Shown piece after piece: positions 1 through 64,000 of a stretch of DNA of 64,000 bases (positions are counted from its first letter, which is position 1; each line of letters opens with the position of its first letter). A program made the translations under genes and the position numbers. The DNA comes from Pimelobacter simplex. GTDB lineage: Bacteria > Actinomycetota > Actinomycetes > Propionibacteriales > Nocardioidaceae. The stretch covers positions 62,001 to 126,000 of the forward strand of contig JADCLI010000003.1 in assembly GCA_016803235.1 (NCBI GenBank), written 5' to 3'. The notes below the pieces were generated by a model that saw only the letters and a program-made list of their open reading frames with translations, searched no databases and was not told the origin of the DNA.

Positions 1-575
1 CGCTCGAACATGCGGTGCAGGTTCGCCCACAGGGGCGTGCTCGCCTCCGAGCCGAGGTACTCCCCCGTCGAGGTGGCGGGCAGCACCTGGGTCTGCAGGC
101 CCAGTCCGGTCAGCAGCCGTCGGGCATGGGCGTCCATGATCATCACGACGTACTCGATGTCGTTGGCGTAGGCCGCGCTCACGATGCCGTGGTAGAGCGC
201 GGCCGCGCACAGGCCGCCGCGTCCCTGTCCGGGACGCACGGCCACCGTGGCGATGTCCCAGGTCCGGTCGAGGTCGACGCCGGCCGATCGCGCCGAGCGA
301 CGCCCGTCGATCCCCCACGGCGGTCGTGCGGTGTCGTTGAGGGACTTGTGGCCCGCCGGGCCCGGCCCGATGAACCGCGCGGTCGCGACGGCCTCGCCGT
401 CCCCGTCGAGGATCGTCATGAACCCGGTCGCGTCGGCGTAGGGGCCGTACTCCCGCTCCATCTCCTCGGCCGTGTTGCCATAGGTCTCCAGGAAGACGTC
501 GGCCTCGCACCGCAGGGCGGCGTCGAGCTCGGGACCGAGCGGGTCGAGGACGAAGCGGAGGGGTGCGGAGCTCAT
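1..575 (-). CDS. GNAT/autoinducer-synthase-like acyltransferase, C-terminus cut off by window edge
   Basis: The reading frame starts at ATG 575 and is open to the left edge, so the C-terminus is missing. The visible product (about 190 aa) begins MSSAPLRFVLDPLG and contains LETYGN, an acidic stretch ending in EREYGPY, TAVRPGQGRGG-like acetyl-CoA loop residues (VAVRPGQGRGG) and a core strand VVMIMD. This pattern fits the broad GNAT fold that includes acyl-homoserine-lactone-synthase-like and N-acyl amino acid synthase proteins. The start codon overlaps the stop of the upstream cyclic-di-GMP gene (ATGA), so the two are probably translated together. A link between the acyltransferase and cyclic-di-GMP signalling is inference. 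No substrate can be assigned. Confidence 0.7.
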   Translation of the reverse strand, partial: MSSAPLRFVLDPLGPELDAALRCEADVFLETYGNTAEEMEREYGPYADATGFMTILDGDGEAVATARFIGPGPAGHKSLNDTARPPWGIDGRRSARSAGVDLDRTWDIATVAVRPGQGRGGLCAAALYHGIVSAAYANDIEYVVMIMDAHARRLLTGLGLQTQVLPATSTGEYLGSEASTPLWANLHRMFE

Positions 576-2815
576 CCGGCCATCCTCGCCGCACCCGCTC
601 CGGCACGCCACCGGCGGACCCACTGCTCGATCTCGGCCGCCGGCATCGGCCGCGCGACGTGGTAGCCCTGCACGGTGTCGATGCCCATCGCGTCGAGGGC
701 GGCCAGGTCGTCGGCGTTCTCGACGCCCTCGGCGACGATGCGCATGTCGAGGGCGTGCGCGAGCTGGATCGTCGACGCCACGATCTCCCTGCTGCGGTGG
801 TCCTCGGCGACGTTGCGCACCAGCGAGCGGTCGATCTTCAGCTCCTGGACCGGCAGGTTGCGCAGGTAGGTCAGTGAGGAGAAGCCGGTGCCGTAGTCGT
901 CGATCGACACCTGCACCCCGTGGCTGCGCAGGTCCACCAGCAGCTCGCGGGTGCGGTGCGGGTCGGAGAGGAAGGAGTCCTCGGTGATCTCGAGCACCAG
1001 CCGGTCCGCGGGGATGCCGTACTCCTCGATCGCCGCGCAGAGCTGCGGCAGGAAGGCGTGACCGAGGAGCTCGGTCGGCGCGCAGTTGACCGCCATCCTC
1101 AGGTCCAGGCCGGCGTCGAGCCGCTGGCGGTGGTCACGCAGCGCCTGCCGGGCGATCTCCTCGGAGAGCGCGGCCATGAGGCCGGTCCGGCGTGCCGCGG
1201 GCAGGAAGCTGACCGGGCTGATCACGCCCTGGACCGGGTGCCGCCACCGCACGAGGGCCTCCAGCCCCGAGATCCGCATCGTGGGGACGTCGAGCTGCGG
1301 CTGGTACCAGACCTCGATCTGGCCGTCCTGCAGCCCCTTGCGCAGCTCCTCGGCCAGCTGCAGGCGCGAGCGGGAGAACTCGTCGAGCTCGACGTCGTAG
1401 AGCGCGGCACCGGTCCCCGATGCCTTCGCCTGGTACATCGCGACGTCGGCGCGCCGCAGCAGCTCGCCGCTGTCGCGCTCCTCAGGACCGGCGACGGTGA
1501 TCCCGATCGACCCCGACGGGCAGATCTCGATGCCGTCCACCGAGATCGGCTTGCGGAGCTCGCGCAGCACGTCCTGGGCGGTCTCCATCAGCTCGATCTC
1601 GTCACGGTCGGCGAGGATGATCGCGAACTCGTCGCCACCGAGCCGGGCGACCAGGTCGCGCGGCTCCACCGCCTCGCGCATCCGCACGGCGACCAACCGC
1701 AGCACGGTGTCGCCGACCTGGTGCCCCAGGGCGTCGTTGATCTCCTTGAACCCGTCCAGGTCCAGCATCATGAGGGCCAGCGGCTCTCCGGCGCCGATGC
1801 CGTCCTCGAGGCGTACCCGGACGGCTCGGCGGTTGGGCAGCTTGGTGAGGTCGTCGGTCCGCGACAGGGCGAAGGCCTCCGCCGCGCGGTTCGCGTCGCG
1901 CAGGGCCAGGACCATCCGCCAGGCGACGGTGACCATGGTGAACGCGGCCGGCGGCAGCGTGAACCAGGCCAGCCCGGAGTCGGGGCGGACCATCAGGACC
2001 GCGGTCGCAACCGCACCGGCAGCGACCAGGACCGCCGTACCCGCCGCCTTCGGGACGGTCCGGATGACCGACGTCGGCGGCCGGCACGCCGCCGCCACGA
2101 GCAGCGCGAAGGCGCCGCCCCACAGCGCATTGCTGATGTTCGCGAAGTCGTAGGTCCGCGCCGACGCCTGCAGCGCGAATCCCGAGTCGGCGCACGCCAG
2201 CAGGACGAAGGCGACGCCGAGCATCACCGACTTCACCAGGTCGGTGCGCGACTGGAGCAGTGCCTGCCCGAGCACGGCGAGCACCAGCACGCCGTCGGCG
2301 AGCGGGTAGATCAACGCCAGCAGGAGCGGGACCCCCTCCTGGCCTGATGCCAGCCGGATCGGGGTGACGAGCAGCAGGGAGGCCAGGCAGGACGTGCCGC
2401 CGCAGATGACCGCGATGTCGAGCCAGCCACGGGTCGGGCGCAGCTGGCGGCGGTCGACGTCGAGCATGAGGTAGCCGGCCATGCCGAGGTAGGACAGCAG
2501 GAACAGCCACTCACCGGGGGCCGGGAAGTGGTGCTCGGCTGCGCCGCTCGCGGAGTTCACCGACATCGAGCCCAGCGCCCAGGCGGTGACCGCTGCGAGC
2601 AGCAGGAGCAGCCCGGCCCGGCGCCCGGCGTACATCCGCGCCGCCAGCGCCAGCCGCAGCACCAGCATGGGGAAGAAGATCGTCAGCGTGGTGAGCAGGA
2701 TCGTCTGGCTCGACTCGGGCGCGACCCACCGGGTCACCTGGTTGGCGGCCAGGCCGAGGATCAACCACGCCCACGACGTCCAGGCGACCACCCGTGCGAT
2801 GCCGGCGCTGCCCAT
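572..2815 (-). CDS. Membrane-bound GGDEF-EAL protein (diguanylate cyclase/phosphodiesterase)
   Basis: The 747-aa protein makes and/or breaks cyclic di-GMP. Residues about 1-310 hold eight to ten hydrophobic segments, a putative membrane sensor. The GGDEF domain follows (about 318-475) with an intact GGDEF at 393-397. The EAL domain (about 485-735) keeps EAL at 519-521, the N of MAVNCAP, E of LEITED, the DD pair of SIDDYGTGFSS, K of ELKID, E of VAEGVEN and QGY. Both halves look catalytically competent. The product-inhibition site RxxD that usually precedes GGDEF is ExxD here (384-387), so feedback inhibition is probably weak. A purine-rich SD lies before ATG 2815. It is coupled to the downstream acyltransferase by a 4-nt overlap. 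Confidence 0.93.
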   Translation of the reverse strand: MGSAGIARVVAWTSWAWLILGLAANQVTRWVAPESSQTILLTTLTIFFPMLVLRLALAARMYAGRRAGLLLLLAAVTAWALGSMSVNSASGAAEHHFPAPGEWLFLLSYLGMAGYLMLDVDRRQLRPTRGWLDIAVICGGTSCLASLLLVTPIRLASGQEGVPLLLALIYPLADGVLVLAVLGQALLQSRTDLVKSVMLGVAFVLLACADSGFALQASARTYDFANISNALWGGAFALLVAAACRPPTSVIRTVPKAAGTAVLVAAGAVATAVLMVRPDSGLAWFTLPPAAFTMVTVAWRMVLALRDANRAAEAFALSRTDDLTKLPNRRAVRVRLEDGIGAGEPLALMMLDLDGFKEINDALGHQVGDTVLRLVAVRMREAVEPRDLVARLGGDEFAIILADRDEIELMETAQDVLRELRKPISVDGIEICPSGSIGITVAGPEERDSGELLRRADVAMYQAKASGTGAALYDVELDEFSRSRLQLAEELRKGLQDGQIEVWYQPQLDVPTMRISGLEALVRWRHPVQGVISPVSFLPAARRTGLMAALSEEIARQALRDHRQRLDAGLDLRMAVNCAPTELLGHAFLPQLCAAIEEYGIPADRLVLEITEDSFLSDPHRTRELLVDLRSHGVQVSIDDYGTGFSSLTYLRNLPVQELKIDRSLVRNVAEDHRSREIVASTIQLAHALDMRIVAEGVENADDLAALDAMGIDTVQGYHVARPMPAAEIEQWVRRWRAGAGAARMAG

Positions 2816-2910
2816 GGCGCTCGCCCCCCCTCAGCAGGACCTCCCGATCGGTCCTCACCCGCGTCCTGTCGGCAGGCTCGGGCGGTTCCTGAACGGAAAT
2901 GGCGAGAAGA

Positions 2911-4923
2911 TCAGGACTCCGGGACCTCGGCCTCCAGCTCGGCAAGCCAAGCGGTCGGGCTGGCGTCCGACGGCATCCGCCAGTCGCCCCGCGGCGACAT
3001 GGTGCCGCCCGGGCTGACCTTGGGCCCGTTCGGCAGCGCGGAGCGCTTGAACTGGCTGCTGAAGAAGCGCTTCACGAACACCTCGAGCCACCGGCGGATC
3101 GTCGCGATGTCGTACGACGCCTCGCCGCTCCCCCACGCGTGGTGGGCGAGGAACGCGATCTTGCTCGGCCGGTAGCCGCGGCGCAGCACGTGGTAGAGCG
3201 TGAAGTCCTGCAGCGCGTACGGACCGACCGAGTCCTCGGTGCGCTGCTCGCCGCCGGGGATCAGCTCGGGGGTGATCTCCTGCTCGAGGATCGCCTGCAG
3301 GACCTTGTCGGCCTCGTCGTCGTAGTGCCCGTCGTGGAGCTGGTCGGTGTCGATCACCCAGCGGATCAGGTGCTGGATCAGGGTCTTCGGGACGCCCGCG
3401 TTGACGTTGTAGTGGGACATCTGGTCGCCGACGCCGTACGTGCACCACCCGAGCGCGAGCTCGGACAGGTCGCCGGTGCCGAGCACGATCCCGCCGCGGT
3501 GGTTGGCGAGCCGGAACAGGTAGTCGGTGCGCAGCCCGGCCTGGACGTTCTCGAAGGTGACGTCGTAGACCGGCTCGCCGTCGCTGAAGGGGTGGTCGAG
3601 GTCGTGCAGCATCTGGGTCGCGGCCGGCTTGATGTCGAGCTCGGCGAAGGTGCAGCCGAGGGCGGTCGCGAGCCGGGTGGCGTACGACTTCGTGGTGTCG
3701 CCCGTCGCGAAGCCCGGCATCGTGAAGGCGTGGATGTCGCTGCGCGGACGGCCGAGCCGGTCCATCGCCTTGGCGGCGACGATCAGCGCATGGGTCGAGT
3801 CGAGACCGCCGCTGACGCCGATCACGATCTTCGGCTGACCGATGGCGGAGAGCCGCTGCTCGAGGCCGGAGACCTGGATGTTGTACGCCTCGTAGCAGTC
3901 CTGGTAGAGGCGGACCGGGTCGTCGGGGACGAACGGGAACCGGGCGACCTCGCGCCGCAGCCCGATGTCGCCGGCCGGCGGCTCGAGCTCGAACTCGACC
4001 CGGGTGAAGTGCGACGGCTCGACGCCCTCGGCCACCCGGTTGTCGTCGAAGGTGCCCTGCCGCATGCGCTCCTGGCGCAGCCGGTCGAGGTCGACGTCGA
4101 CGACCGTGGCCCGCGGCCCGTCGGGGAACCGCTCGCTCTGCCCGAGCAGGTCGCCCATCTCGTAGACCATGGTCTGGCCGTCCCAGGAGAGGTCGGTCGT
4201 GGACTCGCCCTGGCCCGCGGCGGCGTAGACGTAGGCCGCGTTGCACCGCGCACTGGCGCTGCGCGCCAGCAGGTGCCGGTCCTCCGAGCGCGCGATGGTG
4301 ATCGGGCTGCCGGAGAGGTTGGCGAGCACGGTCGCGCCGGCCAGGGCAGCGGTCGCGCTCGGCGGGATCGGCACCCACATGTCCTCGCAGACCTCGACGT
4401 GCAGGTCGAGGCCGCGCACGTCGGAGGCCGAGAAGATCAGGTCGTTGCCGAACGGCACCTGCTCGCCGTTGAGCTCGATCATGTCCTCCGCGGCGCTCCG
4501 GGTCGCCCCCGCCGCGAACCAGCGGGCCTCGTAGAACTCGCGGTACGTCGGCAGGTACGACTTCGGCGCCACCCCCAGCACCCGCCCGCCGTGGATGACC
4601 ACGGCGCAGTTGAAGACCCGGTTGCCGCTCGCCAGCGGCGCACCGACCACCAGCACCGGCCGCAGGTCGGCCGAGGCGACGGTGAGGTCGAGGATCGCCT
4701 CGCGCACCGCGTCGAGCAGCGTGTCCTGCAGGAAGAGGTCGTCGACGGCGTACCCGGTCAGGGACAGCTCGGGGAAGACCGCGACCGCCACCGCGTCGTC
4801 GTGCAGGGCGCGCGCCTGCTCGAGGATCCGGGCGGCGTTGGTCGCGGGGTCCGCGATGGCGACCGGCAGGGTCACCGCCGCGACCCGGGCGAACCCGTGG
4901 GCGTAGGCCGAGTAGAAGTCCAC
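2911..4923 (-). CDS. nadE: Glutamine-dependent NAD+ synthetase
   Basis: The 670-aa enzyme converts nicotinic acid adenine dinucleotide to NAD+ using ATP and glutamine-derived ammonia, the last step of NAD synthesis in the cytosol. The N-terminal nitrilase-type glutaminase carries the triad E52 (FPELSLTGY), K121 (APKSYLP) and C179 (VEVCEDMW), at practically the same numbers known for the mycobacterial enzyme. The C-terminal synthetase has the P-loop SGGLDS at 371-376. Length and domain order match the long, glutaminase-containing form. Start ATG 4923 gives the conserved MDFYSAYAHGF opening. About 95 bp separate it from the GGDEF-EAL gene downstream of it on the same strand; nothing but weak leader sequence is visible there. 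Confidence 0.96.
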   Translation of the reverse strand: MDFYSAYAHGFARVAAVTLPVAIADPATNAARILEQARALHDDAVAVAVFPELSLTGYAVDDLFLQDTLLDAVREAILDLTVASADLRPVLVVGAPLASGNRVFNCAVVIHGGRVLGVAPKSYLPTYREFYEARWFAAGATRSAAEDMIELNGEQVPFGNDLIFSASDVRGLDLHVEVCEDMWVPIPPSATAALAGATVLANLSGSPITIARSEDRHLLARSASARCNAAYVYAAAGQGESTTDLSWDGQTMVYEMGDLLGQSERFPDGPRATVVDVDLDRLRQERMRQGTFDDNRVAEGVEPSHFTRVEFELEPPAGDIGLRREVARFPFVPDDPVRLYQDCYEAYNIQVSGLEQRLSAIGQPKIVIGVSGGLDSTHALIVAAKAMDRLGRPRSDIHAFTMPGFATGDTTKSYATRLATALGCTFAELDIKPAATQMLHDLDHPFSDGEPVYDVTFENVQAGLRTDYLFRLANHRGGIVLGTGDLSELALGWCTYGVGDQMSHYNVNAGVPKTLIQHLIRWVIDTDQLHDGHYDDEADKVLQAILEQEITPELIPGGEQRTEDSVGPYALQDFTLYHVLRRGYRPSKIAFLAHHAWGSGEASYDIATIRRWLEVFVKRFFSSQFKRSALPNGPKVSPGGTMSPRGDWRMPSDASPTAWLAELEAEVPES

Positions 4924-4932
4924 GGAGCGAGT

Positions 4933-5362
4933 CTAGGGATCGGCCAGCGGGCCGACGGCGACACTCGCCTCGCGCAACGTCACAGCGCCGCTGATGAGTC
5001 GCTCGAAGGCACCGGTGTCGGCGTGCCAGACCGCGAGGTACCAGGTCTCGGGGCCGGGCTCCTTCGTGCGCTCCTCGGTCGGCGAGGCGCGCAGCAGCAC
5101 GGCGTCCGCGTCGAGGAGGTCGACGACGGAGAGGAGGTGCCCGTCGCCGTAGGCCCCGTTCGGATCAGGGGCGGTCGCGGCCGCGACGAGCTCGCCCGTC
5201 GTGGCATCGAGCAGGAGCGGCCCGGTCGTGTCCAACGGCAGCCGGGTGCCTGCGCCGACGACCGCGACCCTCGGCGCGGTGGAGGTCGCCGGTGAGCAGG
5301 TACGCCGAGCGCAGCAGCGCAGCCTCGGCTCCGGCTGCCCATGCGCTGAACTCGTCGTCCAC
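4933..5362 (-). pseudogene. Deletion-fused remnant: SigE-family sigma factor N-terminus joined to C-terminus of the following gene
   Basis: Starting at GTG 5362, preceded by a good SD (GAGGAG, 5371 region), the frame encodes about 30 residues typical of SigE-family ECF sigma region 2.1, including LLRSAYLLTGD and HRAE. The frame then turns into Arg/Pro-rich nonsense. In a second frame, from about 5280 to the stop at 4933, a coherent sequence appears (LPLDTTGPLLLDATTGELV, later ETWYLAVWHADTGAFERLI). It resembles the end of an unrelated protein. The simplest reading is one deletion that removed most of the sigma gene and the start of its downstream neighbour, leaving a frameshifted junction near 5270-5285. 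No sigma region 4 remains, so no functional sigma factor can be made. An assembly error is possible. Confidence 0.7.
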
Positions 5363-5462
5363 GGCTGCTCCTCGGGTGTCTGCCCATCCAACGCCACCGG
5401 GGTGCCGGTTGGTTGGCGCGACTCTCCGATGAGTCCGTGGCACGGCGCCGGTCTCCCCACCC

Positions 5463-5924
5463 ATGAGCCTCGCGAGCAGCCACATCCAGCCCTGCCTGTG
5501 GTTCGACGACCGGCTGGAGGAGGCGGCCCGCTTCTACACCGCGATCTTCCCGAACTCCTCGATCGCCCACCTCGGTCCGGTGGCCGGCGAGTTCACCCTC
5601 GACGGGCTCACCTTCCGCGGCGTCAACGGCGGGCCGGAGATCGCCTTCTCCGAGGCGGTCTCGTTCTCGATCGTGTGCCGCGACCAGTCCGAGGTCGACT
5701 ACTACTGGGACTCGCTGAGCGACGGCGGCCAGGAATCGGTCTGCGGGTGGCTCAAGGACCGCTTCGGACTGTCCTGGCAGGTGGTGCCGACCCGGCTCCA
5801 CGACCTGCTCGCCGACCCCGACCCGCGGCGCGCCGAGGCCGTGAGCCGCGCGCTGCTCGGCATGCGCCGCATCGTGGTGGCCGAGCTGGAGTCCGCCGCC
5901 GACGCGGTCAGCCGCTCGGGGTGA
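5463..5924 (+). CDS. VOC-family (glyoxalase/PhnB-like) protein
   Basis: The 153-aa protein has the PhnB/3-demethylubiquinone-methyltransferase-like VOC architecture: IQPCLWFDDRLEEAARFYTAIFPNS at the N-terminus, then an FTLDG...FRGVNGG strand pair, FSIVCRDQSEVDYYWDSLS and a final CGWLKDRFGLSWQVVP. These proteins are metal-dependent or degenerate relatives of glyoxalase I and bleomycin-resistance proteins. Most have no known substrate and none can be given here. It is divergent from the broken sigma gene, and its last 17 bp overlap the end of the convergent TetR gene. Start ATG 5463 is chosen because the conserved domain begins at once; no clear SD is present. Confidence 0.85.
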   Translation: MSLASSHIQPCLWFDDRLEEAARFYTAIFPNSSIAHLGPVAGEFTLDGLTFRGVNGGPEIAFSEAVSFSIVCRDQSEVDYYWDSLSDGGQESVCGWLKDRFGLSWQVVPTRLHDLLADPDPRRAEAVSRALLGMRRIVVAELESAADAVSRSG

Positions 5925-6492
5925 CCATCGCCAGCAGGTGGGCCAGCGCCTCGGCGGCGGGGCTGTGTGTGGACGCCGCCGTCTCGGGCACGACGACCGG
6001 CGCGGCGCGGCGCAGCTCGATCCAGCCGAGGTACGCCGCGTAGGTCGCCACCGCCTGCCGACGGGCGGCCGCCGGGTCCTGCCCGACCTCGGCGAACAGG
6101 TCGGTCAGGTAGTCCAGGCGGCGCTGGGTCACCCGGGCGAGGACCGCGCCGACGACCGGGTGCTGCGCGTGGGCGACGATGGCGGGCTCCAGCCCGGCGA
6201 CAGAGTCGTCGGTCAGCGCCCCGTAGAAGAGCGCCTCGAGGCGGGTGCGCGGATCCTCGATGCCTGCCAGGTCCGCGATGAAGGCCAGGGTGGACTGCTC
6301 CTCCCACAACGACAGGGACTCCTCGAGCAGCGCGGCGCGGTCCTTGAAGTGCCAGTAGAAGCTGCCCCGGGTGACCCCGAGCCGCCGGGCGATCGGGTCG
6401 ACGGCGACCCCGCCGACGCCGGTCTCCGCCAGGGCGGCCAGGGCGGCGAGCAACCAATCCTCGCGGGTGACCTTCACCTGGGGCATGTCCAT
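5908..6492 (-). CDS. TetR/AcrR-family transcriptional regulator
   Basis: The 194-aa protein has a TetR helix-turn-helix at about residues 8-55 (DWLLAALAALAETG, then VDPIARRLGVTRGSFYWHFKDRAALL) and a variable helical ligand-binding C-terminus. It most likely represses its own gene and the divergent DUF3995 membrane-protein gene, because a perfect 16-bp palindrome lies between the two starts, 9 bp upstream of this ATG. A second in-frame ATG at 6486 is an alternative start. The inducer is unknown. The 3' end overlaps the convergent VOC gene. Confidence 0.93.
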   Translation of the reverse strand: MDMPQVKVTREDWLLAALAALAETGVGGVAVDPIARRLGVTRGSFYWHFKDRAALLEESLSLWEEQSTLAFIADLAGIEDPRTRLEALFYGALTDDSVAGLEPAIVAHAQHPVVGAVLARVTQRRLDYLTDLFAEVGQDPAAARRQAVATYAAYLGWIELRRAAPVVVPETAASTHSPAAEALAHLLAMVTPSG

Positions 6493-6500
6493 ACACTACC

Positions 6501-6516
6501 GTACGGATATCCGTAC
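6501..6516. promoter_or_regulatory. Probable TetR operator, perfect 16-bp palindrome
   Basis: GTACGGATATCCGTAC reads the same on both strands and lies in the 56-bp gap between the divergent TetR (start 6492) and DUF3995 (start 6549) genes. A further half-like CCGTAT follows at 6521-6526. Position and symmetry are what a TetR dimer site controlling both promoters would show. Binding is inferred. Confidence 0.75.
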
Positions 6517-6548
6517 AACGCCGTATGGAAACCCCAAGGAGTCCGCCC

Positions 6549-6983
6549 ATGCCCGTCCTCGCCGCGGTCGTCGGAGCCGCCCTGCTCGCCATCGCCGCCC
6601 TCCACGCGCTCTGGCTGGTCCACCCGTGGCCGGCGGCCACGACCGCCGACCTCGCCCGCGACGTCGTCGGCCGCACCGACGGCTCCCTGCCCCGCTCGTT
6701 CTTCGTGCCCGCGACGGTCGCGGTCACGCTCGCACTGGTCGCGGCCGCCTGGCTGGTGGCGGCACAGGGCGGGACCCTCTCCGCGCCCCTCCCCGACGGC
6801 CTGGTCCGGGCCGGGACCTGGGGCGTGGCCGTGGTGCTCCTCGGCCGCGGCGCGTTCGGGCTGGTGGAGTCCGCCGCGGGACTCGGCGACCACCCGGCGT
6901 CGTACCGGCGCCTGGACCTGCGGGTCTACTCGCCGCTGTGCCTGGCGCTCGGGGCGGCGAGCGCCGTCGTCGCGCTCGCCTGA
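6549..6983 (+). CDS. DUF3995 membrane protein, probably controlled by the divergent TetR
   Basis: The 144-aa protein has four hydrophobic helices (about 3-22, 55-75, 88-110, 122-142) and the DUF3995 signature HALWLVHPWP near residue 21. Its function is not known. The start is set at ATG 6549 because AAGGAG (6535-6540) lies 8 nt upstream. An in-frame ATG at 6525 lacks an SD and adds only eight residues. Placed across a palindromic operator from a TetR gene, it is likely the regulator's target, as with many small exporters or stress proteins. Confidence 0.85.
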   Translation: MPVLAAVVGAALLAIAALHALWLVHPWPAATTADLARDVVGRTDGSLPRSFFVPATVAVTLALVAAAWLVAAQGGTLSAPLPDGLVRAGTWGVAVVLLGRGAFGLVESAAGLGDHPASYRRLDLRVYSPLCLALGAASAVVALA

Positions 6984-7029
6984 GGCCCGGGTGACCGAGC
7001 ACACAGCGCGCGCGGGCGTCGTACCGGAC

Positions 7030-7035
7030 TAGCCT
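7030..7035 (+). promoter_or_regulatory. Candidate -10 element for panB
   Basis: TAGCCT fits the actinobacterial TANNNT -10 pattern and lies 69 nt upstream of the panB ATG, downstream of the DUF3995 stop. No convincing -35 is visible at the proper spacing. Confidence 0.35.
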
Positions 7036-7104
7036 CGTCAGTGCCCGTCAACGAACGTGGACCCGCATCCGCGGGCCGCGAGTCACCAGGAACGGAGCTC
7101 GACG

Positions 7105-7977
7105 ATGAGCAGCACCACCCCCGAAGAGACCGCCCCGTACGGCGGCGGCACCGCGCCCGCGGCCGCCTCCGGGTCCGCGCCGATCAAGCGGGTCCGCACC
7201 CACCACCTTCGTGAGCTCAAGCAGCGCGGCGAGCGCTTCTCGATGCTCACCAGCTACGACCAGCTGACCGCGCAGATCTTCGACGAGGCCGGCGTCGAGG
7301 TCCTCCTCGTCGGCGACAGCGCGTCCAACAACGTCCTCGGCAACAGCACCTCGATCCCGGTCACGGTCGACGAGCTGCTCCCCCTCACCCGGGCGGTGAG
7401 CCGCTCGGTGTCGCGCGCCCTCGTGGTCGGCGACCTTCCGTTCGGCTCGTACCAGGCCTCGCCCGAGCAGGGCTACCTGACCGCCGTGCGGTTCATGAAG
7501 GAGGGCGGCGCGCACTGCGTGAAGCTCGAGGGCGGTGTCGAGATGGCCCCGCAGATCGAGAAGATGGCCCGCGGCGGCATCCCCGTGATGGCGCACATCG
7601 GGTTCACCCCGCAGTCCGAGCACGCCCTCGGCGGCTACCGGGTCCAGGGCCGCGGCGACGCCGCCGAGCGGATCCTGCGCGACGCCCTCGCCGTCCAGGA
7701 CGCGGGCGCCTTCTCGGTCGTGATGGAGATGGTCCCCGGCGACGTCGCCGCCGAGGTCACCGCCAAGCTCGAGATCCCCACCATCGGCATCGGCGCCGGC
7801 AACCAGTGCGACGGCCAGGTCCTCGTCTGGCAGGACGCCTTCGGCCTGCGCACCGGCAAGCTGCCGCGCTTCGTCAAGCAGTACGCCGACCTGCGCTCGG
7901 TGCTGCTCGACGCCGCCCGTGCCTACGACGCCGAGGTCAAGGACGGCAGCTTCCCCGCTCCCGAGCACACCTTCTGA
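7105..7977 (+). CDS. panB: 3-methyl-2-oxobutanoate hydroxymethyltransferase
   Basis: The 290-aa enzyme transfers a hydroxymethyl group from methylene-tetrahydrofolate to alpha-ketoisovalerate to form ketopantoate, the first committed step of pantothenate and CoA synthesis. Family signatures are clear: [26 protein letters not shown] (metal and substrate loop), [37 protein letters not shown] and [17 protein letters not shown], including the catalytic Glu in the MEMVP segment. Start ATG 7105 has GGAG at 7094-7097; an upstream in-frame extension to 7057 has no RBS. The first about 25 residues are a low-complexity Ala/Gly tail. No panC or panD is nearby, so it appears to be transcribed alone. Confidence 0.96.
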
Positions 7978-8022
7978 GCTCGCTGCCCGGTTGAGGCCGG
8001 CGGGACGGCGTACCGTCGCTGC

Positions 8023-9162
8023 ATGCGTGCGCGTCCCGCCGTCCTGCTCGCCCTCTCCCTCGCCGCGACCCTGGTCGCGACCGTCCTCACCGCGACGCCC
8101 GCCCGCGCGGCGGCCTTCCGGGTCGACGTGGTCGCCACCGGCCTCGACCATCCTTGGGAGGTGGCGGTCCTGCCGTCCGGCGACCTCCTCGTCACCCAGC
8201 GCGACCGCCGGACGCTGACCCTGGTCGACCCCGGCAGCGGCGCGAAGCGGGACCTGGCCTTCCCGTCCGCGCGGGTCTGGCACCGTGGCGAGACCGGGCT
8301 CCTGGGCCTCGCCGTCGACCCCGCGTTCACCGCGAACCGCCGCGTCTACACCTGCTCGGGCTGGGTCGCCGACGACGGCAGCCACGACATCCGGGTCAAC
8401 GCGTGGACCCTCGACGCCGCCCTGACCACCGCCACCCTCGCCGGACCGCTGGTCACCGGGCTGCCCACCAGCGGCACCGGTCGCCACGGCGGCTGCCGCC
8501 TCCTCGTCGCCGACGACGGCTCACTGCTCGTCGGCACCGGCGACGCGACCCGCTTCCGCGCGCCCCAGGACCGGCGCTCGCTCGGCGGCAAGGTGCTGCG
8601 ACTCGACCGGTTCACCGGCGCGCCCGACCCGCGCAACCCCTGGGCGGAGCGGAAGGGCAAGCGCCGCTACGTCCTGACCTGGGGCCACCGCAACGTCCAG
8701 GGGCTCGCCCAGCGCGCGGACGGCTCGCTGTGGTCGGTCGAGCACGGCAGCGACCGCGACGACGAGGTCAACCTGCTGCGCCCCGGTCGCAACTACGGCT
8801 GGAACCCGGGTCGCGGCTACGACGAGACCCGCCCGATGACCGACCACCGCCTCCCCGGAAAGCAGTACGCCGCCCGCTGGCGCTCCGGCCACCCGACCAT
8901 CGCGCCCTCGGGCGCCGCCTTCGTCACCGGCGCCGGCTGGGGCCGGCTCTCCGGCTGTCTGGCCGTCGCCGTCCTCAAGCGGCAGCGGCTGATGTTCGTC
9001 AGGATCGACGACCGCGGCCGCGTGCGCTGGACGCGCGCGCCCCGCTCGCTGCGGAGCCACGGCCGGCTGCGCGACGTCACCGCCGCGCCGGACGGCTCGT
9101 TGCTCGTCACCACCGACAACGGCGACGGGCGGGACGTGGTGCTGCGGATCCGGCCGGCTTGA
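8023..9162 (+). CDS. Secreted PQQ-type glucose/sorbosone dehydrogenase-like protein
   Basis: The 379-aa protein has a Sec signal peptide (Arg-rich start, long Ala/Leu core, cleavage near TPARAAA, residue about 30) followed by a six-bladed propeller of the GSDH family. Family features include LDHPWEVAVLPSGDLLVTQRD, the catalytic-type His of WHRGETGLLGLAVDP, HGGCRLL, GTGD, GHRNVQGLA, EHGSDRDDEVN (calcium-type acidic loop) and NYGWNPG. It would act outside the membrane on sugars or aldoses if PQQ is available; many actinobacterial members have no proven cofactor. Its stop lies 3 bp from the end of the convergent M3 peptidase gene. Confidence 0.88.
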   Translation: MRARPAVLLALSLAATLVATVLTATPARAAAFRVDVVATGLDHPWEVAVLPSGDLLVTQRDRRTLTLVDPGSGAKRDLAFPSARVWHRGETGLLGLAVDPAFTANRRVYTCSGWVADDGSHDIRVNAWTLDAALTTATLAGPLVTGLPTSGTGRHGGCRLLVADDGSLLVGTGDATRFRAPQDRRSLGGKVLRLDRFTGAPDPRNPWAERKGKRRYVLTWGHRNVQGLAQRADGSLWSVEHGSDRDDEVNLLRPGRNYGWNPGRGYDETRPMTDHRLPGKQYAARWRSGHPTIAPSGAAFVTGAGWGRLSGCLAVAVLKRQRLMFVRIDDRGRVRWTRAPRSLRSHGRLRDVTAAPDGSLLVTTDNGDGRDVVLRIRPA

Positions 9163-9165
9163 GCG

Positions 9166-11193
9166 TCAGGTCAGCCCGCGACGCGCGAGCAACGGCTCGA
9201 TGGGGGCAGGACGACCCCGCCACTCCTGGTAGGACTCGAGCGGGTCGCGGGTGCCGCCGATGCCGATGACGTGGCGCAGGTAGGCCTCGCCGTTCTCGCG
9301 GGTCAGCCCGCCGTGGTCGCGGAACCACGCGACCGTGTCGGCGTCGAGGACCTCGCTCCAGATGTAGGAGTAGTACGCCGAGGCGTAGCCGGAGCTGAAG
9401 CTGTGGGCGAAGTACGGCGTGGCGTACCGCGGCGGCACCGCCGGGTTGTCCAGCCCGGCGGCGGCCAGCGCGCGCTGCTCGAAGGCGGCGACCTCCTCGA
9501 CCGAGGCCGGCACGTCGTCGGGACCGAGCTCGTGCCAGGCGAGGTCGATCAGCGCCGCGGCGAGGTACTCACTGGTCGCGAAGCCCTCGTTGAAGGTCTC
9601 GGCCGCCCGCAGCCGCTCGACGACGTCCGCGGGGATCGGCTCGCCGGTCTCGTGGTGGACGGCATAGCTGGCGAGCACCTCGGGCCACAGCACCCACATC
9701 TCGTTGACCTGCGAGGGGTACTCGACGAAGTCGCGGAAGACGGCGGTCCCGCCGAACTTGGGGTACGTCGCCCGGGCGAGCAGGCCGTGCAGCGCGTGGC
9801 CGAACTCGTGGAACAGGGTGCGCGTCTCGTCCCAGGTCAGCAGGGTCGCCTCCCCGGCGGCCGGCTTGGGCACGTTGAGGTTGTTGACGACGACCGAGGT
9901 CTCGACGCCGAGCAGCCCGGACTGGGTGACGAAGCTGCTCATCCACGCCCCGCCGCGCTTGGTGTCGCGGGTGTAGAGGTCGAGCAGGTAGAGCCCGATC
10001 GGCGTGCCGTCGCGGCTGACCTCGAAGACCCGGACGTCGGGGTGGTAGCCGGGCAGGTCGGGCCGCTCCTCGAAGGCGAGGCCGAAGAGGCGGCCGGCGG
10101 CGAAGAAGACGCCGTCGCGCAGGACGCGCTCGGCCTCGAACCACGGCCGCAGCGCGGCCAGGTCGACGTCGTAACGGGCGCTGCGCACCCGCTCGGCGTA
10201 GAACGGCCAGTCCCACGGCTCGACCGGGAAGCCGGCGAGCTCGGACATCGCGTCCTGCTCGGCGCGGGCGTTGCGGGCCGCGGGGACGGCGAGCCGCTCG
10301 AGCAGCGAGCGGACCGCCTGCGGCGTACCGGCCGTGTTGTCGGCGGTGACCGCGGCCGCGTGGTTCTCGAAGCCGAGCAGACGGGCGCGCTGGGCCCGCA
10401 GCCGCAGGATGTCGAGGGCGGCAGCCCGCGTGTCATGCTCCCCGCCGCGGCTGCCGCGGCTGCGCTGGGCCTCGGAGAGCCGGCGGCGCAGGTCGCGGTC
10501 GGTGAGCGCGGCGAGGTGCGGGTGCGCGGTGGGCAGCACCAGGGTGAGCAGGTGGCGCCCGTCGAGTCCCCGCGCCTGCGCGGCGGCCGCGGCCGCGGAC
10601 ACCTCCCCCGGCGTCAGGCCGTCCAGCGTCGCCGGGTCGTCGACGACGACGGCGAGGTCGTTGCTGTCGGCCTGCAGCGCCAGCTCGAAGGCCGTCTCCA
10701 GGCCGGAGATCCGCTCGTTCAGCTCCCGTAGCCGCGCCTTGTCGTCCTCGCCCAGCGCGGCACCGGCGAGGCGGAACTCGGTGACGTAGCGCTCGACGAG
10801 GTACGCCGCCTCCGCGTCCAGGCCCGCACGGTCCTCGTGCACGGCCTGGATCCGCGCCCACAACGCCGGGTCGAGCAGGATCGCGTCGCTGTGGGCGGCG
10901 AGCCGGGGCGCGAAGGCGGCCCGCACCGCGTCGACGGCGGGGTTCGCGTCGGCGCTCGCCTTGTTCCAGAACACCCGCAGCACCCGCGCCAGCGTCGTCC
11001 CACTCAGCTCGAGCGGCACCAGGGTGTTGGCGAAGCTCGGCTCCGCCGGGTCCGCGGTGATCGCGGCGATCGCGGCGAGCTGCTCGGCCATGGCCGCCTC
11101 GATCGCCGGTGCGTAGTCATCGTCGCCGATGTCGGCGAACCGCGGCAGCCCGTGCGGCAGATCGCTGGTCCCGAGAAGTGCGTCCGTGCTCAC
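9166..11193 (-). CDS. M3-family zinc metallopeptidase (oligopeptidase/peptidyl-dipeptidase Dcp type)
   Basis: The 675-aa cytosolic peptidase has the zinc motif HEFGH at 462-466 and the third ligand Glu in EYPSQVNE (about 491), with the Tyr/His-rich substrate loop FAHSFSSGYASAYYSYIWSEVL near 605-625. Length and motif placement match peptidyl-dipeptidase Dcp and oligopeptidase A, which degrade short peptides from protein turnover. No signal peptide is present. Start ATG 11193 gives MSTDALLGTSDLPHGLPRF, the usual opening of actinobacterial members. Ten bp separate it from the transglycosylase-like gene transcribed ahead of it. Confidence 0.94.
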   Translation of the reverse strand: MSTDALLGTSDLPHGLPRFADIGDDDYAPAIEAAMAEQLAAIAAITADPAEPSFANTLVPLELSGTTLARVLRVFWNKASADANPAVDAVRAAFAPRLAAHSDAILLDPALWARIQAVHEDRAGLDAEAAYLVERYVTEFRLAGAALGEDDKARLRELNERISGLETAFELALQADSNDLAVVVDDPATLDGLTPGEVSAAAAAAQARGLDGRHLLTLVLPTAHPHLAALTDRDLRRRLSEAQRSRGSRGGEHDTRAAALDILRLRAQRARLLGFENHAAAVTADNTAGTPQAVRSLLERLAVPAARNARAEQDAMSELAGFPVEPWDWPFYAERVRSARYDVDLAALRPWFEAERVLRDGVFFAAGRLFGLAFEERPDLPGYHPDVRVFEVSRDGTPIGLYLLDLYTRDTKRGGAWMSSFVTQSGLLGVETSVVVNNLNVPKPAAGEATLLTWDETRTLFHEFGHALHGLLARATYPKFGGTAVFRDFVEYPSQVNEMWVLWPEVLASYAVHHETGEPIPADVVERLRAAETFNEGFATSEYLAAALIDLAWHELGPDDVPASVEEVAAFEQRALAAAGLDNPAVPPRYATPYFAHSFSSGYASAYYSYIWSEVLDADTVAWFRDHGGLTRENGEAYLRHVIGIGGTRDPLESYQEWRGRPAPIEPLLARRGLT

Positions 11194-11202
11194 GGACTCA
11201 CC

Positions 11203-12429
11203 CTAGGAGGTGGGTCCAGCCTCGGTCGCGGGCTCGCTGGTCGGCTCGATGGGCTCGGTGGGCTCGGTCGCCGTCGACTCCTCGACGACCGGCTCGCCGG
11301 TCGGCAGTTCCGCGTCCGGCGTCGGTGTCGGCCCGGGCGTCGGCCCCGGGGTGGGCTCGGGGGTGGGCTCGGGGGTCGGCTCCGGCGTCGGCTCGGGGGT
11401 CGGCTCGGGGTCGCGCTCGTCGTCGGGCTGCGGCTGGGGCTGGGGCTGGGGCTCGGTCGCCGGAGGCACCTCGACCACGGGCTCATCGGCCGGCTCGGGC
11501 ACCATCGGCGTCGCCCCGAGCGCCGAGCGGGTCCGGGCCAGCGCGGCCTCGACGTCCACGCAACCGCACTCGGGCGGCAGGTACACCGGGACGGAGACCG
11601 CCCCCGCGCCGAGGGCCGACCTCGCCGCGGTCTCCGCGCGGTACTGCTCGACCAGGAGGGTCACGGTGCGCGCGAAGCCCGGCGTGGCGTCGTACTGGCG
11701 CAGGGCCTTGCGCAGCGCCTTGGGACGAAGGAGGTCCTTGCCGGTGGCGCACAGCAGGACCGCCGCGCCCAGTGTCGCGTCGTCGAGGTCCTGCACGTCG
11801 CGCACCCCGTCGCCGTCGGCGTCGACCGCGACCTGCGACCAGGTCTCGGGCAGCAGCCCCATCGGCCCGAGGGGTGCGTCCCAGCGCGGGTTGGCGTCGA
11901 GGTCGCCGGCGTCGGTGTCGGAGACCCGGCCGCGTCCACCCCGGCCGTTCAGGGCGTGGCCGACCAGCGCGGGCTTGACCCGGCCCTTGACCGTGATCCG
12001 GTGGCTGAGGTCCTCGCCCTGTCCGTGGTTGGACGCGAGCCGGCCCAGGGCGGCCAGCACCAGCCAGTCGAGGTTGCAGGGAGCGGCGGCGTCGATGACC
12101 GTGGCGGCCCGCTGGTACGCCGCCACGGCCGCGGCGGGCGCGTCGACCAGCCGGTCGCCGTACTCCTCCGCGGTGGAGACGTTGCGGATGACCGCCTCCG
12201 GCGCGGCCACCGCGACGTCGGCCGCCGCCGGGGGCGCGCCCGCGGGGGCCTCGGGCGCCGACGAGCCGGGCTCGGTGCCGGCCGCCGCGCGATCCGTTCC
12301 AGGGCTCGGGGACGTGCGCCGACCGACCACGCCGGTCGTGGTCAGGACGACGGCGATGGCCGCTAGCACCGAGATGATGGTGATGGCCCGGCGGACACGC
12401 GGCCCGACGAGCCCGGTGGCGACCCCCAT
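11203..12429 (-). CDS. Lytic-transglycosylase-like (SLT/MltB-type) envelope protein lacking the catalytic Glu
   Basis: The 408-aa protein has one N-terminal transmembrane helix (about 14-35), a low-complexity linker, an SLT_2-like domain (about 85-270) and an extracytoplasmic Pro/Thr/Glu tail built of repeated EPTP units (about 335-380). Domain marks include PCNLDWLVLAALGR, PLGPMGLLPETW and DADGDGVRDVQDLDDAT, typical of MltB-like murein hydrolases. The usual catalytic Glu (normally GRxESxHG) is replaced: the DNA reads GRLASNHG, with Ala at about 132. The protein is therefore probably a peptidoglycan binder rather than an enzyme, unless another acid serves. Start ATG 12429 has AGGAAG and GGTGGA upstream. 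The PTPE tail may span the wall. Confidence 0.85.
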   Translation of the reverse strand: MGVATGLVGPRVRRAITIISVLAAIAVVLTTTGVVGRRTSPSPGTDRAAAGTEPGSSAPEAPAGAPPAAADVAVAAPEAVIRNVSTAEEYGDRLVDAPAAAVAAYQRAATVIDAAAPCNLDWLVLAALGRLASNHGQGEDLSHRITVKGRVKPALVGHALNGRGGRGRVSDTDAGDLDANPRWDAPLGPMGLLPETWSQVAVDADGDGVRDVQDLDDATLGAAVLLCATGKDLLRPKALRKALRQYDATPGFARTVTLLVEQYRAETAARSALGAGAVSVPVYLPPECGCVDVEAALARTRSALGATPMVPEPADEPVVEVPPATEPQPQPQPQPDDERDPEPTPEPTPEPTPEPTPEPTPGPTPGPTPTPDAELPTGEPVVEESTATEPTEPIEPTSEPATEAGPTS

Positions 12430-12448
12430 GGTCCACCTGCTTCCTGGT

Positions 12449-12472
12449 CTGGGGACTTCAGTGTTTCCCCAG
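12449..12472 (-). promoter_or_regulatory. Inverted repeat in the leader of the transglycosylase-like gene
   Basis: CTGGGGA and TCCCCAG (7 bp, loop 10 nt) form a hairpin 20-43 nt upstream of ATG 12429, just before the SD. It could be a leader attenuator or an operator. It does not match any riboswitch class known to me. The rest of the 125-bp divergent gap to thymidine kinase shows no further clear element. Confidence 0.4.
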
Positions 12473-12554
12473 AATCGCCATCGCGCAGCCAAATCCGAGC
12501 TTCTTCACCGGATGCGATGCAATTCGTCCCCAAGATGGGTGAGAGGATGCGCCG

Positions 12555-13223
12555 GTGGCCGAGCTGATCTTCCGTACCGGGACGATGGACGCCGGGAAGT
12601 CGACACTGGCCCTGCAGACCAACCACAACCACGCGGCGCGCGGACGCCGGGGCCGGCTGTTCACCAGCCACGACCGCGCCGGCACGGCGATGGTGTCGTC
12701 CCGGCTCGGCCTGGTCGCCGACGCCGAGGAGGTCGCGCCCGACTTCGACTTCTGGCGCTACACCGTCGACGCCCTCACCCGCGGCGCACGGATCGACTAC
12801 GTCATCTGCGACGAGGCGCAGTTCTACACCGCCGAGCAGATCGACCAGCTGGCCAAGGTCGTCGACGAGCTGCAGATCGACGTCTTCTGCTTCGGCATCC
12901 TCACCGACTTCCGCACCCGGCTGTTCCCGGGCTCGGCCCGGCTGGTCGAGCTGGCCGACCGCACCGAGGTGCTCCAGGTCGAGGCACTGTGCTGGTGCGG
13001 CAAGCGGGCCACCCACAACGCCCGCACCGAGAACGGCGTGATGGTCACCGAGGGCGAGGTGATCGTCGTGGGTGACGTCGACGCCGCCGACCACCCGCCG
13101 GCCGCGGTCGACGACGTCGAGGTCGCCTACGAGGTGCTGTGCCGCCAGCACCACCGCCGCGGCATGACCGCGGCCCGGGCGAGGGCCGTCAGCCTCTCGC
13201 CCGAGCCGCTTCCCTTCACCTGA
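12555..13223 (+). CDS. tdk: Thymidine kinase, TK1 (type II) class
   Basis: The 222-aa enzyme phosphorylates thymidine in the salvage pathway. It shows the P-loop GTMDAGKST (9-17), the catalytic Glu87 in DEAQF, FGILTDFRT with the lasso-domain region after it, and zinc ligands C146/C148 (CWCG) with C196 and His 199/200 (CRQHH). Length and order match the bacterial TK1 family. Start is GTG 12555, preceded by a strong GAGAGGAT SD (12541-12548). It is divergent from the envelope gene and convergent with the phosphodiesterase gene. Its place next to DUF5998 and the Pat-like gene is a conserved actinobacterial arrangement. Confidence 0.95.
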   Translation: MAELIFRTGTMDAGKSTLALQTNHNHAARGRRGRLFTSHDRAGTAMVSSRLGLVADAEEVAPDFDFWRYTVDALTRGARIDYVICDEAQFYTAEQIDQLAKVVDELQIDVFCFGILTDFRTRLFPGSARLVELADRTEVLQVEALCWCGKRATHNARTENGVMVTEGEVIVVGDVDAADHPPAAVDDVEVAYEVLCRQHHRRGMTAARARAVSLSPEPLPFT

Positions 13224-13241
13224 TCAGCAGGCGCCGAGGTC

Positions 13242-14390
13242 TCAGTCGACGAGCACCGGGATCAGCATCTCGTCCGGCGTGAGCGAGCCGTGCATGCCGA
13301 TCAGCTTGTTCTCGTAGGGGAAGCCGTCGGTGGACAGCACCGCGAAGTCTCCGCGACAGGCGACCACGACGTCACCGATCCGCGGCAGCACCGCGGGGTC
13401 GACCGGCCCGAACCAGCCGCGACCGATCGCCTCGGAGCGGGTCATCACCTCGGCCCGCTCGCCCAGGCGCTCGCGCCAGGTGGCGACGACGTCGGGCACC
13501 GCCCCACCGGTGCAGTAGAGGTGCCGGAACCGCGCCTCGCCGCCCACCAGGGCCACCCCGTCGCGCAGGTCGTCGTCGGCCGAGACGTCGAGGCGCGAGG
13601 AGGCGGGTACGTCGACCATGCCGTGGTCGGCGATCACGACCAGGCGCCGGTCGGCGGGCAGCGCCTCGCGCAGCTGCTCGGCCTCGTGGTCGATCATCGC
13701 GAGCTGCTGCAGCCACTGGCTCGAGGCGACGCCCCAGCGGTGGCCGGTCCAGTCGAGGTCGCCGTCGTAGACGTAGGTCAGGGCCGGCTGCCGCGGCGCC
13801 GGGGCGGAGGCGGCCACGACAGCGGCGATCCGCTCGCCGACCCGATCGACGCCGACGTAGTCCGCGCCGCGGTGGGCGGCCACGGTCAGCCCGCTGCCGT
13901 TGAACTCCCGCTTGTTGACCACCGTCACCCGCACGCCGGCGGCCTGCAGCGACGAGAACGTGGTCTGGTGCGGCTGCCACTGCACCGGGTCGACGTCGCC
14001 GTCCCAGATGAGCGCGTTGAGCAGGTCGCTGGTGCCGGGGATCCGGGTGGTGAAGCCGACCAGGCCGTGCGCGCCCGGCGTGAGCCCGGTGCCGAGCGTG
14101 GTCAGCGAGGTCGAGGTGGTCGACGGGACGCTGGCGGTCGCCGGCGCGGAGGCCTCCAGCAGCGAGGAGAGGTACGGCGCGGCGTGGGCGTAGCGCTCGA
14201 GCAGCCGGGCCCCGAGCCCGTCGATGAGGAAGACGACGTACGACGCCGCACCGGGCAGCACCAGGCCGGTCGGTGCGGGGCCGAGCGGGCTGCCGAGGGC
14301 GTGGGCCGCGGCCGGGACGATGTCGCCGAGCGAGCGCACGCCGTACGCCGGCTCGCAGAACTCGGCGACCTCCTCCATCTCCCCGGCCAA
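13242..14390 (-). CDS. Alkaline-phosphatase-superfamily nucleotide pyrophosphatase/phosphodiesterase
   Basis: The 382-aa protein belongs to the type I phosphodiesterase/nucleotide pyrophosphatase group. The metal-binding Asp of VVFLIDGLG (about 54), the nucleophile Thr in the STTSTSLTTLGTG segment, DGDLDWTGHRWG and VIADHGMVDV follow in the normal order. It would hydrolyse a phosphodiester or pyrophosphate; the substrate is unknown. The frame begins at TTG 14390 with GAGG upstream. ATG 14378 is a possible alternative with a poorly spaced SD. It starts 4 bp after the DUF5998 stop, so the two are almost certainly co-transcribed. Confidence 0.88.
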   Translation of the reverse strand: MAGEMEEVAEFCEPAYGVRSLGDIVPAAAHALGSPLGPAPTGLVLPGAASYVVFLIDGLGARLLERYAHAAPYLSSLLEASAPATASVPSTTSTSLTTLGTGLTPGAHGLVGFTTRIPGTSDLLNALIWDGDVDPVQWQPHQTTFSSLQAAGVRVTVVNKREFNGSGLTVAAHRGADYVGVDRVGERIAAVVAASAPAPRQPALTYVYDGDLDWTGHRWGVASSQWLQQLAMIDHEAEQLREALPADRRLVVIADHGMVDVPASSRLDVSADDDLRDGVALVGGEARFRHLYCTGGAVPDVVATWRERLGERAEVMTRSEAIGRGWFGPVDPAVLPRIGDVVVACRGDFAVLSTDGFPYENKLIGMHGSLTPDEMLIPVLVD

Positions 14391-14394
14391 CGCG

Positions 14395-14964
14395 TCAGCC
14401 TCGGGTGAGCGACGAGAGGGAGGCGGCGAAGGAGAGCAGCCCGCCGACCGCGTCGGTGCCGTCGGCGGCGGCCGAGACGCGCAGCGAGAAGTCGTCGGAC
14501 GACAGGGTGCCGGTGTAGCCGTGGTCGGCCTCGCACTGTGGGTCGTTGCACCCGGCCGGCTCGAGGTCGACCCGGTTGACCGCTCCCCAGCCGATGGTCA
14601 GGACCGCCTCGGCGGGCGGGCGCGGGCCGGACGTCGGGTTGGTCGTCATCCGGGTGACGACGACCGAGGCGACCGAGCGCAGGCTGACCGCCTCGGTCGA
14701 GGTCGACGTGTACGGCTCGGGCAGCAGGTCGTCGCCCGCGTGCTCGTCGGTGTGGGCGAGGATCAGCCGGGACGGCGTCAGCACGATCACCGTCTGGTGA
14801 CGGCGTACCTCGTCGCGCTCGAAGGTCGGCTCGTGGTGCACGTAGTACGAGACCACGCTCTCGCCGGCGACCGCGCCGACGACCGCGTCGGCGACGACCT
14901 CCGGGTAGTAGCCGGTGCGGTCGATCGCAGCGCTCAGCTCGGCGCTCCGGTCCCGGTCAGTCAT
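14395..14964 (-). CDS. DUF5998 protein
   Basis: This 189-aa cytosolic protein of unknown function matches the conserved actinobacterial DUF5998 family: RTGYYPEVVADAV, SYYVHHEPTFERDEVRRH, TPSRLILAHTDEH and CNDPQCEADHGYTG near the C-terminus, where two Cys and a His could bind a metal. It lies between the GNAT/acyl-CoA-synthetase gene and the phosphodiesterase gene, all on one strand, the order found widely in actinobacteria. Its role is therefore probably tied to one of these neighbours. Confidence 0.85.
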   Translation of the reverse strand: MTDRDRSAELSAAIDRTGYYPEVVADAVVGAVAGESVVSYYVHHEPTFERDEVRRHQTVIVLTPSRLILAHTDEHAGDDLLPEPYTSTSTEAVSLRSVASVVVTRMTTNPTSGPRPPAEAVLTIGWGAVNRVDLEPAGCNDPQCEADHGYTGTLSSDDFSLRVSAAADGTDAVGGLLSFAASLSSLTRG

Positions 14965-15009
14965 GGGCGCATCCTCGCACGACCCTCCGCGGCCGCCGAC
15001 GCGGAGCCA

Positions 15010-17733
15010 CTACTCGGGGATCGTGGTGACCAGGTCGGGCATCCGGCGCACCAGCGAGTCGGGCCGCGGATCCTTGACGGCGGCCACCCGCGCCGAGGCG
15101 GTGAGCACCGCGGCGGAGTCGACGCCCGCCAGCACCAGCGACAGCTCCAGCGCGCTGACCTGCGGCAGGTCGTTCTGCAGGGCGGCGACCCGGGTGATCA
15201 GGTCCTCGATCGCCGACACCTGGACCGGGTCGGCGCCGCGGTAGCCGAACAGCAGCGGCGAGCTCTTGACCTCGCGCACCATCCCCGACACCTCGTGCGC
15301 ACTCAGCGGCGGGATCCGGTACGACCAGTCCCCCAGCAGGTCGATGACCGGACCGGAGATGCCGAAGGACACGACCGGCCCGAACAGCGGGTCCTCGAAG
15401 GACCGCACCGAGATGGGTACGCCGGTCGGCGCGTTGCGCTGCACGACGAACCGTCCCACGGCGGGGTCGATCAGGCCGGCGAGGTAGTCCCACGCCTCCC
15501 TCATCTCGTGGGCGTTGGGGATGTTGCGCCACACGTGGATCTGGTCGGGCCGCTCGCGCACCGACGACAGCGTCGACTTGAGCACGACGTCCCAGCCCAG
15601 CCGCTCGCCCGCGGCGACCGCCGCGTCGACGTCGGCGACCGGCTCCGAGGGCCACAGCTCGATGCCGTAGGCGTGCAGCAGGGCCGCGACCTGGTCCCTG
15701 TCGAGCTCGACCTCGCGGTCGGCGGCGACGACGTCGGGGTCGGCGAGGACCCGGTCGACCAGGCGCCGGGCGCTGCGCGCGTCGACCTCGCCGGCGTCGG
15801 CGGCCGGGCCGTCGGGGGCGTGCAGCCACACGGCGTACTCGACCACCCGGGCCAGCGCGCGGACCGCCGCCTCGACCGCCGGGTACGACGGCACCGAGCC
15901 GCGGCCCGCGGACGAGCCCGCGACGTCGGGGACCCGCAGCAGCTCGGGGATTCCCTCGGCACCGAGGAAGGAGGAGACCAGCGGCTTGTCGGACTGCTCG
16001 CCCACCGCCGCCAGCACGTTGGCGACCTCCTCGCTGGAGACGTCGAGGGGCGGGATGTAGACCGCGATGACCGAGTCGACGTCGGGGTCGTCGATCGCCT
16101 CGTCGAGGGCGTCCTCGAAGTCCTCGGCGGTGGCGTCGGCACCGAGGGCGACCGAGCGGTTCACGACCAGGCCGACCGCGGACGCGGCGTCGGCGGCGAG
16201 CAGTCCGAGGGCGTCGGAGTTGCCGACGATCGCGACCCGGCGCCCGCGCGGGAGCGGCTGGTGGGCGAGCAGCTGGGCGACGTCGAACATGTCGTCGAGG
16301 GTGTCGACCTGGATCACGCCGGCCTGCCGGAACATCGCGTCGACCGCGGCCTGCGGGGCGCCGATCCGGCGTACCGTGTGGCCCATCGGCACGCCCTGCG
16401 TCGTCCGGCCGGAACGGACCGCGACGATCGGCTTGCGGGCCGAGACCCGGCGTGCGATGCGGGAGAACTTGCGCGGGTTACCGATCGACTCGAGGTACAT
16501 CATGACGACCTCGGTGGCGTCGTCCTCCTCCCAGTACTGCAGGAGGTCGTTGCCGGAGACGTCGGCACGGTTGCCCGCGCTGACGAAGGTCGAGATGCCG
16601 AGGCCCCGGTTCTTGACCTTCTCGAGGATCGCCGAGCCGAGCGCACCGGACTGGCAGAAGAAGCCGGCACGGCCGCGGGCCGGCATCACCGACGACAGCG
16701 AGGCGTTGACCTGCACCGCCGGCTCGGTGTTGATGACCCCCAGGCAGTTGGGGCCGATCAGCCGCAGGCCGTAGGACCGGCACAGCCCGGCCAGGTGGCG
16801 CTGCCGCTTGCGGCCCTCCTCGCCGGTCTCGGCGAAGCCCGACGAGATGACGATCAGACCGTGGACACCCTTGTTGGCGCAGTCGAGGACCACGTCGGTC
16901 ACCGCGTCGGCCGGCACGGCGACGATCGCGACGTCGACGTCGTCGGGGACCTCGTTGACGTTCTTGTACGCCGGGAAGCCCGACACCGCGGGCGCGCTGG
17001 GGTTGACGACGTGGACCCGGCCGGTGAAGCCCCCGTTGACCAGGTTGCGCACCAGCACCTGGCCGATCGTGTCCTGGCGGCGGCTGGCACCGATGATCGC
17101 GACCGAGCGCGGGTGGAAGAAGCGGTCGATCGACTCCGCCTCGGCGGCGTGCTCGCGGTCGCGCATCACCCCGATCGCGGTGTCGGTCGGGTCGATCGGG
17201 AACTCCAGGGTGATCACGCCGTCGTGGTAGCCGCTGACCACCTTGTAGCCGGCGTCGCGGAAGGTCTGGATCATCCGGGAGTTGTCGGGCAGCACCTCGG
17301 CGGTGAACCGGTCCACCCCCCGCTCCCGGCCGGCCTGGGCCAGGTGCTCGAGCAGCAGCTGGGCGATGCCGCGGCCCTGGTGCTCGTCCTCGACGAGGAA
17401 GGCGACCTCGGCCTCGCGGTTCTCCACGACGTCGTACCGGCCGACGGCGATCATCCGCTCCTGGAGGATCAGCACGAGCGCCACCCGGTTGCGGTGGTCG
17501 ACGTGGGTGAACCGGCGCACGTCGCGCTCGGACAGCACCGGCATCGGCGAGAAGAAGCGGTAGTACTTCGACTCGTCGGAGACCCGGGCGTAGAACTCGA
17601 CGAGCAGCTCGTCGTCCTCCGGGCGGATCGGCCGGATGTGCGCCGTGCGCCCGTCGCGGAGCAGGACGTCGCCCTCCCAGTGCGCCGGGGGCGCCTCGAT
17701 CTCGTCGGTGGGGGTGGGGTCGCCGGGGCTCAC
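15010..17733 (-). CDS. GNAT acetyltransferase fused to an ADP-forming acyl-CoA-synthetase-like module (Pat-type protein acyltransferase)
   Basis: The 907-aa protein starts with a GNAT domain (about 20-190; acetyl-CoA loop DEHQGRGIAQLL). A CoA-binding Rossmann domain (SVAIIGASRRQDTIGQVL), two ligase-CoA domains and an ATP-grasp-like C-terminus follow. This is the domain set of actinobacterial Pat-like lysine acetyltransferases that acetylate acyl-CoA synthetases, arranged GNAT first. The phosphohistidine loop of NDP-forming synthetases has a His in MGHTVRR, so some synthetase chemistry is conceivable. GTG 17733 is chosen because a TAGATT hexamer lies exactly 7 nt upstream and no SD is present, the pattern of a leaderless mRNA. 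It is divergent from parC and is followed by DUF5998. Confidence 0.9.
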   Translation of the reverse strand: MSPGDPTPTDEIEAPPAHWEGDVLLRDGRTAHIRPIRPEDDELLVEFYARVSDESKYYRFFSPMPVLSERDVRRFTHVDHRNRVALVLILQERMIAVGRYDVVENREAEVAFLVEDEHQGRGIAQLLLEHLAQAGRERGVDRFTAEVLPDNSRMIQTFRDAGYKVVSGYHDGVITLEFPIDPTDTAIGVMRDREHAAEAESIDRFFHPRSVAIIGASRRQDTIGQVLVRNLVNGGFTGRVHVVNPSAPAVSGFPAYKNVNEVPDDVDVAIVAVPADAVTDVVLDCANKGVHGLIVISSGFAETGEEGRKRQRHLAGLCRSYGLRLIGPNCLGVINTEPAVQVNASLSSVMPARGRAGFFCQSGALGSAILEKVKNRGLGISTFVSAGNRADVSGNDLLQYWEEDDATEVVMMYLESIGNPRKFSRIARRVSARKPIVAVRSGRTTQGVPMGHTVRRIGAPQAAVDAMFRQAGVIQVDTLDDMFDVAQLLAHQPLPRGRRVAIVGNSDALGLLAADAASAVGLVVNRSVALGADATAEDFEDALDEAIDDPDVDSVIAVYIPPLDVSSEEVANVLAAVGEQSDKPLVSSFLGAEGIPELLRVPDVAGSSAGRGSVPSYPAVEAAVRALARVVEYAVWLHAPDGPAADAGEVDARSARRLVDRVLADPDVVAADREVELDRDQVAALLHAYGIELWPSEPVADVDAAVAAGERLGWDVVLKSTLSSVRERPDQIHVWRNIPNAHEMREAWDYLAGLIDPAVGRFVVQRNAPTGVPISVRSFEDPLFGPVVSFGISGPVIDLLGDWSYRIPPLSAHEVSGMVREVKSSPLLFGYRGADPVQVSAIEDLITRVAALQNDLPQVSALELSLVLAGVDSAAVLTASARVAAVKDPRPDSLVRRMPDLVTTIPE

Positions 17734-17740
17734 AGGGAGA

Positions 17741-17746
17741 AATCTA
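17741..17746 (-). promoter_or_regulatory. -10 hexamer for a leaderless transcript of the Pat-like gene
   Basis: TAGATT (minus strand) lies 7 nt before the GTG at 17733 and fits TANNNT. No SD exists between them, so transcription probably begins at the start codon itself. Confidence 0.55.
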
Positions 17747-17803
17747 TCGGGTCCCCGCGAGCCCCCGGTCGGCTTGTCGGGGGCACCCGGAAGAATGCCC
17801 TCC

Positions 17804-20278
<2,475 letters not shown>

Positions 20279-20282
20279 GCGC

Positions 20283-20996
20283 ATGACGACCCCGACCCGC
20301 GTGGCCGCCGGCCTGCTCTCTGCTCTCGTCGCCGTCGGCGCCCTGACCGCCTGCTCGGGTGACGACGGCGGCTCGAAGGCCACGTCCTGGTCCGACGCCG
20401 GCGCCAAGGCCAAGGAGCTGCTCGACGGCACGAGCGGCATCGAGGTCTCCCTGTCGACGGGCGACGACCCGGGCACCGACTACCTCTCGGCCGCGAGCGG
20501 CACGATCGTCGCCGACCCGCCGGCCTTCGAGGGCACCGTCGCCGGCCGGGTCAGCGGATTCGACGCGAGCTCGATCGACGTCGTCTCGGTCGACGGCACG
20601 CTGTGGATCAACGCCCCCATCCTGGGCTGGACCGACCAGTACCAGCCGGCCGACCTGTGCGCCCCCGACCCGGCCACGCTGCTCGACCCGTCGACGGGCG
20701 TCTCGAACGTGCTCACCAGCAGCACCGGCGTCAAGGCGGGCAAGTCCGAGCGCGGCGGCACGGACAACAAGGAGATCTTCCACACCTACGCCGGCACGGC
20801 GACGGGTGACTCGATCCGCGCGATCCTGCCGTGCGCCGAGGGCGACGAGTTCGAGGCGACCTACCGCCTCGACGACGAGGGCCACCTGCGCACCGCCCGA
20901 CTCACCGGCGTCTTCTTCAAGGACGCCGACCCGCTGACGTACACCATCGACGTCACGAAGTACGACGTCACGAAGGACATCTCGGCGCCCAAGTGA
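20283..20996 (+). CDS. LppX/LprAFG-family lipoprotein, LprG-like
   Basis: The 237-aa lipoprotein has a signal peptide ending in lipobox LTAC (Cys about 24), then the LppX_LprAFG beta-sandwich: KAKELLDGTSGIEVSL, IDVVSVDGTLWINAP, VKAGKSERGG and a final IDVTKYDVTKDISAPK. Family members bind triacylated lipids in a hydrophobic pocket and ferry them across the envelope. The next gene encodes an MFS transporter whose GTG overlaps this stop codon, the same pairing as mycobacterial lprG-p55 (Rv1411c-Rv1410c), so a lipid-export role is likely. GGGTGA before ATG 20283 serves as the RBS, and parC ends just upstream. Confidence 0.88.
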   Translation: MTTPTRVAAGLLSALVAVGALTACSGDDGGSKATSWSDAGAKAKELLDGTSGIEVSLSTGDDPGTDYLSAASGTIVADPPAFEGTVAGRVSGFDASSIDVVSVDGTLWINAPILGWTDQYQPADLCAPDPATLLDPSTGVSNVLTSSTGVKAGKSERGGTDNKEIFHTYAGTATGDSIRAILPCAEGDEFEATYRLDDEGHLRTARLTGVFFKDADPLTYTIDVTKYDVTKDISAPK

Positions 20997-22753
20997 GCCC
21001 GTCGATGAGCCGGTCGATGAGCGCGGCGAACCGCTTGCTGCTGGCCTTCTGCACGCTCGCCGTCGCATTCGCGGCCGTCGACACCTACGTCGTCGTGCTC
21101 GCCCTGCCCGACATGATGGCCGGCGCGGGCATCCCGGTCGAGGAGCTCCAGCGAGCCGCCCCGATCGTGTCCGGCTTCCTGCTCGGGTACGTCGCGATGC
21201 TGCCGCTGATCGGCCGGATCGCCGACCTGCGCGGCCAGGTGCCGGTGCTGGCGATGTCGCTCGTGGTGTTCTCGATCGGGTCGCTGGTGACGGCGATCTC
21301 CTACGACCTGCCCAGCATGGTCGCCGGCCGGTTCCTGCAGGGCGTCGGCGGCGGCGGCCTGGTCCCGGCGACCATGTCGCTGGTGGCGGCGCTCTACCCC
21401 GTCGACCGGCGTGGCCTGCCCCTCGGCATCGTCTCCGCTGTCCAGGAGTTCGGCAGCGTCCTGGGCCCGCTGTTCGGCGCGTTCGTGCTCTCCTTCACCT
21501 CCTGGCGCGGGATCTTCGCGATCAACCTCGCCGTCGGTGCGCTGCTCGTCGTCGCGGTCGGCCTGGTCGCGCGCCGCCCGCCGGTGGTCGAGGTGCGAGG
21601 CGCCCCGGCTCCGAGCCTCGAAACCACCCGACGACGGCTCCCCGACATCGTCGGCATCCTGCTCCTCGCCGCGACCCTGGCCGCGGGCTTCCTCACCTTC
21701 GTCCAGCCGGGCGGCCTGCAGCGCGACCTGACCTGGGGCCGGCTGTTCATCCCGTACGTCGACGGTGGCGGCCGCTGGGTGACCCCGGTCGGCGTCGTGG
21801 CCGTCGCGGCCTTCGTGCTGCTCGTGGCGTGGTGCTGGTTGCGGCCGCGGGCCCTCGTCGACCTGCGCGGCTGGCTCGGACACCTGCTCGCCGCCGACCT
21901 GCTCGGCGCGGGGCTGCTCGCGGTCGCCCTCGGCGGCATCGTGCTCGCCTTCGCGACCGCCGATCCCGAGGTGGCCGTCTTCTCCCCGCAGGGCCCGTGG
22001 TTCCTGACCGGCTCGGCGATCGCCGCGGTCCTGCTCGTCGTCCACCTGCGCCGCGCCGAGGCGCCGATCGTGCCGCGCGGTGGGCTGCGCCCCGTACCCG
22101 CGTGGGGGTCGCTGGTCGTCAGCTTCCTCGTCGGCTGGGCGTTGATCGCCGCCCTCGTCGACATCCCGCTCTTCGCCCGCACGACCACCGAGAAGGAGTC
22201 CCAGCTCGGCGCCGCACTGGTGCTGCTGCGGTTCCTGGCGGCGCTCCCGGTCGGTGCCGTCGTCGGCGGGTGGCTGCTGCGGCGCACCAACGCGGGGGTG
22301 CTGACGGCCGTCGGCATGCTCGCCGCCAGCGGATCGTTCCTGGCGATGGGCCAGTGGGACGCCCACAGTCTCGAGGGCTTCGCCTCGAACGTCCCGCTGG
22401 TCCTCGGCGGCCTCGGCTTCGGCCTGGCCCTCGCGCCGGTCAACGCCGCGATCCTGGCCACCACCGACGACGACGCCCACGGCCTCGCCAGCGCGCTCGT
22501 GGTCGTGGCCCGGATGGTCGGCATGCTGGTCGGCATCTCCGCGCTGACCACCATCGGACTGCGCCGCCTGTACGCCGCCCGGGCCGCCGACCCGAGCCTG
22601 GGCATCAGCGAGCTCGGCATCCTGCAGGAGCAGGCGGTCTTCCGTGGTGCGGCGGCCGCGGCGCTCGCCGCCGCCGTCCTCGCTGTGGTCCTCCTCTCCC
22701 GCGCCCCCACTCGCGACGTGGACACCGCCGAGGTGCTGCGCGCGGGCGGATAG
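20993..22753 (+). CDS. MFS transporter, P55-like, partner of the LprG-like lipoprotein
   Basis: The inner-membrane protein of about 586 aa has 14 predicted helices of the DHA2/P55 type. Motif A-like GRIADLRGQ follows helix 2, and RFLQGVGGGGLVPA is the motif seen in helix 4-5 of drug antiporters. A large loop with YVDGGGRWVTP lies in the middle. In mycobacteria P55 works with LprG to export triacylglycerides and some drugs, and the same operon order here supports that role. GTG 20993 overlaps the lipoprotein stop (GTGA); in-frame ATG codons at 21005 and 21017 are alternatives. Confidence 0.88.
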   Translation: MSPSMSRSMSAANRLLLAFCTLAVAFAAVDTYVVVLALPDMMAGAGIPVEELQRAAPIVSGFLLGYVAMLPLIGRIADLRGQVPVLAMSLVVFSIGSLVTAISYDLPSMVAGRFLQGVGGGGLVPATMSLVAALYPVDRRGLPLGIVSAVQEFGSVLGPLFGAFVLSFTSWRGIFAINLAVGALLVVAVGLVARRPPVVEVRGAPAPSLETTRRRLPDIVGILLLAATLAAGFLTFVQPGGLQRDLTWGRLFIPYVDGGGRWVTPVGVVAVAAFVLLVAWCWLRPRALVDLRGWLGHLLAADLLGAGLLAVALGGIVLAFATADPEVAVFSPQGPWFLTGSAIAAVLLVVHLRRAEAPIVPRGGLRPVPAWGSLVVSFLVGWALIAALVDIPLFARTTTEKESQLGAALVLLRFLAALPVGAVVGGWLLRRTNAGVLTAVGMLAASGSFLAMGQWDAHSLEGFASNVPLVLGGLGFGLALAPVNAAILATTDDDAHGLASALVVVARMVGMLVGISALTTIGLRRLYAARAADPSLGISELGILQEQAVFRGAAAAALAAAVLAVVLLSRAPTRDVDTAEVLRAGG

Positions 22754-22756
22754 CCT
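22751..22756 (+). promoter_or_regulatory. -10 hexamer for leaderless carbonic anhydrase transcript
   Basis: TAGCCT lies 7 nt before ATG 22764, overlaps the MFS stop codon and fits TANNNT. No SD is present, so the carbonic anhydrase can have its own leaderless start besides read-through from the MFS gene. Confidence 0.5.
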
Positions 22757-22763
22757 GTGGGTC

Positions 22764-23258
22764 ATGGGTGACTTCGACGACCTGCTGAAGGCGAACCGCG
22801 ACTACGCCGAGACCTTCGACCAGGGAGGATTCGACGGCAAGGCCCACGCGGGCGTCGCGATCGTGACCTGCATGGACTCGCGCATCGACCCGCTGCGGAT
22901 GCTCGGCCTCGACTACGGCGACGCCAAGATCTTCCGCAACCCGGGTGGCCGGGTCACCGAGGCCGCCCTCGAGGCGCTCGTCCTCGGCGCCCACCTGCTC
23001 AACGTCGACCGGATCCTGGTCATCCCGCACACCCGCTGCGCGATGGCGTCGAACTCCGAGGCCGAGATCCACGAGAAGATCGGCGCCGCCGTCGGCCACG
23101 ACGTCACCTGGCACGCCTTCCACGTCATCGAGGACCAGAAGCGCAGCCTCGCCGAGGACGTCCGCAAGGTCACCTCGCACCCGCTCATCCCCGACTCGGT
23201 GAAGGTCGGCGGCTTCATCTACGACGTCGACACGGGCCTGCTCAGCCAGGAGGTCTGA
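22764..23258 (+). CDS. Beta-class carbonic anhydrase
   Basis: The 164-aa enzyme interconverts CO2 and bicarbonate. Zinc ligands C36 (VTCMDSRID, with the Asp38/Arg40 dyad), H89 and C92 (IPHTRCAM) are all intact. Length and motif positions are close to mycobacterial Rv1284. The gene starts 10 bp after the MFS stop at an ATG with no SD but with a TAGCCT hexamer 7 nt upstream. A strong hairpin overlapping the stop codon ends the transcript and separates it from the convergent hypothetical gene. Confidence 0.95.
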   Translation: MGDFDDLLKANRDYAETFDQGGFDGKAHAGVAIVTCMDSRIDPLRMLGLDYGDAKIFRNPGGRVTEAALEALVLGAHLLNVDRILVIPHTRCAMASNSEAEIHEKIGAAVGHDVTWHAFHVIEDQKRSLAEDVRKVTSHPLIPDSVKVGGFIYDVDTGLLSQEV

Positions 23259-23284
23259 GCCGACGGCTCAGCCTCGAGGCTCAG
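23255..23284. terminator. Bidirectional stem-loop terminator overlapping both stop codons
   Basis: CTGAGCC (23255-23261) pairs with GGCTCAG at 23265-23271 and, alternatively, with a second GGCTCAG at 23278-23284. The carbonic anhydrase TGA is inside the first arm and the stop of the convergent gene is inside the last copy. A U-tract is lacking, as is common in actinobacteria. Confidence 0.6.
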
Positions 23285-23652
23285 AGCAGGTCGCGCAGCC
23301 GCTGGTCGACCAGCGCCCCGGGCAGGTTGCCCAGGCTGCCGCCGAGCGTGGCGAGGTCGCCGAGCGCGGTGACCCGGTCGAGCAGCGCCGTCGTGGCGCC
23401 GACCGGGTCGCCGCCCAGCGGCACGTCCATCAGCAGCGGGCAGTCGACGGCGCCGCCGTCGGGCTCGGGCGGGAGGGCCGCGGTCCAGCAGCCGACCTCG
23501 AGCCGCAGCGGTGCGGTGGGGCCGGCGCCGTCGGCCAGCACGTCGACGTACCAGAACAGCTCGCCGACCGGGATCCGCAGGTGACCGCGGCGCGCCTTGG
23601 CGCCGCGGGCCTTGAGCAGCTTGACGACGGCGGTGCGGTCGGCGGCGCTCAT
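23281..23652 (-). CDS. Hypothetical protein
   Basis: The 123-aa acidic soluble protein is not recognised. It opens MSAADRTAVVKLLKARGAKARRG, then has the aromatic strand GELFWYVDVLAD, a Leu-rich EVGCWTAALPPEPDG segment, and ends with repeated Leu/Gly turns (LGDLATLGGSLGNLPG). No membrane segment or signal peptide is present. ATG 23652 is preceded by a GAGG about 5 nt upstream. It follows the broken GNAT gene and parE on the same strand. Confidence 0.7.
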   Translation of the reverse strand: MSAADRTAVVKLLKARGAKARRGHLRIPVGELFWYVDVLADGAGPTAPLRLEVGCWTAALPPEPDGGAVDCPLLMDVPLGGDPVGATTALLDRVTALGDLATLGGSLGNLPGALVDQRLRDLL

Positions 23653-23656
23653 GCCC

Positions 23657-23828
23657 TCATGCTGGCACACCCGACGGCACCCGGAAGCCGCGGAAGGTCA
23701 CCTCGCGCCGCAGGTCGAAGCCGAGTGCCTCGTAGAGCCGGATCGCGGGCGTGTTGTCGGCCGGTCCCGACCGCGAACACGGCGTGCGCACCGCGCAGGG
23801 ACGCACCGACCGGGTCGTCGAAGGTCAC
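23657..23828 (-). pseudogene. GNAT acetyltransferase remnant with internal deletion and frameshift
   Basis: From GTG 23828, which overlaps the parE stop, the frame encodes a GNAT-like start (FDDPVGASLRGAHA) and then AVFAVGTG, after which it is lost. One frame over, the sequence resumes as the conserved GNAT motif B: DNTPAIRLYEALGF followed by DLRREVTFRGF and a stop at 23657. About 100-200 internal residues of a normal GNAT are missing and the junction near 23762-23775 is out of frame. The original gene probably formed an operon with parE. An assembly error cannot be excluded. Confidence 0.7.
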
Positions 23829-25921
23829 GCGTCGAGGGTCTCCATGTCGACCTCGTAGGCGCCCTGGATGATGAACTCCTTGCGCGGCGCGACATCGCTG
23901 CCCATGAGCAGCTCGAACACCTCGGAGGCCACCTCGAGCTCGTCGACCGTCAGCCGGCGCAGGGTACGACGGCGCGGGTCCATCGTGGTCTCGGCCAGCT
24001 GGTCGGCGTCCATCTCTCCGAGGCCCTTGTAGCGCTGGACCGGGTCCTTCCACTTCACGTTCTTCTTCTTGAGCTCGGCCAGCTTGCGCTGCAGCTCGTC
24101 GTCGGAGTACGTGTAGACGTACTTCTCCTGCCCCTTCTTGGGGTTGGAGATCTCGATCCGGTGCAGGGGCGGGACCGCGGAGAAGACGCGGCCGGCCTTG
24201 ACCAGGTCGGGCATGTACTTGAAGAAGAGGGTCGCGAGCAGGGTGCGGATGTGGGCGCCGTCGGAGTCGGCGTCGGCCATGAAGATGATCCGCCCGTAGC
24301 GGCGGGCGTCGATGTCGAAGGTGCGCCCGGAGCCCGCACCGACGACCTGGATGATCGAGGCGCACTCGGCGTTCTTGAGCATGTCGCCCACCGACGCCTT
24401 CTGGACGTTGAGGATCTTGCCGCGGATCGGCAGCAGCGCCTGGAACTCGGCGTTGCGGGCGAGCTTGGCGGTGCCGAGCGCGGAGTCGCCCTCGACGATG
24501 AACAGCTCGGTGCGCTCGTTGTCGCCCGAGCGGCAGTCGGCGAGCTTGGCCGGCAGGGTCGAGGACTCCAGGGCGTTCTTCCGGCGCTGGGTCTCCTTGT
24601 GCTGGCGCGCGGCGATCCGGGTCTTGGACGCCGCGACGACCTTCTCCATGAGGAGCTTGGCCTGCGCCTTCTCGGCCCGCTTGGTCGAGGTCAGGAACTC
24701 CTTGAGCTCCTTGGCCACGACCTTGCGCACGACGGTCCGTGCGGCCGGCGTACCGAGGATCTCCTTGGTCTGGCCCTCGAACTGCGGCTCGGCGAGCCGG
24801 ACGGTGACGACCGCGGTCATGCCCTCGAGGATGTCGTCCTTGATCACGTCGTCGTCGTTGACCTTGAGCGCCTTCGCGGCGCGCATGGACTCGTTGAACG
24901 TCTTGGTGAGGGCGCTCTCGAAGCCGGACACGTGCGTGCCGCCCTTGGGGGTGGCGATCACGTTGACGAAGGAGCGCAGCTCGGTGTCGTAGCCGCTCCC
25001 CCAGCGCACCGCGACGTCGACGGTCAGCTCCCGCTCGACGTCCTGAGGCGTCATGTGGCCCTTGTCGTCGAGCAGCGGGACGGTCTCGGTGAACACGTCG
25101 CTGCCCTGGAGCCGCAGCACCTCGGTGACCGGCTCACCGGTGGCGAGGTAGTCGCAGAACTCGCCGATGCCGCCGTCGTGACGGAACTTCTCCTCGCTCC
25201 ACTCGGTCTTGTCGGCGGCGCGCTGGTCCCTGATGACCAGCTCGAGACCGGGGACGATGAACGACGTCTGCCGGGCGCGCCCGATCAGCCCGTCGAGGAC
25301 GAAGTCGGCGTCCTTGGTGAAGATCTGGCGGTCGGGCCAGAACCTGATCCGGGTGCCGGACCTGCCCTTGGCCACCCGGCCGCCCTTGCGCGACAGCCCG
25401 GACTGCGGGGTGAACGTCGCGCCGGGGCCTTCACCGTCGAAGACGCCGGGGACGCCGCGCTGGAAGCTGATGCCCTGGCTGGCCGGCGAGCGGTCGACGT
25501 CGATGTCCATGCGGCTGGACAGTGCGTTGACGACCGAGAGGCCGACGCCGTGCAGACCACCGGTGGCGACGTACGAGCCGCCACCGAACTTGCCGCCGGC
25601 GTGCAGCTTGGTCGCCACGACCTCGACGCCGGTCAGCCCGGTCTTGGGCTCCTTGTCGGTGGGGATGCCGCGCCCGTCGTCGTACACCTCGACGGAGCCG
25701 TCGGGGTGCAGCGTGACGTCCACGGTCCGGGCATAGCCGCCGAGGGCCTCGTCGACACCGTTGTCGATGATCTCCCAGAGGCAGTGCATCAGCCCCCGGG
25801 TGTCGGTGGAGCCGATGTACATCCCGGGACGCTTCCGCACGGCTTCGAGGCCCTCGAGGACCAGGAGGTGGGCTGCGTTGTAGGTGTTGTCGGCGATGAC
25901 CGGCTCCTCACGGTGGATCAC
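23825..25921 (-). CDS. parE: DNA topoisomerase IV subunit B (GyrB/ParE family)
   Basis: The 698-aa ATPase subunit pairs with ParC. The GHKL fold is complete: EIIDNGVDEA (catalytic Glu and ATP-binding Asn), YDDGRGIP, the GGLHGVGLSVVNALS lid, and the transducer QTK segment (EGQTKEIL). The TOPRIM motifs are EGDSA and DADSDGAHI, and the end has GLGEMDADQLAETTMDP. There is no extra gyrase-type insert. Start GTG 25921 has GGAAG upstream and a TAGATT -10 at 25942-25947. Proximity to DUF7455 and rpoD is the streptomycete parE context and supports topoisomerase IV over gyrase. Confidence 0.92.
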   Translation of the reverse strand: MIHREEPVIADNTYNAAHLLVLEGLEAVRKRPGMYIGSTDTRGLMHCLWEIIDNGVDEALGGYARTVDVTLHPDGSVEVYDDGRGIPTDKEPKTGLTGVEVVATKLHAGGKFGGGSYVATGGLHGVGLSVVNALSSRMDIDVDRSPASQGISFQRGVPGVFDGEGPGATFTPQSGLSRKGGRVAKGRSGTRIRFWPDRQIFTKDADFVLDGLIGRARQTSFIVPGLELVIRDQRAADKTEWSEEKFRHDGGIGEFCDYLATGEPVTEVLRLQGSDVFTETVPLLDDKGHMTPQDVERELTVDVAVRWGSGYDTELRSFVNVIATPKGGTHVSGFESALTKTFNESMRAAKALKVNDDDVIKDDILEGMTAVVTVRLAEPQFEGQTKEILGTPAARTVVRKVVAKELKEFLTSTKRAEKAQAKLLMEKVVAASKTRIAARQHKETQRRKNALESSTLPAKLADCRSGDNERTELFIVEGDSALGTAKLARNAEFQALLPIRGKILNVQKASVGDMLKNAECASIIQVVGAGSGRTFDIDARRYGRIIFMADADSDGAHIRTLLATLFFKYMPDLVKAGRVFSAVPPLHRIEISNPKKGQEKYVYTYSDDELQRKLAELKKKNVKWKDPVQRYKGLGEMDADQLAETTMDPRRRTLRRLTVDELEVASEVFELLMGSDVAPRKEFIIQGAYEVDMETLDA

Positions 25922-25941
25922 GGGTACTTCCAAGAAGACGA

Positions 25942-25947
25942 ATCTAC
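25942..25947 (-). promoter_or_regulatory. Candidate -10 for parE
   Basis: TAGATT on the minus strand lies 20 nt upstream of GTG 25921, leaving room for a short 5' leader with the GGAAG SD. No clear -35 was found. The remaining divergent gap to the DUF7455 gene (25948-26218, about 270 bp) is noticeably AT-richer than its surroundings and contains TACGTT at 26161-26166 as a possible plus-strand -10. Confidence 0.45.
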
Positions 25948-26218
25948 CCGCGACACGCCGGGCGCCGGCACAGGGACACGGTCTACGAGCCAGGAGGATG
26001 ACAGGACCCGGACGGATCACCCGGTCCGGCCGATCGGATGGTCACAAGCTTGTTTCGGGCAGTGGAAAATCACAGAAGCTTCCCCCATCAGGTGCTTGGA
26101 TGAAGGCGAAGGCGAAAGTGGAATGGTTCACATCGCGACGGGAATCTTTGTTCCAGTCGCTACGTTGATCCGGACGACACCCGATGAGGGTGGTGATCGC
26201 ATGAGAGAGAGGCCCGAG

Positions 26219-26440
26219 ATGACGACTGCTGTTGCTCCCAGCGCCCCCCTGACCGCGGAGGACCGCTGTGACCGTTGTGGCGCCCAGGCCTACCTCCGTG
26301 TAGAGCTCGCCACGGGCGGAGAGCTTCTCTTCTGCGCCCACCACGCCCGCGAGCACGGCGATGCCCTCAAGGACGTCGCCGTGAACTTCCACGACGAGAC
26401 CCACAAGCTGACCGACAAGCCGGCGCCCGTCGCCGACTGA
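26219..26440 (+). CDS. DUF7455 small zinc-ribbon-like protein
   Basis: The 73-aa protein carries CDRCG (C17, C20) and CAHH (C39, H41/H42), a likely one-zinc knuckle, after a short Ala/Thr leader. It ends in a polar tail. The family is conserved beside rpoD/hrdB and parE in actinobacteria, with no established function. ATG 26219 is chosen for its AGAGAGAGG SD; ATG 26201 is in frame but lacks one. A strong terminator follows 14 bp after the stop. Confidence 0.88.
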   Translation: MTTAVAPSAPLTAEDRCDRCGAQAYLRVELATGGELLFCAHHAREHGDALKDVAVNFHDETHKLTDKPAPVAD

Positions 26441-26453
26441 CCCGGTTCCGCAG

Positions 26454-26482
26454 CGAGGCCCCGAGCTCTGCTCGGGGCCTCG
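26454..26482 (+). terminator. Intrinsic terminator after DUF7455
   Basis: A perfect 12-bp stem (CGAGGCCCCGAG / CTCGGGGCCTCG, loop CTCTG) is followed by TCCGTTTTCC. This is the best rho-independent terminator in the window. Confidence 0.85.
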
Positions 26483-26539
26483 TCCGTTTTCCGGAGCGTG
26501 CCGGGGTCCTCGTCCGGCGCCTGGGGGACGATGGTGGGT

Positions 26540-27937
26540 ATGACCCGGCGCCACCGCGCTCTCGGGCTCGGCGCCCTCGCCGTCGGTCTGACGCTCGGCT
26601 GCACGTCGCCGTCGGAGCCCGCGCCCGTGCCCACGCCCGCGCCGTCGGTCTCGCGCAGCACTGAGGCGACACCGGCGCAGGCGCCTCGCGACCCGCTGGT
26701 CGTCGCGGTGCACGCGACCCGTCCGGCGCCCCGGCTCACGCACGCCGAGGCGGACGCCCTCGCTGCCGGCGAGGTCCACACCTGGCGGACGCTGGACGGG
26801 ACCGATCGACCACTCCGTCTCGTCACGAGCGCACGTGAGGTACGCCGGGACCGGGACGCCGTGGCCGTCCTGCCGGCGTCCGAGGTCGATGCCACGGTCC
26901 AGGTGGCACAGGTCGACGGCGTCGATCCGGTGCGCCGCCCGGCGGACTACCCGCTCCTCGTCCCCGGCCCGCCCCCAGCTCCGGTCGTCACGCTGACCGT
27001 GGTCGGCGATGTCATGCTCGGCCGTCGCGTCGGTGCCCGGGCCGCGGCGGCCGGCGACCCCGGTCTGCCCTTGCGTCCGCTGCAGCGCAGGCTGCGCACC
27101 GCCGACCTGACCGTCGGCAACCTCGAGAGCACCCTGTCCTCCGCCGGAGCGCGCCAGCAGGGCGGCGACTCCTTCGCCGCGCCCCCCGGGGTGCTCGCGG
27201 CGCTCGCGGACGCGGGATTCGACGCGCTGTCACTGGCCAACAACCACACCGGCGACTTCGGCGAGCAGGCCCTGCTGCGGACGCTGGACCTGCTCGCCGA
27301 CGGACCGGTGCGGGCGTTCGGCGCGGGCCGGAACCGGGCGGAGGCCGGCACGGCGTACGTCACCGAGCGCAACGGGGTGCGCTTCGGATTCCTCGGCTTC
27401 AACGCCATCGGGGAAACGCCGCGGGCGACCGCCCGGCGTCCCGGTGCGCTGTCGGTGCGGATGCCGCCCCGGACCGGCCCCCTGGTGGAGCGCGACCTGG
27501 CGCACGTCGAGCAGCTCGTCCGGACGCTCGACGGCGAGGTCGACGTGGTCGTCGTGCTCCCCCACTGGGGCACGCAGTACACGCATCGCGCCGAGCCGGT
27601 GCAGACGCAGGTGGCTCATCGGCTGGTCGACGCGGGCGCCGACCTGGTGGTGGGTGGCCACCCGCACTGGGTGCAGGGCCTGGAGTGGTACGACGACACG
27701 CTGGTGGCGCACTCGTTGGGCAACTTCGTGTTCGACATGGACTTCATGGCCCAGACCCGTCAGGGCGTGGCACTGGAGGCCGTGTTCTGGGGCGCCGAGC
27801 TCAAGGGGTTCGACCTGGTCCCCTACGCGATGGACGACGACTTCGCGCCGCGGCCGGTGCGGGGCGCCGCGGCCGACGACGTCCTCGGCGACGTGTGGCG
27901 CCACAGCGACGGGCCCTTCCGGCGCTCAGCCCCGTAG
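26540..27937 (+). CDS. CapA-family metallophosphatase-like lipoprotein
   Basis: The 465-aa protein begins with a short signal ending LTLGC (weak lipobox, Cys about 21), then a Pro/Thr linker and about 120 residues of variable sequence. A PGA_cap/CapA domain occupies about 150-440: TVVGDVMLGRRV, VGNLESTL, LSLANNHTGDFG, VLPHWGTQYTH, VGGHPHWVQG and HSLGNFVFDMD, with all metal-binding positions kept. CapA proteins were first linked to poly-gamma-glutamate capsule production, but isolated actinobacterial copies without capBC, as here, are probably surface hydrolases. Its last 12 bp overlap the convergent M28 peptidase gene. Confidence 0.88.
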   Translation: MTRRHRALGLGALAVGLTLGCTSPSEPAPVPTPAPSVSRSTEATPAQAPRDPLVVAVHATRPAPRLTHAEADALAAGEVHTWRTLDGTDRPLRLVTSAREVRRDRDAVAVLPASEVDATVQVAQVDGVDPVRRPADYPLLVPGPPPAPVVTLTVVGDVMLGRRVGARAAAAGDPGLPLRPLQRRLRTADLTVGNLESTLSSAGARQQGGDSFAAPPGVLAALADAGFDALSLANNHTGDFGEQALLRTLDLLADGPVRAFGAGRNRAEAGTAYVTERNGVRFGFLGFNAIGETPRATARRPGALSVRMPPRTGPLVERDLAHVEQLVRTLDGEVDVVVVLPHWGTQYTHRAEPVQTQVAHRLVDAGADLVVGGHPHWVQGLEWYDDTLVAHSLGNFVFDMDFMAQTRQGVALEAVFWGAELKGFDLVPYAMDDDFAPRPVRGAAADDVLGDVWRHSDGPFRRSAP

Positions 27938-28870
27938 CCAGGCCAGGACCAGCCGCCCGACCCGGTCGAGCTGGCCGGGGTCCACCACCGCGGGCAGGTC
28001 CCGCGCGTCGTGGTAGCCGGCGTACGGCGTACTGCCGACCCGCAGCCCCGGCAGCCCGGCGCGCACGAACGACCAGTGGTCGCTGGAGCGCTGTCGTGTC
28101 TCGGCGGCGTGCGGTACGCCGGCGCGGCGCGCCGCTCGGACCAGCTCGTCCGGCGGCGCGTCGGTCGCACTGCCCACCGGGACCACGGTGCCCACCCCCA
28201 CCCGGTCCAGCGCCAGCATCCCGCGCACCGCGCGGCGCTGGGCGTCGTCGAGTCCGGCGACGTAGTGCCGCGACCCGTAGTGGTGGTCGTCGTCGCCGCT
28301 GCCCCGCGGCTCCTCCGCGCCGAACAGGACCAGCACCACCGGCAGCCGCGCCTGCAGGTCCGTGCGCGCGAGCGCGAGCACGACGCCGACGCCCGACGCG
28401 TTGTCCTCGGCGCCCGGCGAGACCGCCACGGTGTCGAGGTGGGCACCGACCACGAGGTGCGGCTGCCCGGGGTCGAGGCCCGGCGGTGCGGCGACCAGGT
28501 TCTGGCTGCGTCCGGCCCGCACCGGGACGCCCCAGGAGGCGCCGGCGGGGACCGCGAAGCGCTGGCGCGCCACCTGGTATCCCGCGGCCTCCAGCTCGCC
28601 GGCCGCCCAGTCGGCTGCCCTGCGGAAGCCGGGTCCGGTGGCCAGGCGGGGCCCGATCCGGCCCGCGAGGTGCCGCACGGCGGCGTACGCCCGGTCCGCG
28701 GAGAAGGCGCGGGGGTGCGCCGGCGTGGGAGTGGTCGGCGGCGGGCTCGTGACCGCCATGGACGGCGGCGCGTCCCGGTTCCCCTCCACATCCCCGGACG
28801 GCCGCTGGGCGCTGCAGCCGGCGAGAAATGCAGCGAGGACGACCACGCTGGTGGTCGCCCTCGCCGGCAC
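27926..28870 (-). CDS. M28-family zinc aminopeptidase-like lipoprotein
   Basis: The 314-aa protein has a lipobox (FLAGC, Cys19), a Thr/Pro linker and an M28 domain with co-catalytic zinc ligands H144 (GAHLDTV, with Asp146), D156 (AEDNASG), E186/E187 (FGAEEP), D222 (LALDRVG) and H287 (YHDARD). It should act as an exported aminopeptidase. GTG 28870 begins 8 bp after the rpoD stop codon on the same strand, so rpoD read-through is likely. Its end overlaps the CapA gene tail to tail. Confidence 0.9.
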   Translation of the reverse strand: MPARATTSVVVLAAFLAGCSAQRPSGDVEGNRDAPPSMAVTSPPPTTPTPAHPRAFSADRAYAAVRHLAGRIGPRLATGPGFRRAADWAAGELEAAGYQVARQRFAVPAGASWGVPVRAGRSQNLVAAPPGLDPGQPHLVVGAHLDTVAVSPGAEDNASGVGVVLALARTDLQARLPVVLVLFGAEEPRGSGDDDHHYGSRHYVAGLDDAQRRAVRGMLALDRVGVGTVVPVGSATDAPPDELVRAARRAGVPHAAETRQRSSDHWSFVRAGLPGLRVGSTPYAGYHDARDLPAVVDPGQLDRVGRLVLAWLRG

Positions 28871-28878
28871 TGCTCTGG

Positions 28879-30372
<1,494 letters not shown>

Positions 30373-30513
30373 GAACACCTCTCGATGCTGACGGTTCTAG
30401 GGCGCGGCAAAGACCGGAGGTGTCAAGACCGCTGCACCCATTCTGCCACGGCGGTCCCAGCCCCTTGCGCATCGGGGCGTTCAGCGAGTGTTCAGGCCCG
30501 GCTCAGCAGCCGT

Positions 30514-31947
30514 TCAGGAGGCGGGGACGATGTTGTTGTTCAGCCGGAAGAGGTTCTCCGGGTCGTAGGTCGCCTTGATCGCGGCGAGCCGGTCGAGGTT
30601 CGCGCCGAAGGCGCTCGCCACGCCGACCGTGGCGGACTCGTCGGCGACGCCCGTGAAGTTGAGGTACAGCGTGCCGGTGCCGTGCTCGTGCAGCTCCGCC
30701 CACGCGTCGCGCACCCAGGAGATGACCTTGTCGTCGTCCCCGGGGTCGGTCCAGTTGCCGTCCATCGACAGCATCCAGTTCGCCGACCGCTCGCTGTAGG
30801 CCGTGTCGCCGGGACCGACGGCGTTGATCGCGCCGCCCATCAGGAAGGTGACCACGAAGGTGCGGTCGGACGGGCGGTCGAGCGCCTTGGCCACGAGGAG
30901 GTCGAGGACCGGGTCGGTCAGGTCCTGGACGAAGGTCGACTTCCAGTAGCTGCGCAACGAGCCGCGCCGGAAGAACTCGTCGAAGGCGGCCTGGACGCCG
31001 ACGAACGGCAGCGGGCCGGAGATGTCGACGAGCGGGGTGCCGATCTCACGCAGCGGCTGGATGACCTTCATGCCCTCCTCAGGATCCCCGGCGTAGACGG
31101 CGCCGGTGACGATCATCGGCACGTCGTGGATCTCCGGCGGCGTGTGCTCGCTGGCCGGCAGCGTCGTGCAGCCGATCAGCGCCGAGATCTCGTCCGGCAC
31201 GGTCGCGGCCCAGTCGCGGAAGCTCCGGTAGACGTTCTCCGCGTCGGAGACGGGGTGGAACACGCCGGCGAAGGCGACCGTCGGGCCGACGGGGTGGCAC
31301 CGGAACGTGAAGGACGTGACGACACCGAAGTTGCCGCCGCCGCCGCGCAGGGCCCAGAAGAGGTCGGGGTTCGTGTCGGCCGACGCGGTGCGCACCTGGC
31401 CGTCGGCGCACACGACCTGCGCGGAGAGCAGGTTGTCGATGGCGAGCCCGTGCTTGCGTCGTACCCATCCCTCGCCGCCGCCCAGGGTCAGGCCGGCGAC
31501 GCCGGTGTCGGACACGACGCCGCTCGGTGCGACCAGGCCGAAGGCCTGGGTCTCGTGGTCGAGGTCGCCCACCAGCGCGCCGCCCTGCACCCGCACGGTC
31601 CGCGCGTCCGGGTCGACGTCGACGCCGTTCATCAGGGCGAGGTCGAGCAGCAGGCCGCCGTCGACGCTGGAGAGCCCGGCCACCGAGTGGCCGCCGCCGC
31701 GGACCGCGAGGAGGAGGCCGTGCTCGCGGGCGAAGCCGACGGCAGCGACCACGTCGGCGGTACCGCTGGCCCGCACGACCAGGGCGGGGTGCCCGGGATG
31801 CATGGCGTTGTACGCCGGCCGCACCGCGGCGTACCCCGGATCGTCCGCGGTGAGCACATCACCCCTGACCGCCGCGCGCAGTCCCTCGAGGCTCTCGTCG
31901 CTGATCGCGGCTCCGGAGCCCTGCAGCTGTGCCACCGTCATCGTCAT
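30514..31947 (-). CDS. FAD-linked oxidoreductase, berberine-bridge-enzyme family
   Basis: The 477-aa flavoprotein has the FAD_binding_4 fold (about 45-190) with the covalent-FAD His in VRGGGHSVAG, then GVAGLTLGGGEGW. The C-terminal BBE domain ends in YDPENLFRLNNNI. The second, cysteinyl FAD attachment site of many plant and bacterial members is not present (GVVSDTG instead of GLC-type), so the cofactor should be held by a single His bond. Substrate unknown; relatives oxidise sugars or phenolic compounds. ATG 31947 has AGGAG 7 nt upstream, and TAGCGT (31986-31991) is a possible -10. Confidence 0.87.
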   Translation of the reverse strand: MTMTVAQLQGSGAAISDESLEGLRAAVRGDVLTADDPGYAAVRPAYNAMHPGHPALVVRASGTADVVAAVGFAREHGLLLAVRGGGHSVAGLSSVDGGLLLDLALMNGVDVDPDARTVRVQGGALVGDLDHETQAFGLVAPSGVVSDTGVAGLTLGGGEGWVRRKHGLAIDNLLSAQVVCADGQVRTASADTNPDLFWALRGGGGNFGVVTSFTFRCHPVGPTVAFAGVFHPVSDAENVYRSFRDWAATVPDEISALIGCTTLPASEHTPPEIHDVPMIVTGAVYAGDPEEGMKVIQPLREIGTPLVDISGPLPFVGVQAAFDEFFRRGSLRSYWKSTFVQDLTDPVLDLLVAKALDRPSDRTFVVTFLMGGAINAVGPGDTAYSERSANWMLSMDGNWTDPGDDDKVISWVRDAWAELHEHGTGTLYLNFTGVADESATVGVASAFGANLDRLAAIKATYDPENLFRLNNNIVPAS

Positions 31948-32054
31948 CGCGTCGCTCCTGTCTGCTCGGGAGGGGGGCACTCCCGACGCTAGACCTCGCG
32001 CGCTCTCCGGTAATCACCAACAAATGGTGCGGCGACGGACGGTCCGCTCCCCCG

Positions 32055-32639
32055 CTAGGCCCTCGCCTGGCTCGCCACGCTCGCCTTGGCGGCGGCCTTC
32101 GCTGCCTTCTTGTGGTCGCGGACCTTCTGCAGCGACACCGGGTCGACCACGTCGGCGACCGAGCGGAAGCCGTCGAGCGCGTAGTCGCCCGCGACCTTCT
32201 CCCACCCGGTGGGCCGTACGCCGAGCTGCTTGGCCACGAGCGCCGTGAAGATCTTCGCCTTCTGCGCCCCGAACCCGGGCAGCGCCTGGATCCGCTTGAG
32301 CAGGTCCTTCCCGTCGGCGGCCTCGGTCCACAGCCGGGAGGCGTCGCCGTCGTACTGCTCCACGACGATGCGGGCCAGCTCCTGCAGCCGCGCCGCCATC
32401 GAGCCCGGGAACCGGTGGATGGCCGGCGTCGTGGAGCACAGCGCGGCGAACTCCTCCGGGTCGGCCGCCGCGATCGCCGCCGGGTCGAAGCTCCCGAACC
32501 GGCTGACGACCTTCTGCGGGCCGAGGAAGGCGTGCTCCATCGGGTACTGCTGGTCGAGCATCATCCCCACGAGCAGCGCGAACGGGTTGGAGCTCAGCAG
32601 CTCGTCGGCCTCGGGGTTGTCGGTGATGTGGATCGCCAT
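32055..32639 (-). CDS. HhH-GPD-type base-excision DNA repair protein
   Basis: The 194-aa protein starts MAIHITDNPEADELLSSNPFALLVGMMLDQQ, typical of a short actinobacterial HhH-GPD family, and has a helix-hairpin-helix LPGFGAQKAKIF near 120-130. No iron-sulfur Cys cluster follows. The catalytic Lys/Asp pair of larger glycosylases cannot be placed with certainty, so it may be a minimal glycosylase. The C-terminus is a basic Ala/Lys tail. It lies 18 bp downstream of the cupin gene and is possibly in the same transcript. Confidence 0.85.
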   Translation of the reverse strand: MAIHITDNPEADELLSSNPFALLVGMMLDQQYPMEHAFLGPQKVVSRFGSFDPAAIAAADPEEFAALCSTTPAIHRFPGSMAARLQELARIVVEQYDGDASRLWTEAADGKDLLKRIQALPGFGAQKAKIFTALVAKQLGVRPTGWEKVAGDYALDGFRSVADVVDPVSLQKVRDHKKAAKAAAKASVASQARA

Positions 32640-32657
32640 GCGCCCAGTATCGCGCCC

Positions 32658-33011
32658 TCATCCGTCCAGCCCGATCCGGCGGTCGAACCCGCCGGGCGCG
32701 TGGATGTTGAGGAAGCGGACGTCCTCGGCGGACTCGTTGCGGAACTCGTGCGGGGTCCCCGACGGCACCAGCACGAAGGTGCCGGGGCCGGCCACGACCT
32801 CGCGGCCGCCGAGGGTGACGGCCAGCGTCCCGTCGAGGACGAGGAACGAGTCGTCCTCGTCGACGTGGACGTGCCGCTCGATGCCCTGCCCGGGGCGGAG
32901 GGTGACGATGCCGAGGTTGAAGTACGGCGTGTCCTGGCTGCGGGCGAGGAACTCGACGTTGCCGTGCCGGTGGCCCTCTCCCACCGCGAGGACGACGGCG
33001 GGCCGGGTCAT
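32658..33011 (-). CDS. Small cupin-domain protein
   Basis: The 117-aa single-domain cupin has motif 1 (GIERHVHVDEDDSFLVLDG, with HxH and Glu/Asp ligands) and motif 2 (VLVPSGTPHEF, third His), enough for a metal site. Its ATG overlaps the stop of the upstream berberine-bridge-type oxidoreductase (ATGA), so the two are translated together. It could act on that enzyme's product. The specific reaction is unknown. Confidence 0.87.
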   Translation of the reverse strand: MTRPAVVLAVGEGHRHGNVEFLARSQDTPYFNLGIVTLRPGQGIERHVHVDEDDSFLVLDGTLAVTLGGREVVAGPGTFVLVPSGTPHEFRNESAEDVRFLNIHAPGGFDRRIGLDG

Positions 33012-34384
33012 CGCGCACCTGCCCCGAGCTCGGCGAGCGGACCGCCGAAGAGGTTCCGCGGGTCGGCCGCGGCCTTGGCCCGGCGCAGCCGGTCGAGGAC
33101 GTCGGGCCGCCAGATCGACTCGGCGGCGACGCCGTGGCCGGCGAAGTTGACCAGGGAGGTGCCGGTGGACCAGGGCGCGAGCGCGGCGACGACGCCGTCG
33201 GCCACGACGGGCGCGACCTCGGCCAGCGGCGGGGGCGCGGGGGCGACGACGGAGAGGGCGAAGGCGCCCTCGCGCCCCGCCACCGCGTTCGGCACCGCGG
33301 CCGGCCGGGCGAGCGCACCACCCATCAGCCGCAGCTCCACCATGGCCAGCGGGACCTCGACGTCCGGGCCGGCGACGGCGAGCAGCCCCTCGACCAGGTC
33401 ACCGGGCAGCCCGGTGAGCAGGCCGCCGCGGAAGACGGCGGGCAGCGGGTCGGGCGGGTCCATGTGGATGCCGTCGACGGCGGCGAAGGACATCGTGCCG
33501 ATCGAGTCGAGCACCGGGGCACCGGCGACCCGTCGGATCGGGGCGAGCAGCGCCTCGGCCTCCTCGGCGGTGCCGGTGGACCCGAACCGGAGGGCGAGGC
33601 TGACCACGCCGCGCAGCGGCGGCGGCACCTCGTCGACCGGCGGCATCCGGAGCAGGGCGACCGAGGTCGTGACGTGCTCGGGCAGGGTCGGCGCCCAGGC
33701 GGCGAAGGCGTACAGGACGTCGGCGACGGCCGGTCCCGTGACGATCATCGCGCCGCCGTGGAAGGCGTGGACCGGGAACAGGTCGATCTCGACGGCGGTC
33801 GCGATGCCGAACCCGCCCTGTCCGCCACGCAGGGCCCAGAACAGCTCCGGGTCGCTGCCGGCGGTGACCCGGGCGCGCTCGCCGGTGGCGCGCACCAGGT
33901 CGACGGAGCGGACGTGGTCCGCGGCGAAGCCGTGGCGGCGAGCGAGGTGGCCCATGCCTCCGCCGAGGGTGTAGCCGACCGCACCCACGCCCGAGGAGGA
34001 CCCGGACAGCGGCGCCAGCCCGTGCGGGACGGCGGCGTCGATGACCTCGCGCCACCGGGTGCCTGCCGCGACCCGGGCGACGCGGGCGACCGGGTCGACC
34101 ACCACGCCCGTCAGCCGCCGCGTGGAGACCAGGACCGTGTCCTCGCCGGTCGCGGCCGCGCCGTGGCCGGTGGCCTGGACCGCGACCCGCCGGCCCGCCT
34201 CCCCCGCGATGCGTACGGCGGCGGCGACGTCCGCCGCGTCCCGTGCCGCGACCACGGCGGCCGGCCGGTGGACGACGGCGGCGTTGAAGGCGGCCGACTC
34301 GGCGGCGGCGCCCGGGTCGGCGGCGGCGAGGACGTCGCCGCCGATCTCGTGGGCCAGTCGTTCGCACAGGGCTGAGGTGTCCAT
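33008..34384 (-). CDS. FAD-linked oxidoreductase, berberine-bridge-enzyme family (second paralogue)
   Basis: The 458-aa protein has FAD_binding_4 with His in VQATGHGAAATG, YTLGGGMGHLARRHGF, ELFWALRGGQGGFG and a C-terminal DPRNLFGG. The cysteinyl attachment site is Ser-rich (GSSSGVG), so again only His can bind FAD covalently. It is only distantly similar to the oxidoreductase at 30514-31947. GGAGGA precedes ATG 34384. It sits directly downstream of the large LuxR-type regulator and overlaps the cupin gene, suggesting one regulated unit. The substrate is unknown. Confidence 0.87.
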   Translation of the reverse strand: MDTSALCERLAHEIGGDVLAAADPGAAAESAAFNAAVVHRPAAVVAARDAADVAAAVRIAGEAGRRVAVQATGHGAAATGEDTVLVSTRRLTGVVVDPVARVARVAAGTRWREVIDAAVPHGLAPLSGSSSGVGAVGYTLGGGMGHLARRHGFAADHVRSVDLVRATGERARVTAGSDPELFWALRGGQGGFGIATAVEIDLFPVHAFHGGAMIVTGPAVADVLYAFAAWAPTLPEHVTTSVALLRMPPVDEVPPPLRGVVSLALRFGSTGTAEEAEALLAPIRRVAGAPVLDSIGTMSFAAVDGIHMDPPDPLPAVFRGGLLTGLPGDLVEGLLAVAGPDVEVPLAMVELRLMGGALARPAAVPNAVAGREGAFALSVVAPAPPPLAEVAPVVADGVVAALAPWSTGTSLVNFAGHGVAAESIWRPDVLDRLRRAKAAADPRNLFGGPLAELGAGAR

Positions 34385-34485
34385 CTGTTCCTCCTCGATC
34401 GCCGCCGCACGGTGCGGGCGGGCTCGAGGACGACGCTCGGCCTAAGGGGGCCTCAGCGACATGAGGCATCCACGCCGATCTGCCC

Positions 34486-37362
34486 TCACACCTCGATCAG
34501 GCCCCGCCGGTGCGCGACCGTGACCGCCTCGGTGCGGCTGGACGCGTTGAGCTTGGCCATCACGTTGCTCAGGTGCACGCTGGCGGTCTTCTCGCTGATG
34601 TGCAGGCGGCGTCCGATCTCGCGGTTGGTGAGCCCCTCGGCCACCAGGACCAGCACCTCGCGCTCGCGCCCGGTGAGCACGGCCGTCGTGCCGCGGGCCG
34701 GCCGGCCGAGGCCGGTACGCCGCTGCGTCGCGTCGATCGCGTCCTGCAGCGGGCGCGCCCCCATCCGGGCCGCGCTCTCGGCCGCGGCCTCGAGGAGCGA
34801 CCGGGCCGTGTCCCGGTCGCCCTCGGCGAGGCGGGACTCGGCCAGCCGCCAGCGGCAGCGGGCGAGCTCGGGCTCATGGCCGTACGCGAACGCATCGAGC
34901 GCGACCTGCCACTCCTCGACGGCGGGCACGCCACGCAGCCGGGCCGCCTCGGCGACGGTGCGCGCGTGCCAGGCGCGACCCTCCGGGCCGAGGTCGCCCG
35001 GACGGCCCCGGCCTCCGACGACCAGCCGCTCGGCCCTCGCGGTCCAGGACGCACCAGCGGTCTCGGCCGCGGCCGCACCGGCCTCGTCGCGCTGGAGCCG
35101 GCAGGCCGCCGCGTGGTCGGCGAGCGCCGCCAGGGCGAGGGCGGCCAGCCAGAGCCCGCCGTACATGCGCTCGCCGACCACCGCGTCGAGGTGCTCCAGC
35201 GCGCGCTGAGCGACGGCGACGGCGGCGACCGGCTCACCGGCCCAGGTGAGGCGCTCGACCTCGCAGCCCCCGCCGACGAGGGCGACCTGCGGATCGACCT
35301 CCCAGCTCTCCTCCAGCCGGGCCAGACGGGACGCGGCGTCGTCGCGCCCGCGAGCGACCGCGGCGTAGCAGCCGACCGCGGCCAGGCGAGCGGCCGCGGC
35401 GTCCGGTCGGCGCCGGTCGGGCACGGCTGCGGCGGCCAGGCTGGCGTCGAGGTCGCCGCCGACGTAGAGCGCGATCACCTCGAGCACCCGCATCTCGACG
35501 CCCGGGTCGCTCCACCGCACGCCCGCCTCCGCGGCCCGCGCCAGGCCGCTGCGCAGCACGGGCAGGGCCCCGGCGACGTCGCCGCCGTAGTAGTGCAGGG
35601 AGGCCAGCGTGTAGTGGGCGCGCAGCTCGGCGGCGAGCTCGCCGTGCTGACGGGCCAGGAGCGCCGCCTCCCCCAGCTGCTCGGCAGCGCGCGCGACGTC
35701 GCCGTCGACCTCGTCGAGGAAGGCCAGGGTGGTGAGCGCGTCGACCTCGAGGCTGGGTACGGCGGCCGCACGGGCCCGGTCGAGGGCGCGCTCGGCGACG
35801 GGGCGGGCGGCGACGGTGTCCCGTGACGAGAGCAGCGACCGGGCGAGCATCACCTCGGCCAGGGCGGCGGTGCCTGCGTCGACGCCCTCGGCGACGGCGA
35901 GCGCGGCGGCCTGCTCGGCCGGGACCAGGAGCTCGCTGGTGCGGTCGAGGGCGATCAGCTGCCGGACCAGCTCGGCCCGCGCCTGCACCGCACCGACGGC
36001 GTCGCCGGCCCCGTCGGTGAGCTCGACGGCAAGACGCGCGAGCTCGACCGATCGGGCCGGCTCGCCGGCGAGCCCTGCCGCGGCGGCCGCGCGGACCGCG
36101 ACCCGGCCGGGCGTCGTACCCGTCAGCGCCTCGGCCCCGGTCACGTCGGGCCAGGCGTCGAGCACGTCCTGCAGGTGGTGGAGGGCGGCCTCGGGGGCGG
36201 TCGCCAGCAGGGCGTCGTCCGCAGCACGCAGCGACCACACGAGGGCGTGCGGCCGGTTGCCGGCCAGTGCGTGGTGGTGGGCGACCTCGCCCGGTGGTGC
36301 GCCGGCGGACGCGAGCACGTCGGCGTAGTCGGCGTGCAGCCGGGCGCGTACCCCCGGCAGCAGGTCGTCGTGGATCGCCGTCCGGAGCAGGTCGTGGGCG
36401 AAGCGGTAGCCGGCGCCGTCGGGGACCAGCAGCCCGGCCTGGACGGCGGCGCGCAGCGCCTCGTCCACCTCCACGTCGGGACGTCCGAGGACCGCGCGCA
36501 GGACGCTGTCGGGCACGGTCCCCGCCGATCCGGCTGCGGCGCGGACCACCTCCCGCGCCGCGTCGGGCAGCGGCTCGAGCCGGCCGACGAGCAGGTCGGC
36601 CAGCCCGGTCGGGACGGCGTCGAGGCGCCCGGTCGCGTCCAGCTCCTCGGCCAGGGCCTGCACGAAGAACGGGTTGCCGCCGGTCCGCCGGAACACCTCC
36701 TCGGCCATGTGCGGCTCCGGCTCGGCTCCGCCGACGTGTTCGAGCAGTGCGCTGACCTCCGCGGCGGTGAGCGGCGCGAGGTCCACGCGGCGGACGTGCT
36801 CGAGCCGGCCGAGCTCCCCGACCAGGCGCCGGGTCCGCGGCCGGGCGGCGAGCCCGTCGGTGCGCAGGGTCGCGACGACCGCGATCCGCTCGGTCGCGGC
36901 GCGGGTCAGCAGGAAGCGCAGGAAGTCGGCCGACGCCGCATCCAGCCACTGCAGGTCCTCGAGGACGACCAGCACCGGGCCGTGCGTCCGGCCGGCCGCG
37001 GCCAGCCGGGTGGCGAGGGCGTCGTAGGTCCGCAGTCGCCGCGCCTCGTCGGGTACGCCGTCGGCGAGCTCGGCCAGCAGCTCGTCGTCCCCGAGGGCGC
37101 GGGCCAGGTCGGTCACGGCGAGGAGCGGAAGCCCGGGCTCGCCGAGGTCCACGCACTGGACGCGGAGCACGCGACCCTCCTCCAGCCCGTCGTGCAGCGC
37201 TCGGACCAGGCGGCTCTTGCCGACGCCGGCCGCACCGGCGAGGAGGACGGCACCGGGACGCCCGGCGGCGGCATCGGCGACGAGGCCGCGGAGCAGGAGC
37301 AGCTCACGCTCGCGCCCGACGAGCGGCACCTCGCTCCGCGGTCGCTCCATGGCGGCCATCAT
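34486..37362 (-). CDS. Large ATP-binding LuxR-family regulator (LAL/MalT type)
   Basis: The 958-aa regulator has an N-terminal AAA/NB domain (LVGRERELLLLRGL; Walker A GAAGVGKS 43-50; Walker B VLVVLEDLQWLD), a long TPR-like helical middle and a C-terminal LuxR helix-turn-helix (about 890-955; LTGREREVLVLVAEGLTNREIGRRLHISEKTASVHLSNV). This is the LAL family of signal-integrating activators. Three ATGs at 37362, 37359 and 37350 are possible starts, none with a strong SD. It lies 29 bp after a TetR gene and 101 bp before the oxidoreductase-cupin pair, its likely targets. An 11-bp region around 34441 (CCTAAGGGGGCC) in that gap is the only noticeable sequence. Confidence 0.92.
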   Translation of the reverse strand: MMAAMERPRSEVPLVGRERELLLLRGLVADAAAGRPGAVLLAGAAGVGKSRLVRALHDGLEEGRVLRVQCVDLGEPGLPLLAVTDLARALGDDELLAELADGVPDEARRLRTYDALATRLAAAGRTHGPVLVVLEDLQWLDAASADFLRFLLTRAATERIAVVATLRTDGLAARPRTRRLVGELGRLEHVRRVDLAPLTAAEVSALLEHVGGAEPEPHMAEEVFRRTGGNPFFVQALAEELDATGRLDAVPTGLADLLVGRLEPLPDAAREVVRAAAGSAGTVPDSVLRAVLGRPDVEVDEALRAAVQAGLLVPDGAGYRFAHDLLRTAIHDDLLPGVRARLHADYADVLASAGAPPGEVAHHHALAGNRPHALVWSLRAADDALLATAPEAALHHLQDVLDAWPDVTGAEALTGTTPGRVAVRAAAAAGLAGEPARSVELARLAVELTDGAGDAVGAVQARAELVRQLIALDRTSELLVPAEQAAALAVAEGVDAGTAALAEVMLARSLLSSRDTVAARPVAERALDRARAAAVPSLEVDALTTLAFLDEVDGDVARAAEQLGEAALLARQHGELAAELRAHYTLASLHYYGGDVAGALPVLRSGLARAAEAGVRWSDPGVEMRVLEVIALYVGGDLDASLAAAAVPDRRRPDAAAARLAAVGCYAAVARGRDDAASRLARLEESWEVDPQVALVGGGCEVERLTWAGEPVAAVAVAQRALEHLDAVVGERMYGGLWLAALALAALADHAAACRLQRDEAGAAAAETAGASWTARAERLVVGGRGRPGDLGPEGRAWHARTVAEAARLRGVPAVEEWQVALDAFAYGHEPELARCRWRLAESRLAEGDRDTARSLLEAAAESAARMGARPLQDAIDATQRRTGLGRPARGTTAVLTGREREVLVLVAEGLTNREIGRRLHISEKTASVHLSNVMAKLNASSRTEAVTVAHRRGLIEV

Positions 37363-37391
37363 GGCAGCGGCCGCGGGCGGCGTTCGGGCTT

Positions 37392-38012
37392 TCAGAGACG
37401 CTCGAGGCTCGCCAGCAGGTGGGCGCGCAGCGCCGGCCAGGCCGGGTAGGCGTCCGTGGCGCCGGGGATGTTGGCGACCAGGACGGTGCCCCGCACGGTG
37501 GCCATCGCGATCTGGACGAGCTCGACGAAGCCCTCCCGCCCGGCGTACGACGGCAGCAGCGCGGCCGCCAGCGCCTGGATCTCGCCCATGCCGCCGCACA
37601 CGATCTCGGCGACCCGCGCCGCCATCGCGGGCTCGGTGCGGGCGAGGTTGAACAGCTCGAGGACCGCCGGCGTCACCGGAAGGTTGTGGATCTCCCAGAT
37701 CATGTCGAGCAGGCGGCCGGCCCGCTCCTGCTCGGTGCCGACGTCGAGGCCGCGGGAGGCGGCGTCGGCGAGCAGCTGCTCGACGAGGCGGACCATCGCC
37801 GCGTCGACGAGGGCGGCCTTGGTCGGGAAGTAGTGCTGCTGGGCGCCCTGGCTGACGCCGGCCCGCTCGGCGACCCGGCGGGTGGTCGTGGCGACGTACC
37901 CGTCCTCGGCGAGGCACTCGATGGTCGCGTCGAGCAGCCGCTCGGTCGTCGCCGCGCGGCGGTCGGCCTGGCGCCGGCTCGTCGCCCTCGTCGCCCTCGT
38001 CGCCGGTGCCAT
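37392..38012 (-). CDS. TetR-family regulator divergent from an SDR/OYE pair
   Basis: The 206-aa regulator has an N-terminal TetR HTH (TTERLLDATIECLAEDGYVATTTRRVAERAGVSQGAQQHYFPTKAAL, residues about 20-66) and an all-helical C-terminal domain. A very Thr/Arg/Ala-rich leader precedes the HTH. A 29-bp near-perfect inverted repeat lies between its ATG (38012) and the divergent SDR start (38095), so it probably controls itself and the SDR-OYE operon. The LuxR-type gene follows 29 bp downstream and may be co-transcribed. Confidence 0.92.
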   Translation of the reverse strand: MAPATRATRATSRRQADRRAATTERLLDATIECLAEDGYVATTTRRVAERAGVSQGAQQHYFPTKAALVDAAMVRLVEQLLADAASRGLDVGTEQERAGRLLDMIWEIHNLPVTPAVLELFNLARTEPAMAARVAEIVCGGMGEIQALAAALLPSYAGREGFVELVQIAMATVRGTVLVANIPGATDAYPAWPALRAHLLASLERL

Positions 38013-38047
38013 GGCCCGATCGTGGCGCACGTCTCCGCAGCTTTGCA

Positions 38048-38076
38048 AGTCAGATGACTTGTCAAGTCATCTGACT
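38048..38076. promoter_or_regulatory. 29-bp inverted repeat, probable TetR operator
   Basis: AGTCAGATGACTT and AAGTCATCTGACT are exact reverse complements separated by GTC, and each arm contains a smaller palindrome-like core (TCAGATGA). The site lies just upstream of the SDR -10 hexamer, where a repressor would block transcription in both directions. Confidence 0.85.
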
Positions 38077-38082
38077 GGGAAC

Positions 38083-38088
38083 TAGGTT
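38083..38088 (+). promoter_or_regulatory. -10 hexamer for leaderless SDR transcript
   Basis: TAGGTT lies 6 nt before ATG 38095 and 7 bp after the 29-bp operator. No SD is present. The operator covers the region where the -35 would be. Confidence 0.6.
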
Positions 38089-38094
38089 CCCGCC

Positions 38095-38967
38095 ATGAAG
38101 GACTTCCAGGACAGGGTCGCCGCCGTCACCGGCGCGGGGTCCGGCATCGGCCGCGCGCTCGCCCTCCAGCTCGTCGCCGAGGGGGCCCGGGTCGCGATCA
38201 GCGACTGGGACGCCGACGGCCTCGCCGAGACGACCCGACTGCTGGCGGCCGCCGGCGCGGAGCCGCACACCACGGTGCTCGACGTGCGCGACCGGGCCGC
38301 GGTGCACGCCTGGGCCGACACCGTCGCCGCCCACTTCGGCGCGGTCAACCTGGTCGTCAACAACGCCGGCATCACCATCTTCGGTACGGTCGAGGAGAGC
38401 CCCTACGAGGACATCGAGAAGGTCCTCGACGTCGACTTCTGGGGCGTCGTCCACGGCACCAAGGCGTTCCTCCCCCACCTCGCCGCGTCGGGCGAGGGCC
38501 ACGTCGTCAACGTGTCGAGCATCTTCGGGCTGTTCGGCGTGCCGACCCAGAGCTCCTACAACGCGGCCAAGTTCGCGGTGCGCGGGTTCACCGAGGCGCT
38601 GCGCCAGGAGCTGCTCATCTCCGGCCAGCCGGTCGGCGTCACCTGTGTCCACCCCGGCGGGATCAAGACCAACATCGTCAACAACGCGACCGCCAGCAAC
38701 GCCGCCGACACCTCCGGCATCGCGCGGGTGTTCAACCAGAGGCTCACCCGGACCACGCCCGAGGCCGCCGCGCGCACGATCCTGCGCGGCGTGCGGCGCG
38801 GGCGGCCCAAGGTGCTGATCGGTGCCGACGCGGTCGCGGTCGACCTCGTGGTGCGACTGCTCGGGGCGTCGTACCAGCGTCCGTTCGCGGCGGTCTCCCG
38901 CCGGCTGACCGCCTCCCTGTCCACCCCCTCCGCCCGTCCGACGCCCCGGAAGAAGGTCTCCTCGTGA
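38095..38967 (+). CDS. Short-chain dehydrogenase/reductase
   Basis: The 290-aa classical SDR has TGAGSGIG (cofactor loop, 13-20), DVRD, NNAG, the Ser of VNVSSIFG and YNAAK as catalytic Tyr/Lys. Asp about 37 after the second strand suggests NAD(H) preference. The about 40 C-terminal residues are basic and less conserved. The gene opens a two-gene operon with an old-yellow-enzyme homologue, whose GTG overlaps this stop codon, under the divergent TetR. The pair suggests reduction or oxidation of an enone-type or hydroxyl compound. The substrate is unknown. Confidence 0.93.
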   Translation: MKDFQDRVAAVTGAGSGIGRALALQLVAEGARVAISDWDADGLAETTRLLAAAGAEPHTTVLDVRDRAAVHAWADTVAAHFGAVNLVVNNAGITIFGTVEESPYEDIEKVLDVDFWGVVHGTKAFLPHLAASGEGHVVNVSSIFGLFGVPTQSSYNAAKFAVRGFTEALRQELLISGQPVGVTCVHPGGIKTNIVNNATASNAADTSGIARVFNQRLTRTTPEAAARTILRGVRRGRPKVLIGADAVAVDLVVRLLGASYQRPFAAVSRRLTASLSTPSARPTPRKKVSS

Positions 38968-40208
38968 CCACCCACCTCGGCTCCCCCGTCGCCCTGCCCA
39001 ACAAGCAGCTGCTGGCCAACCGGTTCATGAAGTCGGCACTCAGCGAGTCCCTCGGCGAGCGCGACGGCGGGCCGAGCGCGAAGCTCGAGCGGCTCTACTC
39101 CCGCTGGGCCCACGGCAGCTACGGCCTGGTCGTCACCGGCAACGTCATGGTCGACCGCCGCCACCTCGGCGAGCCCGGCAACGTCGTCATCGAGGACGAC
39201 CGCCACCTCGACGGTCTGCGCGCCTGGGCGTCCGGCTTCCAGGACGGCGGGACGCCGCTGTGGATGCAGGTCAACCACCCGGGCCGCCAGGCCAACGCAC
39301 TCGTCGGCCGCCACCGGCCGGTCGCGCCGAGCGCGATCCAGGCGAAGGTGCCGGGCGCCTCGAGGCCGCGGGCACTGGAGGACGCGGAGATCCGCGAGAT
39401 CGTCGACCGGTACGCCACCGCGGCCGCGGTCGCCGAGCAGGCCGGCTTCGCGGGCGTGCAGATCCACGGCGCGCACGGCTACCTCGTCACCCAGTTCCTC
39501 TCCCCGCGCACCAACCAGCGCGACGATGCGTGGGGCGGCGACCCCGACCGGCGCCGGCGGTTCGTGCTCGAGGTCCTCAAGGCGATCCGGGCGACCACGT
39601 CGCGCGGCTTCGGGGTCGGGATCAAGCTCAACTCCGCGGACTTCCAGCGCGGCGGGTTCACCGAGGAGGAGTCCCGCGAGGTGGTCCGGGCGCTGGTCGC
39701 CGACGGCATCGACCTGATCGAGATCAGCGGGGGCTCCTACGAGGCGCCCGCGATGATGGGCACGATGGCCGCCTCGACCGCGGCGCGCGAGGCCTACTTC
39801 CTGGAGTACGCCGCCTCGGTGCGCGACCTCGCGGGCGACGTACCGATCGCCGTGACGGGCGGCTTCCGATCGGCCGCCGCGATGGAGGAGGCGGTCGCGT
39901 CGGGCGACTGCGACATCGTCGGCCTGGGCCGTCCGACCTGCCTGCTCCCCGAGGCACCGCGCGCCATCCTCGAGCAGGGACTCGCGACGCTGCCGAGCTC
40001 GGACGTGAAGGCCGGGCTGCGCCCGGTTCTCGGCAAGGTCGCGAACCTCAAGCAGCTCGACGGCGCGCTCGACCTGTCGTGGCACACCGACCAGCTGCAC
40101 CGACTCGGCGCCGGCAAGGAGCCCGACCCGACCCGCTCGTGGGCCGAGGCCGCGCTGTGGCTGGGGCTGCGCAACGGGCCGGGGGCGTTCCGCGCGAAGC
40201 GGGGCTGA
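38964..40208 (+). CDS. NADH:flavin oxidoreductase, old yellow enzyme family
   Basis: The 414-aa FMN-dependent TIM barrel begins with NRFMKSALSE and has VNHPGRQ, the active-site IHGAHGYLVTQFLSPRTNQRDDAWGGD, VGIKLNSADFQRGGF and the flavin-phosphate loop VTGGFRS...GLGRP. It belongs to the OYE subgroup without an Fe-S cluster (no Cys-rich motif). GTG 38964 overlaps the SDR stop codon, so translation is coupled. Likely an ene-reductase or alkene/ketone metabolising enzyme induced through the TetR regulator. Confidence 0.93.
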   Translation: MTTHLGSPVALPNKQLLANRFMKSALSESLGERDGGPSAKLERLYSRWAHGSYGLVVTGNVMVDRRHLGEPGNVVIEDDRHLDGLRAWASGFQDGGTPLWMQVNHPGRQANALVGRHRPVAPSAIQAKVPGASRPRALEDAEIREIVDRYATAAAVAEQAGFAGVQIHGAHGYLVTQFLSPRTNQRDDAWGGDPDRRRRFVLEVLKAIRATTSRGFGVGIKLNSADFQRGGFTEEESREVVRALVADGIDLIEISGGSYEAPAMMGTMAASTAAREAYFLEYAASVRDLAGDVPIAVTGGFRSAAAMEEAVASGDCDIVGLGRPTCLLPEAPRAILEQGLATLPSSDVKAGLRPVLGKVANLKQLDGALDLSWHTDQLHRLGAGKEPDPTRSWAEAALWLGLRNGPGAFRAKRG

Positions 40209-40238
40209 GCCTCGGCGCCCTCCGGCGCCGTGGCTCAG
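40205..40238. terminator. Bidirectional terminator hairpin including both stop codons
   Basis: CTGAGCC-T-CGGCGCC (40205-40219) pairs with GGCGCCG-T-GGCTCAG (40224-40238), a 14-bp stem with one T-T mismatch and loop CTCC. The OYE TGA is in the 5' arm and the stop of the convergent membrane protein in the 3' arm. Confidence 0.75.
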
Positions 40239-40546
40239 GCCGTCCAGTCCAGGAAGATCCCGCCCGCCGTCACGGCGACCCACCACCACACGAACGAGAG
40301 GATCCCGAGGACGACGGTACGCTTCGGGTGCGGGGTCCACCAGACGAAGCAGAGCACCAGCATGACCAACCAGGTCAGCAGCAGGACGACGACCGCCCAC
40401 GCCGGCGCGAGCAGGCCCGAGGCGGCGTAGAGGAAGAACGACGAGACCAGCAGCACCAGGCCGACGAACGGCCACGGCGAGATCCGCCGTCCGGTGGCAG
40501 GGTCGATCGCCACCGGACGGACCCGGCGGCGGCGGGAGAGGACCAA
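40235..40546 (-). CDS. Small three-helix membrane protein
   Basis: This is a protein of about 103 aa with a basic N-terminus (SRRRRVRPVAIDPATGRR) and three hydrophobic helices separated by short turns, the last pair joined by WWTPHPKRT. The family is unknown. TTG 40546, 4 nt after the stop of the upstream small gene, gives the longest sensible start; GTG 40513 is an alternative. Likely co-transcribed with the two genes upstream. Its end lies in the bidirectional terminator. Confidence 0.65.
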   Translation of the reverse strand: MVLSRRRRVRPVAIDPATGRRISPWPFVGLVLLVSSFFLYAASGLLAPAWAVVVLLLTWLVMLVLCFVWWTPHPKRTVVLGILSFVWWWVAVTAGGIFLDWTA

Positions 40547-40550
40547 GGGG

Positions 40551-40745
40551 CTACTCGTCCTCGACGTCGTCGTTCCAGACCGGGTCCTCGTCCCAGGCCT
40601 CGGTGCGCTCGGCCGCCTTCTCCAGCGCCCGCGCGGCCTCGGCCTCGGTGGGGTACGGACCGAGGCGGTCCTTGTTGGGACAGCCCTCGACACCCTCGAC
40701 CCGGTGGTGGGTCAGGCAGAACCAGTACTCGTCGTCCGCGGACAT
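40551..40745 (-). CDS. Conserved small acidic protein
   Basis: The 64-aa protein has the pattern DEYWFCLTHHRVEGVEGC, then RLGPYPTEAEAARALEKAAERTEAWD and an acidic tail. I recognise this as a small protein common among actinobacteria, without assigned function. The Cys-x2-His-His...Cys arrangement could hold a metal, and the LGPYPTEAEA segment resembles a SPOR-like strand-helix. Between a TPR protein gene and a small membrane-protein gene on one strand. Confidence 0.75.
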   Translation of the reverse strand: MSADDEYWFCLTHHRVEGVEGCPNKDRLGPYPTEAEAARALEKAAERTEAWDEDPVWNDDVEDE

Positions 40746-40754
40746 GGTCCGAAC

Positions 40755-41177
40755 CTACTGCAGACGACCCGCCAGCCGCTCGACCCGCAGGACGTCGTAC
40801 TCGTGCTCGGGGTCGCCGGTCATCGCCGCCGCCAGCCGCAGGTGCGGCAGCGCGGCCTCGTACTGCGACTGGCGCTCCAGCGCCCGCCCCAGCGCGTGCC
40901 GGCTCCAGGCGTCGGCCGGGTCCTCGGCCACCAGCCCGGTGAGCTCGTCGGTGGCCTTCTGCAGCTGCGCGCGCATCAGGTAGGCCCACGCCCGCAGCGA
41001 CCGCAGCCCGCGGTTGTCCGGCTCCTGCTCGAGCGCCGGCTCCAGCACCTGCAGCGCCTCACGCGGCGCCCGGCGGGACAGGAAGTCGTGGGCGGTCCGG
41101 TACGCCGCCTCGTGGCGTGCCGTCGTACCCGGGAACACGATCGGCGGCAGCACCTTGATCTCGGGCATCTCGTTCAT
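40755..41177 (-). CDS. Tetratricopeptide-repeat protein
   Basis: The 140-aa soluble protein is made of about three TPR-like helical pairs (AYRTAHDFLSRRAPREALQVLEPALEQEPDN; RAWAYLMRAQLQKATDELTGLVAEDPAD; RHALGRALERQSQYEAALPHLRLAAAM). It would serve as a protein-interaction scaffold. ATG 41177 has GAGG 6 nt upstream. It is divergent from rnpB, whose promoter must lie in the 50 bp between them. Confidence 0.85.
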   Translation of the reverse strand: MNEMPEIKVLPPIVFPGTTARHEAAYRTAHDFLSRRAPREALQVLEPALEQEPDNRGLRSLRAWAYLMRAQLQKATDELTGLVAEDPADAWSRHALGRALERQSQYEAALPHLRLAAAMTGDPEHEYDVLRVERLAGRLQ

Positions 41178-41227
41178 GTGGACCTCAACTGTCCGAGGGC
41201 TCGCGTTGTTCCCTAGAGTGGTCCACG

Positions 41228-41592
41228 GACGGGCTGGCCGGGCGACCGCGTGATCCACCGCCGCGAGGCGTCGGATCCCGAGGAAAGTCCGGGCTCCACA
41301 GAGCAGGGTGGTGGGTAACACCCACCCGGGGTGACCCGCGGGACAGTGCCACAGAGAACAGACCGCCTCGCCCCTCGTGGACGGGGTAAGGGTGAAACGG
41401 TGGGGCAAGAGCCCACCAGTGCGCCGGGTGACCGGCGCAGCTAGGCAAACCCCACCCGGAGCAAGACCAGACAGCACACGTTCGAGGGCGGCTCGTCCGA
41501 GTGTGCGGGTAGGTCGCTCGAGGCTGTCGGCAACGGCAGCCCTAGATGGATGGTCGCCGATCACAGAACCCGGCTTACAGGCCAGCCCGTCC
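41228..41592 (+). ncRNA. rnpB: RNase P RNA, bacterial A type
   Basis: The catalytic RNA of RNase P, which cuts tRNA 5' leaders. The universal P4 strand GAGGAAAGTCCGGGCTC lies at 41280-41296 and its 3' partner region ACAGAACCCGGCTTAC at 41564-41579. The ends pair as P1: CGGGCTGGCC (41230-41239) with GGCCAGCCCG (41580-41589). Length (about 360 nt) and an actinobacterial GC-rich interior with GGGTAACACCC-type loops support the assignment. Exact ends are estimated from P1. Confidence 0.95.
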
Positions 41593-41669
41593 CCACAAGT
41601 TCGCCGAGCAGCCCGAGCCCACGAGCTCGCCGAGCAGCCCCAGCCCACAAGTTCGTCGAGTAGCCCGAG
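41592..41669. repeat. Three tandem 26-bp repeats after rnpB
   Basis: Three copies (41592-41617, 41618-41643, 41644-41669) of a 26-bp unit starting CCCACAAGTTCG differ by only a few bases and follow directly on the RNase P RNA. After them comes CGAGGGCGTATCGAGACGCC, a sequence type that is often dispersed in Nocardioides-like genomes (recollection, not checked). No spacer is present. The 41590-41758 stretch otherwise holds only the promoter of the next gene. Confidence 0.8.
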
Positions 41670-41746
41670 CCCCTGGGCGAGGGCGTATCGAGACGCCTGG
41701 ACGATCCAGCTCAACGGAACCGGCCACACGGTCCGCAGCTCATGGC

Positions 41747-41752
41747 TACCGT
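41747..41752 (+). promoter_or_regulatory. -10 hexamer for leaderless NERD gene
   Basis: TACCGT lies 6 nt before ATG 41759 and fits TANNNT. No SD is visible. Confidence 0.5.
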
Positions 41753-41758
41753 CACTCA

Positions 41759-42559
41759 ATGGACGACGCGCCGGACGAAAAGCGCACGCGGCTGCGCTAC
41801 GCCGGCACCTGCCGGATCTGCGGCGCCGCCCTCGACGCCGGCACCGAAGCGGTCTACGAGCGCTCCCTTCGCTCGGTGCGGTGCCTGACCTGCTCCCCCA
41901 CCCCGGCGCCCGTCGAGTCGGGCACAGCCGGCGCCTCCGCCCGACGCGAGCACGAACGCCGCCGCGCCAAGCGCGAGGGCCGCATCCGCGCCAAGCACCC
42001 GAAGCTCGGCGGCCTGATCCTCGCCCTCAGCGACGACCCGCAGTCGACCACCGCCTGGAAGTCGGGCGCCCTGGGCGAGGAACGCCTCGGCCAGCGCCTC
42101 GACGGGCTCGCCTCCGACACTCTTCTCGTCCTCCACGACCGCCGCGTTCCCGGCACCCGCGCCAACATCGACCACATCGCCGTCACCCCGACCGGCGTCT
42201 ACGCGATCGACGCCAAGAGGTACGTCGGCCAGCGCCCCTCGATGCGCGTCGAGGGCGGCCTCCTCCGGCCACGGGTGGAGAAGCTCATGGTCGGCTCGCG
42301 CGACCGGTCCAAGCTGGTCGACAGCGTGCTCACACAGGTCGACCTCGTGCGGTCGATCGTCGGCCCTGAGGTGCCCGTGACCGGCATCCTCTGCTTCGTC
42401 GAGGCGGACTGGCCACTGATCGGCGGCGCGTTCACGATACGCGGCGTCGAGGTGGTCTGGCCGAAGAAGCTCTCGACGTTGCTCGCCGCAGAAGGTCCGC
42501 ACACCTCGGCGGTCGTGCACGTTCATCGATCGTTGGCAACGGCCCTGTCGCAAGCCTGA
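41759..42559 (+). CDS. Zinc-finger plus NERD-domain (nuclease-related) protein
   Basis: The 266-aa protein begins with a four-Cys knuckle (C18, C21, C42, C45), then a charged Arg/Lys helix and a NERD domain (about 100-215): KSGALGEERLGQRL, ANIDHIAVTPTGVYAIDAKRY, giving the acidic/Lys catalytic pattern of the PD-(D/E)XK fold (D138, D151, K153). NERD proteins are presumed nucleases, often in accessory or defence settings; activity is not proven for this branch. The start at ATG 41759 excludes an upstream extension through the rnpB repeats. An IS110 element begins about 30 bp after the stop. Confidence 0.85.
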   Translation: MDDAPDEKRTRLRYAGTCRICGAALDAGTEAVYERSLRSVRCLTCSPTPAPVESGTAGASARREHERRRAKREGRIRAKHPKLGGLILALSDDPQSTTAWKSGALGEERLGQRLDGLASDTLLVLHDRRVPGTRANIDHIAVTPTGVYAIDAKRYVGQRPSMRVEGGLLRPRVEKLMVGSRDRSKLVDSVLTQVDLVRSIVGPEVPVTGILCFVEADWPLIGGAFTIRGVEVVWPKKLSTLLAAEGPHTSAVVHVHRSLATALSQA

Positions 42560-42590
42560 TGCCACGGGCCATACCGGCTCCCTTCTGTTG

Positions 42591-43757
42591 TCAACCGGTC
42601 GGGCGTAGCGTCTGTGTTGCGGGTCCGGGAAGTGGCCGATCCGAAGTGTCGATGAGCGGGTGTGAGTCGGCCGCGCTGGATTCTTGAGACGCCCCGCATT
42701 GCCCTCCCGGACCCGTACCAACCTCGCGCCCGACAGCCACCTCGGCGTCCTCGACGAGTTGGCGGTAGATCGCGTCAGAGACCCGTCGCTTCAGGCACCT
42801 GATGGCCTCGAGTGACTTCTTGCCCTCAGCTCGCTTGCATCGGTAGTAGGCGCGGCCGTCGGTGTCGAGACGGATCTGACTGATCGCGGCGACGTGGATC
42901 ATGTGATTGGCCCGTCGATTCCCCGCTCGCGAGAGTCGGTGGCGGTTCTGCTCACCAGAGGACGCGTCGAGCGGCGCGGTACCGGTCCAGGACGCGAACC
43001 GGTTGCGATCAGCGAAGCGGTTGACATCGCCGACGTCGGCCAGGATTCGGGCTGCGACAACTGGGCCGACGCCGTGGATGTCCATGAGTCGCGAGCCGCG
43101 GGCGAGCACGATCGTCTTCAGCTCGGCGGTGGCCTTCTTGATCTTGGCCTCGACCGCGATCAGCTCAGCGAGCTCTTCAGCCGCGATCCGGCGTCGGGTC
43201 TTGCCGGCGATGTCGCGCGGCCGGACGGAGGCAAGCATCGTCTTGGCCTGACCGGTGGTGATGTCGCGTTTGGCTTGTCCAGGAAGGAGTTCGGCCAACA
43301 GCGCCTGCAATCGATCCACGGTCTGGACCCGCCGACGGGTGAGGGCTTCGCGGCGGTCGCAGAGCATCCGCAACGCCTCGAGTTCGCCATCTACGCGAAG
43401 GACTCGCAGGGTCTTGGTGCGGACCGCGACCACTGCCACTGAGTGGGCGTCGCGGGCGTCGGTCTTGCGGTTGTGACCGGTGTCGAAGAGCCGGACGCGC
43501 GCGGCGAGCTTGGCGGGCACGTCGACCACTCGTTCGCCGTCTTCGAGCAGTCGTTGTGCGAGTGGGCGGCCTGTGCCGTTGCTGCCTTCGACGGCCCAGA
43601 CTCGCTCAGGCCAGGTCTTCGCGTACTTTCGCATCGCGGCGTAGCCGGCCTTGTCGGTGGTGAACCGGCCTGAGCCGAGCAGATTCTCCTGGTGGTCGAC
43701 GACCTCGATGGTGACCGACAGCTTGTGGGGATCCATCCCGATGACGACGTGCTCCAC
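42591..43757 (-). CDS. IS110-family transposase (DEDD recombinase)
   Basis: The 388-aa transposase has the N-terminal DEDD RuvC-like domain (D9 in GMDPHK, E57 in AVEGSNGTG, D100 and D103 in KTDARDAH) and the C-terminal Transposase_20 domain with IHGVGPVVAARIL, FASWTGTAPLDASSGEQNR (catalytic Ser about 266/267), and GNRRANHMIH. It is full length and uninterrupted, so probably active. Such enzymes use a bridge RNA from the element's own left end to choose target and donor DNA. The C-terminal about 50 residues after AIYRQLVED are not conserved and may be read-through. Confidence 0.96.
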   Translation of the reverse strand: MEHVVIGMDPHKLSVTIEVVDHQENLLGSGRFTTDKAGYAAMRKYAKTWPERVWAVEGSNGTGRPLAQRLLEDGERVVDVPAKLAARVRLFDTGHNRKTDARDAHSVAVVAVRTKTLRVLRVDGELEALRMLCDRREALTRRRVQTVDRLQALLAELLPGQAKRDITTGQAKTMLASVRPRDIAGKTRRRIAAEELAELIAVEAKIKKATAELKTIVLARGSRLMDIHGVGPVVAARILADVGDVNRFADRNRFASWTGTAPLDASSGEQNRHRLSRAGNRRANHMIHVAAISQIRLDTDGRAYYRCKRAEGKKSLEAIRCLKRRVSDAIYRQLVEDAEVAVGREVGTGPGGQCGASQESSAADSHPLIDTSDRPLPGPATQTLRPTG

Positions 43758-43978
43758 TTCCTTACTCCCGCCTGTGCTCGTTCCTCATGGACGGCGAGGT
43801 GGGCAGTGCTACTACGAGCTGGGCAGTCCCTTCTTGAGCCACGCCTCGTCACGATCACCGGCGGGCCGCAGACCGATAGCGAGCCACACCAGAACCACCG
43901 GTGGGCAGCCGCATAGAGAGCCGCCCGCCGATCACCTGGACCGAGTCTGGCCAGACACCGGTCCTACGGGAATCCTCT
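43758..43978 (-). ncRNA. Candidate IS110 bridge-RNA region (non-coding left end)
   Basis: This 220-bp non-coding stretch upstream of the transposase is where IS110 elements encode their bridge RNA. It contains GTCTGGCCAGAC (43945-43956) inside a longer imperfect inverted repeat (43938-43964), a CCACCGGTGG palindrome near 43899, and several CTGCCCA copies on the transcribed strand. These could form the guide-loop stems. The exact RNA ends and loops cannot be set by eye. Confidence 0.5.
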
Positions 43979-44024
43979 AGTAGCCGCTTGGGACGTCAGA
44001 TCACAACCGTCATTAAGGACGCAA

Positions 44025-44123
44025 TCAGAGGCGAGGAGACTGCACCCATTCTCTGGCCCGGTCGAAGTGCCGGTCCCAGCCCTCGACGCTCCACTCACCG
44101 ATGAGTCCCAGCAGAGCGTCCGG
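44025..44123 (-). pseudogene. Possible C-terminal gene fragment next to the IS110 end
   Basis: On the minus strand, a 32-codon stretch (about DALLGLIGEWSVEGWDRHF, then DRAREWVQSPRL and TGA at 44025) has natural-looking amino acid composition, unlike its other frames. It is preceded by an in-frame stop. It may be the tail of a gene lost when the accessory region was assembled. The family was not recognised. The remaining 43981-44161 sequence carries no other feature. Confidence 0.25.
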
Positions 44124-44161
44124 TCAGACATGTGTCAGCCGACGAGACGACGAGGGGCACG

Positions 44162-45358
44162 ATGAGTGACATCAAGGTGTTGGTGACGGGAGCGAGCATC
44201 GCGGGGCCCGCGCTCGCCCACTGGCTGCACCGGCGCGGTGCCGAGGTGACGGTGGTGGAGCAGGCGCCGGGGCTCCGTCCGGGTGGTCAGGCCGTGGATG
44301 CACGCGGGGTGGCCAAGGAGGCGATCCGTCGGATGGGCCTCGACGCGGCTGTACGGGCCGCCTGCACGAACACCGCCGGCGCCTACTCGGTGGACGCCGA
44401 GGGCAACGTGTTGGAGACCTACCGCGCCGACGACAACGACGGTGACGGCTACGTCTCCGAGATCGAGATCCTGCGCGGAGACCTCGCCCAGGTCCTGTAC
44501 GACGACACGAGCCCACGCGTCGAGTACGTCTTCGGCGACCGGATCGCCGAGCTCACCCAGGACCCGGCCGGCGTCGACGTCACCTTCGCGAGCGGCGGCC
44601 GGCGCCGCTTCGACCTGGTGGTCGGCGCCGACGGGCTGCACTCGGCGCTGCGCTCGATGGTCTTCGGTCCACGCGAGCGGTTCGTCCGCCATCTCGGGCT
44701 GGTCCTGGCGTTCTTCACCGTGCCCAACGAGTTCGGCCTCGACGGCTGGATGTACGACTTCCAGCAGGCCGGCCGCTGGGCGGGGCTGCGTCCGGTGCCC
44801 GACCCGACCAGGGCGATCGCCATGCTGTCCTTCCCCGCGGCCGACTTCGAGATCGACCACCGCGACGTCGAGGGCCAGAAGCGGTTGCTGCGTGAGCAGA
44901 TGGCCGGCTTCGGCTGGGAGACGGCGCGCATCCTCGAGCACCTGGACGACACACCGGACTTCTACCTCGACCAGGTCGCCCAGGTCGTGATGGACCACTG
45001 GCACACCGGCCGGGTCGGACTGCTCGGGGATGCGGCGTTCAGCGCGTCGCCGATGTCCGGGGCGGGTACCGGGCTGGCGCTGGTCGGCGCCTACCTGCTC
45101 GCCGGGGAGCTCGCGGCCGCCGGCTGGGACCCGGGGGCGGGGTTCGCCGGCTACCGGGAGCGGATGCGCGACTACGTCGACGCCAACCAGGAGATAGGCC
45201 GGATGCACGTGCAGATGCTCACCGCCACGGACGCGGAGCCCGCTCCGGAGCCCGACATGGAGGCGATGACCGCCCTGATCGAGCGCGCCGTCGACGGGCC
45301 CGAGCTGCCGGCGTACGACGGCGTGCCGGACGCCGGTCCGGGAGGCCGCTCCCGATAG
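44162..45358 (+). CDS. FAD-dependent monooxygenase (aromatic hydroxylase/TetX-like)
   Basis: The 398-aa group A flavin monooxygenase has the Rossmann start KVLVTGASIAGPALAHWLHRRG (10-16 glycine loop), an EQAP ribose-binding acid, the DG motif GADGLHSALR and the GD motif GLLGDAAFSASPMSGAGTGLAL. Members hydroxylate aromatics or tetracycline-like compounds with NADPH and O2. ATG 44162 has GAGGGG upstream; an in-frame start at 44132 lacks an SD. It stands alone between the IS element and the helicase gene, so it may have come with the accessory region. Confidence 0.92.
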   Translation: MSDIKVLVTGASIAGPALAHWLHRRGAEVTVVEQAPGLRPGGQAVDARGVAKEAIRRMGLDAAVRAACTNTAGAYSVDAEGNVLETYRADDNDGDGYVSEIEILRGDLAQVLYDDTSPRVEYVFGDRIAELTQDPAGVDVTFASGGRRRFDLVVGADGLHSALRSMVFGPRERFVRHLGLVLAFFTVPNEFGLDGWMYDFQQAGRWAGLRPVPDPTRAIAMLSFPAADFEIDHRDVEGQKRLLREQMAGFGWETARILEHLDDTPDFYLDQVAQVVMDHWHTGRVGLLGDAAFSASPMSGAGTGLALVGAYLLAGELAAAGWDPGAGFAGYRERMRDYVDANQEIGRMHVQMLTATDAEPAPEPDMEAMTALIERAVDGPELPAYDGVPDAGPGGRSR

Positions 45359-45367
45359 CGTCCGGGG

Positions 45368-47074
45368 GTGGCCCGCACCCGCCGATCCAGCACCCGCCGA
45401 CGTGCCGCGTCGCCGCGACCGCTGCCGACGCCGGGGCCGGGCGAGCGTGTGTGGGTGCTCGACGTGCCGTACGGGACGCAGGTCGACGGCGCCACGTGGC
45501 ACCCGGCGGTCAAGACCCACCTGTACGTCGGCAGCCGGCTCCCCGCGCACCTGCGGCCCTACGCCCCCGGGCCGCACACTCTGGGCCGGTTCATCGAGAA
45601 CGGCCTCAACCCCGGCGCCCCGGCCCCCAGCGCGGAGCCGACCGAGGCCCTCGAGCCGCGGCGGATCCAGTTCGAGGCGGCCGATGCGATCGCGGAGCGA
45701 GCAGCGGCAGGCGGCCGGCTGTTCCTGCTGGCTGACGAGCCCGGGGTGGGCAAGACGATCTCGGCGGTGCTCGGAGCGTTGGCGGTGGGCGACCTGCGTG
45801 GGGCGCGGCGGGTGCTCGTCGTCGCCGACCGACCGGCCGCGATCACGATCGGCCACTGGTGCCGCACGATCACCGCGCTGGGCGACGGCGGGCTCGAGTG
45901 GGTCGTGATCACGTGGGACCGGCTGGAGAAGGTCAAGGACCACGACTGGGACGTGATCATCGCCGACGAGGCCCACGCGCTGCGGCGTACGACGACGAAG
46001 CGGTGGAAGCACTGGACCCGCATCTCCGGGCACGCCAAGCCCCACGACAAGGCGCCGTTCGTCATCGCGACGACCGCGACGCCCGGCCACACGCCGCTCG
46101 AGCTGCCCTACCTCGCGCCGGCCTACGCGCAGGTGCTCGGCGAGACGATGAAGGAGTGGACGACGGCCACCCAGCCCGGCGCCACGTTCGCGCAGGCGCT
46201 CGAGCGCCACGGCGTCGCCATCGATCAGGGACGGTACGGCGCGACCTGGACCACCGATGCGGCGCGGCGGGCCGCCGACCTCAAGCTCGTGCGCGGCTGG
46301 CTCGCCGACGAGCGGCCCCCGGCGATGCTGCACCGGGCCGCGCCGTGGGGCCCGGTGCCGATCTCCGGGATGCCGGTGGCGCTCACCCCGGCCGAGCGGA
46401 CGGCGTACGAGGCCGAATGGGGTGAGTTCTGCCGCGAGATGGACATCGCGCGACGCGGCCGCAACGTCGCCAAGGGGCGCGCGGCGCTGCTGCGGTTCCG
46501 GCAGAAGGCCGGCCTGATCCGGGTCGGGTCGACGGTCGACTGGATCGCCCAGCAGGTGCGGGCGGAGCGACAGGTGGCGTGCTCGGTCGAGTTCGTCGCG
46601 ACCGCCGCCGACCCGATCGCCGACCGGCTGCGCGACGCCGGCATCGAGGTCGCCTCGATCTACGGCCGCGACCGCTTCGACGTCGAGGCCGAGCGGCTGC
46701 GGTTCCAGACCGGCGAGGCGAAGGTGTGCGTGTTCACCACCGTCGCCTCGATCAGCCTGCACGCCGGCGAGACCCTCGCCGACGGCCGCCAGGCGAGCAC
46801 CGAGCCCCGGGTCGGTGTCTTCCACCAGGCCCGCTTCTCGGGCATCGCCGGACGCCAGGTCACCGGCCGCACCCATCGCGACCACCAGGTCTCGCCCTGG
46901 CACATCGCCTACGCCGAGGGCACCGTCGAGGAGCAGGTCGGCAAGGTGATGGTGGAGCGGATCGCCGCCGCCTCCGACACCGTGGGCAGCGACACCACCG
47001 GGCTCGCCGACCTCGCCCAGCTGCTCGGGGCCGACTGGCTGCCGTCGGCGGCGCTCACCGAGGACGGCGCCTGA
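45368..47074 (+). CDS. Orphan SNF2-type (superfamily 2) helicase, phage-like
   Basis: The 568-aa protein has a basic N-terminus, an about 60-residue unknown segment, and an SF2 helicase core: Walker A DEPGVGKT (123-130), DEAH at 200-203, the Thr-rich motif III-like TATPGHTPLELPYL, and a second RecA domain with a motif VI-like GRQVTGRTHRDHQ. It lacks SNF2 accessory domains and resembles the compact SNF2 helicases carried by actinobacteriophages. GTG 45368 begins 9 bp after the monooxygenase stop. Substrate and role (replication, defence or repair) are open. Confidence 0.82.
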   Translation: MARTRRSSTRRRAASPRPLPTPGPGERVWVLDVPYGTQVDGATWHPAVKTHLYVGSRLPAHLRPYAPGPHTLGRFIENGLNPGAPAPSAEPTEALEPRRIQFEAADAIAERAAAGGRLFLLADEPGVGKTISAVLGALAVGDLRGARRVLVVADRPAAITIGHWCRTITALGDGGLEWVVITWDRLEKVKDHDWDVIIADEAHALRRTTTKRWKHWTRISGHAKPHDKAPFVIATTATPGHTPLELPYLAPAYAQVLGETMKEWTTATQPGATFAQALERHGVAIDQGRYGATWTTDAARRAADLKLVRGWLADERPPAMLHRAAPWGPVPISGMPVALTPAERTAYEAEWGEFCREMDIARRGRNVAKGRAALLRFRQKAGLIRVGSTVDWIAQQVRAERQVACSVEFVATAADPIADRLRDAGIEVASIYGRDRFDVEAERLRFQTGEAKVCVFTTVASISLHAGETLADGRQASTEPRVGVFHQARFSGIAGRQVTGRTHRDHQVSPWHIAYAEGTVEEQVGKVMVERIAAASDTVGSDTTGLADLAQLLGADWLPSAALTEDGA

Positions 47075-47097
47075 CCCGCGTGGTTGAGTGGACCGCG

Positions 47098-47331
47098 ATG
47101 GGACGACGCCAGCGGTTCAGGATCAGCGAGGTGCGCAGCTCGCAGAGCGAGCGGCTGCGCCGGCGCAAGCGGTGGTACTTCGCCCTGATGGGACTGTGCC
47201 TGCTGCTGATCGTGCTGGCCTGGAACGTGGTGCGCCTGTGGTCCACGACCGCCGCCGTCATCATGTCGGCGATCGCCGCCGTGCTCCCGCCCGTCGCCGT
47301 GATCATCGCCAACTGGGGCGAGGACCACTGA
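47098..47331 (+). CDS. DUF3099-like small membrane protein
   Basis: The 77-aa protein has a polar RISEVRSSQSERLRRRKR start and two hydrophobic helices (WYFALMGLCLLLIVLAW; AAVIMSAIAAVLPPVAVIIAN), the shape of DUF3099 membrane proteins. ATG 47098 is preferred; GTG 47080 is in frame and nearer the helicase stop. No function is known. A tRNA-3'-like sequence on the other strand starts 6 bp after its stop. Confidence 0.65.
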   Translation: MGRRQRFRISEVRSSQSERLRRRKRWYFALMGLCLLLIVLAWNVVRLWSTTAAVIMSAIAAVLPPVAVIIANWGEDH

Positions 47332-47337
47332 CGGTCG

Positions 47338-47365
47338 TGGCGGCCCAGACCGGAGTCGAACCGGT
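47338..47365 (-). other. Isolated tRNA 3'-end-like sequence (T arm, acceptor strand, CCA)
   Basis: On the minus strand ACCGG-TTCGACT-CCGGT forms a perfect five-bp T arm with a seven-nt loop. CTGGGCC as acceptor 3' strand, a discriminator G and encoded CCA follow. No GGCCCAG 5' strand or normal D/anticodon arms occur within the 100 bp upstream, so a whole tRNA is not encoded. It may be an attachment-site remnant of an element integrated at a tRNA 3' end. A small hairpin (GCCGC/GCGGC) precedes it. The rest of the 214-bp gap up to glyA shows nothing more. Confidence 0.45.
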
Positions 47366-47545
47366 CGCCGCTCGGCGCGGCTGTTTCGTCGGCAATCCCT
47401 GCGGGCCGTGGCCGGTGACAGGGTCGTCATCGGCACCCATCAGGTACCCATGGCGGGGCGCAGGATCCGTCGGTCCTCGCAGGACGCCTTGCGGAGTCGT
47501 CCACCCGCATGATGTGCCTGCAGATGACTCCACAAAGGGACGAGA

Positions 47546-48823
47546 TCACAGCCCCGGATAGAGCGGGTACGCCGCGGCGAGCGCGGACACGCGCGCCCGC
47601 AGCTTGGCACCGACCCCGTCGTCGTACGACGGCTTGAGCGCCTCCGCGATGACGTCGGCGACCTCGGCGAACGCCTCGGCCCCGAACCCGCGCGTGGCGA
47701 GGGCGGGCGTGCCGATCCGCAGGCCGGAGGTGACCATCGGCGGGCGGGGGTCGAAGGGGACGGCGTTGCGGTTGACGGTGAGGCCGATGGAGTGGAGGCG
47801 GTCCTCGGCCTGCTGGCCGTCCAGCTCGGACTCGCGCAGGTCGACGAGGACCAGGTGCACCTCGGTGCCGCCGGTCAGGACCGACACACCCGCGGAGACC
47901 ACGTCCGGCTCCGTGAGGCGCGCAGCAAGCAGACGGGCACCCTCCAGCGTCCGCTCCTGACGCTCCCGGAACGCGGGCGAGGCGGCCATCTTGAAGGCCA
48001 CGGCCTTGGCGGCGACGACGTGCTCGAGCGGGCCACCCTGCTGGCCGGGGAAGACGGCCGAGTTGATCCTCTTGGCCAGCTCGGCCTTCGACAGGATCAC
48101 GCCGCCGCGCGGGCCGCCGAGGGTCTTGTGCGTCGTGGTCGTCACGACGTCCGCGAAGGGCACCGGGCTCGGGTGCAGGCCAGTCGCGACCAGGCCGGCG
48201 AAGTGCGCCATGTCGACCATGAGGTAGGCACCCACCCGGTCGGCGATCCGGCGGAATTCCGCGAAGTCCAGCTGCCGCGGGTAGGCCGACCAGCCGGCCA
48301 CGATCAGCTTGGGCCTGTGCTCCAGCGCGAGGCGCTCCACCTCGGCCATGTCGACGCGGAAGTCCTCCGGGTCCACGTGGTAGGCCACCACGTCGTAGAG
48401 CTTGCCGGAGAAGTTGATCCGCATGCCGTGGGTGAGGTGGCCGCCGTGCGCGAGGTCGAGGCCGAGGATCGTGTCGCCCGGGTCGAGCAGCGCGAACATC
48501 GCGGCGGCGTTGGCCTGGGCACCGGAGTGAGGCTGCACGTTCGCGGCCTCGGCACCGAAGAGCGCCTTCACGCGCTCGATGGCGAGCTGCTCGACGACGT
48601 CGACGTGCTCGCACCCGCCGTAGTAGCGGCGGCCCGGGTAGCCCTCGGCATACTTGTTCGTGAGGACCGACCCCTGGGCCTCCATGACGGCGACCGGTGC
48701 GAAGTTCTCCGAGGCGATCAGCTCGAGCGTGCCCTGCTGGCGGGCGAGCTCGGCGGTGATCGCCGCGTGGACGTCGGGGTCGTAGTCGGCGAGGTGCTGG
48801 TCGAAGGCGCTGTTCGTGGTCAT
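47546..48823 (-). CDS. glyA: Serine hydroxymethyltransferase
   Basis: The 425-aa PLP enzyme interconverts serine and glycine with tetrahydrofolate, supplying one-carbon units. Conserved marks: [45 protein letters not shown], the PLP Lys233 in [14 protein letters not shown], and [14 protein letters not shown] tandem glycine riboswitch fills its leader, so expression probably rises with glycine. It is next to the catabolic cluster on the same strand, but the riboswitch makes it a separate regulatory unit. ATG 48823 gives the expected length. Confidence 0.97.
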
Positions 48824-48855
48824 GCGGAGGCTCCCGTCATCGAGGTGGGCCTCCC

Positions 48856-49038
48856 CGCTCTGTCATGGGTGCCTGAGAGCTTCACCGCGCGAGCGGCTTG
48901 CACCGTGGGCGCAGGACCCGTTCATGGAGGTCCTGACTTTCCAGAGTCGCCTCGCACGAGCAGTGACGGTGCCTGAGAGTTTCTCGGGGAGAGTTGCTCC
49001 TACGGCGCCCCGCTCGGTGGCGGGGTCTCTCCTGCTTC
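48856..49038 (-). ncRNA. Tandem glycine riboswitch upstream of glyA
   Basis: Two copies of the conserved TCTCAGGCACC element occur exactly 100 nt apart on the minus strand (48868-48878 and 48968-48978). The first aptamer includes GGAGAGACCCC and CAACTCTCCCCGAGAAAC; the second has GACTCTGGAAAGTC. This is the two-aptamer glycine riboswitch. It lies 33 nt before the glyA ATG and would act as a glycine-on switch feeding glycine into serine and one-carbon metabolism. Confidence 0.93.
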
Positions 49039-49087
49039 GGCTACGAACGGCGGTTCTTCAGTTGTCGCGGCGTCAGGATCGCACGCC

Positions 49088-50056
49088 TCAGGAAGTGACG
49101 GAAGAGGGCGTCTTGCTCATCAGCGTGACCAGGTCGAAGGCGACCGTGGCAGCCGCGACGCACGTGATCTCCGCGTGGTCGTAGTCCGGCGCGGTCTCGA
49201 CGACGTCGGCACCGATGAAGTCGAGCCCGTCCAGCCGGCGCAGCACGTGCAGCAGCTCTCGGCTGTTGAGGCCGCCCATCTCGGGCGTGCCGGTGCCGGG
49301 CGCGAAGGCCGGGTCGAGCACGTCGATGTCGATCGAGACGTAGACGGGCGCGTCGCCGACCCGCTGGCGGATCTGCTCCGCGGCCCCCTCGACGCCGAGG
49401 AAGTCCAGGTCGCCGGCGCGGATGGTCCGGAAGCCGAAGGACGCGTCGTCGGCGAGGTCCATCTTGTCGTAGATCGGCCCGCGGATGCCGATGTGGATCG
49501 ACTTGTCCTCGGCCAGCAGGCCCTCCTCGAAGGCCCGGCGGAAGACGGTGCCGTGGGTGATCGGCGCCTTGAAGTAGGTGTCCCAGGTGTCCAGGTGGGC
49601 GTCGAAGTGGATCAGGGCGATCCGCCCGTGCTGGGCGTGCGCCGCCCGCAGCATCGGAAGCGCGACCGTGTGGTCGCCGCCGAGGGTGACGATCCGCCGG
49701 CCTGCCCGGCCGTGGACGTCGCGGGCCATGTCCTCGATCTGCTGCATCGCCTCCTCGATGTCGAAGGGCGTGCAGGGCACGTCGCCGGCGTCGACGACCT
49801 GGATCTCGTCCAGTGGCGCGGTGTCGAGCTCGACGTGGAAGCGCGGCCGCAGGTGGCGGGAGGCCTGCCGGATGCCCATCGGGCCGAAGCGCGCACCGGG
49901 TCGGTACGACGTGCCTCCGTCGAACGGCACACCGAGGATCGCGACGTCGTAGTCGGGCACCGACTCGATCAAGGGGATCCGCGCGAAGGTGCCGAGACCG
50001 GCGTACCGCGGGACCTTCGTCGCCTCGAGGGCGCCGATCGGCTGGTGCTTGCTCAT
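49088..50056 (-). CDS. Ureohydrolase family hydrolase (agmatinase/guanidinobutyrase type)
   Basis: The 322-aa binuclear-Mn enzyme of the arginase/agmatinase family has all metal ligands: H129 (GGDHT), D152, H154, D156 (FDAHLDTWD), D243 and D245 (SIDIDVLDP), plus the GTGTPEMGG loop. It should release urea (or a related leaving group) from a guanidino compound. Agmatine, guanidinobutyrate and guanidine-like substrates all occur in this branch and cannot be told apart by eye. ATG 50056 overlaps the permease stop (ATGA). The downstream glyA has its own riboswitch. Confidence 0.92.
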   Translation of the reverse strand: MSKHQPIGALEATKVPRYAGLGTFARIPLIESVPDYDVAILGVPFDGGTSYRPGARFGPMGIRQASRHLRPRFHVELDTAPLDEIQVVDAGDVPCTPFDIEEAMQQIEDMARDVHGRAGRRIVTLGGDHTVALPMLRAAHAQHGRIALIHFDAHLDTWDTYFKAPITHGTVFRRAFEEGLLAEDKSIHIGIRGPIYDKMDLADDASFGFRTIRAGDLDFLGVEGAAEQIRQRVGDAPVYVSIDIDVLDPAFAPGTGTPEMGGLNSRELLHVLRRLDGLDFIGADVVETAPDYDHAEITCVAAATVAFDLVTLMSKTPSSVTS

Positions 50057-51462
50057 GCGGAGATCTCCGTTTCGGGGGTGAGGACGGCACTCGGCTGCCG
50101 GCGCCGGGCACGGAGCAGGCCGAGGTAGATGAAGAAGGTCGCGATGCTCCCGACGATCCAGGAGGTGTCGACGGCGCCGGTCTGCTTCGCGATCGTGCCG
50201 ACGTAGAGGGTCGTCGACATGAACGGGATCTGCACCAGGCAGCCGATGACGTAGCTGACCAGCGCCGGGACGTTGAACGCGCCGTATCCGCTCCTCGGAT
50301 CGCTGAACGACTCCGGGTCGTAGTGGCCCTTGTGGACCAGGTAGTAGTCGACCAGGTTGATGATGCTCCACGGCACCAGCAGGTAGGCGAGGACCAGGAT
50401 GAAGTTGGTGTAGTCGGCCATGAAGTCGTCGGAGACGGTCGTCGAGGCGACGAACACGGCGATCGCGAGCACCGCGGCGGTGACGTGGCGGGCCGAGGCG
50501 CGGGGCGCCCAGTTCAGCTTGAAGGTCTGGATGCAGGTCAGCACGCACAGCGACGAGCCGTACATGTTGATGACGCCGGCGTCGATCGCGCCGAGGAAGA
50601 AGGCCAGCATCACGAAGACGAACACCGGCTTCGGCATGATGGTGTCGAGGTCGGCCAGCACGCCGTCCGCGCCGAGCCCGGCGACCAGGAAGGCGCCGAC
50701 GGTCATCGCGCCGATGACGCCCAGCACGGTGCCGGCGTAGGTGTACCAGAACGCAGCACGGGTGCCGGTGCTCGAGGGCAGGTAGCGGGAGTAGTCCGAG
50801 ACGTACGGCGCGTACGACAGCTGCCACACCCCGACCACCGACGCCATCCCGAGGAAGCCGGCCCAGGTGAAGGAGCCACCGGCGGAGGTGATGTTCCCGC
50901 CCACCTCGGCGGCCTCCATGCCCGTGTAGACGAGCGTCAGCACCAGGGCCAGCCCGGAGAGCCAGACCATCACCCGGTTGAAGCGCAGGATGAGCTGGTA
51001 GCCCACGACGACGGCGGTCAGGGTCAGCGCGGTGCTGAGCAGCAGGCCGGCCGTCTGGCCGAGCCCGGTGAGCACCGCGCCCAGCGTCTGCTGCGCCAGC
51101 ACCATCAGCGACACGATCCAGCCCACGTAGATCAGGACCACGATCACGGTGATCGGGACCGAGCCGTACATGCCGAACTGTGCCCGGGCCTGGATCATCT
51201 GGGGTACGCCGAGCCTGGACCCCTGGGCCGAGTGCAGCGCCATGAAGACGGCGCCCACGAGGCTGCCGCCGACGATCGCGAGGATCGTCGAGCCGACGTC
51301 GAGACCGAAGATGGTCGGCCCGAGCAGGCCGGTGACGACGGCCAGCGGGATGATCTGGACGGTGAACCAGAAGGAGAACAGGTGCTGGACCTTGCCGGTG
51401 CGCTGCGACTCCGGCACCGGTTGGATCGTCAGCCCCTCGACGATCGTGCTTTCCTGCGACAT
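50053..51462 (-). CDS. NCS1-family permease (cytosine/purine/hydantoin-type)
   Basis: The 469-aa permease has about 12 helices and NCS1 features: an N-terminal SFWFTVQIIPLAVVTGLLGP, QARAQFGMYG, FLGMASVVGVWQLSYAPYVSDYSRYLP and a Tyr/Asn-rich helix near NMYGSSLCVLT. Members import cytosine, allantoin, hydantoins, uracil or related rings with H+ or Na+. ATG 51462 is preceded by AAGGAA. It lies between an aldehyde dehydrogenase and a ureohydrolase with which it overlaps, so the transported compound is probably the ureohydrolase pathway substrate. Confidence 0.9.
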   Translation of the reverse strand: MSQESTIVEGLTIQPVPESQRTGKVQHLFSFWFTVQIIPLAVVTGLLGPTIFGLDVGSTILAIVGGSLVGAVFMALHSAQGSRLGVPQMIQARAQFGMYGSVPITVIVVLIYVGWIVSLMVLAQQTLGAVLTGLGQTAGLLLSTALTLTAVVVGYQLILRFNRVMVWLSGLALVLTLVYTGMEAAEVGGNITSAGGSFTWAGFLGMASVVGVWQLSYAPYVSDYSRYLPSSTGTRAAFWYTYAGTVLGVIGAMTVGAFLVAGLGADGVLADLDTIMPKPVFVFVMLAFFLGAIDAGVINMYGSSLCVLTCIQTFKLNWAPRASARHVTAAVLAIAVFVASTTVSDDFMADYTNFILVLAYLLVPWSIINLVDYYLVHKGHYDPESFSDPRSGYGAFNVPALVSYVIGCLVQIPFMSTTLYVGTIAKQTGAVDTSWIVGSIATFFIYLGLLRARRRQPSAVLTPETEISA

Positions 51463-51487
51463 GGCGGTGTTCCTTCGCTGGTGGAGG

Positions 51488-52921
51488 TCACGCGTGGTGC
51501 TTGACCATGACGTGCTTGGTGCGTGAGTAGTCGTCGAGCGCGTACGCCGACAGGTCGCGGCCGTAGCCGGATGACTTGAAGCCGCCCCACGGCATCTCCG
51601 TGGCGAAGGCGAGGTGGTCGTTGACCCAGACGGTCCCGAAGTCCAGCCTGCTCGGAAGGCCCGCTGCCCTGCGGGCGTTCTCGGTCCACACCGAGGCCGA
51701 CAGGCCGTACGGAGTGGCGTTGGCCGCGGCGATCGCCGCGTCCTCGTCGGTGAAGGTCTCGACGGTGACGACCGGGCCGAAGATCTCCTCGGTCGTGCAG
51801 GCCGCACCTTCGGGGACGTCGACGAGCACGGTCGGCTCGACGAAGAAGCCGGGCCGGTCCGGCACCGTGCCACCGACCGCAGCGCGGGCACCGTCGGCAT
51901 ACGCCTGCTCGAGGGCGGCGACGACGCGGGCGTGGTGCTCGCCGGAGACGAGCGGACCCATGTCGACGTCCTCGCCGTCGGTCGGGGCGCCGACGACCAT
52001 CGCCTCGACCCGCTTGACGAGGCGGGCGACGAGGTCGTCGTGGACGGCGGCGTCGACGATGACCCGGCACGCGGCACCGCAGTCCTGGCCGCTGTTGCCG
52101 AAGCCGGCGAACACGATGCCGTCGGCGACGGCGTCGAGGTCGGCGTCGGCGAAGACGAGGACCGGTGCCTTGCCGCCGAGCTCGAGGTGGACCCGCTTGA
52201 GGGTGGCGGCCGCGGCGGCGGCGACTGCCTGACCGCTGCGGACGCTGCCGGTGACCGAGACCAGGTCGATGCCCGGGTGGGTGGCGATCGCGGCGCCGAC
52301 GACGGCGCCGTCGCCGGTGACGACGTTGAGGACGCCGGCGGGCAGCACGTCGGCGACCAGCTCGGCCAGGCGCAGCGTGCTGAGCGGGGTCTGCTCCGAG
52401 GGCTTGAGCACGCAGGTGTTGCCGGCCGCGAGGATCGGCCCCAGCTTCCATGCCGCCATCAGCAGCGGGTAGTTCCACGGCGTGATCGCACCGACCACGC
52501 CGACCGGCTCGCGCAGGATGGTCGAGGTGCTCCCCTCGACGTACTCCCCCGCCGCCAGCGCCACCTGGGCGCGCACCGCGCCGGCCATGAACCGGAAGGT
52601 GTCGGCGGTGCCGGCGACGTCGTCGGCGGCCAGCCCCTGCGGCTTGCCGGTGTTGCGCGACTCCAGCGCGGCGAGCTCGGTCGCGTGCTCGTCGACGATC
52701 GCGGCGATCGCCAGGAGCACGTCGGCGCGGTCCTTCGGCGTACGCCGTCCCCAGTCGGCACTGGCGCGACGGGCCGCGCCGACGGCTCGGTCGACGTCGG
52801 CGGCGGTGCCGCGGCGGGCGTGGGCGACCACCTGCCCGGTGGACGGGTCGACGACCTCCTGGGTCGCGGGCCCGTCGCCCTCCCAGGGGGCGCCGTTGAT
52901 GACATGGGCCAGGATGGTCAC
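51488..52921 (-). CDS. NAD(P)-dependent aldehyde dehydrogenase, aminobutyraldehyde dehydrogenase-like
   Basis: The 477-aa ALDH has N150 (PWNYP), K173 (VLKPSEQTPLS), the general base E247 (LELGGKAP) and the nucleophile C281 in NSGQDCGAACR, a motif close to that of gamma-aminobutyraldehyde dehydrogenases. It would oxidise an omega-amino or guanidino aldehyde to the acid, giving a natural step before the ureohydrolase. GTG 52921 overlaps the stop of the small dehydrogenase subunit gene (GTGA). Confidence 0.93.
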   Translation of the reverse strand: MTILAHVINGAPWEGDGPATQEVVDPSTGQVVAHARRGTAADVDRAVGAARRASADWGRRTPKDRADVLLAIAAIVDEHATELAALESRNTGKPQGLAADDVAGTADTFRFMAGAVRAQVALAAGEYVEGSTSTILREPVGVVGAITPWNYPLLMAAWKLGPILAAGNTCVLKPSEQTPLSTLRLAELVADVLPAGVLNVVTGDGAVVGAAIATHPGIDLVSVTGSVRSGQAVAAAAAATLKRVHLELGGKAPVLVFADADLDAVADGIVFAGFGNSGQDCGAACRVIVDAAVHDDLVARLVKRVEAMVVGAPTDGEDVDMGPLVSGEHHARVVAALEQAYADGARAAVGGTVPDRPGFFVEPTVLVDVPEGAACTTEEIFGPVVTVETFTDEDAAIAAANATPYGLSASVWTENARRAAGLPSRLDFGTVWVNDHLAFATEMPWGGFKSSGYGRDLSAYALDDYSRTKHVMVKHHA

Positions 52922-53325
52922 GACAGCTCCGCCCCGTGGATGTCGAAGCCACGGTCGACGACGACCTCGAGCAGGTCGGCATAGGTGTCGATGTCGTCGT
53001 TGGCCTGGCGCGGCGCCGGGCGGTAGCTGAGCGCCTGCTGTACCTGCGGGCTCTGCAGGTAGGCGCCCGACACCAGGGTCGAGAGCGCCTCGAACTCCGC
53101 GATGTGGGCGCCGGAGATCAGGTCGAGGGCAGCTTCCGCCTCGAGACCGTCGGCGAGGTCCAGGGCGCGTTCGAAGGCCGGGACCAGGTCCGGCCGGAAG
53201 CCGAGGACCCGGTCGATCAGGTCAGCGGGTACGCCGGCCGCCGACGCGGACGGGAAGGCATCCGTCCCGGGGATGAGCACGTCGGCGAGGACGGCGAGGC
53301 GTTCGCGGGCGGTGGGGTCGAGCAT
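52918..53325 (-). CDS. Gluconate 2-dehydrogenase subunit 3-like small subunit
   Basis: The 135-aa helical protein (LAVLADVLIPGTDAFPSASAAGVPADLIDRVLG) is typical of the small subunit that escorts GMC flavoproteins of the gluconate dehydrogenase type. There is no twin-arginine signal, so the complex probably stays cytosolic or partner-exported. The GMC gene lies 28 bp upstream and the aldehyde dehydrogenase overlaps downstream. ATG 53325 with AAGGA at good distance is favoured over GTG 53328. Confidence 0.8.
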   Translation of the reverse strand: MLDPTARERLAVLADVLIPGTDAFPSASAAGVPADLIDRVLGFRPDLVPAFERALDLADGLEAEAALDLISGAHIAEFEALSTLVSGAYLQSPQVQQALSYRPAPRQANDDIDTYADLLEVVVDRGFDIHGAELS

Positions 53326-53355
53326 CACGGTGTCCTTTGCTGTCCGTCGCGGCCG

Positions 53356-54978
53356 TCAGGAGGCGGAGACCTGGTGGGAGCGGTGGTCGGCGAGATGGCG
53401 CGCGGCGCGCAGGGCGACCGCCATGATCGTCGCGGTCGGGTTCACGCCGGTCGACGTCACGAAGTTGCTGCCGTCGAGCACGAAGAGGTTCGGGATGTCG
53501 TGCGAGCGTCCCCACTGGTCGACGACCGAGTCCGTGCGGTCCTCGCCCATCCGGGCGCTGCCCAGCAGGTGCCAGCCGCTGTCGCGGACCACCCGGTCCA
53601 CGTGGGTGCTGACCGCGCCGGCGGCCTCGTGCGCCTCGACGGCACGGGCGATGTGGAAGTCGAGCAGCCGGTCGTTGTTCTCGGTGATCCGGTAGTTGAT
53701 CTTCGCGGCGGGGATGCCGTCGGAGTCGGTGAGATCGGGGTCCAGGACGACCTCGTTGCCCTCCTCCGGCAGGTCCTCGGTGGTGATGCCCCACTCGAGC
53801 GTGCGCCCGAAGGTGCCGCTGAGCCTGTCGTGGAAGCTGCTGCCGAAGCCGTCGCGCCAGTCGGTGCCCGGCTCCCAGAGCACCCGGTTGAGCGGGCCGG
53901 GGGTCGGCATCAGGTTCCACTTGCCGCCGCGCACGAAGCCGCGGGACTCGTCGGTCTCGTAGAACTGCAGCGACTGCAGCGACTGCCCGGCCGGGCCGAG
54001 GTGGCTCTCCAGGTCCTCGTCGTAGGTGCCGTAGACCGACGCGTAGGGGTGGATCATCAGCCGCTTGCCGACCAGGCCGGAGGAGTTGGCCAGGCCGTCG
54101 GGGTGCGCGGAGGAGGCGGAGTTGAGCAGGATCCGCGGCGTGCCGATGCCGTTGGCGGCGAGGATCGTGATGCCCGCGCGCTGGTGGTGCCAGCGGCCGT
54201 CGCGGTCGACGTACTCCGCCCCGGCGACCAGGCCGTTCTCGTTGGTGGTCAGCGTCCGCACCCGGGCGCCGGTGACGAGCACCGCGCCGGCGGCGATCGC
54301 GTCCGGCCAGTAGGTCAGGTCGGCGCTGGCCTTGGCGCCGGCGGGGCAGCCGGACTCGCAGGCGCCGTACCGCTGGCAGGCGGGGCGGTTGCGGAAGGCG
54401 CGGGAGGAGATCGCGTTGGGCGCGGGCCACCAGTGCCAGCCGAGCTTGTCCATGCCGCGCGCCGCCCGCAGGCCGGCCTTGCCGATCGGCAGCGGCGGCA
54501 GCGGGAAGGTGTGGGCGTCGGGGTACGACGGGTCGCCCTCGAGGCCCGAGGCGCCGATGTGGTGGGTGACCTCGTCGTAGAACGGGCGCAGGTCCTCGTA
54601 GGTGAACGGCCAGTCGTCGGCCACCCCGTCGAGCGTCCTGACCCGGAAGTCCGACGGAAGCGCGCGGACCCAGTGGCCGGAGTAGAGGATGCTGCTGCCG
54701 CCGACGCCGTTGAACAGCAGCGGCTCGAGCGGGCTGTTCTCGGCGTTGATCGGGTAGTCGGCGTCGTTGCCCCGCCGGTTGGGGCTCGGGTGCCACTGCT
54801 TGAGGCGGGCCAGCTCCCACGAGGGCTTGTCGCCGGTGAAGTCGTCGGGGAGGTTCCAGTCGCCCTGCTCGAGGCAGACGACCTTGAAGCCGCGCCTGGC
54901 CAGCTCGTGGGCCGCCACCGCGCCCGAGGGTCCCGCGCCGACGATCAGGACGTCGGCGTCTTCGACTGCTGCCTGCAC
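53356..54978 (-). CDS. GMC-family flavoprotein dehydrogenase/oxidase (large subunit)
   Basis: The 540-aa FAD enzyme has the GxGxxG start VLIVGAGPSGAVAAHELARRG, a NGVGGSSILYSGHWVR signature, a Cys-rich CQRYGACESGCPAGAKAS loop and the GMC C-terminal domain (SGWHLLGSARMG, then GVNPTATIMA). It should oxidise an alcohol to an aldehyde, with the adjacent small subunit. GTG 54978 is chosen because GGAAG lies 7 nt upstream; GTG 54984 is too close to the SD. The next enzyme in the operon is an aldehyde dehydrogenase, so the two probably act in series. Confidence 0.9.
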   Translation of the reverse strand: MQAAVEDADVLIVGAGPSGAVAAHELARRGFKVVCLEQGDWNLPDDFTGDKPSWELARLKQWHPSPNRRGNDADYPINAENSPLEPLLFNGVGGSSILYSGHWVRALPSDFRVRTLDGVADDWPFTYEDLRPFYDEVTHHIGASGLEGDPSYPDAHTFPLPPLPIGKAGLRAARGMDKLGWHWWPAPNAISSRAFRNRPACQRYGACESGCPAGAKASADLTYWPDAIAAGAVLVTGARVRTLTTNENGLVAGAEYVDRDGRWHHQRAGITILAANGIGTPRILLNSASSAHPDGLANSSGLVGKRLMIHPYASVYGTYDEDLESHLGPAGQSLQSLQFYETDESRGFVRGGKWNLMPTPGPLNRVLWEPGTDWRDGFGSSFHDRLSGTFGRTLEWGITTEDLPEEGNEVVLDPDLTDSDGIPAAKINYRITENNDRLLDFHIARAVEAHEAAGAVSTHVDRVVRDSGWHLLGSARMGEDRTDSVVDQWGRSHDIPNLFVLDGSNFVTSTGVNPTATIMAVALRAARHLADHRSHQVSAS

Positions 54979-55116
54979 GTTCACACTTCCTCTGCGGATC
55001 GGTGGTCCCCGGTCTCCCGGTGCGACCAGAGTGCCTGCGACCCAGGTCACAGGTCTGCCCCGCAGGTGCCACAGTCGGCACGAGAGGTTTCGTGCGATCG
55101 CACAACCCACCGGGGC

Positions 55117-56643
55117 TCAGGCCCGGGGTGCGCTCCCCTTCGCGGGGGCGAGCAGCGACTGCGCCCGCAGCGCCAGCCAGAGCTCGGCGATGTCGGCGGT
55201 CTCGCTGGTGCTGCGCCCGGTGATCTCCTCGACCTTCCGGATCCGGTAGAGCACCGTCTGCCGGTGCACCTGGAGTGCGTCGGCGGTGCGCTGCCAGGAG
55301 CGCTGGTGGCCGAGGAAGGCGTCGAGCGTGGCGAGCAGCGGCGTGGCGTGCACCCGCTCGTACTCCAGCAGCGGACCGAGCACCCGCGAGACGAGCGCCG
55401 CGGCGTCGTCGAGCCCGCCGACGCCGACGATCGGGCTGGCGTCGCCGTAGTGGAAGGTGCGCCCGACCGAGCCCTCGGCGGCGCGCAGCGCCCAGGCGGC
55501 CTCGCGCAGCGCCTCCGGCGCCCGGTCGGCGCCGCGCAGGGGAGCGCTGATCCCGATCAGCGCGTGGGCGCCGAGGTCGCCACGGAGCACGTCGTGCACC
55601 TCGGCGGCGGGCGGCGCCAGCACGTGGAGGACCCCGGACCGGTAGTTCACGACGTGGCCGATCCCGTTGCGCCACAGCGCGATGTGGACGTCGCGCAGCC
55701 GGCCCGCGTCGTCGCCGCTCACGGCGTACAGGCGCGCCTTGGCCGGGTCGACACCGAGGCCCCTGAGCTGGCGTGCGGCGGTGCGGGCCTCGATCCGCCC
55801 CTCGAGCAGCTGCGCCAGCAGCTCGGCGCCGATGCGCCGGCGGTGCTCGTTGGCGACGACGCTCTGGGACAGCTCGAGGGCGAGCACCGTGACGGCGTGC
55901 TGCATGAGGATCGCGTCGACGGGGCTGCGGCCCTGCGACACCAGCACCATCAGCGCGCCCTGCTGGGTGGGGACATCGACCAGGCGCAGGTCGCGTCCGT
56001 CGTCCAGCGGTACGACGAGCGCGCCGGCGCGCAGGTCCGCCGTACCCCGGGTGATCTCGTGGAGCGCCCCGGCCAGGACCGGGTCGAACCGCGGGTCCTC
56101 CGGGTACCACGGCTCCCCCGACTCGCGGTGGCACACGTGCACCTCGCAGCCGAGGACCTGGGCCAGCGGCTCGCGCAGGACCGAGGCGCTGTCGTGGGTG
56201 CTGACCATGCGCTGCACGGTTCGGTAGATCTTCTCGGTGCGCACGAGCCGGTCGGACTGCTCGAGCAGGTTGGCCGCCGCGACCGCCTGCGAGATCGCGA
56301 CGAACGGCATCGGGAACTCCACCGACAGCACGCTGAGCCCGAGCCGCTCGCTCGCGGAGAGCAGCTCGTCGGTCAGCGGCGGGCAGTACATCTTCTCGCC
56401 GATCGCGAGCCCGCTGGCGCCCGCCTCGTCGAGCTTCTCGATCAGCTCTCGCTGCCCGGCTCCGCTCTCGGGGAACGACATGCCGTTGGTCAGCAGCAGC
56501 TCGCCGCCGGTGAGCCAGCGCCAGGGCTCGGGCAGGTCCGAGCCGTGGGTCCACGACACCGAGCGACCCACGCCGCCCTTGCCCGAGACCAGGTGCAGCC
56601 GCAGGTGCTGCATCTCGAGCAGGTCCGCGACGGTGATCGCCAT
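55117..56643 (-). CDS. PucR-family transcriptional regulator
   Basis: The 508-aa regulator has an N-terminal PucR domain (TVADLLEMQHLRLHLVSGKGGVGRSVSWTH), a GGDEF-like central CdaR region and a C-terminal PucR HTH (LDAFLGHQRSWQRTADALQVHRQTVLYRIRKVEEITG). Relatives control purine, GABA and allantoin catabolism in response to metabolites. The -10 TATCCT lies 6 nt before ATG 56643, with no SD, so it is probably a leaderless transcript with its own promoter inside the cluster. It is the likely regulator of the surrounding catabolic genes. Confidence 0.92.
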   Translation of the reverse strand: MAITVADLLEMQHLRLHLVSGKGGVGRSVSWTHGSDLPEPWRWLTGGELLLTNGMSFPESGAGQRELIEKLDEAGASGLAIGEKMYCPPLTDELLSASERLGLSVLSVEFPMPFVAISQAVAAANLLEQSDRLVRTEKIYRTVQRMVSTHDSASVLREPLAQVLGCEVHVCHRESGEPWYPEDPRFDPVLAGALHEITRGTADLRAGALVVPLDDGRDLRLVDVPTQQGALMVLVSQGRSPVDAILMQHAVTVLALELSQSVVANEHRRRIGAELLAQLLEGRIEARTAARQLRGLGVDPAKARLYAVSGDDAGRLRDVHIALWRNGIGHVVNYRSGVLHVLAPPAAEVHDVLRGDLGAHALIGISAPLRGADRAPEALREAAWALRAAEGSVGRTFHYGDASPIVGVGGLDDAAALVSRVLGPLLEYERVHATPLLATLDAFLGHQRSWQRTADALQVHRQTVLYRIRKVEEITGRSTSETADIAELWLALRAQSLLAPAKGSAPRA

Positions 56644-56649
56644 GGGGCG

Positions 56650-56655
56650 AGGATA
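56650..56655 (-). promoter_or_regulatory. -10 hexamer for leaderless pucR-type gene
   Basis: TATCCT on the minus strand lies 6 nt before ATG 56643 and fits TANNNT. It sits between the polysaccharide-deacetylase-fold gene stop (56663) and the regulator. Confidence 0.55.
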
Positions 56656-56662
56656 GGGCCGC

Positions 56663-57553
56663 TCAGCCCTCCGGGATCTCCGGCTGCGGGAAGACCCGAG
56701 GGACGAGGTCGAGGCCGCGGACGTGCCGGGCGATCTCGCCGCACGTCGTGACCCACAGCTCCGGCATCGCGGCCATCGTCTCCAGCAGTGACTCCAACGC
56801 GCGGATCCGGCCGAGCCGGCCACTGAGGAAGGGGTGGATGGTCAGCGTGAAGCAGGACTCGTAGCGGTAGGCCTCGGTCAGCTCGCCGGTCCACATCGAC
56901 AGCGCCTTCGCGGGGTCCTCGATCACGCCCGGCCCGAACACCTCCGGGACGAACGCGAACTGCTCCCAGTCGTCGAGCGCCCAGGAGACGGGGATCTCGA
57001 CGATCGAGCGGGCGCCCTCCCCCGGCCGCTCGGCGAGCTCGTAGGGCAGGTCGGAGTCCATCAGGCTGGAGTCGTAGAGGAAGCCGCGGTCGAGCAGGAT
57101 GTTCGCGGTGGAGTACGACGTCTCCCACAGCGGCGCGCGGTAGCCCACCGGACGCACGCCGAGCACCTTCTCCAGCGACTCGAGCCCGCGGTCGATGACG
57201 GCCGCCTCCTCGTCGTACGAGAGCCCGGCCATGGCCTCGTGCAGGTAGCCGTGGTGGGCGATCTCGTGGCCGGCGTCGCGGATCCGCCGGAGCAGGTCGG
57301 GATAGCGCTCGACGGTGTAACCGGGTGCGAAGAAGGTCGCCTGGAGGTCGAACCGGTCGAGCAGGTCCAGCACGCGCGGGACGCCGGTCAGGGCGCCGTA
57401 CGCCTGGTGGCTCATGACGGAGAGCCGCCCCCGCGTGCCGGGGTCGATGGTGAGCGCGACGTCCTCGGAGTCGAGGTCGAAGCCGAGGTTGGCGGCCGCG
57501 CGGAAGCCGGCCGGCCAGGCGATCGGGACGGCGGGCAGGGTGGCGTCGCCCAT
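56663..57553 (-). CDS. Polysaccharide-deacetylase-fold hydrolase (cyclic imidase/allantoinase-like)
   Basis: The 296-aa protein has the NodB/PDA fold with metal positions in FDLDSED (D26/D28) and HEIAHHGYLHE (H101, H105), an RAPLWETS motif, and HPFLSGRLGRI near the end. It lacks a signal peptide and cell-wall domains. In this it resembles cytosolic members that hydrolyse cyclic amides (cyclic imidase, PuuE allantoinase) rather than chitin or peptidoglycan deacetylases. The ring-opening role is an inference from family and neighbours. ATG 57553 shares one base with the SDR stop codon (TGATG). Confidence 0.8.
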   Translation of the reverse strand: MGDATLPAVPIAWPAGFRAAANLGFDLDSEDVALTIDPGTRGRLSVMSHQAYGALTGVPRVLDLLDRFDLQATFFAPGYTVERYPDLLRRIRDAGHEIAHHGYLHEAMAGLSYDEEAAVIDRGLESLEKVLGVRPVGYRAPLWETSYSTANILLDRGFLYDSSLMDSDLPYELAERPGEGARSIVEIPVSWALDDWEQFAFVPEVFGPGVIEDPAKALSMWTGELTEAYRYESCFTLTIHPFLSGRLGRIRALESLLETMAAMPELWVTTCGEIARHVRGLDLVPRVFPQPEIPEG

Positions 57554-58332
57554 CACGCACGCGCCCTGGTGCTGCCGCCGTTGGCGGACAGGGTCTGGCC
57601 GACGAACGCCTTGAGGCCGGGCCGGGCGAGCAGGGCGACCGTGGCGGCGATCTCCTCGGGTCGGCCGATCCGGCCGGCCGGGATCGCCCTGCCGTACTCG
57701 GCGTGCATCTCCTCCAGCGTGAGGCCGGCGTCGTCGGCGTCGACCTGCAGTTGCGGAGTGTCGATGATCCCGGGTGCGACGGCGTTGACGGTGATGTCCT
57801 CCGGCGCGAGCTCGCGGCCGAGCGACTTGGTCAGCGCGATCAGGCCCGCCTTGGACGACGCGTACGCCGTGGCGTTCGGCCAGCCGACCACGCCCCACTC
57901 GGAGGTGATGATCACGATGTTGCCCCGGCCCCTGCTCCGCATCCCGGGGAGCACCGACTGCACGCAGCGGTAGGTGCCGGACAGGTTGGTGTCGATGTTG
58001 CGCCACCAGTCGTCGAGCGGCTGCTCGAGCAGCGGGCTCATCGACATGTACGCCGCGTTGCAGACCAGGACGTCGACCGGCCCGTGCTCCTCCTCGACCC
58101 GGGCGAACGCCGTACGCACGGAGGCCGCGTCGGCCATGTCGGCCACGACGGGGAAGCCCCCGGTGAGCTCGACGACCTCGCGCATCTGCTGGGTGTCGGC
58201 ACGACCGTTGACGCCCACCTCGGCGCCCTCGGCGGCCAGCCGCAGCGCGATCGCGCGGCCGATGCCCTGGGTGGCGCCGGTGACGACAGCGACGCGGCCC
58301 TGCTGGTGGCGCGGAGGCTGGACGTCGCCCAT
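57553..58332 (-). CDS. Short-chain dehydrogenase/reductase (first of a pair)
   Basis: The 259-aa classical SDR has TGATQGIG, NAAY (in place of NNAG), the Ser of IIITSEWG and YASSK, and ends QTLSANGG as in beta-ketoacyl-reductase-like dehydrogenases. Its ATG shares a base with the stop of the second SDR (TGATG). It should oxidise or reduce a hydroxy/keto intermediate of the pathway. The substrate is unknown. Confidence 0.92.
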   Translation of the reverse strand: MGDVQPPRHQQGRVAVVTGATQGIGRAIALRLAAEGAEVGVNGRADTQQMREVVELTGGFPVVADMADAASVRTAFARVEEEHGPVDVLVCNAAYMSMSPLLEQPLDDWWRNIDTNLSGTYRCVQSVLPGMRSRGRGNIVIITSEWGVVGWPNATAYASSKAGLIALTKSLGRELAPEDITVNAVAPGIIDTPQLQVDADDAGLTLEEMHAEYGRAIPAGRIGRPEEIAATVALLARPGLKAFVGQTLSANGGSTRARA

Positions 58333-59036
58333 CAGATCACTGCTCCCATGTTGGGTGAGATGACCTCGCCGAAGCAGAAGCCACCCTCGTCGACGAGGAA
58401 CTGCACGGCCTGCGCGATGTCCTCGGGCCGGGCGAGGGCGCGTGCGGGCAGGGACGCGAGGTACTCCGGCGTGCGCTGCGGCGCCGGGAGCAGCGGGGTG
58501 TCCGTCGGTCCGGGCGCGACGGCGTTGACCCGTACGCCGCGCCCGGCGACCTCCGCGCCGAGGCTGCGGACGAAGCCGAGGACGGCACCCTTGGCGGCGG
58601 AGTAGTGCGCCTCGCTCTCGGTGCCGGCGATGCCGAGCTCGGAGGAGATGGCGACGATCGCTCCCTCGCCGCGCTCGATCATGCCGGGCAGCACCTCGCG
58701 CACCGGGTTGAGCAGCCCACCGACGTGGACGCGCATCATCCGTGCCCAGCGGTCCTCGTCGATCTCGGAGAACGGCACCAGCTCGTAGTGGCCGGCGGCC
58801 GTGACGAGGGCGCCGACCGGCCCGACCTCGTGCTCCACCCTGGCGAGCGCCGCCCTGACGGCGTGCGGGTCCGACACGTCGCAGACCAGAGAGTGCGTCA
58901 GGTGCTCGGCCCGGCGCATGTCCAGACCGCACACGGTCCAGCCGGTCTCCTCCAGGGCGCGGCACACGGACGCGCCGATGCCCGAGGCGGCGCCGGTGAC
59001 GACGGCGGTCCGGCGCTGCGGGGTCTCCGGTCCCAC
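58332..59036 (-). CDS. Short-chain dehydrogenase/reductase (second of a pair)
   Basis: A 234-aa SDR with TGAASGIG, DMRR after strand 2, CDVSD, TAAGHY (unusual NNAG position), SSELG and YSAAK. The frame is open to 59099 but GTG 59036 has GGAGGA ideally spaced and begins just before the fold, so it is preferred. Pairing with the next SDR gene by a one-base stop/start overlap suggests two successive redox steps or a heteromer. Confidence 0.88.
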   Translation of the reverse strand: MGPETPQRRTAVVTGAASGIGASVCRALEETGWTVCGLDMRRAEHLTHSLVCDVSDPHAVRAALARVEHEVGPVGALVTAAGHYELVPFSEIDEDRWARMMRVHVGGLLNPVREVLPGMIERGEGAIVAISSELGIAGTESEAHYSAAKGAVLGFVRSLGAEVAGRGVRVNAVAPGPTDTPLLPAPQRTPEYLASLPARALARPEDIAQAVQFLVDEGGFCFGEVISPNMGAVI

Positions 59037-59141
59037 GATGTCCTCCTCCACGGCGCCCGCGGCGGGCACCAGGTGCGCCATCATGGCGACGGAGGTCACA
59101 TCGCCGCAGCCTCGATCAGGTAACAGATCGCCCGCTGCCGT

Positions 59142-60374
59142 TCATACGTTCGCACAAATCGCGCTCTCCCCCCGACGGCGCACGACCTCGCCGCCCTGCA
59201 GGACCAGGCGCAGGTTGCGGTCGAAGTGCCCGAGGTCGTCGAGATCACCGTCGACGACCACGAGGTCGGCGGCGAGACCGACCGCGATCCTGCCGACGTC
59301 GTCGCGGTCGAGCAGGTCTGCGGCCGAGCCGGTCGCCGCGTGCAGGGCCTGGGCCGGGGAGAGTCCCGCCCGGACCAGCCACGCGAGCTCGCGGGGCGCC
59401 GCGCCGTGCGCGAACACCCCGCTGTCGGTCCCCATCGCGATCCGTACGCCGCCCGCGTGGGCGCGCGCGACGGCGTCGAGGTGCGTGGCGGCGATGGCGC
59501 GGGCCTTCGCCTCCATCTCCGGGGCGACGACCATGCCGTCGTCGATGGCCTCGACCAGGGCGACAGGCGCCAGCAGCGTGGGAACCAGCCAGGCGCCCGT
59601 GGACCGGAACAGCTCGACGCACTCGTCGTCGACGAACACGCCGTGCTCGATCGAGCGGACCCCGGCGCGCAGCGCCCGCTTGATGCCCGCCGCCCCGTGG
59701 GCGTGGGCCATCACCGAGACGCCCGCGGACGCCGCCTCCTCCACGCAGACGGCGAGCTCGTCGTAGGAGAACTGCGGGTGCCGCGGGTCGTCCCGCGTCG
59801 ACATCACGCCGCCAGAGGCGCAGACCTTGATCGTGTCGGCGCCGGCGCGGAGCAGCTCGCGGACCCGCTTGCGCATGCCCTCGACGCCGTCGACGACGCA
59901 GTCGGGCCGGCCGGGATGGGGCACGAACAGGCGCTGGTGGTCGCCGTGCACGTTCCAGCCGTCGACGTGGCCGCCGGTCTGGCTCAGGGCCGAGATGGAG
60001 ATGGCCATCCGCGGCCCGGCCACCAGGCCCTGCTCGACCGCCGTCTTCACGCCCAGGTCGGCACCGCCGGCGTCGCGCACCGTCGTCACCCCGCTGTGCA
60101 GGATCGTGCGCAGGTTCCCGATCGCCTCGAAGAACTCCAGGGAGAACGGCCGGCCCTGCACCCGGGCCAGGTCCATCCCGTCGAAGATCGTGTGGACGTG
60201 GCAGTCGATCAGGCCCGGCGCGACGAGCGCCCCCGTCACGTCGAGGACGGTGTCGCCCCCCAGGCCGGCACCGACCTCGACGATCCGGCCGCCGGCGAGC
60301 GCGACGTCGGCGTCGAACGGGTCGGCGCCCGTGCCGTCGAAGACGCGCCCGCCGCGCAGGACCGTGCGGGTCAC
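59142..60374 (-). CDS. Amidohydrolase-superfamily metal-dependent hydrolase
   Basis: The 410-aa TIM-barrel enzyme has metal ligands H59/H61 (CHVHT), the carboxylated-Lys site K183 (TIKVCASGG), H224/H226 (MAHAHG), H244 (EHGVF) and D317 (MGTDSGV). This pattern fits the imidazolonepropionase/prolidase-like group that cleaves cyclic amides or N-acyl and dipeptide bonds. GTG 60374 overlaps the DUF917 stop codon (GTGA), so it belongs to the hydantoinase-like module. The 42 bp before the next gene show nothing distinctive. Confidence 0.92.
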   Translation of the reverse strand: MTRTVLRGGRVFDGTGADPFDADVALAGGRIVEVGAGLGGDTVLDVTGALVAPGLIDCHVHTIFDGMDLARVQGRPFSLEFFEAIGNLRTILHSGVTTVRDAGGADLGVKTAVEQGLVAGPRMAISISALSQTGGHVDGWNVHGDHQRLFVPHPGRPDCVVDGVEGMRKRVRELLRAGADTIKVCASGGVMSTRDDPRHPQFSYDELAVCVEEAASAGVSVMAHAHGAAGIKRALRAGVRSIEHGVFVDDECVELFRSTGAWLVPTLLAPVALVEAIDDGMVVAPEMEAKARAIAATHLDAVARAHAGGVRIAMGTDSGVFAHGAAPRELAWLVRAGLSPAQALHAATGSAADLLDRDDVGRIAVGLAADLVVVDGDLDDLGHFDRNLRLVLQGGEVVRRRGESAICANV

Positions 60375-61456
60375 GTGAGTGCCACCGCGTCCTCGACCGG
60401 CCGGTAGTCGATGTCGTAGCCGAACCGGCGCGGCCCGGACAGCTCGATGCCCGCCTCGGTGCGCCAGTGCGGGTCGGCCGGGAGGCCGATGACCGCCACC
60501 CGGTAGCCGTAGCGGATCTCCTCCGCCGGGATCGGCTCACCGGTGTCGATCTCCATCGCCATGATCAGGTCGGGGCTGCTCGCCACGACCTCACCGTCGC
60601 GCTTGGCCGCGAGGTTCTCGTTCTGGAAGTGGACCGTCATCGTGTGGCCGACGTCGCCGTCGATGCCGCTGAGGTGGGCGGTGCCGATGGTCCAGCCGCG
60701 CTCGTTGCGACGCTCCACCTCCTCCACCTTGCCGGTGAACAGCAGCACGCCACTCTGCTTCTCCAGCACCGCGTGCACCGGGGAGACGTGCGCCTCGCGC
60801 GCCTCGCGGATCGTGCGGCCGATGTCCTGCGCCATGGAGAGCGCACCGCGGACCAGCCACTCCTTCGCCTGCCTTCCCGACATCGGATACAGGGCCGACG
60901 CGGCGTTGGCGCCGCTGGCGAGCACCGCCGCCCGGGCGTAGGCCTCGGCCCAGGAGTTCGTCGCCGACTCCAGGAACATCGTGTTGCCGTGCTCGTCGAT
61001 CATGACCATCGGCGTCGCGGACCCGCCGTACAGCGTCGGGGTCACCATCTCCAGGTGCGGGAACGCGCGACCCATGCCGTCGGCGTCGATCACCGGGAGG
61101 TTGCGGGCCGCGGCGGTCGCGAACGGGGTGACGGCGTTGAGGCCGCCGGCCTCGATCGGGCAGACGTACTCGTAGGTGACGCCGGTGAACCGCTCGAGCT
61201 CGTCGAGGACGCGCTCGTACTCGACGGCCCGCGGCAGCTTCTCGATCAGGACGCCGGGCGCGCCGATGCCGGCGATGAACACCACGTTGGCGTCGTCCGG
61301 GACCTCCTCGATGTCGACCAGGCTCACCGGGCCGAAGCGCCGGATGGCGTCGCGGGCGAGCAGCATGCCGACGTACGGGTCACCGCCGCCGCCGGAGCCG
61401 AGGATGGTCGAGCCGAGGGTGATGTCGTTGAGGGCTTCCTCGTCGATGGTGCGCAT
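60371..61456 (-). CDS. DUF917 protein, partner of hydantoinase A-like protein
   Basis: The 361-aa protein matches DUF917: LGSTILGSGGGGDPYVG near the start, the IEAGGLNAVTPFA, DADGMGRAFPHLEM and GSATPMVM segments, and FQNENLAAK. It is regularly encoded next to hydantoinase/oxoprolinase A-type genes, here 1 bp away, and presumably forms a complex with that protein. Catalysis is not established. ATG 61456 follows the HyuA stop directly. Confidence 0.88.
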   Translation of the reverse strand: MRTIDEEALNDITLGSTILGSGGGGDPYVGMLLARDAIRRFGPVSLVDIEEVPDDANVVFIAGIGAPGVLIEKLPRAVEYERVLDELERFTGVTYEYVCPIEAGGLNAVTPFATAAARNLPVIDADGMGRAFPHLEMVTPTLYGGSATPMVMIDEHGNTMFLESATNSWAEAYARAAVLASGANAASALYPMSGRQAKEWLVRGALSMAQDIGRTIREAREAHVSPVHAVLEKQSGVLLFTGKVEEVERRNERGWTIGTAHLSGIDGDVGHTMTVHFQNENLAAKRDGEVVASSPDLIMAMEIDTGEPIPAEEIRYGYRVAVIGLPADPHWRTEAGIELSGPRRFGYDIDYRPVEDAVALT

Positions 61457-61457
61457 G

Positions 61458-63020
61458 TCAGTTGCCTTCCGGGGTCGTTGCGGGCTGGTGGGCGAAGGGG
61501 CCGGCGGCCTTGACGCGGACCCGGACGGCCGAGCCGCCGCCGAGGTGGGTCAGCGGTACGTCGTCCGCGTCGACGATGCGCACCAGCGCCTCGTCGGCGC
61601 CGGACTCCACGGCGAGAGCGGTCGCCTCCGCCTTGGCCTGCTCCAGCACCTCGGCACGGGTGGTCCCGCTGAGGTCGTAGATGCGGTCGACCTCGCCGCC
61701 CGCCTCCGCGAACGCCGCCCCGACCGCATTGGCGATGCCGGCGTGCTCCGGCACCACCAGGTCCTCGAGTCCCGGGACGACCCGCAGCAGCGGGCCCCCG
61801 CCGCCGACCACCACGACAGGGGTGTCGTCGGCGCTCAGCTTGGCCTTCTCCACGGCGTGGATGACCCGCTCCCCCACGATCCGCAGCGCCTGCGCGACGG
61901 TCGCGTCGGGCACGTCGGCAACGAGGGCGGGGTCGCCCATCGGGTCGGCGCCGGCACGGACGGCGACGTCGCTGAAGGTCAGCACCTCACCGCCGAACAC
62001 CCGGGCCTGCTCGGTGATCCGGAAGCCCACGCTCTCCGGGCCGACGGTGCCCCCGTCGTCCGCGATGACGGTGCCGCCGCCGATGGCGAGCGAGAGGACG
62101 TCGGGGATCCGGAAGTTGCTGCGGACGCCCGCCAGGCTCAGTGCGACCGTGGACTCGCGGGGGAAGCCGCTCTGCAGCAGGCCGATGTCGGCCGTCGTAC
62201 CGCCGACGTCGACGACGACCGCGTCCTCGATGCCGGTGAGCAGAGCGGCACCGCGCATCGAGTTCGTGGGACCGGAGGCGATCGTGAAGATCGGGTAGAG
62301 CCGGGCTCGCTCGAGGGTCATCACGGTGCCGTCGTTCTGCGAGAGCAGGATGGGCGCCTCGATCCCGGTGGAGGCGACGACCTGCTCGAGCCCGTCGATC
62401 ACCCGGGACGCGAGCTCCAGCAGGGACGCGTTGAGGATGGTGGCGTTCTCCCGCTCCAGCAGCCCGACCCGGCCGACCAGCGTCGAGCGGGTGATCGAGA
62501 CGTCCGGGAGCTCCTCGGCCAGGACCCGCTCGGCGAGCAGCTCGGGCTCGGGGTTGACCGGGGAGAAGACCGAGCTCAGCGCGATGTGGCGCACGCCGGA
62601 CTCGCCGATCTTCCGGGCGACGTCGCGCAGGCCCTCGACGTCGACCTCGCTGAGCGGGGCGCCGTCGAACTGGGCGCCACCCGCGACGATGTGGACGTCG
62701 TCTCCGACGACGCCGCGCAGCCGGTCCGGCCAGTCGATCATCGGCAGCAGGCTCTGCGGCGGCGTGGCGAGACGGACGAGCGCCACCCGCTCCAGGCCAC
62801 GCGCCTGGGCGATCGCGTTGATGAAGTGCGTGGTGCCGATGAAGACCGAGCCGATGTCGGCCGGGTCGACGTCCGCCAGCACCTCGGTGAGGGCTGCGCG
62901 GATGCCGATCGTGACGTCCTCGGTGGTGGGCGACTTGGTCGAGGCGACGACGCGCCGGCCGTCGAGGACCACGGCGTCGGTGTTGGTGCCTCCGACGTCG
63001 ATGCCGATACGAAGGGACAT
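61458..63020 (-). CDS. Hydantoinase/oxoprolinase A-like protein
   Basis: The 520-aa protein begins with LRIGIDVGGTNTDAV, the ASKHA-type phosphate loop of Hydantoinase_A_N. Further marks are the IGTTHFINA, VDVGGTTADIG, LSIGGGTV-like and VVGGGGPLL segments. Members couple ATP hydrolysis to opening of hydantoin or oxoproline rings or to related carboxylations. It has no HyuB gene beside it but a DUF917 partner, a known alternative pairing. ATG 63020 has AAGGAG upstream at good distance. Confidence 0.9.
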   Translation of the reverse strand: MSLRIGIDVGGTNTDAVVLDGRRVVASTKSPTTEDVTIGIRAALTEVLADVDPADIGSVFIGTTHFINAIAQARGLERVALVRLATPPQSLLPMIDWPDRLRGVVGDDVHIVAGGAQFDGAPLSEVDVEGLRDVARKIGESGVRHIALSSVFSPVNPEPELLAERVLAEELPDVSITRSTLVGRVGLLERENATILNASLLELASRVIDGLEQVVASTGIEAPILLSQNDGTVMTLERARLYPIFTIASGPTNSMRGAALLTGIEDAVVVDVGGTTADIGLLQSGFPRESTVALSLAGVRSNFRIPDVLSLAIGGGTVIADDGGTVGPESVGFRITEQARVFGGEVLTFSDVAVRAGADPMGDPALVADVPDATVAQALRIVGERVIHAVEKAKLSADDTPVVVVGGGGPLLRVVPGLEDLVVPEHAGIANAVGAAFAEAGGEVDRIYDLSGTTRAEVLEQAKAEATALAVESGADEALVRIVDADDVPLTHLGGGSAVRVRVKAAGPFAHQPATTPEGN

Positions 63021-63045
63021 GGGATTCACTCCTTGGGAAGGTGGG

Positions 63046-63999
63046 TCAGGCGTCGCGACGCGCGCGGTCGATCCCGACCGCGATGAGGAGGACGACGCCC
63101 TGGACTGCGCCGATCCAGAACTGGGGCATCCCGCTGAGCAGCAGGATGTTGGACAGCACGATGAGGAAGAGCAGGCCGAGCAGGGTGCCGAGCAGGGTGC
63201 CCTGCCCGCCGGAGAACCGGGTGCCGCCGAGCAGGACGGCGGTGAGTGCGAAGAACTCGTTGCCCAGGCCCGCGGACGGGTCGGCCGCGCCGAGAGCGCC
63301 CAGCAGCAGCAGTCCCGCGATGCCCGCGCACAGAGCGCAGATGCCGTAGCAGATCATCGTGACCCGGTCGACGTTCACCCCGGCCAGGCGGGCGGCCTCC
63401 CGGTTGCTGCCGACGGCGTACACGTTGCGCCCGAAGACGGTGCGGTTGAGCAGCACCCACATCAGGCCGAACACGACGGCCGCGATGATGACCGGCGTGC
63501 GGATGCCGAGGACCGAGCCGTTGGCGAGCGAGTCGAGCGCCGGACTGTGGACCGGCTTGCTCGAGCCGTCGAGGATCACCCGCAGCAGGCTCGGCAGGAT
63601 GGTGAAGCTCGCCAGGGTGACGATGAAGAAGTTCATCTTCCCCTTGGCGATGAGCAGGCCGTGCACGAGCACGCCGATGCCGAGCGCGGCCGCGAGGGAG
63701 AGCACGATGACCAGGCCGTCCGCGAGGTGCCAGCCGACGAACAGGAAGACCAGGCCGCCGACGAAGCCCTGCATCGCGCCGGTCGAGAGGTCGAAGCCGA
63801 CCTGCACGACCACGAAGGTCTGGCCGAGCGCCATGATCAGCACCGCGGAGTACGTCGCCAGCTGGACCATCAGGTACGGCCCGCTGCGCAGCTGCGGCAG
63901 GAACGGCAGCGCGACGAGGAACATCGCGACGACGATCGCGAAGAACAGGCCCTGCTGCTTGAGGGTCGACGGGCCGCTCGCCACGACGGGCTCGGGCAC
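63046..63999 (-). CDS. ABC transporter permease, RbsC-like (may continue past window edge)
   Basis: At least 317 aa with about nine hydrophobic helices and the BPD_transp_2 signature: IMALGQTFVVVQVGFDLSTGAMQGF, AKGKMNFFIVTLAS, VYAVGSNREAARLAGVNVDRV, FFALTAVLLGGTRFSGGQGTLLGTLLG. It imports a sugar or small polar compound with an ATPase and binding protein that must lie to the right of the window. GTG 63999 is the last in-frame start visible; the true start may be a few codons beyond. It opens the minus-strand catabolic cluster seen here. Confidence 0.88.
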   Translation of the reverse strand: MPEPVVASGPSTLKQQGLFFAIVVAMFLVALPFLPQLRSGPYLMVQLATYSAVLIMALGQTFVVVQVGFDLSTGAMQGFVGGLVFLFVGWHLADGLVIVLSLAAALGIGVLVHGLLIAKGKMNFFIVTLASFTILPSLLRVILDGSSKPVHSPALDSLANGSVLGIRTPVIIAAVVFGLMWVLLNRTVFGRNVYAVGSNREAARLAGVNVDRVTMICYGICALCAGIAGLLLLGALGAADPSAGLGNEFFALTAVLLGGTRFSGGQGTLLGTLLGLLFLIVLSNILLLSGMPQFWIGAVQGVVLLIAVGIDRARRDA

Positions 64000-64000
64000 C

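Follow-up and report, generated by a model that had tools for sequence, protein, structure and literature searches.

A minus-strand gene run in Pimelobacter simplex made up of two adjoining blocks, with a possible cyclic-guanidine route in the lower block

The window, a 64,000-nucleotide stretch of Pimelobacter simplex DNA, carries a long minus-strand gene run that consists of two separable blocks lying side by side, head to tail. The core of the lower block also belongs to a gene set that recurs in many actinobacteria. In this set a NodB-type deacetylase-fold hydrolase (PDA) is associated with a ureohydrolase, a pair of short-chain dehydrogenases (SDRs) and permeases, and some members are fusions of PDA with a CodA-like deaminase. 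Our preferred explanation, with a probability slightly below one half (about 0.47), is that two blocks were joined and that the lower one would import a guanidino compound, oxidize it to a creatinine-like lactam, open the lactam with PDA and release urea with the ureohydrolase. We infer all of the chemistry in this scheme. No description of such a breakdown route was found in a search of the open-licence literature.

Two blocks in one gene run

Profile searches identified thirteen consecutive minus-strand genes at 49088-63999, all of the families named in the earlier note. With starts picked from sequence, genes overlapped at five junctions (three of 4 nt and two of 1 nt), in agreement with the several 1-4 nt overlaps described there, and the aldehyde dehydrogenase (ALDH) was of the aminobutyraldehyde type as proposed (622 bits against the NF010000 cut-off of 615). 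Once the window end is passed the run comprises 15 genes over 17.6 kb, the two additional same-strand genes being an ABC ATPase and a Peripla_BP_4 binding protein (L010:32-2648). The operon Race1-HyuAb-DUF917b-DUF917c-PucR2-Race2 diverges from the run. The features are as follows.

47546..48823, minus: serine hydroxymethyltransferase (SHMT; NF000586, 598.8 bits)
49088..50056, minus: ureohydrolase, predicted guanidino-acid type (PF00491, 316.9 bits)
50053..51462, minus: NCS1-family permease (PF02133, 155 bits)
51488..52921, minus: ALDH (NF010000 aminobutyraldehyde dehydrogenase, 622.3 bits, cut-off 615)
52918..53328, minus: small subunit paired with GMC (weak PF13618, Gluconate_2-dh3-like, 22.2 bits against Pfam 23.4)
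53356..54984, minus: GMC dehydrogenase large subunit (PF05199/PF00732; start picked from sequence)
55117..56643, minus: PucR-family regulator PucR1 (PF07905 and PF13556)
56663..57553, minus: PDA, NodB-type deacetylase-fold hydrolase (PF01522, 74.5 bits, cut-off 23.1)
57553..58332, minus: short-chain dehydrogenase SDR2 (PF13561/PF00106)
58332..59099, minus: short-chain dehydrogenase SDR1 (PF00106)
59010..64000, no strand: portion, inside the window, of a 20-kb stretch that runs to ~79078 (extended coordinates) and has no counterpart at the SLBN-35 and G177 site
59142..60374, minus: amidohydrolase AMH, Xaa-Pro dipeptidase/arginine carboxypeptidase-like (PF01979, 161 bits)
60371..61456, minus: DUF917/S-Me-THD-like protein DUF917a (PF06032 and PF20906)
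61458..63029, minus: HyuA-type hydantoinase/oxoprolinase, short form (PF05378, 122.6 bits; PF01968, 96.5 bits; partial model coverage)
63046..63999, minus: ribose-type ABC permease, BPD_transp_2 (PF02653, 95 bits; PRK09512, 173 against 398)

In the upper block, the HyuA protein corresponds to the N-terminal part of HyuA. DUF917 is now named as S-Me-THD domains, and DUF917a matched both Pfam domains but scored below the S-methyl thiohydantoin desulfurase cut-offs (NF058532 and NF058529, 102.5 of 450 and 100.5 of 440 bits). AMH reached 287 bits against NF051886 (cut-off 500) and has 3feq, 3mtw and 3be7 as structural relatives. It adjoins DUF917a also in G177, G595, G634, G615 and G602, and not in G187.

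The boundary between the blocks was seen by comparison with relatives. The lower genes, from SDR1 to the ureohydrolase, are collinear with the window in Nocardioides sp. SLBN-35 (G634) and in G177, where 20 kb with the AMH, DUF917, HyuA and ABC genes plus the divergent racemase/HyuA/DUF917/PucR operon are missing from the site. In L107, G177 and G634, collinear DNA matches cover 59007-47550 and 79078-84000 and are separated by ~147 bp. No tRNA gene, taken as a sign of a mobile element, was found at the 20-kb stretch in L010, L106 or L107, and repeats in the part scanned (L010:10000-18000) were short and imperfect only. The window has also lost an APC permease between the blocks; compared with G595 and N. 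albidus, the SDR1 frame starts with ~20 codons of the deleted permease, whose GTG lies at ~59069.

The earlier note had taken the whole set as a single pathway. In that reading 13 to 15 genes act together: HyuA and DUF917 would open a ring, AMH and PDA would attack additional amide bonds, with the ureohydrolase as the last step. In its favor, G595 has both blocks joined in the order and orientation of the window, with an amino-acid (APC) permease between them, and a close DUF917a homologue is present somewhere in 4/5 genomes with the extended lower block, compared with 7/215 genomes overall at ≥76% (raw counts that ignore kinship). However, close relatives hold these genes at separate sites, which for the set as a whole largely amounts to the unrelated contexts that the note said would count against one pathway. 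A diverged copy of the upper block maps ~670 kb from the lower block in SLBN-35 and G177. N. albidus (G556) has the lower block alone, with no DUF917a match at E 1e-70, and the upper block occurs in G187, G602 and G615 without a PDA match at E 1e-70. The blocks adjoin in 2/5 Nocardioides genomes holding the extended lower block. Finally, matches to HyuA, DUF917, AMH, the binding protein and the ABC permease (E 1e-15) occurred in 0/80 PDA loci in the stretch read, these being the best 80 of at least 423. We consider a single pathway improbable. Two blocks can meet within what looks like one long run of same-strand genes, and caution is needed before such a run is read as one pathway.

PDA and its loci across actinobacteria

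PDA matched PDB 3rxz with 333 bits over 288 residues, and on inspection by eye neither a hydrophobic stretch nor a signal peptide was apparent at its N-terminus. At E 1e-60 the PDA type accounts for at least 3,661 protein clusters, and databases give it the name polysaccharide or peptidoglycan deacetylase. For none of the members seen here do we know an activity or substrate.

The best 80 of at least 423 confirmed PDA loci were analyzed. Genes in these loci were called from GC bias, which misses or misframes some of them, and the gene-cluster counts must therefore be read as minimum values. A ureohydrolase was present in 62/80 of the best loci and lay within 300 bp of PDA in 51/80; the 18/80 that had none within 7 kb included ten of Arthrobacter type. 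Relatives of SDR1 and SDR2 (≥45%) occurred within 7 kb of PDA in 45/80 and 43/80 of the best loci, respectively, and relatives of PucR1 (≥35%) in 31/80. An APC permease was found in 44 of these best 80, NCS1 in 32 and GMC in three. With a ureohydrolase no more than 300 bp from PDA in 51 of the best 80 loci, the scheme offered earlier (ring opening, then alcohol and aldehyde oxidation, then ureohydrolase cleavage) is still a good guess, but one confined to the lower block and not extending to the whole set. The ring-opening step is kept, with the deacetylase-fold PDA as putative opener in place of the hydantoinase/DUF917 pair.

The NCS1 permease and ALDH are counted as accessory genes of the lower block. 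The NCS1 permease scored below the TIGR00800 nucleobase symporter cut-off (106 against 353.1 bits), ALDH below the stricter equivalog TIGR03374 (507 against 909) and PucR1 below the PmfR model (180 bits, cut-off 800). SDR2, and SDR1 as its L097 relative, gave mostly generic FabG-like matches to solved structures. The nearest solved relatives of GMC are glucose and fructose dehydrogenases (6a2u, 7w2j), and the small subunit adjoins GMC in L106-L108. GMC was tried as an anchor for the lower block and rejected. It had a match at E 1e-100 in 12/394 class genomes, and the SDR1-PDA-ureohydrolase set was present in 0/13 neighbourhoods read; thus GMC does not define the pathway.

In a second form of the locus, an NCS1 permease accompanies PDA together with a CodA-like deaminase. 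Including fusions, CodA-like genes were present in 21 of the best 80 loci, and in 7/80 CodA-like and PDA were in one frame, a Rosetta-stone type of link in favor of the preferred scheme. L118, L139 and L150 are NCS1-CodA-PDA loci without a ureohydrolase, and L150 sits among purine genes (xanthine dehydrogenase, 8-oxoguanine deaminase). In such loci the ring opened by PDA may therefore be a different one. Among the best 80, nine Arthrobacter/Paenarthrobacter loci have a soxA-like gene near NCS1-PDA; L174, the only one of these scanned, has soxA, soxG, sda and purU. Four of the best 80 carry instead a class-III transaminase and a methylmalonate-semialdehyde-type dehydrogenase (the pair was scanned in L185). 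In M. frederiksbergense a primary-amine oxidase and an ALDH lie upstream, and Arthrobacter L163 has the allantoinase AllB and also, from shared gene clusters, a glycerate kinase and a TPP enzyme.

These neighbors bear on the idea that PDA is an allantoinase or imidase for a purine-derived hydantoin (allantoin or its guanidino analogue 5-guanidinohydantoin) and the gene set a variant of purine salvage. PuuE is among the best models for PDA, PucR and NCS1 are present, and both the purine genes beside NCS1-CodA-PDA in L150 and the AllB, glycerate kinase and TPP enzyme genes of L163 fit such a role. Yet PDA is far under the PuuE allantoinase cut-off (TIGR03212, 83.7 against 424.6 bits), L163 already has its own AllB, uricase and purine genes are absent among the thirteen genes of the run, and the ureohydrolase and SDR pair are poorly explained. 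We regard purine salvage as very doubtful.

The ureohydrolase and a possible guanidine route

The best solved relatives of the ureohydrolase are 3-guanidinopropionase (3nip, 270.6) and guanidinobutyrase (3nio, 251.7), followed by proclavaminate amidinohydrolase (PAH, 240.7) and agmatinase (207.6). It passes the agmatinase models TIGR01230 (227.3 against 174.3) and NF002564 (315 against 302), but agmatinases of known structure score below GpuA, GbuA and PAH. H129, D152, H154, D156, D243 and D245 are invariant in an alignment of 13 sequences, and we take these six superfamily His/Asp residues to be metal ligands. In a 108-row alignment that includes the window and some loci more than once, R70 aligns with GbuA R72, an Arg which, according to the available part of PMC9772407, forms a cap over the carboxylate of the substrate; the position is Arg in 101 rows and Lys in 7. 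The window's ureohydrolase is therefore predicted to be of guanidino-acid type (GbuA/GpuA group). The Tyr that marks GpuA was considered as proof of 3-guanidinopropionate and rejected. It is present in the window and in 104/108 rows, and also in a GB-specific fungal enzyme, as far as the excerpted text of PMC10833137 goes, and is therefore no guide to chain length.

In the preferred scheme, the permease would import the guanidino compound and different upstream enzymes would make the ring carbonyl in different variants, SDRs from a cyclic hemiaminal and the CodA-like deaminase from a ring amine. PDA would hydrolyze the creatinine-like lactam, an acyl-guanidine, to a guanidino acid, which the ureohydrolase would split into urea and an amino acid. 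GMC and ALDH would work in parallel, oxidizing a guanidino alcohol by way of its aldehyde to that acid, so that substrate would come from SDRs, GMC and ALDH alike.

The window's ureohydrolase falls in a clade of 17 rows with a support of 97. In one member, G545, the ureohydrolase is followed by a D-Ser/D-Ala/Gly-type transporter, gcvP, gcvT, gcvH, glyA and sda, and no PDA was found in the stretch read. In two others, G345 and G200, a creatininase-family gene is nearby (of the two, G345 was scanned, and its gene exceeds the TIGR04448 cut-off), whose product would perhaps open the lactam in place of PDA. From these glycine-cleavage and creatininase neighbors we favor a two-carbon acid for this clade, guanidinoacetate- or creatine-like, giving glycine or sarcosine. 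The soxA-like genes near NCS1-PDA in nine Arthrobacter/Paenarthrobacter loci also speak for the scheme. An SHMT gene lies 264 bp downstream of the ureohydrolase on the same strand and holds this position in SLBN-35, G177 and G595; it was not found beside the lower block in N. albidus, and the window's genome has a second SHMT. It is possibly a link to a glycine product, or a housekeeping neighbor.

Human AGMAT, a related ureohydrolase, speaks against the two-carbon choice, as in the portion of PMC9772407 available it did not cut guanidinoacetate or creatine and accepted 4-guanidinobutyrate and 3-guanidinopropionate. The substrate may thus have three or four carbons, with 3-guanidinopropanol or 3-guanidinopropionate giving beta-alanine, or agmatine or 4-guanidinobutanal giving GABA, and the ring form would be a side product salvaged by PDA. 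The closest solved enzyme being 3-guanidinopropionase, the aminobutyraldehyde kind of ALDH and the amine oxidase-ALDH pair of M. frederiksbergense agree with this, and the 4/80 transaminase-type loci (of the best 80) point to beta-alanine and 3-guanidinopropionate. The ureohydrolases of these four loci, however, fall in other clades of the tree, the window's own clade is tied instead to glycine-cleavage and creatininase genes, and GABA and beta-alanine genes are absent among those scanned beside the window's block. We therefore think a longer-chain substrate unlikely here. Glycine/sarcosine and beta-alanine as products each have contextual support.

More broadly, we propose tentatively, and with clearly less confidence than the scheme for the window, that actinobacterial NodB-fold PDA enzymes are a further kind of creatinine-type ring hydrolase, which would open cyclic acyl-guanidines inside the cell and supply a guanidino acid to a dedicated ureohydrolase, the ring or acid being made from different starting compounds by the SDR pair, the fused CodA-like domain or GMC-ALDH. 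For the window, one conceivable starting compound is 2-guanidinoethanol, which forms part of lombricine, the phosphagen of earthworms; it would yield glycine and urea. If true, a large family annotated as cell-wall deacetylases would be small-molecule ring hydrolases, and soil actinobacteria would commonly scavenge nitrogen from cyclic guanidines by this route.

Comparison with known systems

PuuE allantoinase and 3rxz, which is presumably a M. smegmatis protein and is named only polysaccharide deacetylase, belong to the same domain family as PDA, with the PuuE cut-off missed. In metformin degradation, too, an NCS1 permease is combined with a ureohydrolase that acts on a guanidino compound. 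The ureohydrolase is reportedly MetCaCb, and we know of no PDA in that pathway. Metformin hydrolase subunits A and B gave 81.8 and 60.1 bits against the window's ureohydrolase, far below GpuA. The NCS1 importer is MetT (PMC13390362, in the part available). Clusters of the HyuA-DUF917-racemase kind are composed like the upper block together with its divergent operon; in the text available of PMC11055893, hydantoin racemases and DUF917 proteins are enriched near cyclodipeptide oxidase (CDO) genes.

GbuA and GpuA of Pseudomonas aeruginosa are of the same ureohydrolase subgroup, and their metal ligands and carboxylate-capping Arg are kept in the window. The substrate loop differs, with Trp for Asn (DTWDTYF against DTNDRYF/DVNDHMF) in 104/108 rows, as does the gene context. 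The creatinine pathway (creatininase, PF02633/TIGR04448; creatinase; sarcosine oxidase) would match the order of lactam opening, urea release and amino acid formation, and a creatininase-family gene lies near the same kind of ureohydrolase in two relatives. A PF02633 gene is absent from the thirteen genes of the run by profile search. Creatinase has the M24 fold, whereas the putative urea-releasing enzyme of the window has the arginase fold, its candidate ring opener has the NodB/CE4 fold, and the SDR, GMC and ALDH genes are additional to the creatinine pathway.

The gene run and its two blocks

Gene and family scans of the window identified the thirteen minus-strand genes of the earlier note, each in the family it had named. 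The window spans bases 62001-126000 of contig 33 in a 5.36-Mb host genome, whose nearest named relatives, as judged by the deacetylase-fold (NodB-type) hydrolase PDA (56663..57553, minus strand) among the matches listed, were Nocardioides albidus and Nocardioides sp. SLBN-35. Past the window end the run continues with two genes, whose products are an ABC ATPase and a binding protein of the sugar type. The next operon is divergent, lies on the plus strand, and encodes two Asp/Glu/hydantoin racemases, a second HyuA, two DUF917 proteins and a second PucR.

L010:2860-9649 (DNA just past the window end; extended window 66860-73649), plus-strand divergent operon, followed by beta-eliminating-lyase-like and M20 peptidase genes

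Relatives of these genes also border the ABC/HyuA/DUF917/amidohydrolase (AMH) genes, here called the upper block, in genomes G177, G634 (SLBN-35) and G602. Using starts picked from sequence and adjusted by eye, the intergenic gaps are ≤42 nt from the binding protein to PucR1 (SDR1 taken from 59099), 132 nt upstream of GMC, and ≤27 nt between successive genes from GMC through the ureohydrolase, which lies 264 nt from a serine hydroxymethyltransferase (SHMT) gene.

The upper block and the lower block (SDR1 to ureohydrolase) were also found separately. Genomes G187 and G177 carry the ABC genes (binding protein, ATPase and permease), HyuA and DUF917, to which G177 adds AMH, opposite a HyuA/DUF917/PucR2/racemase operon. 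The 39 kb read around these regions contained no SDR1-to-ureohydrolase genes, except that G187 has weak paralogues of the SDR and ALDH genes. In G634, G615 and G602 the same upper block ends with AMH, and its divergent side carries relatives of the window's lyase-like gene, with an M20 relative in G634 and G602. Lower-block genes were not found in the stretches read around it. Conversely, loci from N. albidus (L106), SLBN-35 (L107) and Mycolicibacterium frederiksbergense (L108) carry SDR1-SDR2-PDA with PucR1, GMC, the GMC small subunit (GMCs) and NCS1, plus a close ALDH in the first two; the 20 kb read contained no HyuA, DUF917, AMH or ABC genes of the upper-block kind.

The seam between the blocks was located by DNA comparison with SLBN-35 and G177. 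Both match the window at ∼91% identity over 59007-47550 and the extended window at 87–90% over 79078-84000. Between these matches lie ∼147 bp in SLBN-35 and G177, whereas the window has 20 kb. A diverged upper block (76% identity for the window's DUF917 protein, DUF917a) lies near 2.96 Mb in SLBN-35 and 2.76 Mb in G177, and the lower block at 3.63 Mb and 2.08 Mb, respectively. The blocks are joined in G595. Among 215 genomes searched, five Nocardioides genomes had the extended lower block (PDA ≥95% identical). The blocks were joined in 2/5, both present but apart in 2/5, and the remaining case (1/5) was N. albidus, which had no DUF917a match at E 1e-70. DUF917a was found at ≥76% identity in 7/215 genomes.

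An APC permease gene immediately precedes SDR1 in G595 and N. albidus. The alignment of the window with G595 runs up to 59010 and resumes from 59007, the intervening 1.4 kb being missing from the window. The window SDR1 frame (58332-59099) opens with residues of the APC permease start, with an in-frame seam at ∼59007. An APC permease of this kind was not found in the SLBN-35 and G177 stretches, whose DNA ahead of SDR1 is different. We read these absences as one importer lost repeatedly, in strains possessing NCS1.

Spread of the lower-block core

Ureohydrolase matches at E 1e-90 were found in 125/394 genomes of the class, mainly in a group at 55–60% identity, with a smaller group from 74% down to ∼63%. 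In 5/14 ureohydrolase neighbourhoods (L096, L097, L098, L103 and L104) PucR, PDA, APC, SDR1, SDR2 and ureohydrolase genes occur together in varying order. The window genome has a second ureohydrolase (G000:C28:38510-39448), 56% identical, with one TGA within the matched span. Identical ureohydrolase rows were obtained from L116, in a MAG labelled Spirochaetaceae, and L102, in genome G289 of the window's class; both contigs are 7,747 in length, and the Spirochaetaceae label may reflect misbinning.

A profile built from seven PDAs, searched against one genome per species, matched at least 595 stretches, of which at least 423 were confirmed and the best 80 kept. Among the named hosts are Mycobacterium, Mycolicibacterium, Rhodococcus, Streptomyces, Pseudonocardia, Actinomadura, Cryobacterium and Acidimicrobiaceae. 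Identity floors for neighbours were 45% (ureohydrolase, SDRs), 35% (APC, PucR, GMC) and 24% (NCS1, ALDH). A ureohydrolase gene lay ≤7 kb from PDA in 62/80 loci and ≤300 bp in 51/80; within 7 kb were also SDR1 (45), APC (44), SDR2 (43), NCS1 (32), PucR1 (31), ALDH (6), GMC (3) and GMCs (3), all lower bounds because many contigs are short. From these counts, GMC, GMCs and the window-type NCS1 are add-ons in few lineages. In M. frederiksbergense (L108:1045-6020) primary-amine oxidase and phenylacetaldehyde-type ALDH genes lie upstream of APC-SDR1-SDR2-PDA-ureohydrolase.

PDA loci without SDRs often have a different NCS1 permease adjoining PDA (28/80 loci, two gene clusters). A CodA-like cytosine-deaminase-family protein is encoded in 21/80 (cluster 7 in 13, cluster 9 in 8). 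In 7/8 cluster-9 loci (L119, L120, L121, L122, L123, L124 and the family-scanned L138) it forms a single open frame with PDA, good evidence that both act in one pathway. All seven fusion loci (7/7) have a ureohydrolase, and most the other-type NCS1. Nine of the best 80 loci, from Arthrobacter/Paenarthrobacter, place NCS1-PDA near a soxA-like gene and have no ureohydrolase ≤7 kb from PDA; the one scanned (L174) encodes the alpha and gamma subunits of sarcosine oxidase, a serine ammonia-lyase and PurU. L150:2357-13871 has NCS1-CodA-PDA without a ureohydrolase, within a purine gene set that includes xanthine dehydrogenase, adenosine deaminase and 8-oxoguanine-deaminase genes, and L139 resembles it by shared gene clusters.

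Putative functions of PDA, the ureohydrolase and their partners

PDA scored 333 bits against PDB 3rxz, named just polysaccharide deacetylase, and 81 bits against PuuE. Of 7,999 clusters scored, at least 3,661 are relatives at E 1e-60, and those named among the 120 matches listed are annotated as deacetylases of polysaccharide, xylan/chitin or peptidoglycan. Fusion to a deaminase and the adjoining ureohydrolase are at odds with a cell-wall role for PDA. By eye, no export signal is seen at its N-terminus. PDA would instead open a cyclic acyl-guanidine to a guanidino acid, the kind of acid the ureohydrolase would accept. The ureohydrolase is nearest, among enzymes of known structure, to 3-guanidinopropionase, guanidinobutyrase and proclavaminate amidinohydrolase, and in alignment it retains the Arg that caps the substrate carboxylate. 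As opening of an acyl-guanidine ring yields such an acid, we infer a link between the two enzymes.

The SDR, GMC and ALDH steps are putative assignments by family membership alone. Guanidino aldehydes can ring-close into cyclic hemiaminals. An SDR could oxidise the cyclic hemiaminal to the lactam, the predicted substrate for PDA, and GMC, GMCs and ALDH could provide a direct route from alcohol to aldehyde to acid. NCS1 carriers transport hydantoins and nucleobases, and one of them transports metformin (PMC13390362).

Genome context bears on the chain length of the guanidino acid. L093 and L094, from the window's ureohydrolase clade, have a creatininase-family gene ∼2–3 kb downstream on the same strand, which in L093 scores above the curated creatininase cut-off (266 vs 235). 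L093:8253-10252 also holds a tandem pair of dissimilar ureohydrolases, 41% and 71% identical to the window's, ahead of genes for a 2-hydroxyacid dehydrogenase, a creatininase and SDRs. The G545 ureohydrolase is another member of the window's clade; downstream of it come a gene for a D-Ser/D-Ala/Gly-type transporter, then gcvP, gcvT, gcvH and the genes for SHMT and serine ammonia-lyase, and PDA was not found in the stretch read. The tree places the L093/L094 and G545 ureohydrolases with the window's in a 17-row clade (support 97, SH-aLRT only, quick method). An SHMT gene likewise lies after the ureohydrolase in four genomes of Nocardioides, where it may be a plain neighbour. Four of the best 80 PDA loci, whose ureohydrolases belong to other clades, carry genes for a transaminase and a dehydrogenase of the MMSDH type (L185 being the locus scanned), which suggests a beta-alanine product. 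Human AGMAT, a ureohydrolase relative, did not cut guanidinoacetate or creatine (PMC9772407). Weighing the creatininase and gcv contexts against the beta-alanine-type loci and AGMAT, we judge that chain length differs between clades and, with modest confidence, favour a two-carbon acid for the window.

Comparison with known systems

No description of the PDA-ureohydrolase cassette was found in the open-licence literature searched, which is not proof of its absence from the wider literature. Compared with the creatinine-creatine-sarcosine route, the cassette is predicted to work alike, with other protein folds.
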